From NCBI RefSeq assembly GCF_018320785.1, contig NC_054873.1:20674196-20738195 (forward strand): a DNA stretch of 64,000 nucleotides. Direction: 5' to 3'. The DNA comes from Cheilinus undulatus. Taxonomy: Eukaryota; Chordata; Actinopteri; Labriformes; Labridae. Position numbers and translations under genes: made by a program. The notes beneath the pieces are model-generated. The model made no database searches. It was not told the origin of the DNA and worked only from the letters and a program-made list of their open reading frames with translations. This document shows, in pieces, positions 1 to 64,000 of this stretch; position 1 is the first letter of the stretch, and each line of letters opens with the position of its first letter.

Positions 1-102
1 CAGCCCTAAAACACACACAAACAAAAACACACAAAGTTGTTACCACTGTTGTCAAAGATGCAGGAAGATACATCCTATTATGTCTAAAACTCATTGACAA
101 AC

Positions 103-3100
103 CTGTTTTGTGAGAAGCTCCATGCACAAGGCCCCTCCTCCTAAAACATAACTAAAAGTAAAAAATAACAAAATTCATTAATGATGTTTAGTACTTAATA
201 AAGGAATTATGTGATAAAAGCAGGGGTGTTGGAAAAGTAAGTGTTTACTTGACTTGGGGAAATTTGTTGTGCTTTCAATTGCTTCGACAGTGTTATGAAT
301 AGAGACAGCCTGATGAGGTTTTTGGTAGCGATTACCTACACCAATCATATCTGGTGTTTTGATATGTCACCTTTTTAGTGGTCAGTCAGTCTATTTAGCT
401 TAGCAGTGTACTGAGACCTTTTACAAGTGAAAGGGTCACCTGACTCATCCTTATACAGTCATCATACTTATACTTCCTTAGTCAACAGAGCAGAAAGATA
501 ACCTCCAAATAAGCAATGCAACAAATATTCTACAGCAAGAACATCTGAATTACACATAGTGATGATTCATGCATTACATTTTCAGTGATGGAAATTCATT
601 CACACTATTATTAATAGACTACTAAATTATATCATCTATTCAAAAGGCTAAACAGTGCACATAGTCAAATAAATTAAAGGCAGTCACATAATTATGCAAC
701 TAATACTGCTGAGAAAACAAACGTCAACTCCACACAACTCTACTTACTCAACTTTCCCACATTTTCTTTTCTTTAAGTTAATTTGAACACTCCATGTGAC
801 TTTACCTTTGCCTAGGTGTAACTATGCTGTCTGGACCTGAAAGGCGTCATCATTTAAGTGATGTCAGCAAACGTGCCAACTAGCAGGCTTTAATCTGCTG
901 GTTTCAACAAGGATTTCAACACAGATTTCTAAATTGGACTAGTATTTTTGAACTGAAGGGACTCAAAACAAAGTTTGGGGTATATTTATACAGCTGCTTT
1001 CAGTAAAGGACTGAGCATCAACAGTTGGTGCAGCAGCGTGAACAGCACAAGCTGCAGCACCAGATTATTAATCAGGGGATCAGATCAGTGTCTCCCAGCA
1101 TAATGACCTCTATCAATCACATATTTCTTGAGAAAATACTCAAATCATATTCAGCTGCGGTTCAATCAGGGTATCATAAGTTTGGATTTTCACAACTTTG
1201 ATAGTTAGAGAGACACTGACTCAGTAATTTGAAGCCATGTGTGTCATCCATCCATTCATCTGGGTCCAAGTCACTGTGGTATGAGGCTAAGCAGGTCCAC
1301 CCAGACATCTCTCTCCCCAGTAACATTTTCCAGCTTTTCCTGGGAGATTTCAAGGCCAGAGAAGATATATAATCCCTCCAGCGAGTCCTGGGTCTACATG
1401 GGGTCTCCTTTTGGTAGGACACGCCTGATAGACCTCCACAGGGAGGCGACAAGGAGGCATCCTGATCATATGCAAGAACCTAATCAACTGGCTCCTTTCG
1501 AGGCGAAGGGGCAACGATTCTACCTTGACATCCCTCTGGATCTCCAATCTCCTCATCCTATCTGTGGATCCTATTCAATCATTTCGACCACTTGAACCTG
1601 CAATCTCATTCTTTCAATCATTGCCCAGAGCTCATGACCATAGGTGAGGGTAGGAACAAAGCCTGACCGGTAAATTGAGAATTTTGCCTTCCAACTCAGC
1701 TCCCTCTTCACCACAACGGTACAATACAATGTCTGCAATACTGCAGATGCTGCGCCAATCTGACATCGATTTGTTCATAAGTTAAAAGATCAAAAGTCTT
1801 AAAATAAGGGCAAATGGGAATTTTTTTCAAACGTATAGATGGCCTTCAATTTTAAGCACTGAATGACTGACCTCTTGTTAGCAATAGTGCACTTTTATGT
1901 GTGAAAGAACCACATCTGATAACTTAATGAGAGAAAAGGCAAATCACATAACAGGCACAACACAGTAACCAGATAGTAAAAAGTCCACTCTGCACTCTGA
2001 GGCATAATATGATTTCTAAAAGGATGTGATGCGACCTTTGTAAACAAGTACACAACAGTATCAACACATTTAATTACTTCATGTACCATTTCTGTCCCCA
2101 TTCATGCTGGGATACATTCATATTTTGATTTAGTCTGAAATACATCATTAATTTCACAGTAAATATGGACCAAGTCCTTGTGAGTAAACACTTTCTTTTC
2201 AGATGCAAACAAGGCAGAGAGAGAGATCACGACACTCACCCTCCGGACAGCACAGGTGAGACAACCCGTACAAAGGGAGGATCAAAAGGAAAATTATCCT
2301 GTAACATGAAAGAAACATAATAATTAGGTCCTGAAAAACACATTTTGCTCCTTAAAACACCAATATAATGAAAAATATCACAGTACTTACTTTATAAGAG
2401 AAATTGAGCAGAATGTAGTCCACACCTTCCTTTTCTTTTAAGACCTGTAAGTCACTATGTAATGGACTATCTGGGTCTACCCTGCAATAAAGAATCAGAC
2501 GTTAAATCCAGCAGAAAATCAAGCATCCACTGATATTTGAAATGAGAAGTGTTAGAATATAATAATGGGAGAACTTACGTCCTTAACTTGACATGCCACT
2601 CATAAAGGCTGTCACTGACTAGTTCGACTGAATAAATACCTATGAAATAAACAACAAAAACACAGAGCTTTACTTAAATCTGATAAACAGACTTCAAAAG
2701 AATAACTTTAGGAAAACAAATCACCTGTCTTGTAGCTCTGTGATCTGTAGATCTCCCTGAGTTCCTTCATTAGGCGGTCTGAGGCTTGCACAGAGCCTGA
2801 CACTGCACCCTGCAACACAAATCACAAAGGTAAATCACAAGGGAGTGTGGCAAATAAGATGCCATGCTAGAGGTGGGCAGCTCTATATAATTGAAATAAA
2901 CTAAACTCAGCCCTTAACAGCAAACACAATGTGTGCAGGGAGGAAATGATGAGTGCTGTCGAAGAAATAGAGCAGAAAATGTAGATCCAGCACTCACATT
3001 ATTGATACACCTGGGTATGTTGAAGCTGGCGGTGCTTTTTAGGCGGCAACAGCCATGTGGCAGAGTAGGCAAAGAAGTTCTGCAGGTGGGTATGATGGGC

Positions 3101-6100
3101 AGTAAGAGATAGCATGGATGGGGGCCTGACTCAACAGCACACCAGAGAAGGGAGGCGCCCACTTAAAAATAGGGATGGTCCAATACTAGGGGTGTGACGA
3201 GACACTTATCTCAGAAGACGAGATGGTATTTAGGCCCACGAGACACGAGACGAGATTTTACCCTTTTTTTTTTTTTAATTTGGAAAAAAAACACATGGGT
3301 AGAAAATATATCCTTTAAACAACTGAAAGTCATAATTGCAACACATTATGGTCTATTCAAAAATGTTTGAACTAAGAACTGAGTAGGCTATCAATGTCTT
3401 CCAAACAGTATGCCTTGTCTAACTCTGACTCAAACTGTACATTTTCATTCCCTTCATATCAAACCTTTCATTGGACAAAATCATTTATTTACTACACTAT
3501 GCTCTCGTCACTACAATTACAATAACTACTTTTAATATTATATTTAATTATATATAATAAAAGCTTTTAGATTATTTTGAAAGTATTTTAAGCACTATTT
3601 TCAACAGGCCTAAATCTAAAGAGCTGCATCAGTAAAATCAAACTATTTCTCACCCTCTTTAAGGACATCCATATTTAAAACAATCAAAAGAAATATTTCT
3701 GTCAATAACACGTTTGCTGTTATTAAGAGAAATAGATTATTTGAGAGTTTTGTGGTCTTTTTTCTCATATGAGCTTTAACAGTGTTGGACACCACACACT
3801 GATGAGCGTGAGTGTGTTAATGTGTGCGTTGGTGAGTAAGTGTGTGCGTCTCTGCTCTGTCTGCTGTCCGACAGCAAGCATGGCGCGTTGAACTGGGACT
3901 AAAACTTCTTTTTTTTGGACCAACAGTGGACTCTGTGGCGCTCAAACAGAGTTTGTTTTGCTGCAGTCACGCTATAAGCTTCTGATTGATCATACGCACA
4001 GCCAACAGCTGATGGATGGATGTTTTGACTGACAGACAGTGAGACGAGAAAGAGACATGAGGAAGCAGTGACTGTTTCAAAGTTACAAAGTCACAAATAG
4101 CGGCACTAAAAGTGAGTCTGCGCGCATACACGAGCTAAATAAACGCTGTATTCTCCTCATGGAGACTGCACAGGTTACCTGCAGCAATATCTCATCAACT
4201 CCGACCGTTATGATCATGTGCGGCTCCACATAGCGCGGAGGGGGTGGGGGTTGGAGCGGTGATCTTAATGGGTCACGGATCAGCTACTTTTCTTTATTAG
4301 TTCACTCACAAACAGTTTTAAAGTCTCCATGACATCTTTGTGATCTTTTATAATTTCCAGTTTGGTATTTTTTTTCTGTAAGGAGAGCCGCTGCTCCTTC
4401 TGTCCACACAATATTGATCTCGCGAGACTGATTTCTCCGCGATGAGAAATCTCGTGGCGTTATCATCTCGCGAGATCTCGTGGCACGAGATCTCGTCACA
4501 CCCCTAACCGATACCATTTTTTCCCTTCCAATACGATACCGATACCAAGGTGTTGGGTATCGGCTGATACCGATACTGATCCGATACCAGTCTGAAATAT
4601 GTGAAATGACTGTTTGGACTAACAAATTATTTTAGACCTATATCTGACTTAGAACATGGCTCAACTATTAGAATTGTAAATGTACAGTGTCTCTGTGACC
4701 CTAAAGTTGTTTTCCTGCTGATTATTGAGTTTTGCTGCTAAATATTAAATGATAATACAGGGGACTGCATCACAGGTTCTCTCTATCTCTCTCTCTTTTT
4801 TTTAAATACAAAGTTTAGTACACTTTTCCAAATACAATATAAAACTTACAACTTGCATATTAACAATTGTTGTTTACAGTTATGTACTAAATGTATACAG
4901 TTGTATAAATCATCAAGTGTGTTGAACTCTCTCTCTCCTTTCTGTTATTTTGTGCAGCATCACATGATTACAGAACAGCCTGCTATTGGCTGATGGACAC
5001 TCAGAGAGAAACAATATGGCAGTTAGCATTCGAGCTAGTGGTAATAAATAATTGCAATTCAATCAAAATGGATAAAAAGACGTTCAATATCGGATTTACT
5101 GATGTGGATCTAATCATTAAAGTCCCCAAAACACACATGAGTTCCAGGCATGCTGAAAACGCTGCCCCACGGAAATTAAAGGCATCAATAGCCTGAATGG
5201 GAAAGCAAAACAGCTAGATTCAAGAGGAAAACAAGAAGCAACGATTTATGGTTCAAAAGTTATTTAACTTTTTATAAACTGTGTCACTTCATGTGTTGTA
5301 CGACAGCGCCAGTCTGAAAGGCGTTTTAACGATCACATTCAGAGAAAAACTGTCACGCAGCCTGCATTCTTTGCAGCTGCAGCAGGTCCCTTGGTTGTTC
5401 TTCGCTGCTGCTACGCTAAAAACGGAAGGCCGGCACCGAAGAAGAAACTATTTCCGGTTTATAGCGCTAACAGTTAGCATGGCTAAACGAAGCAAACTAT
5501 AAAGTTAAACCAAACAGTATCGGATTGGTGCATAAACCTGCATTTTAAGAAGTATTGGACGTATTTCTGATACTGGTATCGGTATCAGAACAACCCTACT
5601 TAAAAACTGCTTCAATTTGCTGGTTTGCGCTGTCCATCTGGTTTCACTGTTGGGTTTCAGAGACATTGGGGGCCATGTAGTAGAGAAGGTATTTTTGGTG
5701 TTGTCAATACCTGGAGCAGGCAAAGTTCTCTGGGTTGTGCTAGCTACTGAGGACCATATGGTGCATTATATCACTTATAGATAGGGCAAGAGGAGGGGGA
5801 TGAATGTGTGGGAAGGGGTTCCTCACTGAGATCTTTTCTTTCAATGCTTTATGAAACAGAAAAATGTGCTTATATACATTACAAACACATTTTTTAAATT
5901 AAATGGCACTCATTGGTTTTCAACTTTAAGTCACAGGCTGGGAACATTATCTGGGAGTCCAGTGAAGGAAACTGCGTTTGTATCCTTCAAAGCAAAGTAA
6001 ACCTGACTATAAATGTTATGTACAACTTTACCATTCATAGCTATGGTCAGGTAGATGAGTTGCCTATTGAGCTGACGGTAATGTTTTTCATATTTACTCA

Positions 6101-9100
6101 AAGGTGTTATATGCCACAAAGAAAAATCTAGATTTAGGCAATAATTTTGTCTTGGCTTAAAGCATGACCGGTGCTAATGTGGGACAAACGAGCCAGGCAC
6201 ATTTATTAATATGTCTATAAGATTTATTTCCTTTTTCAGAGATGTCTCACATGGGTTTTTTCTGAATGCTTGTGCATTACTGTCATGCTCCCACAATAAG
6301 CAAAGTCAGCTTTAAAAACCTCACAGGTAATCTTTATGTGACACGAGAAGCAGAGCTGTGTGTGACCATCTGAGTGCTGCAGTGTGTGTGGCAAATCAGT
6401 GAGGTGGAAGATGTAAGGTCTGACGGGGTGATGGTGTTCGCTCCACAGTTAGGTGACAATCTTTGGGGCTTTTTTACTATGACTTTTGGCAGCGCCGCTC
6501 AAACCAAGCCATGCTAATTCACTTTTCCATTGCCATTTTGGCTACTCCAAACTATGCTCAGAATGGTCCTGCTCTTAAGCAGGTCCCAAGCACGCCAGCC
6601 CTGCCTCCAAGTGCGCTGTAGTGACATCACAGCAGTTGCATCATTCAGGGAATCCTTGCAGACGTGTTTAAGTAGAAACCGCTGTACAAAACTTTCAAAT
6701 ACCTTTGAATAACAGCATGAATAGGCATGATGTAAGTGGAGAGCTAAACCAAATAGTGCTTCTTCTTCTGGCAGAACAAAACAATACAGCTATTTGACAT
6801 CACTGACTCAAAATGCTGTGTCATCAGCTCTAGGTGTGCCCTCAGACAGGGGGCTTGGTTGAGGTGAAAAAGCAAACCCCCCTCTGCACTGGGCTACCTT
6901 GCTGAGTCAAACCAAGTAGCGCCAAGCCGCTCAATGTAATGGAAAAGTATCATTTGGTGCTGCAGCACACAAATACATCTGCCCAGTGCTTTCTGAGTAT
7001 AGCCTGAACTCTGCAGCAGCAAGCCTAACACTTTTTATTTGCAGCATTGAGGGAAAAATGCTCCTTAAGTTTAGAAGTATTAGAATGTGTTCCACTGGCC
7101 ACCAACATTATGCTATATTTGGTTTCCTGTTGTGTCTGAGTTGCTGATTTCCACATGCAACTCTCAGCAAAAGGAGTGGGGATATGAGCTGGCTCACTTC
7201 TCATCATTCTCCAGAAAATAGTGTCATGTAAATGCACAGCAGGAAAAATCCACACTGATGTAACCAACGAATACACAACATGACATCTGTCCGCAGCTGA
7301 TTTCGTCATCAACTTGGTTGAAAACCTAATTCAAACTGATGTGAAAACCAAAAATTATTTGGTAATATTTTAATCGAAAATTTAAGAGAAAGGGAAAGCA
7401 AATAATGAAATAAATGAGCACTTACATTCAAGTGATCCTGTCTCTGGTTTTTACGAATTTTCTCCAAGATGGCCAGGTTTTCTTTTTCTATCCCATCATC
7501 CTCAGACTTTTTACCCTCTGCTGGCTCCTCTTCTTTCATGTCGTAATGGTCCAGGTCTTGGTCCAGGTCAATGTCCTGCTGCCAGTATAAGAGTTATATT
7601 TAGAAACCCAATGTCTGAGAAATCTGATCATTTAGCTCTAGACAATACGAATCCTCTCAACGGTCAGAAATTTCATAGTCACCTCTCCCATTTCTTCTTC
7701 CTCCTCTTCTTCTGATGTCACCTCATCTGATGGGCCATGCTGTAGTGTGAGGAAACAAATGTAAACTGACAGACACTGATACAATAAAGAAATGAATAAT
7801 AATAAAAATGCATCTCATTTAGGGTGAGTACCTTTCTCTCTTGGGTAATAGGGCCAGCAGGTAGAGGCTGATCAAGCATTTCTACATCTGGATGTTGCGG
7901 CAGGTTGTAAAGCCGACAGAGATCACAAATGAGACGCTTCAACTGCTGAAGGAGCTGTGGAGGAAATACACACGACAAGACATCAATACTGTAAACCAAA
8001 ATTACACCTATACTTACAATATGGGACATAACCATTTTGAGTGAGCCTCTGTAACACCAGGTCAGCATCAACAGACTTACCAATGTGCTGCCTTTCCTCA
8101 CATCCTCCAAACGCTCCAACACTTCAGCCAGACTCGGATCATCAGAGTCAACAAACCATATTGGGGGGGTTGAGGGATATGATTCCTGTGACAGAGTCAA
8201 CAGAGGGACATGGATATTTAACCACTGATGCATGTGTATGTACAGACTGAGTATATTGACCTTAGATTGTTTGAAGAATGGACAATACAGTTCAATTCAA
8301 TTAGATTCAATTCAAACAACTTCATTAAAGGCAAGTTAGGGAGAGAAGTGAAGCTAAAAGATTTAGAGCTTCCAATGCTGACTTGTAGCAATATAGGCCA
8401 TAAAACCTGCCACCTCCATGTTAACAGATGGAACATGAATTAAAATTTAAAATGAAAGTGCGCTTCAAATATTGTTTTTCCTCAACATGGCTTCTCACAT
8501 GGTAGCTAGTCAGCATTATGCTGATTGAGTTTCAAGTGTTCACGTTTTTGAGATGTTAAGGTTTAATCAGTTATTAATAGTGATAGGTACTACTATGTTG
8601 TGTTCACACCAAGTGCGAGTAAAATCATTTACGAGTTAATTACATGTAAAGTCAATGTAAGGAAGCGAGTAGATGGCAATTTGCCTCAGGCGGTGCATCA
8701 AATGCTTCACGAATTTGTCTCATTCGCGCAAATTACTCGTTCAATTCACGCAAATGAGGCAAATTCGTGAAGCATTTGATATGCTGTTTGCTTCCTTTGC
8801 TTATTTGCGAGAGTTGCAAAATCTGAACTCCAGCGAATCTTTCATGCAGCAATGGCCAATTAGCATGGAGATCCTCTGGTGACATCACCAGAAGGTGTCC
8901 AAAAGACCGACCTAGGGGGAAGAGGCTCATTCAACCTGAAAATGGAGGAGAAAGTTGTTGTTGCTGCCGTTGCAGATTCCAAGCTATATGACACAACATG
9001 TCTGTTTTACCGGCATAGGAATAAAAAGGAGCTCGCTTGGAGGAAAGGGAGGAGGTCAGATTGCCTTGTAAGTTGTGAGAACAGTGATGTGTCAGTCCTC

Positions 9101-11894
9101 TTAATGCAGTCAAGCTCAGCCATGTTTGATGACAACTGACTGATGAGGGAGAAGGAAGCCCCTCCCCTCTCTTATCACCAAAGTTAATTCACAGCATCTC
9201 TTTGTTATCATTAAAAGAGAGACAGCCATTGTTGATTCATTGTTTGATCCCTGCTTTATTAGAAGCAGACTTTAAGTCAGATGATTAGTGAATAATCACC
9301 AATTATAATTCTACCTGTGATGTCATGTATAAAGGTAATCACTGATTTGTTCATTTATTAAGCCCATATTGAGCAGCCCATGATGACAAGCAAGCAGTTA
9401 AATGCAATTCTTTTTCCTTTCATTTTTTCGCGCATATTTGTTATACACGGAAGTCTCCTATCAGCTGAGCTGTACATGGAAGGGAGGGGTTGACACAGAC
9501 AACCTCGCTCGTATACTGAGGAGGCACATGCCTCTAAAGTGTACAGGAAAAGCAAGTAGCAACCTGTTAAACCAAACAATTGTGTCAGACTCAATAACAG
9601 CAAAAAGAAATTCACTTTAACAACGTGACTAGTTTTCACTACCTGGACAACAGCCGTCGCTCAAGGGGAGGCCATAAATGGAAGGACTGTAGGACAGGAG
9701 CACCACTTGTCCATGGGCTTAATGGTGCTTTTGGTACTACTGACCAATCTTGTCCCAGTACCAAAACATACCGATTCTTAATGCCCATTCTTTACTATTC
9801 TTTACTAAGACATCCAACTTTACAGTAATCAGTTCCACTATGGACTAGGGCTGGGCGATATCGAGTACACTCAGTATAGTGCCCACCCCTACTGTGGAAT
9901 GTTCTGACCCGAGAGTTTTGTATTTTATCCGAAAACTTAACATGAGCTTTGGTTAGCAGAGGTGGCGGTGCATCAATCTTGCAGTTGCACTAGTCGGCTA
10001 CCTTCTGCACATCTCAGCACCAAATGATGTCACTAGCAAAAAAAAAAAAATATCAGCATCCAATCTATGGTATTTTGGCTTTACTTTTTAGGTTATTTTA
10101 ACAATGGAAAGAGATGGAGACACATTGTCAATATTAATATTCAGCTCAGAGTGTGTACATGTTGTTTCCAATTTTTTAAAAGTCTCTTAAACAGAATGTT
10201 GATTTTCATTAAACTCACAGGATGCTGAGGAAATTGTCTCCTATTAATAATATCAGTCTAAATTTCCTTGCCCACACAGCCACCCACTTTATAAAACTGT
10301 AAGCTATACTGCAAAAGTATATCTCCAGCACCTGAGCATAAATGGTATGAGTGCTGCACTAAACCATTAACTTACACAACAAGGGTAAAGGTATGGAAAC
10401 TACTATATTCATTAAAACTACATCGTACAAATCTGTCACACCTGGTGATTTTCAGTGGCCTATAAGAGTTTTCATGATAAATTCAGAGTTGTAATCAAGA
10501 CAGAGATATGTGTTTTAAAGTTTATTCTCACATTAAATTGCGTCCTATCCAACTGATTCTTTTCTAAAAGATCACACCTCAGGTCTTGCATGTTTTGCAT
10601 CTCTGCCTTCTTTTCCAGTGACTATTTAACTAAATCCGTCTGATCTAGGCCATCAAGCATTGGTTACCATACTTAAATGTGCTATCTGACATGGCCTGAT
10701 GGGAGTACCAGGGGGATAGACTGACCAAACTCAGCAGATGGGGTCACATTTTACCTATATTTTTTCTGGGCCAGGAAAAACCAGCAAATGTTGGTGTTTT
10801 GCTGAGAAAAGAGGATGTGGTAAGTTTTGCTTATGGTGGAGGTGTGTCAGTAATCTGTGCTACCTAAACCAGACAAACACAACTACCATGACCAAATGGC
10901 TTCAGTCGTAGGTTGCATAAGCTGCACTTATTGATTGTTATGAACGAGTTTTAAGGACATTTACATAACTAATATTGTAGATAAAATACCAGGCCCACTT
11001 TAAGTTAGCAACTATTAAAACATACATGTATACAGCTACGCTTGTATCATTACTGAGCTGAAGAAAAACATCACTATTACAATTAACTGATTCATATTGA
11101 CCTGAAATTGCTTTCTGTGTATTTATTTGCCTCGGTGAAGGAGAACAACAATGTAATGGGTTTAACGTATCCCTGTTAACGTCGTCAGATGGGTCTGTCT
11201 ATTTACTGAAATAGTAAAAAACAGTGGAACAACATTCCAGTAAACCGCCTCTCTTTTACGTTAAAGAAGTGAAACCGACAATTGGCGCTATACCTATTCG
11301 GGCATTATCAATAAAATACAATGTAAAGGAACAAAAGTCTCCTCGGCTTTGGTTAGATAGGGCTAAGATTAACCTAGATACGTATGCTCAGTAGTTACAA
11401 ACTTATCAGCCTTAGTACTGGAGACAGTAACGCAGTTATTTTTGGCTAACAAGACAAGCTAACGTTACTTTCAGGCTAGCAAAAAGCTACCGCAGCGTCG
11501 TTACTAATCGACGTTTTCTATTTAACTTTTTCAAAGTGTATGTAACAGTGATTTCGTCTTGTTTTCTATTATTGCCTGGGTTGATTGTGTATTTCTGTCT
11601 TCACAAGACACGAGATTTAAACGGACACTTCTTCGTATTTAATTTGTAAACATGAACCGTTCCTTCGGAAAGATTTGGTTTCAGTTGATAGTCAGTGGCT
11701 GCGTTAGCTTGTACGCAGAGCTGGCCTGGACTCACCGTGATGTTGCAGTGAATGATCAGCAGCTTCTCTCCTGTTACGTTGAATTGACAACTGAGTTCAT
11801 CGGGTTTCCAGTCTATTATTCTGAATCGTTCGTGGTTTGGGTCAAAAATTGACTCCAAAAACTTCAATTCGGCCTTCAGCCCCGACACCGACAT
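103..11894 (-). CDS. ube2q2: Ubiquitin-conjugating enzyme E2 Q2, exons 1-10 of a gene continuing past the left edge
   Basis: Family role: an E2 that takes ubiquitin from E1 and passes it on. Ten coding exons with GT-AG borders and matching phases are read on the minus strand: 11736-11894, 8081-8185, 7832-7954, 7683-7739, 7426-7575, 2725-2809, 2579-2639, 2391-2481, 2240-2298, 103-151. Together they encode about 295 residues. Order: an RWD-like N-terminus (starts [18 protein letters not shown]), an acidic linker with a run of seven Glu in exon 4, a [20 protein letters not shown] segment, then the UBC fold ([52 protein letters not shown]). The remaining UBC exons, usually starting GWSSAYS, lie beyond position 1. 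The start is the first ATG of exon 1. The acidic linker and spacing match vertebrate UBE2Q2 better than UBE2Q1, as I remember them. No frameshift or stop was found. Large introns (3.5, 4.6 and 2.1 kb) hold the transposons listed separately. Confidence 0.95.
1200..1775 (-). mobile_element. Non-LTR retrotransposon (LINE), 3' end of ORF2, decayed
   Basis: Translated on the minus strand, this stretch gives the C-terminal part of a fish LINE polyprotein in several broken frames. It includes an arginine-rich segment ([16 protein letters not shown]) and a [19 protein letters not shown] stretch typical of the region after the reverse transcriptase. Stops and frameshifts interrupt it. It lies in ube2q2 intron 9, in the same orientation as the gene. 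The exact LINE family (Rex-type or RTE-type) is not certain. Confidence 0.65.
3170..5598. mobile_element. hAT-type DNA transposon, non-autonomous, interrupted by a second element
   Basis: The element starts tagggatggtcc and ends with an inverted counterpart, ggtatcagaacaacccta. It is flanked by a perfect 8-bp target duplication, cttaaaaa (3162-3169 and 5599-5606), which is the hAT signature. Near its ends it is rich in ccgatacc-type repeats. No transposase reading frame is recognised in it. It lies in ube2q2 intron 5 and is split by the element at 3187-4506. Confidence 0.8.
3187..4506. mobile_element. hAT-like non-autonomous element nested in the larger hAT
   Basis: The ends are perfect inverted repeats of at least 16 bp: TAGGGGTGTGACGAGA at the left and its complement TCTCGTCACACCCCTA at the right. 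The flanking 8-mers tccaatac and accgatac agree at 6 of 8 positions, consistent with a decayed target duplication. The right part is dense in cgaga/tctcg motifs, including two copies of TCTCGCGAGA (4418-4427 and 4466-4475). The interior is AT-rich with no recognisable coding sequence. Confidence 0.75.
6521..6949. mobile_element. Probable MITE with short inverted ends
   Basis: Imperfect inverted termini (acttttccattgccatt on the left; the complement of aatgtaatggaaaagt on the right) enclose about 430 bp. Related segments near both ends share caaaccaag and gcgcc motifs. No coding potential is seen. It is in ube2q2 intron 5. Exact ends and any target duplication are uncertain. Confidence 0.45.
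8590..9110. repeat. Probable palindromic MITE in ube2q2 intron 1
   Basis: The stretch begins with a gttcacaccaagtgcgagt motif commonly seen at the edge of fish interspersed repeats. It contains a long hairpin at 8697-8780 with perfect 21-bp arms. The reading frames over it are low-complexity shadows. Boundaries are approximate. Confidence 0.4.
9111..11735. other. Remainder of ube2q2 intron 1, no gene seen
   Basis: AT-rich intronic sequence. A small fragment around 9846-9895 (gggctgggcgatatcga) resembles the edge of a common fish repeat, but nothing else is identifiable. No exon with both splice sites and a convincing reading frame was found on either strand. Confidence 0.5.
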
Positions 11895-12010
11895 CTTCTC
11901 CTCATCTCAAAGCACCAGGCCGCTGGCAGAGGGGAAGTCGGGGCGGGATGTGACCGCGCACAGAGTCGGCTCTACGGATCTCGCATGTTAGCGTGAGAAC
12001 AACAACAAAG
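11895..12010 (-). promoter_or_regulatory. Likely ube2q2 5' UTR and core promoter
   Basis: This is the stretch immediately upstream of the ube2q2 start codon. It is richer in G, C and CpG than its surroundings and contains a GC-box-like cccgcccc on the minus strand. No TATA box is visible, as is usual for housekeeping E2 genes. The transcription start cannot be fixed from sequence alone. Confidence 0.45.
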
Positions 12011-12474
12011 GGCTGGAGGGTGAGGTTCATCAGAGCCACTAAGAGGACTATATGACAGCTCAGCAACTATATGGCTTTGATTTAGATAGCGTTTATTTTT
12101 GTAGATTCTCAACATATTTTTCTCTAATTAAAATTATTATTATATATGACATTATTGAGTTACACATATGTATAGACACTTTTATAGCATTGTTCACCAC
12201 CTTTAGAAACCAATTTAAACAAGATACAAGCAAAAACATTGAACTTCAAACATAAGAATAAAGTTGCAAGATGACTGAGGGGTGAATATAAATAATGTGT
12301 AGCTAGCCTATTTATTAAAACCATTTGGAGGTCTCATATGGATAAATTGGAAACCAAAATGCGAACCATTACTGCATATTCAGGGACTTTTACATCAAAT
12401 ACTGCTGGAAAATTATACATGGAACTATATAAGACATATTTAGATATGAAACAATCTAAGACTGAGACTAAATA

Positions 12475-13978
12475 CACTATGTGGACAAAAGTATTCAGCC
12501 ACCTGACAGTTACACCAACAGGGGCTGTAATGGCATGGTATTTAAACACATGTACTTTAATATGGAGTGGTCCTCCTTTTGCTGCCATAACAGCCTCCAC
12601 TCTTCTTGAAAGGCTTTCTACAAGCTTTTAGAGTGTTTTGTGGGAGTTTGTGCCCATTCATTCAGTATAGTATTTGTGAGGTCAGGCACTGATTTTGGAT
12701 GAGAAGGCCTGGCTTGCAATCTCCATTCCAGTTCATCCCAAAGTTGCTTGATGGTGTTGAGATCAGGGCTCTGTGTGGGCCAGTCAAGTTCTTCCACATC
12801 AAACCATGTTTTTTATAGATCTTGCTTTGTGTTGGAATAGAAAAGGGCCTTCTTCAAACTGTTGCCACGAAGTTGGAAGCATAGCATTGTCCAAAACATC
12901 TTGATATGTTGAGTCATTAAGAATGCCCTTCACTGGAGATAAGGGGCCTAGTATAAACCTTGAAAAACAGCCCCATATCATTATCCCTCCTTCACCAAAC
13001 TTCACATTTGGAACAGTGCAATGAGGCAGGTAACTTGCTCTTGGCATCTGCCAAACCAAAACTCTGACTGCCAAACAGAGAAGTGGGATTCTTTACTCTC
13101 TGATATACCTTTTCCCTGCTCCACAGTCGAGTGTCAGTGTGCTTTACGGCACTCTGTCTGATGCTTGCCATTCGACTTGGTGATGTGAGTCACATCAGCA
13201 ACTGCATGCTCACACTGCATGCAGTTGCTTGGCCATGGAGACCACGGAGACTTACATTAATGCCAGTGGAAGTACAGAATTCTTTAGCTATGGAATCAGC
13301 AGAGCATCAGCGACTTTTACTCACCTTGCACTTTAGCAGTTGTTGACTCCGCTCTGATTTTACATTATCTTCATGGCTGAGTTGCTGTTGTTCCTTAACG
13401 CTTCAATTTTTAAATAATATTACTAACAGTTGACTGTGGAAAATCCAGCAGGGATGAAATTTCATGAACCATCCTGCAAAGGTGGCATCCATCACAGTAC
13501 CATGCCTTAAGTCAGTGGTTCCCAAAGTGGGGGTTGGGACCCCCAGGGGGTCGCAAGACAGTGAAGGGGGGTCGCAGGATGCTTTCCATAAAACAAAGAG
13601 AAACTTAATGTGATTTAAAATCATAAATTGTGTCTATTATTTCACAAAATAATGTTGAATTGAGTTCAAATTACAATAAAATGAAGTTATTACGTGATAT
13701 TTTTTGCATAAATACAAGTAAAAGTTATAAAAACTGCCTAAAATGAAAGTTTTTTACACAATGCTTTGTACAAAATCATGCACTTTGTTTCCCTCAAGGG
13801 AAGATTGGGGTCCCCGATCTGGGATGCTACATTTTGGGGGCTCATGGGCTGAAAAGTTTGGGAACCCCTGCCTTAAGTCACTGAGCTCTTCAGAACGACC
13901 CATGTTGTGTTACAAATGCTTGCCAATGGAGGGTGCATGGTTAGGTGATTTTATACAGCGTTAACAAAGTGGCCACTG
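12475..13978 (-). mobile_element. Tc1/mariner element, decayed transposase on the minus strand, split by a hAT
   Basis: The left inverted end is cactatgtggacaaaagtatt, preceded by a TA target. Inside, minus-strand frames give broken Tc1-type transposase, for example [17 protein letters not shown] and [14 protein letters not shown] (12799-13074). Further N-terminal helix-turn-helix material runs towards 13.5 kb and resumes after the inserted hAT at 13.88 kb. The right inverted end is missing, so the element is dead. It lies upstream of ube2q2. Confidence 0.8.
13513..13870. mobile_element. Small non-autonomous hAT inserted in the Tc1 element
   Basis: 358 bp. It opens with cagtggttcccaaagtgg and closes with tttgggaacccctg, giving the inverted terminus CAGNGGTTCCCAAA. 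A perfect 8-bp target duplication, ccttaagt, flanks it (13505-13512 and 13871-13878). The interior includes a g-rich ggggtcgca segment typical of these elements. There is no coding sequence. Confidence 0.9.
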
Positions 13979-13979
13979 C

Positions 13980-16464
13980 TATGAGGCCCAGGAACTAGAC
14001 AGAAAATATAGTTAATTGATCCTGTTTTAAAAGGTGACTCTAAAATGTCCATAGGTGTGACTGTGAATGTTTCTGTTTATCTCTATATAAGTCAACTTAT
14101 TATTCATGATTCAGCTCAACCAATAAACCCATGATATTCTTTGTAAAGACTAACAAACCTGGCTTCTAGATGATGTTGATTCTCCTCAGTAGTACTTTCC
14201 AATAGGTAGGTAATCAATTTTGCAATACAAAATATGCTGCAACCATAGTCTTCAAAAGCTTTTAACCTGATATTGGTGCATTTTTTTCCTATTTTTTATG
14301 TTGAAATGGTGTCATACTGTTTGAAAAATGACATAATTATGAATGTCTTAGCTCTGTCTGCTGTGTACCGTGCCAGCTGTTTTTTTTTTATAATCTATGA
14401 ACTCAGCTCCTACTATAATCTGCATCATAAAGCAAGACGTAATGAGGAAACAATATCAAGCCATAAACCAATTCTGAGCAGGCCATATGCCATATATGGA
14501 GTTTGTTTTATAAAGAGATAATGGGCAATGATTTTCTTGTAAACTTCTTTAAGATGTGGTTTACCCTGTGTGCATTGAATTTTGATTGGTCATGTATAGT
14601 CATGTGCATAAGTTTTAGCCATACAGGGCATTAAGGATTCATCATGGGGCCTGATGTTCCACAACCTGAGGCTCAGTGCATGTGTGTCGCTCAGCAGCCA
14701 AGGTCACGCATAAAAGCATCTCTTCTGTCCTTTTGCCTTTTCACCCCGTTACACACTGTGGTGTCTCACTTCATTAATAGAGGGCACTGTATGCATATGT
14801 GTTGGTTTATCCTGAGTCAAGTAGTAGAAGAAGAGTCTGTTATGAGCAGAGAGGAAGAACACAGTAGTGATTACATTACGTGACTTGCTGCCGACAAGCC
14901 TGCCTTCCTGTTTCTTCTTTTTGTAATAAAGTGAAGAGAACTTCATACCGCTTCTTTATTCAGCGACACAACACACAGAGACCAGTTTCCAGGCCCTTGG
15001 GGCATCCACAACACAACCAGGGGCTCCTGGCAACTCTACTACCCACCTGGGCAGTAGCCTGGGCTGTGCTTACTTGGCAGGTATACCATATCTACCTCCC
15101 AGTCTGCCCTAACGGTGCAGACCCTGTTGTTTTTTCAAAAGAGTATTTTCCCATGACTCTGGTACATCTGCAAGGACATCAAGAGCACAAGTGGGTTTGT
15201 GTCAATTCTCCCTCAGGTAGGCTTTTGTGGACTTACTTGCCTTACCGCAGCCACAATCTTTGTTCCAAACAAGCCTAAAAGTTCAGTTTTAGTCTCAGAC
15301 ATGTTTTGCTAAAGACAAACCTTTTGACTCCAAGCTTGATGGGAAACTGATTATTTTTTTTAGACCATGTGTTTAAAGATTAATGTTACTCCTTTTCAGG
15401 TATTGGGCAAAATGTGAGTTGTTCATATGAAATATACTGACTTGACACTAGATGGCACCAGAGACAGCTGTGTTCTGCTCATGACAAAATGTGAACTCTG
15501 TTACTGCAGTACAATGTGTTGTAAACATATTTTACACACATCCCTTATCTGCGGCCTCACACACCTTCTTTTACAACAGAGTTGAACATAGTATAGAGCA
15601 TGTTACTACAGGTTAGCCAGTCATGTTTTTGAGGAAATGACAGGAAGGTAGATTCACCACTTTTCCTATGCAGGTGTGCCATATTGCATAACTGAAGCCG
15701 CTCTCTAAAGTTGGATCGCCTCTCCTACAAGAGTGGATTTAGGTAAGAGTTGATTTAAATAAATCTCTGTTAGCATGTGAAGAGTTTTATTAGACATGGA
15801 TGTTTTAATGAAACTGTGTGTGCAAAAGGACAGTTTTCTGTGCAAGTGTTAGAGTCAATATGTGAGTGTGAAGTGATCGGATTGTTTTTAACAAAACTGT
15901 TGTGTTTGCTGTTCCTGTTCTTCAAATACAGTGTCCATTTATTGAAAGTGACTCTAAGATGGTCAAGGAAATTGTTCTTTTCAATTTAATTCAAAAGGAT
16001 GACACACTTTTTTTAAGAGGTTTGGAGAGAAAATGCTTCTTTAAGGGATGTTGCAAGCATGAAATGAGGCCCCACGCACAAGTGTAACCATTAGCAGTGT
16101 ATTGTATGGGTCATGACCCAGCTCACAAGATGCAACAAAGACAAGAGAAATACAACTGTCAATGGTGCAAAGGTCTCATACAAAATTTAACCAAAATGAT
16201 AGAAATACTAATGTGGTGTGTCTATCAGTTAGTGTGTCAGCTGTTAGGTGAGTGTATGATTCACAGAGTGTTGTGTTTAGTGTTAAAATTATTGCTAAGT
16301 TATACAATTAAACCATGCCATGCTGTCATGATGGACAAAATGGATTGGCTGAGTGAGAGCACCTGAGAGATCAACAAGGTCGACCCAGTGGAAGTAAGAT
16401 CAAATGAAAATACTCATGAAAGGTAAAAGTACAGGCAAAGCAAAATCAAAGACCAGTCCTTTTT
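13980..16464. other. Intergenic stretch, no recognised gene
   Basis: Mostly AT-rich sequence. The longest frame (14880-15278, +, 132 codons) has no recognised domain, sits on no obvious splice signals and is rich in rare residues, so it is not called as a gene. About 14.5-14.97 kb has an LTR-like arrangement (a cataaaagc TATA-like box near 14710 and an aataaagtg polyadenylation-like signal near 14925). No partner LTR or internal region is present. Confidence 0.5.
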
Positions 16465-17674
16465 AAAGGGGACCTATTTTACCCTTTTAAGGCAAGTTTA
16501 CATTGTTCTGAGAGGTCCCCAAAACATGCCTGTGAAGTTTGTTTGCTGTAAAAACACTCCACTATTGGATTTTTTGTATTTCTAAAAAGCCCTCTCTTTC
16601 AGCCCTGCTTAGAATCATTTCTGTGTCCGTGGCTTTAAATGGTAATAGGCTCTCTGACTCCGCCCCTGACCACACCCTTCTCAGGAAATGTATGTGGCAC
16701 TGCTGATGTTACAATAGCTGAATCTCAAACTCCTCCCTAAACCCTGAGCCCTGAGCCCTCACTGACTTAACTGACTGCATCTGGAAAGTGATTAAGTGAG
16801 TGAGGCTGCAAGGGCTTGAAGTGGTAGAAACAGGAATGGGACAGCCCTTTGTTTTTGTTGACAGTTGGCATCTTGCAGAGCTTTAAACAAAGATTAAAAT
16901 CAAGCATGCCTCACCTATATTCCTGTTTTCTCAGTGGATGAAAGCTGTTTTATATAATATACTTACAGGAAAATACTTATTCTTTGCAACATCCACCCCT
17001 TTTTGCACCTTCCATTTTTATTGTTTATAATTTTGCTCTTTCCATTTCACTTTGTAGTGTTTACCAGCGGGCATCCCCCGAGAATCCCTGTCATATGTCA
17101 CAATGTAATGATCTATGGGTAATTCCCTCACACTAAGTCTGCAGAGATGCCCACTCACAGGAAGGGTGCATGAAGGGCTCAAAAAGTCAGCAAGAGATCC
17201 CTCACATACTTTATGATTTGACAGTGGGATGGCCCTAAGCCCTCACAGATTTAGCGTGAGCGCACCTCAAAGTCAGTGAGTGTGTGAGTGTGGACATTGG
17301 GATTGGGCCAGACACTGTTATCCAATGTTTAGGACCTTACTGGGATTCAATCCATTAATCTCCTAGACAATAGTCAGCAGGCTAACCCACTGAGCTATCC
17401 AGCATCCCAACTGGCAGCTGAAAGGAAGGTGGAACTTTCCTCCAAGTGGGGAGGGCCAACCAAACCTGGGGGCAGGTGCTTACTCCCCATGTGAGGTCAC
17501 TAAGGTTAAAATCTGAGAACATCTTGTTTCAGCACACATTTTCTGAAAGGTGGAAAAAGAGAGGGTGGAAGGGAATGGATTTTTCTGGTACTTGAGGGGA
17601 TTGTGGACAGACCAGGGGGCCATATTTCTGTTAGAAAAGCATAAAAAGTGATTATTGCATAATATGTCCCCTTT
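16465..17674. mobile_element. MITE-like element with aaaggggac termini
   Basis: The left end is aaaggggacctatttta and the right end is the inverted counterpart of aaaggggacatattatgc. These termini are seen on abundant fish MITEs. The 1.2 kb interior is longer than usual and carries other repeats, including a tRNA-like segment at 17341-17407. The interior from about 17095 onward is repeated at 40815, where the left terminus is absent. Confidence 0.6.
17341..17407 (-). repeat. tRNA-derived SINE head
   Basis: Read on the minus strand, it shows an A-box-like tggatagctcagtggg, then about 35 nt further a degenerate B-box-like ggattgaatcccag. The order and spacing are those of a tRNA or tRNA-derived SINE promoter. 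Base pairing of the acceptor stem is poor, so this is a SINE relic rather than a working tRNA gene. The copy in unit B (about 41050-41110) has lost the A-box part. Confidence 0.55.
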
Positions 17675-17879
17675 GGCTTTTTATGCTTTTATTGAGATAG
17701 GACAGTAAACAATCTTCAACTGCAGTCACCTGTGAAGGCATATGGAGAACCATGGAACAGTCCCTTCACCTCACATCTTCTGTATTTTGTTTTGGACAAC
17801 AGTAGATCAAATTAGAGTGTTACACATAACAAATAAAAAGGATTTAAAATACAGAAATTTTGTTCTTCTGAAAAGTATG

Positions 17880-18420
17880 TTAATCTATTTACACTTTAAA
17901 CTTGCTGGGGTTCCTTTTTGCATTAATTACTGCAGCAATGCTGTGTGGCATGGGGGCGATCAGCCTGTGGCACTGCTGAGGTGTTATGGAAGCCCAGCTT
18001 ATCTGTGCTTTTGGTTCTCTCATCTCCCCCTCGACAATACCTCAGGAATCCTCCACAGGGTTCAGGTCAGGCGCGCTAGCTTGCCAATCAAACGTAGGAT
18101 CACCATGGTCAGCAAACCAGTTCCTGGAAGTTTTGGCTTCACTGTGGGCAGATGCCAAGTCCTGCTGGAAAAATTAATGGCTATCTCCATAAAGCCTCTC
18201 AGCAGATGAAGCATTAAGAGCTCTAAAATCTCCTGGTAGATGGGTGAAAGTGTGGACTTGATCAAGCACAGTGGGATAATACCAGCAGACGACATGTCAC
18301 CTCAAACTATCACTGAAAACCTTGGATTCTGTGCCTCTCAAATCTTCCTCCAGAGTCCACATGCTTGTGGTTGTGTGTACTCACCCAAAGTGAGAGAATG
18401 AAGGGTCAGGAAACCTTTGC
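17880..18420 (-). mobile_element. Tc1/mariner transposase relic
   Basis: The minus-strand frame at 18062-18295 reads MSSAGIIPLCLIKSTLSP and YQEILELLMLHLLRGFMEI. This corresponds to the middle of a fish Tc1-type transposase, after the position where the DES/VWG block would be. Stops and frameshifts are frequent. It lies about 0.8 kb upstream of the UGT start. A shortened copy is at about 41313-41620. Confidence 0.7.
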
Positions 18421-18539
18421 AATTGGAACTTTCTGCAATATTTTGAGATCCTGGATTTTTGATTACCATGAACTTTCAGCTGTAATCATCAAGAATAAAA
18501 CAAAAAAAGGTCTTGAAATATTTCACTCTGTATGACTTT

Positions 18540-19180
18540 GCCACAGGTTTTTTAAAATTTATTTTGGTCATATTTTGTGATTTTTGTATTTTTCCTGCAC
18601 ATAAACAAAGACTGATAAAAAAATTATAAATTTATAAAAATGTATAGGACAGTGAACAGATTCTGAATCTGGGGCAGGGAGAGGGTGGGGTATGACATGT
18701 TGGAAAAGACATGCAGGCTGGACCCAGTCCTGCACCGCCCTCTTCAAAGTCAACGGCCTGTGCATACGGGGCACCCCAGAGATACTGTAGGTCTCTTAAC
18801 ACACTATCTATGATGGTAAATAGCTGTAAGCTCTGGCTCCTTTTTGCCTTTCAATTGAACAGTAATGTTGGGTCATGTGACTACTATTTTGCTCAGTGGT
18901 AAGATAGTGGTTTAGGGCTTTGTTAGGTTGATAATAATAAAGGACAAGCAGTGTGGAAATCCCAGAAGTGTATGGTTGTCCTTTATTGGCTAGCCTTACT
19001 GCCTCCAACACTTAAAAAAACACCATTAACTGAGAAACACTGACACACGTTACACAGCGCTTGAGAAGATGACAACACCTATTTTCAGCCACTGATCTTT
19101 GCATCAGCTTGCATTACTCCCTTGTTGACTTGTGTTTTTTTTTTTTTTGGTTTGTTTGTTTGTCTTTTAAGGTCATCAGC
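18540..19180 (+). promoter_or_regulatory. UGT upstream region with a 3' splice site just before the start codon
   Basis: A t-rich tract (about 19134-19168) ending in ttttaag, then gtcatcagcATG, looks like a functional acceptor that joins an upstream untranslated exon to the coding exon. The whole upstream region is kept almost unchanged in the broken UGT copy (41740-42385), so the promoter was duplicated with the gene. The first exon and TATA box are not identified. Confidence 0.5.
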
Positions 19181-20782
19181 ATGAAGGGGCCTTGTTTTTC
19201 ACTGATCACCTTTGCTCTACTCCTGATTCAACTATCCAGTGCAAGTGGGGGCAAAATCCTGGTGTTTCCACTGGATGGAAGCCATTGGGTAAACATGAAA
19301 GTACTCATAGAGGAGCTGCACGCCAAAGGCCACGAGGTCACCGTGATCCGGACTTCAGACAGCTGGTACATCACTGAGAAGTCTCCCCTCTACATCTCTG
19401 TCACACTCCCTAGGCCTAATGGATTTGAGGAAAACTTTGACACCTATTTGACTCAACAGCTGGAGCTCCGACTTCAGGACAAGCATACGTCTTTTTGGAC
19501 TCACATCTGGACTCAATATCAGATGCAGCAGGTAGTGATGGATCAGTTCTCTCAGTTCCATAAAGGAATGAGTGAAATGGTTGTTCAGATGTTTGAAGAT
19601 GAAAACCTCATGAAGGCATTACACGAAGCAAAATATGATGTTGTTTTGACTGATCCAGGTATTGGCGGGGGAGCTATGCTTGCACGTCGACTGCAGGTTC
19701 CTCTTGTTTTCAATGTCAGATGGACCATTCAAGGTGAAGCTCATCTCCTTATCGCCCCTTCCCCTCTGTCATACATTCCCTTTACTGCAACAGAGTTCAC
19801 AGATAAGATGACCTTCTTTCAAAGAGTGGCCAATGTTCTCAGTTACTTCCTTGGGATGCACACAATGTCTAAAATGACAAGACCTCATTACAAACCACTG
19901 GTTGAGAAATACTTTGGTCCTACTGTGGATTACTCAACGTTCTTCCTGGATGCTGACATTTGGCTGATGAGGAATGATTTTGTTTTTGAATATCCACGTC
20001 CAACAATGCCAAACATCGTCTACATGGGTGGATTTCAGTGCAAACCTCCAAAGCCGCTCCCTGCAAACCTGGAGGAGTTTGTGCAAAGTTCTGGAGACCA
20101 TGGCGTCATTGTGATGACTTTGGGAACATTAGTGGCAAAGCTTCCTCAGGAAGTCACTGAGGAGATTGCTGCAGCCTTTGCACAGCTGCCTCAGAAGGTT
20201 ATATGGAGATACACAGGACAAAAGCCAGCCAACCTGGGCAGCAACACATTAACGGTCAACTGGCTGCCACAGAAAGACCTCTTGGGGCATCCAAAGACTA
20301 AAGCGTTCGTAACCCACGGAGGCACCAATGGGGTTCAAGAGGCAATTCACCATGGAGTACCCGTGGTCGGACTTCCCTTATTCTTCGATCAGCCGGATAA
20401 TCTGTCCAGAATCCGAGCAAAGGGAGGAGCAGTCATCGTGGATATTGCTGTGCTTGACAGACACATCTTCGAAGAAGCTTTGAGGGCAGTTCTTTACAAC
20501 TCCTCATACAGGGAAAACATGCAGACTCTCTCTAGGCTGCACAGAGATCAGCCCATGAAACCACTGGACCAGGCTGTGTTTTGGATCGAGTATGTCATTA
20601 GACATAAAGGAGGCCATCATCTGAAGTCGCAGTCCTACAAAATGTCCTGGTTTGTTTACCACTCTGTGGATGTCATCACTGCTTTGTTGGCTGTCATTTT
20701 TCTAGCATCATTCATCTGTTTTTTATTTGTAAGGTTTGTGTGGAGGAAAGTTTTTGTGGGGAGAAAAGTTAAAAATGAATGA
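19181..20782 (+). CDS. UDP-glucuronosyltransferase, teleost UGT5-like, single coding exon
   Basis: Transfers glucuronic acid from UDP-glucuronate to lipophilic substrates in the ER lumen. 533 residues, the usual UGT length. A signal peptide (about 1-22) is followed by the GGKILVFPLDGSHW core with the likely catalytic His35, and by the partner acid Asp158 in YDVVLTDPG. The C-terminal half carries the UDP-sugar signature (WLPQKDLLGHPKTKAFVTHG, then GVPVVGLPLFFDQPDN). A transmembrane helix at about 500-524 and the tail KVKNE give a KxKxx ER-retrieval signal. I chose the ATG at 19181, not the earlier in-frame one at 19109. A long pyrimidine tract and the acceptor tcttttaag lie 10 nt before it, implying an upstream 5' UTR exon, and the later start gives a proper signal peptide. 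The single coding exon points to the teleost UGT5 group. Expression and substrate are unknown. Confidence 0.95.
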   Translation: MKGPCFSLITFALLLIQLSSASGGKILVFPLDGSHWVNMKVLIEELHAKGHEVTVIRTSDSWYITEKSPLYISVTLPRPNGFEENFDTYLTQQLELRLQDKHTSFWTHIWTQYQMQQVVMDQFSQFHKGMSEMVVQMFEDENLMKALHEAKYDVVLTDPGIGGGAMLARRLQVPLVFNVRWTIQGEAHLLIAPSPLSYIPFTATEFTDKMTFFQRVANVLSYFLGMHTMSKMTRPHYKPLVEKYFGPTVDYSTFFLDADIWLMRNDFVFEYPRPTMPNIVYMGGFQCKPPKPLPANLEEFVQSSGDHGVIVMTLGTLVAKLPQEVTEEIAAAFAQLPQKVIWRYTGQKPANLGSNTLTVNWLPQKDLLGHPKTKAFVTHGGTNGVQEAIHHGVPVVGLPLFFDQPDNLSRIRAKGGAVIVDIAVLDRHIFEEALRAVLYNSSYRENMQTLSRLHRDQPMKPLDQAVFWIEYVIRHKGGHHLKSQSYKMSWFVYHSVDVITALLAVIFLASFICFLFVRFVWRKVFVGRKVKNE

Positions 20783-21140
20783 CAAAAAAAATGAAAACAT
20801 TTGTCTGTGTGTAACTCAAAGAGTTAAATATTCTGCCAGGAACAGCTGATAGTGACTGTTGTCCCTGATAAAATGTGAAACTGTTATCATCTTTTGGTAT
20901 GATTGGTACTTACTATATATAGCAGGGGTTAAAATTTTGAAATGAGCCTTTATCCTTCCTCTTTGATTTACCTTTGATGAAATACATTCATAGCAAACTG
21001 TTTTTTTTTTAAATAGGGTAACTGTAACCAATCAGTCTAACAATCAAGAAAGTGTCACTTGTCACCTGGCTCTACAGTGTTTCTATCAATTTACTAAAGG
21101 TCACATATGAAACACAGAAGTTTCGCTTCAGATTTCACAT
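20783..21140 (+). other. UGT 3' flank and probable 3' UTR
   Basis: AT-rich sequence after the UGT stop codon. It is conserved in unit B (from 42905), with small insertions and deletions. No canonical aataaa could be tied confidently to the transcript end. Confidence 0.4.
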
Positions 21141-21144
21141 GTAT

Positions 21145-21745
21145 TATCAAGGTCTGCCTTGCTGACACGCCCGATCTGGTAAACCCCTCATAGACAGCAT
21201 TTGGGAAAGGGCAGAGCCTTTGAACAACAACAACAACAAAAAAACTCAGAGGGGGATTGGATGAATGTTCTGTCTGTCACATCTTAAAGAGCAAATCAGA
21301 GCAACAAAACACGTGACGTAGCCACTACCGAGCTGCGCACCTGTGCCCTAACCGAAGGAGTAAACTCCATAGAGAACTGCATAACGCCAACCATGGTGAC
21401 ACTAGATATGCCAGTACACAACTTTTGTTGTTTTTGAAAAGAAAACAACACACTGCTGTTCTTTGTTCTTCTTTAATGAAGAAATGTCGTCAAGTTCTAA
21501 TAAAACTGGCGCTTTAGCAGCGTCCACACTAATGTCTTCCACCATAATTGCACTGGCCTCTTGTTGCTGCTTTTTATGTCATGACTCTGCCACGCCCGAA
21601 AGTACTGCCCCTCAACACTGATTGGTCCTGTCACTTTCTAACTGGGCCCAAATGGTTCAGACAAGAGCTTTGCAAGATGGATTCGCCAGTGAGAAACACA
21701 GAACCGGGTGTATCCATCTACTTTTCAAGGTTAACTGAATAGAGG
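21145..21745. mobile_element. MITE-like repeat after the UGT (first copy)
   Basis: The stretch starts near ctgacacgcccgatctgg and ends near ccgggtgtatccatctac. A matching copy lies at 43592-44185 as part of the duplication. A shortened relative lies at about 25793-25870 (ctgacacgccagattt ... gggtgtatccgtctcc), which shows that it is an independent mobile repeat. No coding sequence. Confidence 0.5.
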
Positions 21746-21929
21746 ATGCCAGTAGCAACTCTCACATAAAACATCTCACTTTCTTTTGTATTTTACACAA
21801 TCAAAACTGGTCCTTCTTTGACCACCAGCACTTATCAGCATCTTCATTTGTCATACTGACAGCTATTGTTGACTGGTAATACTATCTCATATACCACATG
21901 CTACATGCTTCTTATTTTACGGACAGTTC

Positions 21930-22302
21930 ATGCTCAAAAACCCTCCCATATGGCTGAGTTAAAACAATTCTGAGAAGAAGAGTGGGCCAAAATTCCTCCA
22001 CAGTGATGTGACAGACTCATCACCAGTTATCACAAATCCTTGATTTTAGTTTTTGTTGCCAAGGGTGGCACAACCAGTTATTAGGTTCAGGGGGCAATTA
22101 CTTTTTCACATAGGGCCAGATAGGTTTGGATTTTCCCCCCTTAATAAATAAAATCATCATTTAGGAACTACATTTAGTATTTTCCTAGGTTGTCTTTTTG
22201 AGATATTAAAGATTGGTTTGATGATCTGAAACATTCAAGTGTGATAAATATGCAAAAAAATCAGGAATCAGAAATGGGGCGAATACTTTTTCACAGCACT
22301 GT
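21930..22302. mobile_element. 3' part of a Tc1-like element
   Basis: It ends with the inverse of a fish Tc1 terminus (gaatactttttcacagcact, followed by gta). The preceding sequence has decayed transposase C-terminal and 3' UTR character. The same fragment is in unit B (44395-44750), and its distal half opens the third unit at 51826. Confidence 0.65.
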
Positions 22303-22757
22303 ACCTCATAGGCCTAGTAGAGATTTTTACTAATCTTTATTTAAAATAATATCTAGGAAATAAGAGATATATACAAAATGTCTGTCAGCATCCCACAACA
22401 GAGTCTTAAATAGCCTATTATACTTCCTATAGAAACTATTCAAACATCAAATATTCAAACAAAGTTTAACTGGGGTTGGTGGGTAATGACTTTTATAACC
22501 ACAGCTTTTATAAGCTACTACTTTTCAGTGTATTTAAGTTTTATAGCCCATGTGCTTGCAAATATAAGGCTTCCTACCCTGTTTCACTATATTTTTTTCT
22601 TACAGCTTGTGGCACTAAAACAGCTTTTCAAAATCCTAATTGCTGCAGGTTTGTGCCGTAAAAATATCACTAACAGACTTTAATGTGCTTTTCTTGGGAC
22701 AAAACTATTTTTCAGTGATGTACAGAAAACTAAGAAATACAATGTTAGCATCACAGA

Positions 22758-25056
22758 GGTGATGACCCATTTCTGATGTTTTAAGGCCAGTGGTATGTTA
22801 GATGTTAGACAGCAACCTCTAGTGGCTGTCATAATTATTACAGGATCAGAGAGGGGAGTCAAATGAAGAAGAATAAGGTGTAAGAGTCGACCTAAAGGGA
22901 TTGATCGGTCATAGCAACTTTGAAGACCTAGTTGTGTGTAAGCCCAGAGAAATCATTTACTTATTTTAATGTATCTCATTTCAGACAACCAGAACCAGAC
23001 ATACAGTTTAGAAGAAGACTGAGAAAGATGCCACTACTAATGTAACAAAGAATTGACATGTTTGATGAATGAATGAATGATTTAGGATGAGCTCAAAATG
23101 AACAGAAGTTTGATGAGGTCCAGCACCTTACCCTGTTTGTTGCCGAGGCAGAAAGTTTTAATACAAATACAGATGAAAAAAACATTACTGGTTACAAGAG
23201 TCAGCTACTAGCAGGTTTCCTTAGGTCACATTACAACACTCACAATAACCTTTAAGTTTATAAATTCAGTCTGATCAGGAAGTTGATGATTTAAAAAAAA
23301 AAGAAAACTTGCTTACATGTGTTATAAACTAGGGATTACATTATCAACAGTTATTCTCAGACATATACATTATATTAAAACATTTATATTTATATTAAAA
23401 GACAAAAATGCACACTAAACATTGATTCTAATGTTGTGTCTTTCTACAGAGAACAATTTCAAAGTTAGAAAAGCAGAACACCACAAACAGAATGTTTCAG
23501 TGATTTAGAGGCCCCAGGAAAAGATCAATACATACGTAAAATAATGTTTTAAAGCATCTTTTTCAAGAGACATAACTAGAGAAGTGTAACCATCTATAAA
23601 GACCCTCACCTGGCAGGAACTCTCTTAACTCTAAAATCTGCTTTATCTCAGTGGTTAGAGTGGTTACTTAAGGGACCATAGTTCCACTTAACCACTACCT
23701 TTCTGTTTCATTCAATCTTACAATGAAAGGTATACTTAGCCATGTCTTGAAGAGTCTTGTCCGCACCAGTTATACACCTGTAAACATATTCTAGAGACCC
23801 AATAGCATTTAATGCCAGACACAGCTTTGAATGTAACTACGATACTGAGACCTGCTTTGAAATATTATTATATATAATATAAACATCGCAAAACAAAAAA
23901 AAGGCCAGGCTTTATTGTATTTCATTCTCTAAGTATAAAGATTGTTATTTTACTATTATTACTAACTTTTTAATGCATGGATGTGGATGTATGCAGTCTA
24001 CTGCCATGTTGGGGACTACGATAGTAAACATACAGAAATAGAAAGAGTGTAAGGGATTGATGCAGTTTTTAGATAAGTAGCTTTGTTTGGCAGCAGAGGC
24101 AGCTTTTTGGTTTCATCCTCTCCACCTGTGGAACAAGCTTCCAGAATACCTGTGGTCTGTTATGACTGTGAGTAAAAAAAAATGTAGGATTAAACATTTA
24201 TTTATTGTGCCTTCGAAAAAGTTCATCATTAAAGTTTGTTTAATACAGTTGCCTTGCCTCTATTCTTGCAAACTGCTTTTAACAGGAATAACTTACCACA
24301 TTTTGAATATTATTGTTCTTTTACTTTATAAAGAATAACGACGGACGGGCTGAGCAGCGTCAAAGTAGCTCTGTGAGGCACAGCGACCTCTAGTGGATTA
24401 GTACATCAGTATGAGGGCGATGACGGCTGTGAAGTTTAATATGAATGGATCTATTTCGTACGTGTGCAGAGCATAAATGGGTTATTTCTCACTATTGGTG
24501 ACTTTTCAATCTGCTAACTTTTTGGGGAAAAAAAAACATTTTTTTTCCCAGTTTTTTCAGACTGAATGTTGTTAATGACATGTTAAACCATCAGAAACCT
24601 GAGTGGTAGAGCTTAAGCACCCCCCAAAATAGAAATTATAGGCAAATGCTTCAGAAAAGACTGTGAGAAAGTTCCACCCTCTTAGGGGACATATACATAG
24701 GTGTTTCATAATGTTAATGATATGTATATCAACTAATACTTAGCTTTTTGTAGACCTTTTGTGTCCCCTTTTCCATTATGCTACTTTTTTTTCCTTTGAG
24801 TAATAATAACACAAAAATATTAAGTAGAATATATCTTTTTTTAAGCAGTGTATAATTTTTGCAATTGTTTTTCAAAAACAACTTAAAAAACAGATATTTT
24901 TGCCAAAAAGCATGTGTATACTGTTAATCATTTTTAAGTCCACAAATTTACATGAACACATGAAGAACAATCAATGTACTTACTATATAATTTTTTTAAA
25001 AACATGTAAGTAACAGGGTGGAAACCTTCATTTGGAACTCAATGAGTTCCAAACCT
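22758..25056. other. Non-coding part of unit A between UGT and CALHM-like gene
   Basis: No gene recognised. 22207-23370 is repeated at 51826-53040 (third unit) but is missing from unit B, whose homology stops at 22757. Short pieces near 24196-24235 and 23478-23514 recur at 53590-53650 and 54700-54740. The small frame at 24087-24338 is not supported by splice sites or motifs. Confidence 0.5.
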
Positions 25057-25228
25057 GGGCCCCGTTCCTCGTACCTGGCTAACTCAGTTAGCTGGATAAT
25101 TTCAGGATAACCTGACGTCATGACAAGCTTGTTCCGGGCCTCGAAGCAGGTTAAGCTAAATCACTATAGCAACAGATCAATAAACTTAAATCTGCTCCAG
25201 GGCAGGTTTATCTCAAGAAGCCGGATCT

Positions 25229-25578
25229 TAATGCTGCATTCCAGAAAAGTGGGAAGTCGGAGTTTTCCAACGTCATAGTCGCGAAGTCGGAGAAAAAATA
25301 TCTACCCCGACTTCACGGAGTTGCTTCAATCTGACGTCACTGAATCTGACGTTCAGCAAGGATGTAACTAAAGACGGCCGTTTACAGTATGTTTATATAC
25401 CTCATCCGTCGTTTTTCCTCCTCTAGTTGACTGATTGCGAGAAGGCAGGTTTGCTGGAGGTCAAAATGTGTTTTAAGGAAACAAAACAAAAAACAGCTTA
25501 TCGTGATCAGCCATCTTTGGTGTTTACATTCGTCTGGAACGCTTTGAGGTCGCAACTGGTACAATCCGAGCAGCATTA
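25229..25578. mobile_element. MITE (first copy), right inverted end mostly deleted
   Basis: It opens with taatgctgcattccag and matches the complete copy at 33407-33834 through the core (agttgcttcaatctgacgtc, cgcaactggtacaatccgag). At the right it jumps from tccgag straight to cagcatta, losing about 40 bp of the terminus. It is nested in the Harbinger element. Confidence 0.75.
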
Positions 25579-26171
25579 GACACACATCCCAAAAGAAAAA
25601 AGGAGGAAGCTCCCTTCCTGAGAGACCAAGTCGATAGGAGCAATAATAACAGGGAAAGACTGATCCGAGATTACCAAGAGCCTTTATCATTTTCTATTGA
25701 TTTTTTGTACGAGTGTTACTGTTTCAGTCGCCAAAGCATTATTTATTTGCAACAGCTGATAGGGCCATACATCGCCAATACTACCCAGCGCTAACCTGAC
25801 ACGCCAGATTTGTTTCACACATCAGTGAAAAACAAGGAAATGGGTGTATCCGTCTCCTTTGCAAGATTAACCCAGCGCAGCCGTGGACTTACTGTTCTTG
25901 TGCTTTATTTTAACTTGTTCCCAAGTTTGCTTGACATTTGGATTTGGATATGAAGCGATAAGAGGAGAAAAAGTGCACAATATATAAATATAAAAACCGA
26001 TAGCTGGACCTATAGACTATATAAAACATATCGTCTCAAGTTAGTAAGTTTACTAACAGCTAGAAAGTAATTAATCTAGGTCATTAGGCTACGAGTTTAC
26101 GGCAAACACACATTTAAATTAATAGCCTAGGCTATAGCCTCATACAGCAATGCATAACTATAGGCCTACAT

Positions 26172-26351
26172 AATCCTTACTTGCGCATTTAACTTGACCA
26201 CAATCCTTTGCCAAGCTGCATGTCTCGCCTTCGTTGCAGCCGAGGTGTTGGATTTCACAGTTACAATGTTTTTGTAATTTTCGAACTCCCCCATGATTGT
26301 TTGCTGCTCTGGTTGTGTGAAAAATGTCGCGCTTTCGTTATTATTCGCCAT
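26172..26351 (-). CDS. Harbinger Myb/SANT-like DNA-binding protein, first exon only
   Basis: 60 codons starting MANNNESATFFTQPEQQTIM, with the pattern F-T-x-x-E-Q ... I-M-x-E-F-x-x-Y-K and later KARHAAWQRIVVKLNAQ. This is the first helix region of the Myb/SANT-like domains found in Harbinger accessory proteins and NAIF1-like proteins. It stops at a good donor (caa followed by gtaagg), so it is exon 1 of a spliced element gene. No following exon was found inside the transposon, so the gene is probably dead. It is a transposon gene, not a host gene. Confidence 0.55.
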
Positions 26352-26589
26352 GAATCATGACAGACAATCGTGATTTCTGTTATCTACACTGCTCCCTTTT
26401 TATGAAGAACGGGCACGCGCAAGTATCCTGATCACTCATGTCTGGTTCCAATTAACGACACTGATTTAGCGCGATTCAGCCGTGGAGGAACGGACTTAGC
26501 CAGCCTTCAATCATCACGTTAACTGAATCAGGCTAAAAGGACATTAGCTCTGATTATTTGAACCACGTACGAGGAACGGGGCCCTGGGG

Positions 26590-28240
26590 AGCACATAATA
26601 ATAACAATGATGGTAGTAATAATAACAACAACAACAACAGTATAGTTTTATTTATATAGTACATTTGAGTACAAAGCAAGAACTTATACACAAAATATCA
26701 GAACAGAATAACTAAAATTACATCAGAAGAACCCTTACTTAAAACAACCAACACTCACTAAAACAACATAGGGACTTGACAGCTGAAGAAGACAAAAATA
26801 AAACCTCAAACAAGGTATTAATCCAACATAGAGAGAACCCAAGCAATACAAGAACCCAACAACATGAACTTTGACCTAACGTACTGGTAATATAAGATAA
26901 TGTAAGAGAGGCAAATGCTGTAAAACAATATCAAAATAATATAAGCAGTCAAAGCATAAAAGGGTGATTTAAGTGGTAAAAAATATGTCATTTAAAAAAA
27001 TGTTAAGGAATATTTGAACATTACTGGACACTAAGCTCATTAGGAACTAATTGATTCATTTGAATTCATTCAATTTTGAACATCATCTAAAAAAAATTTA
27101 TTTTAAAATGTCTTTGTGTGTAGTTCAGTGGTTGCTTTTGCTGTGTGTGCTTTTGTGTGTTTGTGCCGTGTGTGTGCAGATGGTTGTGTGTGTGTTGTGT
27201 GTGCTTGTAGGCGCTGCATTTTCGCTGCAGTCATTACTGGAGCATGTCCTGACAATTATGCACAATTTAACCTCAACACCATTTAAACATAATTTACTAA
27301 TAATGAACAACAACTGTGTTAGGCTTATTATTTGGTTACACACAAGAGATTGTGATCACAACTTTGGTGGACTATACAGGATGGATGGAAAGCCAAGTAA
27401 AAGTCTTTTAACTGATTTTAACTATTTTGTGCTAGTTTTGATGAATATTGGTTAATTAAATGAACAGTTGAAATGGTATTTGAATCTATAGATATCAGCA
27501 ATTTTATTTCTTTCGTGGCATTTTATGCCAGATTTGAAAATTTTACACCAAATTAGCAATTGCTATGTCAGAGAGTAGAGTTATGCCAGCTAACTTTGCA
27601 CAGATAAACAATATTTTAATACAAATATTGAATCTATTTTTAAGTGGTTTTCTTCCATCATAATTGAGCCTAACAGGGTGGAAGTTTAAGAGTAGCACAG
27701 ACAGATTAACAGCATAAAACTTCTAAAAAAGGAAGACAGAAAGTTGCGTCTCACCTTTCTTTTCTTCCATAAATTCCCTCCAAAAAGTCATGTCACTTCC
27801 TGAAAGTGGATTCATGGGAAATGTAGGGGTTTTGTACAGCAGGCTAATAACCACAACCTAACAGGATGGAGCTTAGTTTTTGGGGACACACGTTTAATCA
27901 TAAAAATAATAATAATACAATTGGTTTCTATTATTTTTATGTATGATTAGAGAGATTATAACTTGATCTATGCAATAATAAAGTCCTTTATCTTTTTATT
28001 TAATATTATAATGGTGTCAAATTGAAACTGAAAAAAATGTTCTGAGGACATCACAAAAATGAGCGTATGTGTGAATAAAAAAGCATCCAAAATAATTGAA
28101 AAATACATTCATATACATTATTGTGAGTAATTATTAAACCGGTTAGTAATGTTAGCATAATGTGATGCTGTTACTCTGTAAAATGAGCTGACTAGCATTA
28201 ACATCAATTTAGAACATAATGTTAATGCTGGTTTAGAAAG
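26590..28240. repeat. Repeat-rich flank of the first CALHM-like gene
   Basis: It begins with (aat)/(aac) trinucleotide repeats and a ttttatttatatag segment of the kind found at fish repeat edges. From 26745 it is the start of the CALHM-side duplication (matching 45926 onward). Unit B lacks about 27055-27765. The tg-rich stretch at 27117-27195 is a degenerate microsatellite; the 134-codon frame over it is low-complexity and not called. Confidence 0.5.
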
Positions 28241-28317
28241 GCATCTCAGAATACAATAAACATCTGGTTAATGTGTTTTTAAAAATATGCACCAGTGCTA
28301 ATATTGGCAGCTATTTT

Positions 28318-28805
28318 TAATTTTAGTTTTAGTCTTTCAATGAAATGTATTTTAGTTTTAGTCCCATTTTAGTAATTTCTGTTCTTTTTAGTTTTAGTCT
28401 GTTTTAGTCCATTAAAAAGTCCTCCCATTTTAGTCTTTACTTTTAGTCCAAGCATTTATTTTCTTGCCTAAATTTGGTACCAAATCATGGTAGTGTGTTC
28501 TCTGCACCCTGCCAAACCTGGGCTCCCTGCTCTCTACAGCTGAGAGGCAGAAGAGCTACAGATGCATTGCATTTCGACAGATTTACCCAAAGTGGAGAAA
28601 TATCACAGATTATGAATGTCTCATGAAAACTAAATTACATTTTAGTGTAGTTTTAGTCATTTTGACAAAAACTAAACTTAGTTTTTGTCAGTTTTAGTCA
28701 TCACAGATCTATTTGTCTTAGTCTTAGACTAGTTTTTATCATGGAAAAAAGGATGTTGACAAACATTTTTAGTCAGTTTTAGTCAGCGAAATGAACACTG
28801 ATATG
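28318..28805. repeat. ttttagt-rich interspersed repeat
   Basis: Many copies of ttttagttttagtc and its variants occur on the plus strand, ending near tcagcgaaatgaacactga. This is a widespread fish repeat type. Shortened versions occur in the other duplication units at 47290-47440 and about 53695. Confidence 0.55.
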
Positions 28806-29261
28806 CACTCGGCTAATGTGCCACAAGAAGACAGCTTACGTCAGAATTTCATTGCTAGCATCAAACATTGGTTGTATTTTACACCATTTAACAAGTTTTG
28901 AGAGATTTGTTTTTTTTTTTATCATTGTCCTACTATTTCTTTTTCTGCATCTTTCTCTCATGTTAAGTTTATAAAAGTATTGAATGGATTAACTGAAAAT
29001 AAAAGGAAATAAAAACACAGAAAATTCTCAGTTGTTTAAAATGAGTTGGAGCCTGGCTCTAAGACATTTTGTCTAGAGTACTACTTGACCAAGGGTTGAT
29101 TCTGAACAAGGATCTGTGGTGGCTATGAAAGTTGTGAATGTGGAAAGCCTTCTCTAGAACCTCCCTACTCTCACAGTTAAAGACTGTACCAAGAAAGGTC
29201 TTAGCTAAGATATCCACAGGTCCCTAAACAAAACATTTCATCATTTGTTTCTCTTAAATGT

Positions 29262-29963
29262 TTAAACTTCTTGAAGGTGAAGTGTTTCAGGACCGTTGGG
29301 TTCCGTCTTTTCACTGGGCTGATCACCATTTTCAGATCGTTCGCTGTTTCTTGTGCGTGCCACATACATGACATATTTGATGAACACCAAGAGTAAAAGA
29401 AAGAGGATAACAATTCCAATCACCTAAAAAGTGGAGAATTATTAGAAGAAAAAAGGCCAAAAGCTGTATTTCATGTGCAGCTAGTTCAATTATCCATCTC
29501 TTACCTGAGACAAAGTGTGAAGCCAGCATGAGTGATCCCGCAGTTCCTCTAGGGAGTAACGTGAAGATATTCTACTGGTTGGTGCGCACCATTTCAGGAA
29601 GGTTTCCTTGACAGAAACAAACGTGCCTGACCAGTATGTTGTGGCACAGACCACATACCGTCCATCGATCAACAACAGGGCCACCCATAATAGGACAGGA
29701 AGAAAGTTTAAAAAATTTTTTGCATGACAACCGTGCCAACCATGAATCAGCACCATCAGCCCAACAGCTGTGGCGGCAGGAATCAAGGCTAAAAAGAAGA
29801 CATAGAAGGCGTTCCCCGCAATGGAATAACAAGGGCAGACAAACTCCTCTTCCAGCATCTTCTCCACACCGACCATGACCAAGCCTAAAACCAGGATCGA
29901 CACAAAAGGGTGTTGTTTCAACTCCTGCTGGAATGTTGCAATCATGGTTTTCTCTGCTCCCAT
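29262..29963 (-). CDS. CALHM (FAM26)-like four-pass channel protein, copy 1
   Basis: CALHM proteins are large-pore plasma-membrane channels. Two coding exons: 29505-29963 (153 codons) and 29262-29423 (53 codons plus stop), joined phase 0-0 across an 81-bp GT-AG intron; 206 residues. Exon 1 has a helix at about 20-36, then FVCPC with the CxC pair Cys43/Cys45, a helix at 52-74, a helix at 85-100, then DGRYVVCATT (Cys106) and KWC (Cys126). These four cysteines fit the two conserved extracellular disulphides of CALHM. Exon 2 starts VIGIVILFLLLLVFIKYVMY, the fourth helix, with a tail of about 30 polar residues. Known CALHMs exceed 300 residues, mainly in the C-terminal cytoplasmic part, so this is a short form. 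The ATG at 29963 is preceded after 15 nt by an acceptor (gttttgtttag), so an upstream exon exists and may add N-terminal residues (see 30039-30230). Confidence 0.8.
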
Positions 29964-30038
29964 GATGATGTTGGTGATCTAAACAAAACAAAAATGTAGT
30001 CCTCTGATCAGTTTAACCTCACATGCAACCTGACTTAC

Positions 30039-30230
30039 TTTCTGCCATTCGTACCCCTTGGCTTTCCAGGTTCCTATTCTGACATTATTTATCTTTCTAG
30101 CCTCACAGCAGGTGTGACAAAGGTCCAGTTTTGGCTCTTCTAGACAATACTCTAAAACCAGCTCCAGACCCATGCCCTTAACTGACACGTGATGGTACAG
30201 CAACCTTAGCTTACCTTGCCGATGCTCCAA
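30039..30230 (-). other. Candidate upstream exon of CALHM-like copy 1
   Basis: An open frame on the minus strand ends at a strong donor (cagaaa, then gtaagtca) at 30039. It reads GMGLELVLEYCLEEPKLDLC, then HTCCEARK and GTWKAKGYEWQK, so it is cysteine-rich. The phase is 0 and matches the CALHM exon, giving ..WQK-ITNII-MGAEK. The intron between them would be only 60 bp. In copy 2 the donor is mutated (gtaagt to ataagt) and part is deleted. In copy 3 a Cys codon has become TGA. It may be a 5' UTR exon in all copies that happens to be open here, or a real coding exon kept only in copy 1. The frame resembles cysteine-containing repeats in some uncharacterised fish proteins, but I cannot name the family. 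Confidence 0.35.
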
Positions 30231-30259
30231 CCATGCCTCCGTGATTCTTCAAACATATC

Positions 30260-31320
30260 TGAGAAGACAGTGCAGTCATTTGCCTAAAGCAACCCTTATT
30301 TAGCAACACATTGCTTTGCACCTCTCAGAGAGGTGGGGTGTATCAGACTTCTCATACTCTCTCTCTGTTTTGCAGTACACCCCTCTTTCCATCATCTTTT
30401 TTCTTTCTTTCCTCCGAACTGTTTCAAAGAGTGGTTCCCAAATGGTGATTCACTTTTGAAAATCTACAAGCCATCGGGTGCCGACAACTTTGTTTTCCTT
30501 ACATTATTGCAGATCCAGTCTGCCTTCTGCACTGTCCTCAGCTGGTTGGTTGAACTGGTGGCTGGTGCTAACTTGGATAATGTTATTTCCAGACTCAGTC
30601 TGGTCCTGATGTGGTCTTTTCTGTTTTACAAGCCTGGAGGAAGCCACATAGGCCTAAGTCACATAGGCTGTCTTCATGTGCTTGACCACTTGGGCCTTCA
30701 GTGGCTGTCAGGAACTAAAGAGCTTTTTAAAAACAATGAGGCAAGAATCAATAACTCTGACTTTAGCTCTTTTGCCATTCACACTATAAAATCGAACAAG
30801 TTAAACGTCCCCAAAGTATTTGTTGAAACTGATTACGCTGAAGTTTTTGAGGAGTGGAAATAAAGTTTCGAGTTGACTCTAGTAGAAATATATGAATATA
30901 TAAAACATTAGCAATTACTGTTTACATAAAAAAACATAAGTAACTGAAAAGAACAGTTCTTTCAGTCACGGGTACCCATTTCAAGTTATATCAGTTTAAT
31001 TTGTACATTTATTTTGGGTTAACTTTTTTTTTAACACCTAAAATTTCTGTTTATATCCAACCCAACACAACATTTGAAATTCTATATTTTTGGTAAAGCT
31101 GTAAATGTTCTCCACCCACTGCAATTTTCCTTTCTATCCCAGACTTTAATCTTGAACATTTATACCACCCAAGGCAGGCCAACTTAAGTGACTGGTGCAC
31201 ACTGAACCAGGAAGTCCTCACTCATTATGTTCAGAGCCATCCTCAGAATAATGTGATTGCTTCCCAAAGGCAGGACTTTTTTTTTTATTGAGTCAGTAAC
31301 TTAATTTATGGTACAAAAGG
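30260..31320. other. Upstream flank of CALHM-like copy 1
   Basis: Conserved non-coding sequence with close copies at 48850-49430 and 56940-57200. The plus-strand frame at 30333-30863 (176 codons) is shared by all copies, but it differs in length and is broken by deletions in copies 2 and 3. It is therefore treated as chance and not as a gene. Confidence 0.5.
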
Positions 31321-32890
31321 GTCTAATGCCCAAAGCATTTGAGGAAAACTATGCAGTTTAAGAGATGATTGTCTAATAATTTGAATAAAATGACAAAAAT
31401 ACTTAGATTGATAGAGTACTGTTTACTTTAAACTAAAATGTGTTCTATCAACTCAGAAAAATAGAGCTGAGTTAGCAGTTTGGGATTTTTAAGTTGACAC
31501 AATTCTGTTTTTTTAACGACCTTCAACTGTTTGTTTATACACTGCATAGGCTGGTAGAGCTTTGTTTTATGTTTCTTTATGGTAGAGACGGTGAGGGTGA
31601 CCCAACTGTGGGTCCCAACAAGTGATGGGTTGTTCATAAGTGAGCTGGTACAAAGAGCCAGTGTTTGAGAGCCATTTTATATTCTTCTTCTTATCATTAT
31701 TATTATCTTAAATAACTATAATCGCTATTTTTGTATGTGTCTGTGTGTTATTTGATTGATTACTATGGATAATGTTTTCCCTACACTGCTCTACCACAGG
31801 CACATCATGCATTAGGGAGTGGACACAAGCTTGGTGGTTTAACATAGTCAGATATCAGGTGGGTCAAATAGCCCAGCCAGTGAGATTTCATCTGACCCAC
31901 GATGCATTTTCAGGTGAAAGTGTATTTTGAAAAATAACTACATGATATTTTCATTATATAAAAAATTAAGCGTGATTAGAGTAAAATAACAGCACAAATA
32001 TCACTCATAGGTCATGGCACTGCTAAATTTGACAGGTCAAATGAAGCCAAACTGATACCCACATTAAAGAGCTGTTTGAGAGCTGACATAGCTGAATCTT
32101 CTGAGCTGAACCAAATGACCCGGATCACCAAAAAGAGCCGAAATCACCATCACTAGTCCCAACCCAGACTTTGAGAATGAGGAGTGTAAAGCATTTCTCA
32201 GCTTTCTGCCTTGCTCATTATGTAATCGCAATAAAACTCCCATTTAAGTATAAAATAAAGATTAAAGTCCTCTCCATAGGCAGTGGAACTTGTCTTATGT
32301 AATTTTTACCTTGGATTAATTTAATTAAAAATCTACCTTAGTGAAACATTCTCAACATTCTTGAACTTGAACTATGGTTTTGATCTCTGACTGCCTGTCT
32401 CTTTCATGGGAGAGTCTTCTTGACACATTTTTTTTTCAAGCTGTTACACTTATGCTGAACCTTTAATGCTTTTGTTCAAATCAACACAATTCAGGGAAAT
32501 TAATTTTTGAACTTAACAAAATATTAGTTTAAATCCAGAATTGTAAGAATAACTAGACACAAAAGACATTTATGCTTATTTGACACTCACAAAATCAAAA
32601 CTAAGCCTATTTGGTGGTTAGAAGTAAAAGAGTGTATTTCTTTAAATATGTGACAAATCATTTTGCAATCTTATGAGTGAGCCAAAAATTAGAAATATTA
32701 TACTTCCTTTTTTCTACCTCTCTTTTTGTGCTGAAATCTAAGGAAGTGCAAGACATGACACTGGAGAGCACTTTTAAAAAGTACTGAAGAATTGACTGTA
32801 AAAATCATACTGTATGAAACGCTAACTTTAGATTCTGTGAAAGGAGAAATTTTACTTAGATTTACTCGACACAATACAAACAAATGCACT

Positions 32891-33406
32891 AACTGTTAAG
32901 TCGCCTGGTTTCTGGGCCGCCTGAATTGTGGTTTCCTGTGGCCTTCTGGTGAAAATACAAATAGCTCACACAAAGCAAAATTAAAAACCATAGCTGAATA
33001 AACTTGACAGAGTCTTTGGCTGGATTAAGTGATTACAGAAAAAGCGAAAAGGGAGCAACCTCACAATAAACTCCTCAAGGTGCACAACAAAAAAATACTT
33101 ACAAGTAAAAGAGGTGTCAGCACTCTAAAATATCCTTTTAGGTAGTTTTTATTCAAGGCACAACGGATGCGTTTTGACTCCTGGTCTTCTTCAGCATTGA
33201 GAGACCCGACGAGGAAGAGCGCGTTAAATAAAAACAGGAAGCATACCAAACATCACGGGTACAACCTTCAAAATAAAACTTTTTCGGCTCTACCGCACAG
33301 TAATATCTTGTACAAAGACCTTGTAACTATCAATATAGATGTGTATTTTCAATAAACCACAACGACGATTACAAAATGAACATCAGACAGTACGTTATTA
33401 CAAGTA
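32891..33406. other. Stretch after unit A, no gene seen
   Basis: Homology with units B and the fourth unit stops near 32897 (gttaagt, then divergent). The segment around 33150-33200 (ttttgactcctggtcttctt) resembles fish repeat sequence. No coding region is supported. Confidence 0.4.
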
Positions 33407-33834
33407 CTAATGCTGCATTCCAGGAAAGTGGGAAGTTGGAGTTTTCCAACCTCCGAACAGGAAAAGTGCACTGGAACGCCACTCAAACGGGGAGGTCCTA
33501 GTCGCAAAGTTGGAGAAAAAATATCTACCCCGACTTCACGAGTTGCTTCAATCTGACGTCACTGAATCTGACGTTCAGCAAGGATGTAACTAAAGACGGC
33601 CGTTTACAGTATGTTTATACACCTCATCCGTCGTTTTTCCTCCTCTATTTGACTGATTGCGAGAAGGCAGGTTTGCTGGAGGTCAAAATGTGTTTTGAGA
33701 AACAAAACAAAAAACAGCTTATCGTGATCAGCCATCTTTGGTGTTTACATTCGTCTGGAACGCTTTGAGGTCGCAACTGGTACAATCCGAGTGGGATAAA
33801 TCTGACTTCCCACTTTTCTGGAATGCAGCATTAG
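33407..33834. mobile_element. MITE (second copy), complete
   Basis: Inverted ends begin ctaatgctgcattccag on both sides, and similarity extends inward about 30 bp (aaagtgggaagt). The core matches 25229-25578. No transposase is encoded. The plus-strand frame at 33738-33941 runs out of it by chance. Confidence 0.8.
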
Positions 33835-34097
33835 CTCTTCAGTCAAAGATAGAGAGGGTTGAGCTGCAGACCTCCACTGTCATTCGGCTTAACGTCTCCT
33901 CCAACGTGAAGCGGAAGCCATCTCCACCCTGGTTTTCATAGCGTTGACACATACAAGCCCCAGTGTAGGTGTCGGGGTGTGCTACTGCACAGCCCGGCGT
34001 AGCGGATATAGACCTACCCCAATGAGGTGCCCCTAAACCGAACCAGTTGAGATTAAAATGCTAAACCTAAGCTAAAGCTAAAATGCTAAACCTGAGC

Positions 34098-35892
34098 TTT
34101 TTTTTTTTTTTTTTTTTTAATTAAAAAAAAAAAAAAATTAAATGACATTACATAAAGGCAAACATACAGACATAATATTGACAGACTATAATAATAACTT
34201 AAACCAACGTAAACAAAGGTACAACAAAGACATAAAAAATCCTATATGCACAAAATAATACATTGAGTCTTACCAGATGACCAGACAAAACAAAACAATA
34301 CAAAACAAGGAAACTCATTTATGAAGAACTAAAGAATTTGTTATATATTTCTAGGGTTTTTGCACATTTTTTTGTTCCAGGTGGTAAGAGATCTGATGTA
34401 GTTATTTAATTCAAATAAGAAAACTTTGAAAAGGGGGCGGCTATTTTCAGTAAATTTCATTTTGTGGACGTGGTATTTTCCCAGTATGATAAATAGATTT
34501 ATGATAAATTCAAAATTTTTGTTCTAGTGATTGAAATTAATTATAATACTTTGATAACTGCAAATAGAACCAGTTGTTTCCGGAAGTTGTAACATGGGCT
34601 GCACTCATAAAACAGATGTTTTAAGTTTTCTTCGTTGTTATGGCAGAAGGTACAGTTAGGAGATTTATTTATGATTTTGGAGATTTGTAAATTGGTCGGA
34701 TAAATGTTATGTAAAATTTTCCATTGCATTTGTCGTGCTTTGCTGTCTATACAATATTTGAAAGTTAGAAGCCAGGCTGTATCCCATTCTATGTTAGTAA
34801 ACAGAGCGGACCAGTAGGCCTTGCTAGCAGGGTAGGACTGTTTGAAGGGTCAACCTGATATGTTTATCGGTACATTTTTTATCTTTAATATCAATTCCAT
34901 TAATTAAGAGATATTCAGATGTATAACTTGGTAATTTTTTTTAGACCTTTCATTAGTTCTCTGATACCTTTGGGATACTTTTAATAACAGTTAAATTCTT
35001 GAGAGGTAATAGGAAAATTAAATTTGTTAATAAAAAGCTCGTATTTCGCAACTTCCCCTCCTTCCTCAAACAGATCTTGTATATACATAACATTTTTTTC
35101 CATCCATTTTTTTCAGGTATAGTGACTTGTTATGTTTGGTGATAGAGTCATTATTCCAGATTATTGTTTTGTGGGGTGAGAAGTTGTGAGTATAGCATAG
35201 TTTCCATGCCAGCAAGGCCTGTTGGTAGAAAGTGGACAGTTTGACAGGAAGTTTGAAGACATTATAATGACATTTTAACACAAACTGTAAGCCCCCTACC
35301 TCATTAAAAATGTTGGTAGGAATAAAATACCACAGTGAGTCAGGTCTCCTTAAGCATTCTTGTATCCATTTTATCTTGAAAGTGTTGTTTAGGTCTTCAA
35401 AGTCCAACAATTCCAGTCCTCCAGCCTCCTTGGGTTTAGTTAATAATCCTTTTATAATGTGATGGCGACGGTTTCTCCAAACAAAGTCTATGAAGAGTTT
35501 GTTGATATCTTTACATGTATCGCTGCTGACCTCTAGTGACAAAGCAGGGTAAACAAATCTGGAGACACCGTCTGCCTTGGTCAGGAGGGTTCTTCCCCAT
35601 ATGGAAATGTCTCTTTATAACCATAAATTAAAGATTGATTTAGTCTTTTTTAGCTTTGGAGCAAAGTTTAGTATTTCTCTTTCCTTTCGATTCTTAGTGA
35701 TATGAATCCCTAGGTATTTGACATTTTCTTCAACATGAATATCACAGATACTGCTGTCATGACAATTGTATAAACACAAAATTTCACATTTTGAAGTATT
35801 TAATTTTAGACAGGATGCCGAAAATTTGCCAATGAGAGAGATTGCTTTCTCTACCTGATGTTTGTCACTAAGAAAAGGAGCAGTATCATCAG
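34098..35892 (-). mobile_element. L1-type LINE, 5'-truncated, with poly(A) tail
   Basis: On the minus strand the fragment starts in the reverse transcriptase at the catalytic Asp-Asp (PDDTAPFLSD). It continues through the thumb region with VKYLGIHITKNRKE (one stop soon after), then FIDFVWRNRRHHIIKGLL and GGLELLDFEDLNNTFK (35066-35542). It ends with a C-terminal zinc-knuckle, CTFCHNNEENLKHLFYEC (34541-34729). The poly(A) tail is the long t-run at 34098. Flanking 13-mers gctaaacctgagc (34085-34097) and gctaaagctaagc (35893-35905) agree at 11 of 13 positions, a decayed target duplication. The element is inactive. Confidence 0.85.
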
Positions 35893-35950
35893 GCTAAAGC
35901 TAAGCATATATTCATATCCTGACGTCACTTCCTTCTGACGGTGGAGGGGA

Positions 35951-38722
35951 TCTTCTTCTTCTGATGAATTTTCGGCAGGCTGTACACTAGAAAGCGTAAT
36001 GCTGCCCTCCACAGGTTACATTAGTCCATCCAGTTTAGATTTTCTGATATAGTCCAGATGACCGGAGAAAAAGAACTATCGCTTTCCAAATTAGGTGAAA
36101 GTCCGCGTCAGAAGAAAATAAAGATTTGAAATAAAAGGAAGAAAACCCCGACTTAGATAATTCCCTAAACATCTGCTGTGTTTCATCCCTATATCTGTTG
36201 CACTCAAACATTACATGCTGCCGTAGGCGGTTTTACCATTAGGCAAAGGCAAGCAATTGCCTGGGGCCTCGTCCATAAGGGGGGCCTCAAGAATTTGCCT
36301 AGGTCTCTTTCCCCTTCAATTATAGCTCACTTATGTTTTTGCCACTCCCCAGGTCAGAGAAAATTATTCATAGTTTACCATTTAGAGCCATGAGGAACAT
36401 CATAAAAAGACGCATCAACTCTGCTCTCTCAGTGAGTCTTGTCCTGTCCACCTCTGACAAGTTTCTTGCACAAGGGTCTTAACAGATGTCAAAGCTGGAG
36501 GATTTTGCCTTGTAGAACCAAAGTTCTTCCCCTGAGTGAGATTAAAACAGCTGCTCTCAGATAAAAAACACTTTCTCTGGTAACTGTCCCTCAACCACAA
36601 ACGCAGACATCGCATCACGCTTTGGTGAGCGACTCAGTTCAACGTTCAGCCTGATTTCATCCTACATTACAACAAATCTGCAATGCCAGACTAATATAAC
36701 CTCATTTTATTTACATAAGATTTTATTTTATATCATCAAGAAGTGAACTTGTGGTCTTAAATACTTAAATTTAATCAGGACATCATTTAAAAATCCTGTG
36801 GCATATTTAACTCCAGCTCTCATTAAATGGTAGAAATTCTTCTCATAGGTGAAATGATTTAATAACTGAACATTCAATCCTAATCTGGACACAGACTGTC
36901 CTATGACATGTGAGGTCAGCATGTTTGATCTTGGCGCAGCTTATCCATAATTATGCACGGAGATGGCCCCGTTCATGATGCATGCAGGGATGTCAGGGGG
37001 ATTCAGAGAGTGGACATGACATTTGCTTAAAAGTCAAGTTTTTACTCAGCAGGTGAGAGTTTGTATCACTATAAATAGTAATAGCGCCGAAGTGCGATGA
37101 ATCTCCTCAAGATCTTCGTCTCTGTCTCCGTCTCTCCGTGCCTCCCTCTCTCTCTCGTCTCCTCGTTGACTCGTGCCCAGTAAAAATAAGGGTCGATCAG
37201 GCAATGTTAAATGTATGTTTATAATGAATATTACAGTCTTGTAAATTCATCATCAATGGGTCCTAAAAACGTTAAAATCTGTAAAAATGGTCATATGTTA
37301 CTCGGGCAGCATATTTTTGCCTCACCTGTTTAGATTACCTGCAGGTAAATTCTCTTTCTAAAGTAGATAATTAACCCTTTAGTGTGCAAACATGCAGCAC
37401 TCATTAAAATAATGGCTGCATCTAATATTGGATCATTTCTCTTTATAAACATTATAGCAGCCTTTACCTCAGCTTTTGTCGTACTGATGTTGCTAAAAAA
37501 TTCCCCAGCCAACAGCAGGACGTCTCATTGGAGCAAATCCGGCCCCCGACCCAAAATGAGTTTGACACTCCTGTTTTCCTACAGTACAATATGATTCAAT
37601 GAAAAAAAAAATGACTGAAAATAGAGCCTATTGTATTTTTCTCTTAATAACATAATAAAACCCCAGGTAATACAGCTGATTTGATGCAGAAATATAAATT
37701 AACTACATTAAGTTCTTAATGGGACCTTGGGCCAGATACACTTACTAAGATATTGTATCTGAAAACATGAACAGGAGAGCACATGAACTTCAGAAAATGA
37801 TGAAGAGAAGCCACAAGTTTGTGCATTAAAGTCATTTAAGCATAGAGTCTTTATTCTCATATCTTTTTGGAGGATATGTCAGATTTACGTTTGTTTTTTT
37901 TTTATTCTCTGCCTAAGGTGGATGCACTTTGTTCAGCTTGATGTCACCAACTATTCATTAATATTTAACCTAACTGATGTTGGTTATAATGCAGATTTTC
38001 TTACACTGAATGTGTTGTTAGTGGCCACTCCACACTGTACTGCTTCTGTTAAATCACGTTCATATGACTGTCATCAAAGAAGTTCAGGTGAGTGATATTG
38101 GGGGGCTCACATTGATCTTTGCCTCCAATTCACTAAAACCGCCCCTGCATGCTGCGGTGTCTCCAACTTTCCACACTGGCACATACCATTTAGATTCTTG
38201 CCTATTGTCTTAAGGTTGCTGGCCAGACCGCAATGCCCCAGTCTTAGACCAGTAAGGACAACATCATCCTTCCTCCCAGTTTTAATCAGTAGCCTCCTTC
38301 TCTTAACGGATGACTACAGAGAAAAGTAATGTCTGCCACGTTTGTCTTCTCTCCATTCCTTTTGCCATTGCTCCTCTAATTTTTCTTTGCTAACTTGAAA
38401 GCACTCAGGCTTTCCAAGAAACACATTCAAGTCAACAGTATCTTTTGAAAGGGATTTTTTTGCCAGTTGATCAGCTCTTTCATTTCCTTCTATTCCTGAA
38501 TGGCCAGGTACCCACATAAATTCCACACAACAGCCAGCTTTTCCAAGTCTATAGTGACAGCACATGATCTCCTGTAGCAGGTCAGGTCGAGCCCTCGACG
38601 CCCCGTTCTTCACTGCCAACAAGGCAACGTTAGAATCTGAACAGATAATGCTTTTAAGGGGTCTAACAACCTCCACCCACCACATGGCCCACAAGATCCC
38701 TATGAGTTCAGCAGAAAAGATC
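35951..38722 (-). mobile_element. RNase H-bearing non-LTR retrotransposon, 5'-truncated, split by a hAT
   Basis: The minus-strand frame below 38722 encodes a ribonuclease H domain: FSAELIGILWAM (catalytic Glu), SDSNVALLAVKNG (second Asp), then VEFMWVPGHSGIEGNERADQ (His and last Asp region). The first catalytic Asp is lost at the 5' truncation. The 3' end at 35951 is a short gaa-repeat tail. A perfect 38-bp direct repeat flanks the element (35913-35950 and 38723-38760), an unusually long target duplication. The first part of the 149-codon frame (38723-38763) is therefore target DNA, not element. Confidence 0.75.
36222..38147. mobile_element. hAT-type transposon nested in the RNase H retrotransposon
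   Basis: Inverted ends cgtaggcggtttta (left) and the complement of caggggcggtttta (right) are flanked by a perfect 8-bp duplication catgctgc (36214-36221 and 38148-38155). The left part, with caattgcctggggcctcg, is typical of a common fish hAT group. The interior is decayed and no intact transposase frame remains. Confidence 0.8.
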
Positions 38723-38760
38723 CATATCCTGACGTCACTTCCTTCTGACGGTGGAGGGGA

Positions 38761-40385
38761 CATATCTACCTATGGGAGGGGGTCTCAGATCTCAAAGTGG
38801 AGCTTGACAGAGTGGAGGTCTGCAGCTAGACTGTCTTGCAAAGATGTCCATTCTAAATTGCAGAATTGGCTATTTAAGATGACAGTTGAAGTATTTAAAA
38901 CAATGTTACAGATAAATGATCCAAGAAGAGAGCCACAGTTACCCAAGAGAAGAAGCTCCAGTTAACTGTAAATCTTTAACACAGATAGCTCCATCTAGTG
39001 GCCAAAAATGTTAGGGAGGATAAGAAGGTCCTAACGTTTTTCAGAACAAGATAACTCATATCTAGCATCTTCCAATACTGGAGAGTTGTTTAACAGATAG
39101 TCTGTTCATGATCACGTAATGTGATAAAACTAGCAGTGTCACTCAGTGAATAAATCAATTCAACTGAGTTGAAATATCTCATATATTTGTTCAAAATGAA
39201 TTAAAATTCTACTTCCACAGGTAGACTTCTCATGGACTTTGAAAGCCTTACAACTACATAGAGTAATAATGCCCACCATGTTAAACAGAACAAACAAAAA
39301 CAAGGATATATAAAGGTTACCAAAAAAAAAGTTATTTATCAATCGTAGTTGCTGGGCCTATATCATTACACAAGAGAAGTCCCCCATCAATAAGCACACA
39401 GACAGTAATTTTTAAATATTAATAATGTGGATGCTCAGCATCCCCACTAATTAGTAACCTCAAGGACAACAAGCTGGTAACCATGCTTACTGCTCCATAC
39501 AAACAATATCACATCACAGAAGGTATACAAGTACACAGAGCACAAAATTACAACAACTATAACAAAAAACATCCTGGTAGGAGCTCCTCATTTAGACCTT
39601 TTGGATGCTCTGGTTAGCCTGCCTCGAACCCACCACCTCAACTCAAGATCCCCGAAAGTAATCCCTCTGACCACTGTCAGGTCTTGAGCCTCATCTCTTC
39701 CATTGGCACAACACGAAACTTGAAGACATTAAAGGTATGGACACCTACATCACTCTCCCCCAGAACAATCTCTTACTCACAGCCACCACAGTCATTCAAG
39801 TCTATATGGCACATCTTCGTCAATGAAGCTGACTTCTCGCTCACAATCCTCTGTCATTTCATCCATAAAAACCAAATCAACAACCTGGCTCCCATGCTTC
39901 CTGATTCCTCATCAGAGTCAGTCACCGCGAGAGTGATCAAGCGTGACGTCACGGAGCTGCCCATAGACTGTAGAAAGAATTGGACAAACCTCATGTGACG
40001 TCAGTCGTCTGCTTACAATAGGTGGGCTAAAACGGCTTTTGAAGCCCATTCGTGGAGGTGTCCATATTGAAATCACCGTCTCAGCTAAACGTAACGCCGG
40101 CCCACTAAGTGCAACTTTCCCCTCAACCCCTCCCTTCCCCAACACCCAACTGTTTTTTTTCTGCCTTCCATCAATAGCTACACTCTTACTGTTGAAACAC
40201 CACCTGCACAACCAGCCTTTTCTGCCATTCACTCTCATCTCCACAGCACTACTTTACCAAATTCTTATGTAGTTCTCTGAACTCGTTTCAGGAACTAAGA
40301 CCATGCCTCTACCTTAACTCATTTCTGGTACCCAACGCATATCAGCGCATCTCACTCATCCATACGGCTCTGCTCAGTTCCTCAT
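38761..40385. other. Intergenic stretch with repeat fragments
   Basis: No gene recognised. About 38806-38830 (gtggaggtctgcagct) is an inverted match to 33855-33875 (agctgcagacctccac). About 39930-40080 (atagactgtagaaagaattgg and gacgtcagtcgtctgct) resembles a fish interspersed repeat. The 133-codon plus frame at 38564-38965 is mostly antisense to the RNase H domain. Confidence 0.45.
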
Positions 40386-40670
40386 AAATTCATCCTTCAT
40401 CCGCTCATCCCTCGACCCTTACCTTCATCCCCTCATCCCTCAACTCTTACCTTCATCCCCTCATCTGTCAACCCTACCTTCATCCCCTCATCCCTCAACC
40501 CTTACCTTCATCCCCTCATCCCTCAACTCTTACCTTCATCCCCTCATCTGTCAACCCTTACCTTCATCCCCTCATCTGTCAACCCTACCTTCATCCCCTC
40601 ATCCCTCAACCCTTACCTTCATCCCCTCATCCTTCAACCCTACCTTCATCCCCTCATCCTTTCACCGCTT
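40386..40670. repeat. Minisatellite, about 30-34 bp unit
   Basis: About nine imperfect tandem copies of a pyrimidine-rich unit containing ttcatcccctcatc, ctcaaccctta and cc. Units alternate between forms with ccctcaaccc, ccctcaactc and tgtcaaccc, suggesting higher-order duplication. It lies just left of the start of duplication unit B. Confidence 0.9.
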
Positions 40671-41312
40671 AACCCTTAATCTCCTTACCTCGAAATGGTA
40701 ATTATGTAGATTTAGCTCAACTTCCCACCAATCCATTATAAAAAAAATCAGCATGGAGAATGCAAACTCAAAACCTACCAGAATTCCTTGCGCTCAAACT
40801 GAAGTCATAATGTACTTATAATGTAATGAGCTATGGGTAATTCCCTCACACTAAGTCTGCAGAGATGCCCACTCACGGGAAGGGTGCATGAAGGGCTCAA
40901 AAAGTCAGCGAGAGATCCCTCACACACTTTATGATTTGACAGTGGGATGGCCCTAAGCCCTCACAGATTTAGCGTGAGCGCACCTCAAAGTCAGTGAGTG
41001 TGTGAGTGTGGATATTGGGATTGGGCAAGACACTGTTATCCAATGTTTAGGACCCTGCTGGGATTCAATCCATTAATCTCCTAGACAATAGTCAGCATCC
41101 TAACTGGCAGCTGAAAGGAAGGTGGAACTTTCTTTCAAGTGGGGAGGGCCAACCAAACCTGGGGGCAGGTGCTTACTCCCCATGTGAGGTCACTAAGGTT
41201 AAAATCTGAGAACAGCTTTTTTCAGCACACATTTTCTGAAAGGTGGAAAAAGAGAGGGTGGAAGGGAATGGATTTTTCTGGTACTTGAGGGGATTGTGGA
41301 CAGACCAGGGGG

Positions 41313-41620
41313 CCATTTTTGGCTTCACTGTGGGCAGATGCCAAGTCCTGCTGGAAAAATAAATAGCTATCTCCATAAAGCCTCTCAGCAGATGAAGCAT
41401 TAAGAGCTCTAAAATCTCCTGGTAGATGGGTGAAAGTGTGGACTTGATCAAGAACAGAGGGCCAATACCAGCAGACAACATGTCACCTCAAACTATCACT
41501 GAAAACCTTGGATTCTGTGCCTCTCAAATCTTCCTCCAGAGTCCACATGCTTGTGGTTGTGTGTACTCACCCAAAGTGAGAGAATGAAGGGTCAGGAAAC
41601 CTTTGCAATTGGAACTTTCT
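41313..41620 (-). mobile_element. Tc1/mariner transposase relic, unit B copy
   Basis: Duplicate of the relic at 17880-18420, missing its 5'-proximal half: about 510 bp were removed between gggggccat and ttttggcttc. The minus-strand frame retains YQEILELLMLHLLRGFMEI. Confidence 0.65.
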
Positions 41621-42385
41621 GCAATATTTTGAGATCCTGGATTTTTGATTACCATGAGCTTTCAGCTGTAATCATCAAGAATAAAACAAAAAAAGGTCTT
41701 GAAATATTTTACTTCACATGACATTAGCCACAGGTTTTTTTTAAATTTATTTCCGTTTTTCCCTTTTGGTTATATTTTGTATTTTGTGATTTTTTTTTCC
41801 TGCACATAAACAAAGACTGATAAAAAAATTATAGATTTATAAAAATGTATAGGACAGTGAACAGATTCTGAATCTGGGGCAGGGAGAGGGTGGGGTATGA
41901 CATGTTGGAAAAGACATGCAGGCTGGACCCAGTCCTGCACCGCCCTCTTCAAAGTCAACGGCCTGTGCATACGGGGCACCCCAGAGATACTGTAGGTCTC
42001 TTAACACACTATCTATGATGGTAAATAGCTGTAAGCTCTGGTTCCTTTTTGCCTTTCAATTGAACAGTAATGTTGGGTCATGTGACTACTATTTTGCTCA
42101 GTGGTAAGATAGTGGTTTAGGGCTTTGTTAGGTTGATAATAATAAAGGACAAGCAGTGTGGAAATCCCAGAAGTGTATGGTTGTCTTTTATTGGCTAGCC
42201 TTACTGCCTCCAACACTTAAAAAAACACCATTAACTGAGAAACACTGACACACGTTACACAGCGCTTGAGAAGATGACAACACCTATTTTGAACCACTGA
42301 TCTTTGCATCAGCTTGCATTACTCCCTTGTTGACTTGTTTTTTTTTTTTTTTTGGTTTGTTTGTTTGTCTTTTAAGGTCATCAGC

Positions 42386-42904
42386 ATGAAGGGGCCTTGT
42401 TTTTCACTGATCACCTTTGCTCTACTCCTGATTCAACTATCCAGTGCAAGTGGGGGCAAAATCCTGGTGTTTCCACTGGATGGAAGCCATTGGGTAAACA
42501 TGAAAGTACTCATAGAGGAGCTGCACGCCAAAGGCCACGAGGTCACCGTGATCTGGACTTCAGACAGCTGGTACATCACTGAGAAGTCTCCCCTCTACAT
42601 CTCTGTCACACTCCCTAGGCCTAATGGATTTGAGGAAAACTTTGACACCTATTTGACTCAACAGCTGGAGCTCCGACTTCAGGATAAGCATATGTCTTTT
42701 TGGACTCACATCTGGACTCAATATCAGATGCAGCAGGTAGTGATGGATCAGTTCTCTCAGTTCCATAAAGGAATGAGTGAAATGGTTGTTCAGATGTTTG
42801 AAGATGAAAACCTCATGAAGGCATAAGCATCATTCATCTGTTTTTTATTTGTAAGGTTTGTGTGGAGGAAAGTTTTTGTGGGGAGAAAAGTTAAAAATGA
42901 ATGA
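42386..42904 (+). pseudogene. UDP-glucuronosyltransferase copy with internal deletion
   Basis: The first 146 codons match the intact UGT with very few changes, for example Arg57 to Trp and Thr103 to Met. Then, at tgaaggcat, the sequence jumps to agcatcattc of the C-terminal transmembrane exon region. The jump removes about 1,084 bp (19620-20703 in the intact copy) and creates an immediate TAA at 42824-42826. A shared gcat at the junction suggests a microhomology-mediated deletion. The whole UDP-sugar-binding half is lost, so no transferase activity is possible. The upstream flank, including the 5' splice acceptor tract, is intact, so it could still be transcribed, giving a short secreted fragment of about 120 residues. 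The last codons and original stop remain at 42827-42904. Confidence 0.9.
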
Positions 42905-43591
42905 CAAAAAAAATGAAAACATTTGTCTGTGTGTAACTCAAAGAGTTAAATATTCTGTCAGGAACAGCTGATAGTGAGGGTTGTCCCTGATAAAATGTGA
43001 AACTGTTATCGTCTCTGTGATTGATACTTACTTTAACTTGCAATATTATATAGCAGGGGTTAAAATTTTAAAATGAGCCTTTATCATTCCTCTTTGATTT
43101 ACCTTTGGGGTTAGTATGCACTTTTAAATGAAATACATTCCCATAGCAAACTGTTTTTGTAAAATAGGAAACTGTAACCAGTCAGTCTAACAATCAAGAA
43201 AGTGTCACTTGTCATCTGGCTCTACAGTGTTTCTATCAGTTTACTAAAGGTCACATGTGAAACACAGAAGTATCACTTCAGATTTCACATGTATTATCCC
43301 CCCCCCACCCCACTGGCAACAGGAAGTGACACAAATTCTTCATTTCTTTATTCCTATCATTGAGTTGAACCTATCAAGCACAGATTTTGATTTTATAAAG
43401 GCCTTAATATTTGTCCACAACACTGACATGTCATATAAAGGATGCCATACTGCCAATGGCAAGAATTTCAATATCTTGCCAATTTCACAGGAAGTTGGCC
43501 AAAATCTGATCTGAAACATCTGATTTGCTTCAGATTTCATATCTCTACCTGTTTAAATGCTGACTTCATGGTTTTGCTGTAGAACCACCAA

Positions 43592-44185
43592 ATATTAACC
43601 TGACACTCCAGATGGATGTGTTTCACACATCCTTCTGGTAAACCCGTCATAGACAGCATTTGGGAAAGGGGAGAGCCTTAAAAAAAAAACTCAGAGGGAG
43701 ATTGGATGAATGTTCTGTCTGTCACATCTTAAAGGGCAAATCAAAGCAACAAAACACGTGACGTAGCCACTACCGAGCTGCGCACCTGCACCCTAACCGA
43801 AGGAGTAAACTCCATGGAGAACTGCATAACGCCAACCATGGTGACTATAGATATGCCAGTACACGACTTTTGTCATTTTTGAAAAGAAAACAACACAATG
43901 CTGCTCTTTGCTCTTCTTTTAATGAAGAAATGGCGTCAAGTTCTGATAAAACTGGTGCTTTAGCGGCATCCACACTAATGTCTTCCACCATAATTGCACT
44001 GGTCTCTTGTTGCTGCTTGCATAAGTCACTCTGCCACGCCCGAAAGTACTGCCCCCTGGCGCTGATTGGTCCTGTCACTTTCTAACTGGGCCCAAATGGT
44101 TCAGACAAGAGCTTTGCAAGATGGATTTGCCAGTGAGAAACACAGAACCGGGTGTATCCATCTGCTTTGCAATGTTAACCATATA
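43592..44185. mobile_element. MITE-like repeat after the UGT pseudogene
   Basis: Counterpart of 21145-21745. Its ends are better preserved here: ttaacctgacactccagat at the left and gggtgtatccatctgc followed by gttaacc at the right. These are compatible with short inverted termini (ttaac...gttaa). Confidence 0.5.
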
Positions 44186-44394
44186 GGATGCCAGTAGCAA
44201 CTCTCACATAAAACATCTCACTTTCTTTTGTATTTTACACAATCAAAACTGGTCCTTGTTTGATCACCAGCACTTATCAGCATCTTCATTTATCATACTG
44301 ACAGCTATTGTTGATTGGTAATACTACCTCATATACCACATGCTATATGCTTCTTATTTTACGGGCAGTTCATGCTCAAAAACCCTCCCATATG

Positions 44395-44750
44395 GCTGAG
44401 TTAAAACAATTCTGAGAAGAAGAGTGGGCAAAAATTCCTCCACAGTGATGTGACAGACTCATCACCAGTTATCACAAATCCTTGATTTTAGTTTTTGTTG
44501 CCAAGGGTGGAACAACCAGTTATTAGATTCAGGGGGCAATTACTTTTTCACATAGGGCCAGATAGGTTTGGATTTTCCCCCCTTAATAAATAAAATCATC
44601 ATTTAGGAACTACATTTAGTATTTTCCTAGGTTGTCTTTTTGAGATATTAAAGATTGGTTTGATGATCCGAAACATTCAAGTGTGATAAATATGCAAAAA
44701 AAAATCAGGAATCAGAAATGGGGTGAATTCTTTTTCACAGCACTGTACCT
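44395..44750. mobile_element. 3' part of a Tc1-like element, unit B copy
   Basis: Duplicate of 21930-22302 with the same terminal tttttcacagcactgta. Confidence 0.6.
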
Positions 44751-45200
44751 CATAGGCCTAGTAGGGATTTTTACTCATCTATATCTAAAATAATATCTGG
44801 GAAATAAGAGATATATACAAAATGTCTGTCAGCATCCCACAACAGAGTCTTAAATAGCCTATTATGCTTCCTATAGAAACTATTCAAACATCAAATATTC
44901 AAACAAAGTTTAACTGGGGTTGGTGGGTAATGACTTTTATAACCACAGCTTTTATAAGCTACTACTTTTCAGTGTATTTAAGTTTTATAGCCCATGTGCT
45001 TGCAAATATAAGGCTTCCTACCCTGTTTCACTATATTTTTTTCTTACAGCTTGTGGCACTAAAACAGCTTTTCAAAATCCTAATTGCTGCAGGTTTGTGC
45101 CGTAAAAATATCACTAACAGACTTTAATGTGCTTTTCTTGGGACAAAACTATTTTTCAGTGATGTACAGAAAACTAAGAAATACAATGTTAGCATCACAG

Positions 45201-45640
45201 TTTTAACATTGAAGATAATACATGCTCATTCTGTAAAAATGACTTTGAAACTATAGACCACATGTTCTTCTCATGTATTATAATTAATAAGTTTTGGATA
45301 GACATCCATAGGTGGATCAAACAAAAAATTCCATCCTTTCAATCTATCACAGAAGAAAATGTTATATTTGGCATTTTACTTAAAAACAAAAATGATGAAC
45401 TCCGCATAAATGTAATTTTATGTCTGGCTAAATTTTTCATACACAAGAACAGAGCTTTAAGCTCAACCCCTGTTTTTGAATCCTTTTTGAATGAGTTCAT
45501 GTTATACTTGAAGTCATTGGATGTCATGAAGTCTAAAATTGCACTAAAACTGTTGGACAATCTGAAAAACTTTTCCACGGACTGAGAGAACTGATCTAAA
45601 ATTTTTTCATAAGGTAGCTAGCAAACTTACTGCAGCTGCG
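45201..45640 (+). mobile_element. L1-type LINE ORF2 C-terminus
   Basis: The plus strand encodes the zinc-knuckle CSFCKNDFETIDHMFFSC, then FWIDIHRWIKQKI and later LCLAKFFIHKNRALSS, FLNEFMLYLKSLDVMKSK. This is the C-terminal end of L1 ORF2 in one continuous frame to the stop at 45585. It is 5'-truncated exactly where unit B homology to unit A ends. Its 3' end is unclear, with no clean poly(A). Confidence 0.75.
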
Positions 45641-45925
45641 GCTAAGGCAACGACTCGCGAGTTTTTTTTCTTTCTCTTTTTCTTTTTCTTCTGTGTGTCA
45701 CTGAACAGAATCGCCCGCGCACAGTTCAGATCGAACTCAGTTGAGACAATGAATTTTTGACAAATAATGAATCAGAAAACAACTAAAACAACTCCCTGTC
45801 TAAAATGATGAAATTCAGCATTAATTATGCGCATTTATATTTTTCCAAAATGATTTGGCGACCCCCAGAAATCATCTCGCGGCCATTCTCAACCTTGGGG
45901 ACCCCAAGGTTGAGAATAGCTGCTT
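45640..45925. repeat. hAT-like repeat fragment with palindrome
   Basis: A t/c-rich stretch is followed by atttggcgacccccagaa and a perfect inverted repeat at 45885-45917 (16-bp arms, 1-bp centre, half-site attctcaaccttgggg). The aaccttgggg motif is typical of the ends of small fish hAT elements, so this may be two ends joined head to head. Confidence 0.5.
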
Positions 45926-47887
45926 TAAACAACCAACATTCACTAAAAAAACATAGGGATCTGACAACTGAAGAAGACAAACAAAAATAAAGCCTCAAAC
46001 AAGGTATTAATCCAACATCGACAGAATCCAAGCAATACAATACAATACAATAACTTTATTTATCCCTGAAGGGAAATTCATTTGTCTGGAGTCTCATCTG
46101 TTTATGGTAGAATTATATAGTCTTACAAGAACCCAACAACATGAACTTTGACCTAACGTACTGGTAATATAAGATAATGTAAGAGAGGTAAATGCTGTAA
46201 AATGAAACAAAAATTATAAAAGCAGTTAAAGCATAAAAGGGTGATTTAAGTGGTGAATAATGTGTCATTTAAAAAGATATTAAGGAATGTTTGAACATTA
46301 CTGAACAATAAGTTCATTAGGAACTTTTCTTCCATAAATTCCCTCCAAAAAGTCATGTCACTTCCTGAAAGTGGATTCATGGGAAATGTAGGGGTTTTGT
46401 ACAGTAGGCTAATAACCACAACCTAACAGGGTGGAGCTTGGTTTTCGGGGACACACGTTTAGTCATAAAAATAATAATAATACAATTTGTTTCTATTATT
46501 TTTATGTATGATTAGAGAGATTATAACTTGATCCATGCAATAATAAAGTCCTTTATCTTTTTATTTATTTTCATATTATAATGGTGTCACATTGAAACTG
46601 AAAAAAAAAATGTTCTGGGAACATCATAAAAATTAGCATATGTGAATAAAAAAAGCATCCAAAATAATTGAAAAATACATTTACATACATTATTGTGAGT
46701 AATTATTAAATAGTAGACCTCAGTCTTTTAAAAAAGTCTTTTGAAAAATGAATTTTATTTACTTTGAGTAAAAAATTAAGAGTTAAATCATGGGGACAGA
46801 AAAGTCACCAATAGCAAGGAATGGCCCGCATAAGCTTTGAGAGCAACCAATGGGCTATTTACAGTTAATAAAAACCTCTCTGGCCAAGTCTGTTTTGTGT
46901 GCTGTGGTGAAATTCTGACCTTACATGGTTCAAAGGTGTGCTTAAGGTGTCTGCAAGAGAAACTGAGGGAAATTGCATCCGAATCTGGGAGTACACTGAA
47001 AAGTGTGACAACCACAATGACTATTCAATCCATGGACAATCACAAAGACTCTGTATATACACTCCAACTAAGAAAAAAATGTTTTAATACTGACAATATG
47101 TGATGTTCTGCTATTGTTTAATAGAGGGTTAAAAGCAAATGTATTAACTTTTAATGGCTAGTAATGTTAGCATAATGTAATGCTGACATTCTATTTGGTA
47201 CCAAATCATGGTAGTGTGTTCTCTGCACCCTGCCAAACCTGGGCTCCCTGCTCTCTACAGCTGAGAGGCAGAAGAGCTACAGGTGCATTGCACCTAGTTT
47301 TAGTCATTTTGGTTTTTGTCAGTTTTAGTAATCCCAGATCTATTTGTCTTAGTCTTAGTCTAGTTTTTATCATGGAGAAAAAGGATGTTGACAAACATTT
47401 TTAGTCATAGTTTTAGTCAGCGAAATGAACACTGATATGCACTCGGCTCCACAAGAAGACAGCTAACGTTAGCCTTTCATCGCTAGCATCAGACATTGGT
47501 TGTTTTTTAAACCATTTAACAAGTTTTGGGAGATTTTGGGTTTTTATCATTATCCTACTGTTTCTTTTTCTGCATTCTTTCACTCCGGTTAAGTTTATGA
47601 AAGTATTGAATAGGTTGACTAAAAATAAAAGGAAATAAAATCATAGAAAATTCTCAGTTGTTTAAAATGAGTTGGAGCCTGGCTCTAAGACATTTTGTCT
47701 AGAGTACTACTTGACCAAGGGTTGATTCTGAACAAGGATCTGTGGTGGTTATGAAAGTTGTGAATGTGGAAAGCCTTCTCTAGAACCTCCCTACTCTCAC
47801 AGTTAAAGACTGTACCAAGAAAGGTCCTAGCTAAGATATCCACAGGTCCCTAAACAAAACATTTGATCCTTTGTTTCTTTTAAACTT

Positions 47888-48581
47888 TTAAACTTCTTGA
47901 AGGTGAAGTGTTTCAGGACTGTTGGGTTCCCCTGGTTTCTTCTTTTGACCTGGCTGCCCACCATTTTCAGGTTTTCTGCTTCTTCTTTCAAGCACCATTT
48001 GCATGATGAACATCACGAGTAAAATAGAGAGGATAACAATTCCAGCCACCTAAAAGGTGGAGAAATATTAAAAGTATTAAATAAACCAAAAAGTTGTATT
48101 TCATGTGCAGCTTGTTCATTTATCCATCTCTTACCTGAGACCAAATGTGAAACCAGCGTGAGCGATACCGCAGTTCGTCTGTTAAGTTGGGTGTTGTGTT
48201 GTTTGGTGTGCACCATTTCAGGAAGGTTTCCTTGGCAGAAACAAACGTGCCTGGCCGGTCTGTCGTAGCACAGACCACATACCGTCCATCAAGCAACAGC
48301 AGGGCCACCCACGAGAGGGCAGAAAGAAAGCTATAGGCCATATTTTTATACCCACAGCCGTGAATCAGCAGCATCAGACAAAAAGCTGTGGATGCAGGAA
48401 TCACGAAAAATAATGCGACAAAGACACCGGTCCACCAAGCAGGATAACAAGGGCAGGCGAACTCCACTTCCAGCATCTTCTCCACACCGACCATGACAAA
48501 GCCACAAAACAGGTTCGACACAACGGGGTGTTTTTCCAACTCCTGCTTGAGTGCTGCAAACATGTTTTTCTCTGCTCCCAT
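47888..48581 (-). CDS. CALHM (FAM26)-like four-pass channel protein, copy 2
   Basis: Two coding exons: 48135-48581 (149 codons) and 47888-48049 (53 codons plus stop), spliced phase 0-0; 202 residues, no internal stop. It begins MGAEKNMFAALKQELEKHP, then has a first helix, FACPC (CxC cysteines), two more helices, GRYVVCATT and a KWC cysteine. Exon 2 gives the last helix (VAGIVILSILLVMFIM) and a basic tail (LERRSRK) ending HLQEV, the same last residues as copy 1. Many amino-acid differences from copy 1 occur through the helices and extracellular loop, although the flanking DNA is nearly identical. The upstream exon seen near copy 1 has lost its donor here. The start is the first ATG after the acceptor (..tttcatttag). 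Likely functional, short CALHM form. Confidence 0.8.
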
Positions 48582-49754
48582 GATGATGTTGGTGATCTAA
48601 ATGAAACAAAAATGAAGTCCTCTGATCAGTTTAGCCTCACATGCAACCTGACTTATTTTCTGCCATTCAGACCCCTTGGCTTTCCAGGTTCCTATCCTGA
48701 TATCATCCATCTTTCTAACCTCTCAGACCTCTAGACAATACTCTACAACCAGCTCCAGACCCATGCCCTTAACTGACACGTGATGATACAGCAACCTTAG
48801 CTTACCTTGCAGATGCTCCAACCATACACCTGTGATTCTTCAAACATATCTGAGAAGACAATGCAGTCATATGCCTAAAGCAACCCTTAGTCAGCAACAC
48901 ATTGCTTTGCACCTCTCAGAGAGGTGGGGTGTATCAGACTTCTCATACTCTCGCTCTGTTTTGCAGTACACCCCTCTTTCCATCATCTTTTCTCTTTGTT
49001 CCTCTCCTCTTCCTTGTTTATTTCTGGTGACTCACTTTTTAAAATATACAAGCCATCAAGTGCCGACAATTTTTTTTTCCCATACATTATTGTGGATCCA
49101 ATCTGCCTTCTGCACTATCCTCAACTATTTGGTTGGGCTGGTGCTAACTTGGATAATGTTATTTCCAGACTCAGTCTGGTCCTGATGTGGTCTTTTCTGT
49201 TTTACAAGCCTGGAGGAAGCCACATAGGCCTAAGTCACATAGGCTGTCTTCACATGCTTGACCACTTGGGCTTTCAGTGGCTGTCAGGAACTAAAGAGCT
49301 TTTTAAAAACAATGAGGCAAGAATCAATAACTCTGACTTTAGCTCTTTTGCCATTCACACTACAAAACCGAACAAGTTAAATGTACCCAAAATATTTGTT
49401 GAAACTGAAATTGAAAGGGTCTAATGCCCACAGCATTTGAGGAAAACTATGCAGGTTAAGAAATGATTGCCTAAAATTTTGGATAAAATAACAAAAATAC
49501 TTAGAATGATAGAGTACCCTTTACTTTACACTGAAATGTGGTCTATCAACTCAGAAAAATAGAGTTGAGTTAGCAGTTTGGGATTTTTAAGTTGACACAA
49601 TTCTGTTTTTTAACAAGATTCAACTATTTGCTCAAACAGTGCATAGATTGTAGAACCTTGTTTTATGTTTCATTATGGTAGAGAGGGTGAGTTTGACCCA
49701 ACTGTGGGTCATAACTGAGCTGGTACAAAGAGCCAGTGTTTAAGAGCCATTTTA

Positions 49755-49756
<2 letters not shown>

Positions 49757-49794
<38 letters not shown>

Positions 49795-49795
49795 G
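49757..49795. repeat. (TTA)n microsatellite
   Basis: About 13 uninterrupted tta/att trinucleotides. Unit A has only a degenerate version at 31681-31712, so the array expanded after duplication. Confidence 0.9.
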
Positions 49796-50937
49796 TTATG
49801 GAGTCATTAAAGCAATGTAAAATTTGCTGTGAATTGGTTATGAATTGAAAAATCTCCTTACCTTAAAAAGAGAATACCCAGAGATTATTACTGTCCTTGA
49901 AGAGGTAGTGAAACATTCTCACGCTCTTGAACTTGAACTACAGTTTTGATCTCTGACCGCCTGTCTCTATTGTGGGAGTTTCTTCTCGAGATTTTTTTTT
50001 AACCTGTTACACTCATGCTGAACCCTTAAAGCTTTTGTTCGAATCAACAATTCCAGGAAATTAATTTATGAACTTAACAAAAAATTAGTTTAAATACAGA
50101 ATTTTAAAAATAATTTGATACAAAAAGACATATATGCTTATTTAACTCACACAAAATCAAAACTAGGTTATCAGATGGTTAGAGGTAAAAGAGTGTATTT
50201 CTTTAAATATGTTAAACCAGTATTTTTCAATCCTATAAGTGAGCCAAAACTTAGAAATATTCTACTTTCTTTTTTCTCTCTCTTTTGTGCTGAAATCTAA
50301 GGGAACAAAGACATGACACTGGAGAGCACTTTTAGAAAGTACTGAAGAATTGTCTGTAAAAATCAAACTGTATGAAACACTTACTTTAGATTCTGTGAAG
50401 GAAGACATTTTCTGAGATTTACTCAACAAAATACAAACAAATGCACTAACTGTTAAGTGATTTCTGTGTTGTGTAGCATTGTGTTAAGCTGTTTCCTTTC
50501 TTCTGTTAACTGACATAAGTTATTTTCACATAAACATAAACAGACCACAGCAGACATTGTCTGCAAAAGTGGAAGTAAAAAACATCTGTATTTAAGAGTG
50601 AACTAGAAAAGCACTCAAAGAGCACAGGCCTCTGCCATTAGCCCGATCTCCCAACAGTAAAGAATCATTTTAAAAATTCCTGGATCCAGACAGTGATCTG
50701 GATCACTCCCAAAATCTGATCAGTTCTTCCTTGTGCCATATTTGACATTTCCTGAAAATTTCATCAAAATCCAAACAATACTTTTTGAGTTATGTTGCTA
50801 ACAAACAAACTAACAAACTTACAAAAAAATAAACAGAATATGTTAAATTTTATGGAAACTTGGATTTTTTGGATTTCAGTAGAAAGTGAAATAAACATTT
50901 CATTTCCAAAAAATTTGAATTTTCTGGCAATAATTTC

Positions 50938-51825
50938 TGTTTTCAGGCTTTAAGGGGTTAATTGTATGTTTTGGGTCAAAATTAATCTTCTCCCAAGTTC
51001 ACTTGCAGCTTGAATTAGATTTTCCTCATGACTGTCCTATATTTTCCGTATTCATTTTACCTTCTACCTTCACAAGCCTTCGAGGGTCGGCTGCCAAGAA
51101 GCATACCCACAGCATGATGCTGCCACCACCATGCCTTACAGTGGGGGTGGTGTCTTTGTGGTGATGTGCAGTGTTGGGTGTCCGCCACAAAAAGCATCTT
51201 GTCTGATGTCCAAAAAGCACCATTTTGGTCTCATCAGACCAAAGAACTTTCTTCACTTGACCATGGAGTCTCCAACATGCCTTTTGACAACTTCTAGTCC
51301 AGGTATAATATAAGTTTTCTTCAACAGTGGCTTTCTCTTTGCCACTCTCCTATGAAGCTTTGACTGGTGAACAACCTGAGCAACAGCTGTTGTAAACATC
51401 TCAGCTGCTGAAGCTTGCAGCCATAGGTGTCTTGATGGCCTCTCCTTCTAATCTCCATCTTGCACAGTCACTCCAGTTGTGAGGACAGATTTAGACATGT
51501 GCCATATTCCTTCTATCTCTTGATGATGGATTTAACTGATGTCCAGTACCTTGGAAAATTTTCTGTATCCATCCTCTGACTTACACTTTTTATTATCCTT
51601 TTCTCTGAGTTGCTTGGAGTGTTCATTGTCTTCCTGGTGTAATGGTAGCCAGGGATACTGATTATCCAGTGACTTGACCTTTCAGACACAGGTGTCTTTT
51701 TACTACAGTCACTTGAGAGTCATTCATTGCACTCAGGTGATCCCCATTTAAATAACTGTGAGTCTACTAGCACTAATTGGCTGGACTTGTGTTGAATTAG
51801 GCCAGTCAAAGGAGGTGAATATTTA
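50938..51825 (-). mobile_element. Tc1/mariner element fragment (family X, first copy)
   Basis: The minus-strand frame at 51026-51256 carries the Tc1 catalytic-domain blocks VLWSDETKMVLFG (first catalytic Asp), TVRHGGGSIMLWVCF and LVKVEGKMN. Further N-terminal sequence runs to about 51.64 kb. The initiator ATG of the element is mutated (cttcctggt, against cttcatggt in the 60.5 kb copy). It is closely similar to 59635-60712. At 51825 it joins abruptly to the terminus of a different Tc1 family. Confidence 0.8.
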
Positions 51826-53040
51826 AAAATTGGTTTGATGATCCGAAACATTCAAGTGTGATAAATATGCAAAAAAAAATCAGGAATCAGAAATGGGGTG
51901 AATACTTTTTCACAGCACTGTACCTCATAGACCTAGTAGAGATTTTTACTAATCTTTATTTAAAATAATATCTAGGAAATAAGAGATATATACAAAATTT
52001 CTTACAGCATCCCACAACAGAGTCTTAAATAGCCTATTATACTTCCTATAGAAACTATTCAAACATCAAATAGTTGAACAAAGTTTAACTGGGGTTTGTG
52101 GGTAATGACTTTTATAACCACAGCTTTTATAAGCTACTACTTTTCAGTGTATTTAAGTTTTATAGCCCATGTCCTTGCAAATATAAGGCTTCCAGACAAA
52201 ATAATTATCTGAGGGTTGTCTAGATATATAAAAAGATATTTCTAGCCCTGTGTGCACTATATTTTTTCTTATACCTTGTGGCACTAAAACAGCTTTTCAA
52301 AATCCTAATTGCTGCAGGTTTGTGACATAAAAACATCACTAACAGACTTTAATGTGCTTTTCTTGGGACAAAAATATTTTTCAGTGATGTACAGAAAACT
52401 AAGAAATACAATATTAGCATCACAGAGGTGATGACCCATTTCTGATGTTTTAAGGCCAGTGTTATGTTAGATGTTAGACAGCAACCTCTAGTGGCTGTCA
52501 TAGTTATTACAGGATCAGAGAGGGGAGTCAAATGAAGAAGAATAAGGTTTGAGAGTCGACCTAAAGGGATTGATCGGTCATAGCAACTTTGAAGACCTAG
52601 TTGTGTGTAAGCCCAGAGAAATCATTAACTTATTTTAATGTATCTCATTTCAGACAACCAGAACCAGACATACAGTTTAGAAGAAGACTGAGAAAGATGC
52701 CACTACTAATGTAACAAAGAACTGACATGTTTGATGAATGAATGAATGATTTAGGATGAGCTCAAAATGAACAGAAGTTTGATGAGGTCCAGCACCTTAC
52801 CCTGTTTGTTGCTGAGGCTGAAAGTTTTAATACAAATACAGATGAAAAAAACATTACTGGTTACAAGAGTCAGCTACCAGCAGGTTTTCTTAGGTCACAT
52901 CACAACACTCACAATAACCTTTAAATTTATAAATTCAGTCTGATCAGGAAGTTGATAATAAATTTAAAAAATGCTTACATTTGTTATAAAACAGGGATTA
53001 TATTATCAACAGTTATTCTCAGACATATACAGTGCTTAAC
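51826..53040. repeat. Segmental duplication, third unit, UGT 3'-flank only
   Basis: Begins inside the Tc1 3' fragment (equivalent of 22207) and follows unit A to about 23370, with a small insert near 52190-52255 (gacaaaataattatctgagg). No UGT coding sequence is present in this unit. Confidence 0.8.
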
Positions 53041-55850
53041 AAATTTATTAGACCACCTGTCATATTTGTCTCAAAGACCATTCAGCATCATGAAGTGCTT
53101 TAATGCGGACTCTCCACATTTTACCATTTTGAAAAGGAATGAGGATTTTCAAACTAAATTCACCTTTTTATACCCAAATTTGAGCCGGCTCACTGGGCTT
53201 CTCTGAGAAGTCAGAAATGAATCAAGCATAACATTCAACTACTAAAACTCATTTTTCTCTTCAGGAATGCAAGTAAATAACTACAATTTGACATATTAAT
53301 CAAAATAATAATAATATGCTTTACTATTTCTTTGGGTTTTTTTGTAAATCAGTAAATTTGAAAATCCATGGATAACAGTAATAATGATATTTTAGCATTA
53401 AAAATATCATTTGGGTTAAAAAGCTTCTATATATTGGTGTATTAACCATTGCAGAAACATAAAAAATGATTTTGTTAATTACCAATGCTGTTAATTTAGG
53501 GCAGCTGTGGCATAAACCTTACTAAACCTTACTTTGGTTAGGGTTAGGGTGGTCTAATAAATTTGTTAAACACTACATTATATTAAAACCTTTATATTTA
53601 AACATTTATTTATTGTGCCTATAGAAAAAGTTCATCATTAAAGTAAAGAAAGGCTTTTCAGAATGCATTAAACACCTGGTTAATGTCTTTTTGTGAAATA
53701 TGCACTCGGCTAATGTGCCACAAGAAGACAGCTTACGTTAGCCTTTCATCATAAGCATCAGACATTGGTTGTATTTTAAACCATTTAACAAGTTACACTC
53801 ACAGTTCCTACACTCATAGTTGCAGACTGTACCAAAAAAAGGTTATGGCTATGACATCCACAGGAAATGTGCATGTTCTTCTCAGTCTGATCACAAGTAA
53901 CACAACGTTTTTTCCCTTTTCTTTCTGTGATTTAGTTTTACGGAAGAATTATTTGATTGACTTTTATTCAGTCTGATAGCCCAGGCTGAAAATCTCACAT
54001 GGAATCACAGCGACCTCTCCTGGTCATTTCAGTTACTACAGTTTAAGTCACGCCCAGATTTGGACACATCTTCTTCATGTATAACTGTGTTTATAACCAA
54101 TTAGCTGTGTTTCTAATGTTTATTGTGTGATAGTCTTATTGTTGTTATTCTAAAATGTCCTAACCATTGATGCATACATGTTCTTGTGGAATTATGACAT
54201 GAAGAAGAGTGGAATGGTTTGATCCAGAGGAGGGCTTAGCAAAAATCACATGAACACTCCTTATAAGTCTTGTATTTTAATTTATTTCCATCTTAGGATG
54301 CTCTGAAAACAAAATAATATATATATATATAACAATGTAAAGTAACCAATAATTACAAGAAAAATAATAATAATCCCATTTGGTTGGACCACTCGAGTGG
54401 TCTTAGCTGAGTAGTGTTTGACTTAAAAAGCTATAATTCACCATCAGCCCAGCAGCTGTAAAGGCAGGAATAAAAAAAAATGACAGACCAGGCAGGTTTT
54501 GATATTTAATTCATTTTTTATAAAGTTATGTACATGGTATGTTTTAAAATAGGAGTATATACTATTACTATTTATTATTCTTATTCTTAGACAACATTCA
54601 AAAATATGCTGACAATGATAGAAAAACATGTTAGGATTGCAAACCAAGCATCAATTATGTAGAGAAAGTATAAAAACAAAATGTACGTCATATTTTTAGG
54701 AAACACCACAAACAGAATGTTTCAGTGATTCAGAAGCCTCATTCAAAGATCACTGAAGAGGCTCCTTTTTATTTGGGTAAAAGCAATCATAGCAAGTAAA
54801 AATAATCTACAACAACAACAACAACAACAACAATAACAACAAAAAAACAAAGAACAAGAGGGCATACGAAAATGCGAAATATGAAAACCCAAATAACCAC
54901 CCGTGTTTAATCAGCTATTAGGAGAACATCATATCTCAAAGCCGTCATATCGTGATACTTCAATGCCATTAGGGCAGGTGGAACTTACAAAAATGAAATG
55001 ATTTGCTCACTGTTGGTGCAATATCAATTCTTCTTCACAGATCATACATTTTAGTATACTGCATGCCACTTTGACGAACTATAATTCACCAATTCATTGC
55101 TTCAGTGTGTAAATATGCATCTACTTAACTATCATGCTTGATATGAAGACATCTTGGGGCTCTCCAATAGGCTTTAACCTTGCTGTTGGGGCCAGGGGTC
55201 TCTATTTTGGTGCTATTTTACTCACTCTTGACCCCTTAATATCAAAATACATGTCTTACTGAATGTAAAGTTAGAGGTTCTCATCATATTTGATGCACAC
55301 CTAAATGACAATGAGGTCTCAGGCAATTACCTTCCTTTGCCTAATGGTAAACCACCAAAACCCTCCTTCAGCCATATCAACTCCCCAAACTCCCACCCTA
55401 AAAAGAGCTATTTTATCTTACTGGTTAAAGGGTGTCGTTGATGTTCTGAAACTTACAAGATATGTCACTGAGATTTTAAAGGTTTATTAAACATGTCTTC
55501 AGTCAGGTCATTGAAGGGTCATGGCAGCATCAGCGTATACAGGCTTAAAAAATTCTATATATACTAACCAAACATCGAATGTAACATTAAATGTAACAAC
55601 CAGACCTTCTAGACCTGCATGCGAATAATATATTTCTTATTGTATCAATATAAAAAAACAAGAGAAACGTCTTTTTTTTTGTTTTCTATAATGTATTATT
55701 AACAATGTTGTTACTGTGGCTATTATGTTCCATATATGATACAAACTTCAATATCCCTGGTTAAATAACTTTAGGTTGTTGAAATCTTCAGGGGTTTGGG
55801 TTGCATTTGTCCATTCATGAGGCGTTGGTATGTCCTGAGGCTAGACCAGT
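53041..55850. other. Scrambled region with relics of duplication units
   Basis: Contains an AT-rich insert (53.04-53.58 kb), then pieces matching unit A in order: 24196-24235 (at 53590), about 28240 and 28805-28880 (53640-53790), 29160-29220 (53800-53870) and a 36-bp piece of CALHM exon 1 (54441-54476). After that a UGT-side piece appears (54700-54740, like 23478-23514). A (caa)n microsatellite is at 54809-54846. No intact gene. The order suggests a decayed CALHM copy followed by the start of another unit. Confidence 0.55.
54441..54476 (-). pseudogene. Tiny relic of CALHM-like exon 1
   Basis: ccatcagcccagcagctgt and the following aggcaggaat match the helix-2 region of the three intact CALHM-like genes (for example 29746-29782 on the plus strand). 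Nothing else of the exon survives around it. Too short to be certain. Confidence 0.4.
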
Positions 55851-58800
55851 TAAGAACCACAGCTCTAGAGCCTCCCTGCATTCACAGTTAAAGACAAAAT
55901 ATACTGCTCCAAGCTAAGACATCCACAGGTCTCTAAGCAAAAACATGTTTCTTTTAGACGTTTGTGGATTCCTGAAGGCGATGTGTTTCAGGACTGTCCA
56001 GTTCTTCTTCATCATTTTGGCCGGGCTTCTCACCATCTTCAGGTTGTTGGCTGCGCCTTGTGCACGCCATGTACACGATGAGCACCATGAGTAAAAATGA
56101 GACGATAGCATTTCCAGTCCCCTAAAAAGTGGAGAATTATCAAAAGTATTAAATAGACCAAAAAGCTGTATTTCATGTGCAGCTTGTTCATTTATCCATC
56201 TCTTACCTGAGACAAAATGTAAAACCTGTGTGAGCGATCCAGCAGTTCCTTTGCTAAGTTGGCTGTTGTGTTGGTCGGTTTGCACCATTTCAGGTAGGTA
56301 TCCCTGGTAGAAACAAACGTGCCCGGCCAGTCTGTCTTGGCACAGACTACGTACTGTCCATTGAGCAACATCAGGGCCAGCCACACAATGGAAGGAAGAA
56401 GACTATACAAAGTACTTCCTTTGCCACCCCAGCCGTGAATCAGCACCATCAGCCCAGAAGCTGTGTAGGCAGGGATCAGGAAAAAAGGGGCGACAAAGAT
56501 GGCATTCCAAGTGGGATTGCAAGGGCAGGCAAACTCCACTTCCACCATCTTCTCCACACCGGCCATGACAAAGCCAAAAACCAGGTTTGACACAACAGGG
56601 TGTTGTTCCAACTCCTGCTTGAGTCTTCCAATCATATTTTTCTCTGCTCCCATGATGATGTTGGTGATCTAAACAAAACAATAATGAAGTCCTCTGATCA
56701 GTTTAGCCTCATATGCAACTTGACTTACTTTCTGCCATTCGTACCCCTTGGCTTTCCAGGTTCCTATTCTGACATTATCCATCTTTCTAGCCTCTCAGCA
56801 GGTGAGACAAAGGTCCAGTTTTGGCTCTTCTAGACAATACTCTAAAACCAGCTCCAGACCCATGCCCTTAACTGACACGTGATGGTACAGCAACCTTAGC
56901 TTACCTTGCTGATGCTCCAACCATACACCCGTGATTATTCAAACATATCTAAGAAGACAATGCAGACAGTTGTCTGCCTAAAGCAACCCTTAGTCAGCAA
57001 CACATTTCTTTGCACCTCTCAGAGAGGTGGGGTGTATCAGACTTCTCATACTCTCTCTCTGTTTTGCAGTACACCCCTCTTTCCATCATCTTTTTTTCTT
57101 TCTTTCCTCTGAACTGTTTCAAAGAGTGTTTCCAAATGTGTTTATGTCTGGTGACTCACTTTTTAAAATATACAAGCCATCAGGGGCTGACAACTTTGTT
57201 GATGATTGTCTAGTAATTTGAATAAAATGACAAAAATACTTAGAATGATACAGTCCTGTTTACTTTAAACTAAAAAAAAAAAACGTGTTCTATCAACTCA
57301 GAAAAATAGAGTTGAGTTAGCAGTTTGGGGTTTTTAAGTTGACACAATTCAGTTGTTTTTAACAACCTTCAACTGTTTGTTCACAGGCACATCATGCATT
57401 AGGGAGTGGACACAAGCTTGATGGTTTAACATAGTCACATATCAGGTGTGTCAAACAGTCCAGCTAGTGAGATTTCATCTGATCCACGATGCATTTTTCA
57501 GGCAACAATGTATTTTGAAAAATAACTACATGATATTTTCATTGTATTAAAAAATTAAGCATGATTGGAGTAAAAAAACAGCACAAATATCACTCATAGG
57601 TCATGGCATTGCTAAATTTGACAGGTCAAATGAAGCTAAACTGGTACCCACATTAAAGAGCTGTTTCAGAGCTGACATAGCTGGCTTTTCTGAGCTGAAC
57701 CAAATGACCCAGATGACCAAAAAGAGGCAAAATTCCCATCACTAGTCCCAACCCAGACTTTGAGAACCAAAATTTATGACATGGTGATTGTCCTCAAACC
57801 ATCTACCTTTACTAACCAAACTTGATGCTACCCACTACTCTTAATGAATAACAAATAAAGACACCACAGTCATCTCAGGGAGGATTTCCTATAATATTTT
57901 ATTTTTATTCAAAGGTGGTTAAATGGAGAAAAGAGTTGTAATATTTCATAAATATTGTTATGGAGTCATTAAAGCAATATTAAATTGGCTGTGAATTGGT
58001 TATGAATTGATTTTAATGACAAGAACAGCTCATTGTTGACACATTATGCAATAGCAAAAAAACTCCCAATTATGTATAAAATGAAAATTAAAGTCCTTTC
58101 CACAGGCAGTGGAACTTGTGTAATTTTCACCTTGGATTAATTTAATTAATTATCTACTTATCTTAAAAAGAGAATACCTAGGGATTATTGCTTTCCTTGA
58201 AGAGGAAGTGAAACATTCTCACGCTCTTGAACTTGCACTATGGTTTTGAGCTCTGACCGCCTGTCTCTATCGTGGGAGTTTCTTCTTGACACCTTTTTTT
58301 TTTTAACCTGTTACACTTATGCTGAACCCTTAACGCTTTTGTTCAAGTCAACACAATTCCAGGACATGAATTTATGAACTTAACAAAATATTAGTATAAA
58401 TCCAGAATTTTAAAAATAATTAGATACAAAAAGACATTTATGCTTACTTGACACACAAAATCAAAACTAAGGTTATTTGGTGGTTGGAATTAAAAGAGTG
58501 TATTTCTTTAAATATGTGACAAATCATTTTCAATCTTATAAGTGAGCCAAAACTTAGAAATATACTTTCTTTTTTTCTCTCTTTTTGTGCTGAAATCTAA
58601 TGGAGTGCAAGACATGACACTGGAGAGCACTTTTAAAAAGTACTGAAGAATTGTCTGTAAAAATCAAACTGTATGAAACACTTACTTTAGATTCTGTGAA
58701 GGAAGACATTTTTCTGAGATTTACTCAACAAAATACAAACAAATGCACTAACTGTTAAGTGATTTCTGTGTTGTGTAGCATTGTGTTAAGCTGTTTCCTT

Positions 58801-58852
58801 TCTTCTGTGAACTGACATAAATTATTTTCACATAAACATAAACAGACCACAG
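55850..58852. repeat. Segmental duplication, fourth unit, CALHM side
   Basis: Matches unit A from about 29150, through the gene and its upstream flank, to 30480, then jumps to the equivalent of 31365 and continues to 32890. The tail from about 57950 to aacagaccacag (58852) matches unit B (49790-50552) more closely than unit A. Confidence 0.8.
55954..56653 (-). CDS. CALHM (FAM26)-like four-pass channel protein, copy 3
   Basis: Two coding exons: 56207-56653 (149 codons) and 55954-56121 (55 codons plus stop), phase 0-0; 204 residues, no internal stop. It begins MGAEKNMIGRLKQELEQHP, then a first helix, FACPC, helices at about 50-74 and 83-100, GQYVVCAKT and a KWC cysteine, so the four disulphide cysteines are kept. 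Exon 2 gives the fourth helix (GTGNAIVSFLLMVLIVYMA) and an acidic tail (NDEEELD) ending ESTNV, unlike the HLQEV end of copies 1 and 2. The upstream exon region carries stops here (TAA near 56935 and a TGA in place of a Cys codon near 56800), so the protein should start at MGAEK. It is a short form, and the function is inferred from the family. Confidence 0.8.
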
Positions 58853-59634
58853 TGACCCTGTGGAAGTTACATTTACATTTTCATAAAAATAATCCGTTAC
58901 TGGAAGAAAAATCCCACATTTCCTCTCTCTTCCGTGACTTCAAAAAGAGAGAGAGAGAAAAAAAAAGTTCCTTGAAGCATCAGCTGTGTTTGTCCTTCTC
59001 TCTACCTGTAGTCACGTTGGCACGTAGCGCCATACCAGCGGAAGGTAAACGTTCTGTGCCATTACGCGCGTATTGTTGGCTTGCTAGAGCCAGTGAAATG
59101 ACAGAGAGGACAGCAGGCAGCTGTGGAATTATCCTCATTATGATGGGTTTTTGGATAAAAGGGACAAGAACAGCATCACGGGGAAACGTAAGTTTAAAAG
59201 CTCCCTTTGCTTTCATTGAATTAGCTGTGCAGCTGTTCTAATTACGCGCTGTTATTACGCACAGCGTTGGAGTGATTCTGTCTGCTTCTGCTCAGCTTGT
59301 TCTCTGATTGTGAGCATGTTAAAGAGCTGCAAAGGTTTTCCTGTTTGTTAGCGGTGTTCTCAGGCTGCAGAGATACAGATTATGGGCTGTAAATACCCTG
59401 TACATTGGCATTAGAGTCTGCACATTCAAACGCACACGTGCGGTCGTTGTCAGTCGTTTTTACAATCAACGAGTGGAAGGAGTGGTTAAAGGGTTTTAAT
59501 ATTTAGTAACGCAAAAGTACTCTAACGCGTTAGGTTTGGAAGTAAGTAACGCAGTAACGTGACAAATTATTTTTGTCAGTAGGTAACGCAGTAATCTAAC
59601 GAGTTAGTTTCAAAAGTAACGCTACCCAACACTG
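58850..59634. mobile_element. hAT-like non-autonomous element
   Basis: The right end is agtaacgctacccaacactg, the inverse of a common fish hAT terminus starting CAGTGTTGGG. It is preceded by many gtaacgcagtaac-type repeats. The left end at cagtgaccctgtggaagtta is a degenerate counterpart. No 8-bp duplication was found, and the right end abuts a Tc1 element directly. The 129-codon frame at 58852-59241 has no recognised domain. Confidence 0.6.
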
Positions 59635-60712
59635 GCTATCACAGCATTGCATCTGTGTGGACATGTCTCAATCAGGCTTGCACATCTAGACACTTCAATT
59701 TTACTTCTTTCTTCTTTACAAAACTGCTCAAGCTGTGTCAGGTTGCACAGAGATCTGGTGTGAGCAGCCCTTTTCAAGTCCAGATACAAATTCTCTGTTT
59801 GACTGAGGTCTGGGCTTTGACTCAGCCAGTCCAAAACATTCACCCTGTTGTCTTTAAACCATTTCTGTGTAGCTTTAATTGTATGCTTTGGGTCAAAATG
59901 AATTTTCTCTAAAGTTCCCTTGTGGATTGAATTAGATTGTCCTCCAGGACTGTCCTATATTTGCCGTATTCATTTTCCGTCCACCTTCACAAGCCTTCAA
60001 GGGTCGGCTGCCAGGAAGCATACCCACAGCATGATGCTGCCACCACCATGCCTTACAGTGGGGGTGGTGTCTTTGTGGTGATTTGCAGTGTTGAGTGTCC
60101 ACCAAACAAAAAGCACCATTTTGGTCTCATCAGACCAAATAACTTTCTTCACTTGACCATGGAGTCTCCAACATGCCTTCTGACGACTTCTAGTCCAGGT
60201 GTAATATAAGTTTTCTTCAGCAGTGGCTTTCCCTTTGCCACTCTCCTATGAAGCTTTGACTGGTAAACAACCTGAGCAACAGCTGTTGTAAACATCTCAG
60301 CTGCTGAAGCTTGTAGCCATAGGTGTCTTCTAATCTCCATCTTGCAGGGTCCCTCAGTTTGTGAGGACAGATTTACACATGTACCACATTCCTTCCATTT
60401 CTTGATGTCGGATTTAACTGATGTTCAGTACCTTGGAAAATTTCTGTATCCATCCTCTGACTTAAATTTTTTATTATCCTTTTCTCTGAGTTGCTTGGAG
60501 TGTTCTTTTGTCTTCATGGTGTAATGGTGGCCAGGGATATTGATTATCCAGTGACTTGACCTTTCAGACACAGGTGTCTTTTTACTACAGTCACTTGAGA
60601 GTCATTCATTGCACCCAGGTGATCCCCATTTAAATAACTGTGAGTCTACTAGCACTAATTGGCTGGACTTGTGTTGAATTAGGCCAGTCAAAGGGGGTGA
60701 ATATTTATGCAG
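59635..60712 (-). mobile_element. Tc1/mariner element (family X, second copy), broken transposase
   Basis: The minus strand encodes, in several frames, a Tc1 transposase from the N-terminal MKTKEHSKQLREKDN (ATG at about 60514-60516) to the C-terminal block VLDWLSQSPDLSQTENLYLD with LKRAAHTRSLCNLTQLEQF (59622-59843). The latter contains the DWxSxSPDL...EN motif around the last catalytic residue. Frameshifts and deletions inactivate it. The 3' end overlaps the border of the neighbouring hAT. Confidence 0.8.
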
Positions 60713-61430
60713 GCACTTATTTTACCTTACATGTTTTTGTTCAATTGACATTACCATTGAAGAAATCTGTTTTCACTTTGGCATTGAGGCAGCTTTTTTA
60801 AACATAGATTATTAATGTTTTGCTGAGATTTATTTGCTTTTTAGGTCATAGCCCATGGTGATATCGAAATAAATTCAACTTGTTTCATATCCCTGGATGA
60901 GAAATCCTCACAGGAGCTTTAGGCAGCAAAGGTTGCACAGTGTTTTAGGTGTGAGGCTGCCATGCCATTGCCCTATATCAGTTCAAAGAGAAATAGGATT
61001 ATAAGTCTACTTAAAGCCCCAGCTCGTGTAAGGTCAGGGCTTAGTTGGCCTGTGAAGCCTCTTGACCAACTGCACCATTTAAAGCCAAGAGGAATTAAGC
61101 ACAGTGTATATATTGTTTTTGTTTGAAAAATCCTTTGAAATTAACAGGAAATGCCTTAGTTTGGTTGGCGGGTATCAGTTAAAATTATTGAAATATAGTT
61201 CCGGTCAAATTAATTCACCATTCTATATCACTGCGCCATGATTGCAGTTGTAGAGTTACTGTACAGAAATTCACTCGCACCTGTGGAATAGCTGTTAACA
61301 TTAGCAATGTGAAATTTTAAAGCCTTTGTCGAAGTCCTTTTGAAGAAGATTTTTTCCTACGTTGTCTTTTTGTGTTCGTTTGACAAAACTTGATTTCTGC
61401 TTAACTTTATTGCAGGACTATCTGGTACAG
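60713..61430. other. Intergenic stretch before the right-hand gene
   Basis: The first 150 bp still have Tc1 terminal character (ttatgcaggcacttatttta). The rest is AT-rich, unassigned sequence with no supported gene. Confidence 0.45.
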
Positions 61431-61720
61431 TGAAGCACCCGCTTGTCTGCGCTCATCCAACATCTCGCGAGATTTCAGATAACGAGCTGGTTTAAAAAGG
61501 TGGTTCCCCTGCTGCACCGGGCTGACAGCAGAGAGCTGCCCAGGTAGCCAGCGTCGGTACCGAAGACTCCCGCCAGACGCTTCCTCCTCTCTGCGTGTCT
61601 CCGCTGGTGTCCCTGGAGGTGCAAGCGTTTGGCGAATCCACCCGCCTCCTCACCCCCCACCCCCATCTCCGGTCACCTCAGCTCTCCTCTACCGGCATTT
61701 TTCATCTCCCGTCTCCGAAG
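61430..61720 (+). promoter_or_regulatory. CpG-rich promoter and 5' UTR with a TCTCGCGAGA element
   Basis: GC and CpG content rise sharply here against the AT-rich surroundings. A perfect palindrome TCTCGCGAGA lies at 61463-61472. In vertebrates this element is a strong, often bidirectional, CpG-island promoter motif bound by BANP. A weak taaaaagg TATA-like box follows at 61493-61500. The ATG of the first exon comes about 250 bp later. Confidence 0.65.
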
Positions 61721-61811
61721 ATGATACCTGGAAAACGAAGAGCTGCAGTCATGTCCTTCTCGGTGGCGATATTTGGAGCACTTATGCTGCAGTCCGTGTC
61801 TTCGCAGAACG
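61721..61811 (+). CDS. First coding exon (signal peptide) of an unidentified membrane or secreted protein; neuroplastin is a candidate
   Basis: 30 codons plus one base, MIPGKRRAAVMSFSVAIFGA then LMLQSVSSQN, ending at a donor (cagaacg, then gtagga), phase 1. The basic start, hydrophobic core (about residues 10-24) and SVSSQ give a classical signal peptide with cleavage near Ser-Gln. A second in-frame ATG at 61751 would give a shorter version. An exon ending ..QN in phase 1 is what I recall for neuroplastin (NPTN), and human NPTN and UBE2Q2 both lie on 15q24; this is inference only. No later exon is visible within 2.2 kb, so intron 1 is long and runs past the window. Confidence 0.55.
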
Positions 61812-64000
61812 GTAGGAAAATAAGATACACTCTCATTGAAAATATAAGACGCTAATCTCACACCATGGCGAAATTGCGGTTTTAAGAAGAGATGACGCTT
61901 GCATTTCTGCATTGGGGCATTTTAATGAATCATTACTAGACATGTCTGTTATTAAGAACGCTGTCCGTCTGTCACGACTGCCTTCAGCAGCAAGTCTCAG
62001 TAGATAATCCCTAAACGCTACACTTAAAGAAACACATGTCAGCCGATTGAAGTGCTGCATTTCATGCTTTAAAACGAAGGGCCAATAAAACATTAATAGG
62101 CAACAATCTGTTTTGTTGCGGGCTGAAGTGGGCCAAACCTTTAAGGCCTGTGCGGTGTCCCTAAAATGTCCTTTGAAGTGTGGAGCTGAATGCAGGAGCC
62201 GTTCAATCAGCCAAGGACACTTTAACTGCTCATCTAGAGAGGGGGCAATGGAAAAGGTGCATAAGGGAATGGTGTCAAATTAAAGCTTAAATCGGCTTCC
62301 CTCAGTGGCACTATCAACATGCTGGGGCTGCACAGGTATGTCAGGATGAGGCTCAGGAATTCATCATTTAGTATCCAGCAGTGTATCCTCTCCCACTGGG
62401 TGAGATAAATCCCTGCATCACTCCAGCTCTCTGTAACAGAGCATAGCATGTATGTAATTAGATGTAGGACCTCCAGAAGATGTGCGGCTCTGTAAATAGC
62501 ATCAGTCCATTTTGCTGCATGCTTCTATTTTTAGAGCAGAGATGCTGCACTGGGAACCATGGCTTTAATGTCCTCTTGCAACAGTGAATCTGTTAACTCT
62601 TCGTTGAGATGCACTGCACCGCAGGATGGCATTGATTTCTCAGCACGGTTCTTCTTGTCCGAATGACCCCTCTGCTCATAAATCTCATCCACAGCAGCAG
62701 CCACTTTGGAGCAGTGTGAGCCCTGTTTCATTTAGGTTTCCTTTTTGCAAGCTTGATATTAGAATGAGTGTAATTTTATTATGCTTTGGCCTTTCCCTGG
62801 AGTTGGCCATGTGTAGGAATGAATTACATATCTCCTCCTCCTCCCATACTGCACTCCCACTCTTAACATCTCTTCTTGAATCAGATTCCAGCAGATAAGC
62901 CCTGCAGTGTTGGTCTAATGGCTGTTTATCTGACTAAAGTATATATATTTTTATCTGAGTTTCCTTTCAAGGGTCTACAGGTGAGCCATGTCAAAGTATA
63001 GCTGATTGCTCCTGTTTTTCCTATGTCCAACTGAAACTGATAGTTTAATCGTCAGGATATTTGACATTTAAGCCAGACAGAAGACAAAAAAATCTAATTC
63101 AAATTTGGCATTCTTGAATAATTTTAACCTTGCTTGTTTAAAAACAATGTGATCACTTTTATAGTTACCAAAAATACAACATAGCAACTCAGGAAAAACA
63201 ACACATTTTAAGTTATATAATGAAATTCTTTAATTGCAATTAATCTAAGAGTCCCTGTTGTAAATCACAATTAATTGCACCATTTTATGTCATTTTAAAA
63301 GTCCACTATTTTGCATTTAAAACAGTTTTGTGCCATTTTTAATTTTTTTTTCTGCTGCCTGAAAGGATAATTGACTTCCTTTTTGAATACAGACCAGGTC
63401 TTACAGGTAGATCAAAGATTATGATATGAATTTAACCATGGAAAAAGGAACTTGTTATGGATTGAAACAAAAATTTGTGAATTGCAATTAATGCAATTAA
63501 TCTTAAAGGTGTAATTTTGATTAAAAAAAACTACTGTTAGTGCAGAGGGAGACAGCTGTGTGACTAAGACAGTTTGTAAGAGTTTGCCTGCAGCTTCAGT
63601 TTATTTATAACAGTTTTTTTGTGTTTTAGACTTTGTTTTGTCCTAGGGGTATCCACTCAGGTACTGATATTTGAATTGTTTTTTCACTAGTGTCATATTA
63701 GAGTTCAAATGTTGGTTTCTCAACCACAGGCCAGCTGAGTTGTCTGTGGCTGGACAAGCTGAACCAAGAGGCCTTTCTCACTCATGCTTAATTGTAGAGC
63801 TGTCCTGATCAGCATTTTGTCCTCCGACCACGATCTAATTTTTAATATTGAATACTGACTGTTAGCGAGTCCCGGTCCGAAACTCATAATTACCTAGATT
63901 AGATTTTCAATTGTTTTTGTTTACAAAAATAACGTAAGTAGACTGAATAACCACTAGATGCTTCAAACCTGTTCTATTCAACTTAGTACAGCCTACCTTG
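61812..64000 (+). other. Start of a long intron 1
   Basis: No further exon recognised. 63215-63530 has several aattgcaattaat segments typical of a fish hAT-like repeat. 63795-63900 (gagctgtcctgatcagc and gagtcccggtccgaaactc) resembles another interspersed repeat. The small reading frames are not supported. Confidence 0.5.

Follow-up and report, generated by a model that had tools for sequence, protein, structure and literature searches.

Coding exons more divergent than their noncoding surroundings in a tandem array of short CALHM-type genes from Cheilinus undulatus

In a 64-kb stretch of the Cheilinus undulatus genome (C9:20674196-20738195, hereafter the window), a CALHM-type gene is present in three tandem copies on the minus strand with one common layout, and the coding exons of these copies are far more divergent than the adjacent noncoding DNA. 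The coding sequences differ at 21-24% of the positions, against 6-10% in the adjacent introns and 5′ noncoding DNA, in all three pairwise comparisons, as had been claimed in the preliminary description of this region; the coding parts thus have diverged 2-4 times faster than the noncoding DNA beside them. The best explanation of this contrast, and in our judgment a probable one, is that the three genes arose through repeated duplication of one unit, with diversifying selection acting on the exons and sequence exchange evening out the noncoding DNA. Selection and recombination are both supported, and neither alone is enough for the contrast.

Each copy comprises, in the 5′ to 3′ direction, a probable 5′ noncoding exon, intron 1, coding exon A (starting with ATGGGAGCAGAGAAAA), intron 2 of 81-85 bases and coding exon B (Table 1), with the exons and splice sites predicted from sequence alone; the predicted proteins of copies 1, 2 and 3 consist of 206, 202 and 204 amino acids, respectively. 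The interval previously assigned to the array is exact: the stop codon closing copy 1 ends at 29262, and the start codon of copy 3 has its A at 56653. The 16 bases adjoining the ATG are identical across the copies. An in-frame start farther upstream, within the 5′ exon, is possible in copies 1 and 2, but in copy 3 this frame meets a stop, and the 5′ exon is therefore more likely to be noncoding. A missing C-terminal exon was considered as well and appears improbable, given that the predicted frames end inside exon B in copies 1-3 and in a paralogue located on contig C1.

Table 1. Positions of the array features, the UGT genes and the paralogue on C1 (window coordinates unless a contig is named)
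Feature	Position	Strand	Remarks
Copy 1 3′ flank	28678..29261	-	Counterpart in copy 2: 47309-47887
Copy 1 coding exon B	29262..29423	-	S4, short tail, stop
Copy 1 intron 2	29424..29504	-	81 bases; K2P 0.135 vs copy 2, 0.120 vs copy 3
Copy 1 coding exon A	29505..29963	-	S1, S2, S3, both extracellular segments; 153 codons; from ORF, splice donor CAG/GTAAGAG (exon/intron) and alignment
Copy 1 conserved 5′ noncoding region	29964..30420	-	88-96% identical by segment; counterparts upstream of copies 2 and 3
Copy 1 probable 5′ untranslated exon	30216-30258	-	Within the conserved 5′ noncoding region; intron 1 beside it
Copy 2 coding exon B	47888..48049	-	
Copy 2 intron 2	48050..48134	-	85 bases
Copy 2 coding exon A	48135..48581	-	149 codons
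Copy 3 coding exon B	55954..56121	-	
Copy 3 intron 2	56122..56206	-	85 bases
Copy 3 coding exon A	56207..56653	-	149 codons
UDP-glucuronosyltransferase (UGT) gene, control	19181..20782	+	Single exon; ORF 19073-20782, ATG 19181; PF00201, 539.6 bits
Second UGT copy, 5′ part	42386..42826	+	Shortened by internal deletion of about 1.08 kb
C1 paralogue, exon A match	C1:29972203-29972655		Exon B downstream; 205 residues, same short design

When codon-aligned coding differences are set against a noncoding set made up of the 5′ block, the 5′ noncoding exon, intron 1 and intron 2, the counts are 126/597 and 48/485 for copies 1 and 2 (Fisher p=4.9e-7), 142/597 and 31/512 for copies 1 and 3 (p=4.3e-17), and 124/600 and 40/489 for copies 2 and 3 (p=5e-9). 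Two earlier counts were reproduced by eye on the alignment, namely 2 differences in 190 bases of 3′ flank (29031-29220 against copy 2) and 13 between copies 1 and 2 over their initial 83 coding bases. In 100-column windows of the three-way alignment, identity is 66-92% in the coding parts and 86-100% in most alignable flanks, the exceptions being a stretch near 30403-30492 (69-91%) and the copy 3 3′ flank. By segment, the K2P distances for pairs 1-2, 1-3 and 2-3 are, respectively, 0.093, 0.039 and 0.082 in intron 1; 0.245, 0.265 and 0.210 in exon A; 0.135, 0.120 and 0.062 in intron 2; 0.222, 0.354 and 0.376 in exon B; and 0.048, 0.380 and 0.377 in the first 150 bases of the 3′ flank. The differences at codon positions 1/2/3 number 51/39/36, 56/46/40 and 49/35/40, with no excess at third positions.

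The 3′ flank of copy 1 is 93-95% identical to that of copy 2 over the part measured (28760-29261). Copy 3 shares little of it, being 70% identical over 132 post-stop bases, with no BLAST match and hence no counterpart beyond about 55863, and for this copy the contrast is accordingly confined to the 5′ side and intron 2. The 3′ flank of copy 3 is old or foreign, and the contrast between exons and flanks is cleanest for copies 1 and 2, the noncoding divergence of which is itself uneven (0.00 to 0.135 in 250-base bins). An alignment artefact was rejected as the source of the contrast: five MAFFT settings yield the same dN and dS, and removal of the hard-to-align stretches, which leaves 134 codons, still gives an omega relative to noncoding DNA (shared clock, see below) of 2.05 (p=3e-5). 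On gapped BLAST alignments the coding difference between copies 1 and 2 is lower, 104/595, because out-of-frame gaps are placed in the exons.

Introns, UGT genes and remains of a non-LTR element in the window are in keeping with a vertebrate, probably fish, origin. In its first two instances the duplicated unit includes a UGT gene as well, and this gene shows the ordinary order, opposite to that of the CALHM copies: the aligned UGT coding sequences differ at 3/503 positions (0.6%), compared with 45/1424 (3.2%) in the flanks, for which the coding sequence was masked as 19178-20764.

The divergence of the CALHM copies is not decay, because the frames, the four cysteines and the hydropathy are all preserved. 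Exon lengths differ between copies in multiples of 3, and in 3000 simulated runs of neutral substitution all three frames escaped stops 0.17% of the time; decaying copies are disfavoured by this retention of frames. The four cysteines, which had been described as fixed, are indeed found in all copies (positions 43, 45, 106 and 126 in copy 1). The substitutions are spread over helices, loops and tail, and hydropathy is kept at the replaced sites (r 0.49-0.59), a correlation equalled in none of 5000 shuffles.

For the tests of selection, codon likelihood models were run with purpose-written code on four sequences from one genome, the three copies and the C1 paralogue; on 198 codons, the one-omega test and the copy 1 tests were calibrated by simulation, and the p values of all other likelihood tests are chi-square approximations. 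The Nei-Gojobori omega is 1.45 for copies 1 and 2, 1.23 for copies 1 and 3, and 0.81 for copies 2 and 3. Model M0 gives an omega of 1.42 for the three copies (p=0.053 against 1; p=0.09 on ungapped codons), and the bootstrap test of a global omega of 1 gives p=0.095 two-sided and 0.03 one-sided. The comparison of M8 with M8a is significant (p=0.011) and weakens to p=0.070 on the 134 trimmed codons; that of M1a with M2a gives p=0.07. On the copy 1 branch, omega is 2.5 and differs from 1 (p=0.025; parametric bootstrap, 200 simulated data sets), with p=0.06 by bootstrap for a difference between copy 1 and the other two copies; on 134 codons the copy 1 test yields a 2dlnL of 9.34, a value uncalibrated by simulation. 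The free-ratio omega is 1.1 for copy 2 and 0.5 for copy 3. At the 196 sites compared, private amino acid changes where the other two copies match the paralogue number 14 in copy 1, and 5 and 9 in the others.

With the C1 paralogue included, the copies have an omega of 1.34 and the branch leading to the paralogue one of 0.27, the latter value being imprecise, as this branch is near synonymous saturation (t about 1.9); a single omega is rejected (p=8.5e-8). The omega of the copies as a whole is not significantly above 1 (p=0.11; 0.062 trimmed). The branch-site model with the copies as foreground places 71% of the sites in a class with omega2 of 1.72 (p=0.0105), and on 149 trimmed codons omega2 is 1.96 (p=0.0074). 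No segment stands out as a binding surface, the helices being as variable as the loops. Branch and site tests can be misled by recombination among the copies. Support for an omega above 1 is thus moderate, with significance in the branch-site, M8 and copy 1 tests and several others falling short. The diversifying selection proposed in the preliminary description is supported by the contrast with the paralogue branch, the copy 1 branch and the branch-site test, but not by the global tests or by the pair of copies 2 and 3. The most likely course is that an ordinarily constrained gene shifted regime around the tandem duplications.

A joint likelihood of codons and noncoding DNA under a shared clock gives an omega of 2.67 (p=7e-14); with intron 2 as the sole noncoding part, it is 1.73 (p=7e-4). 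Measured against the adjacent noncoding clock, omega ranges from 1.7 to 2.7, depending on the noncoding set and the codons. Nonsynonymous sites are above noncoding DNA in all three pairs (p<1e-6), and their direct comparison with four-fold sites gives p=0.088, 0.062 and 0.39. When the synonymous clock is left free, synonymous sites evolve 2.44 times as fast as noncoding DNA on all codons (p=3.7e-5) and 1.93 times as fast as intron 2 alone (p=0.039; 81 sites); after trimming, the excess is 1.49 (p=0.155). Part of it arises because some stretches barely align between the proteins (in the S2-S3 linker, pS is 0.55-0.60). The four-fold sites of the copy 1 pairs (7/58 and 7/55) are not significantly above noncoding DNA (p=0.64 and 0.081), and those of copies 2 and 3 (15/60 against 40/489 noncoding) show a synonymous excess. 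Neither this excess nor that of the all-codon rate can be caused by selection on amino acids. Since synonymous sites also outrun the neighbouring noncoding DNA, the contrast between exons and flanks is inflated by homogenisation of the flanks.

The segments of the array have different histories, as expected from sequence exchange between neighbours. Private differences across the 5′ block and intron 1 number 24 in copy 2, 7 in copy 3 and 8 in copy 1; among 132 comparable bases of the 3′ flank, there are 36 in copy 3 and 3 in each of the other two. The odd copy is thus copy 2 by the 5′ noncoding DNA and copy 3 by the 3′ flank, and the coding sequence joins copies 1 and 2, as does the best tree with the C1 paralogue, by 5-7 log units over the other two topologies. 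The homogenisation of flanks by conversion that had been offered as an alternative to selection fits these conflicting histories and the 2.4-fold synonymous rate, but is insufficient on its own.

Could recombination nevertheless account for everything? The exons might retain an old divergence of the copies, with conversion or unequal crossing-over having repeatedly homogenised the flanks and introns and exon conversion having been lost or selected against, so that no positive selection is needed. The synonymous excess over both the whole noncoding set and intron 2 alone fits such a history, as do the change of the odd copy from segment to segment and the K2P of copy 3 exon B (0.35-0.38), which equals that of the 3′ flank (0.38), the 5′ noncoding DNA being at only 0.04-0.13. 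However, very short tracts would be needed, given that intron 2 (K2P 0.06-0.135 over its 81-85 bases) lies below both exons (0.21-0.38); within the exons, copy 1 and the branch-site and M8 tests still show an omega exceeding 1, and omega is 5-fold above that of the paralogue branch; and after trimming the nonsynonymous excess stays significant whereas the synonymous one does not. We regard this explanation as rather unlikely.

At MHC loci, divergence peaks on exons and drops outward under long-term balancing selection, and the copies of the array might be old alleles maintained by such selection and captured as neighbours by unequal crossing-over; alternatively, the assembly might have set two haplotypes next to each other as copies 1 and 2. 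Noncoding divergence between copies 1 and 2 is indeed higher near the exons, 71/943 (7.5%), than farther out, 287/5526 (5.2%; p=0.0054), but the fall-off is irregular, with 0.13 reached again at 32.25-32.75 kb; moreover, a true array is suggested by three ordered units of unequal lengths, the second of them carrying the UGT deletion, and the 1.17-Gb assembly has 46 contigs. Captured alleles or misplaced haplotypes therefore seem distinctly unlikely. Relaxed constraint, with redundant copies drifting towards loss, would suit the omega near 1 in copies 2 and 3 but has very little probability, because drift cannot beat the neutral rate that the exons exceed (unless the noncoding yardstick was homogenised) and because all frames, splice sites, the four cysteines and hydropathy are kept.

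Judged by profile matches and motifs, the copies belong to the CALHM family, but as a separate short lineage. The spliced proteins of copies 2 and 3 match PF14798 (Ca_hom_mod) at 36.4 and 44.2 bits and the C1 paralogue does so at 33.7 bits, so that three of the four short genes pass the 25-bit cut-off; copy 1 scores 20.2, below it. Against solved structures, a three-copy profile retrieves human CALHM6 first (6ytv, whole-sequence E=4.2e-7), followed by CALHM5 and CALHM4; the CALHM6 match consists of two stretches, S1-S2 and S3-S4, with E values of only 0.03 and 0.12 alone, and phmmer with exon A of copy 2 alone found nothing at E 0.01 among these structures. Searched with copy 3 exon A, the genome gave four loci at E 0.001, the three copies and the one on C1, which constitute the short lineage found in this genome (202-206 amino acids). 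Ordinary CALHM genes are located on C8 (two), C4 and C6, and we take them to correspond to CALHM5, 6, 1, 2 and 3, the C8 gene L007/L011 presumably resembling a counterpart of CALHM6. In a tree of eight proteins, the four short ones and four full-length exon-1 CALHMs (the split C6 locus L010, L016, L015 being excluded), the short proteins form a separate clade with 100% ultrafast bootstrap and weak deep nodes (62-75%); in this tree they are not joined to L007/L011, as CALHM6 orthology would predict.

The FxCPC motif, the S2 proline, the S3 tryptophan, G, CA and the SQ that closes exon A are common to the short genes and all four full-length exon-1 proteins, and the exon junction SQ/V probably coincides with the SQ-V reached by the exon 1 frames of the full-length genes. 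Cysteines C43, C45 and C106 align in all eight proteins, the fourth (KWC vs xPC) corresponding only roughly in position; all four are also present in the C1 paralogue. Human CALHM2 forms two conserved disulphides, C46=C130 and C48=C162, from four extracellular cysteines (PMC13183375), and the cysteines of the copies match this CALHM pattern, with the bonds predicted. Kyte-Doolittle hydropathy exceeds 1.6 in S2 and S4 of all copies, in S3 of copies 1 and 3, and in S1 of copy 1 only; S1 aligns to CALHM6. In copies 1-3 and the C1 paralogue, the stop lies about 30 residues past S4 and the C-terminal helix (CTH) domain is absent; in the full-length CALHMs of this genome, five exon-2 matches (L011-L015) do extend over the region after S4. 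The CTH builds an intracellular ring in CALHM4 and CALHM6 (PMC7242029). The short proteins also lack the greater part of the S2-S3 linker, which in CALHM4 contains a short cytoplasmic helix; this linker is about 24 residues shorter than in human CALHM6, a protein of 315 amino acids. The channel-like character attributed to the copies earlier thus holds at the family level, with channel activity itself only predicted.

In the selection-and-exchange explanation that we favour, the copies would keep the four-helix CALHM subunit plan, as suggested by the CPC motif, the four cysteines, hydropathy and the open frames, while diversifying positive selection would drive residue change in helices, loops and tail, most strongly on the copy 1 branch. 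Meanwhile, gene conversion or unequal exchange among the copies would have held parts of the introns, flanks and 5′ noncoding DNA similar to one another, thereby exaggerating the contrast between exons and flanks. The proteins are predicted to assemble as membrane channels: the disulphide-braced subunit may form a small CALHM-like pore or pair with full-length CALHMs. Mouse CALHM6 is induced by pathogen signals and aids ATP release at the macrophage-NK synapse during infection (PMC10068325), and by analogy the selection may reflect an adaptive conflict, most plausibly an immune one, with pathogens or immune partners as the source of changing pressure. Tentatively, and with more doubt than confidence, we propose a dwarf CALHM lineage without cytoplasmic domains that is a fast-diversifying tandem family, in which recombination between neighbours shuffles and evens out noncoding DNA and selection renews membrane-embedded and extracellular residues, the product serving as a channel or channel decoy in what is probably an immune arms race. 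If this is true, natural four-helix CALHMs lacking the ring, with frames that stay open and residues pressed to change, would offer a minimal system for asking what the cytoplasmic part does and would point to conflict acting on a CALHM-type membrane protein.

Exons that outrun introns are already known from venom genes, the introns being the conserved part of venom PLA2 genes. In MHC genes, diversity is centred on exons and introns are evened out by recombination; the array proteins lack the antigen-binding domain of MHC. Accelerated exon evolution, the same type of signal in recent duplicates, has reportedly been described in primate segmental duplications, in other genes and animals than those considered here. 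Like the array, snake venom families are multi-copy with KA/KS above 1 (PMC6062510) and include, in the process termed ASSET, short exon stretches turned to unrelated sequence (PMC2711939); their products are secreted toxins, whereas that of the array is a predicted four-helix membrane protein. A study of CALHM6 tallies how often the Ca_hom_mod domain was gained, lost or duplicated, with fish among the animals covered (PMC10768655); the sections considered here treat domain counts and cover neither selection nor a short form. The CALHM/FAM26F literature searched, outside of which most subscription journals fall, yielded no report of a short CALHM lineage, of positive selection on CALHM in fish or of CALHM exons outrunning their introns, which is weak evidence of novelty.

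In the window, the antisense ORFs 30288-30863 and 48891-49424 match no credible Pfam family, and no RNA family reaches the gathering threshold. The 2 kb upstream of each copy contain no interferon-type pattern common to all three: two IRE-like matches are found, both upstream of copy 2, along with three GAS-like matches (two upstream of copy 2 and one upstream of copy 3), and copy 1 has none.

The C1 paralogue, a fourth short CALHM gene of the same genome, belongs to the same short lineage as the three genes of the array and likewise lacks the C-terminal domain; the branch that connects it with the array has an omega (nonsynonymous to synonymous rate ratio) of about 0.27, a rough value given that this branch is close to synonymous saturation. 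At an additional CALHM locus on contig C6, internal stops are present in two of the three six-frame matches, and these could perhaps represent introns inside the first coding part or damage to the gene.

Within the block shared by the three duplicated units, copies 1 and 2 diverge by up to 13% (250-base bins); this block could be distal regulatory or unit-boundary sequence. The second copy of the UDP-glucuronosyltransferase (UGT) gene lacks about 1.08 kb of coding region that is present in the intact copy (junction 42824/42826), a loss that makes it look like a recent pseudogene. Open reading frames overlap the minisatellite, and between 38 and 42 kb of the window the plus strand is rich in C (GC skew −0.17 to −0.20).

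Features of the window and related CALHM loci
Feature	Position	Strand	Remarks
Intact single-exon UGT copy	19181-20782	+	
Second UGT copy, partial	42386-42826	+	Internal deletion relative to intact copy
Block common to all three units, 5' of each CALHM gene	32216-32901, 49906-50550, 58042-58852		
Non-LTR retrotransposon remains	38314-38769 and 45193-45585		Carry RNase H and reverse-transcriptase zinc-binding domains
Minisatellite	40394-40698		~28-base units
Short CALHM gene, C1 paralogue	L005 3839-4668 = C1:29971838-29972667		
Additional CALHM locus	C6:820046-835712 (G000)		Six-frame matches L015, L016, L010
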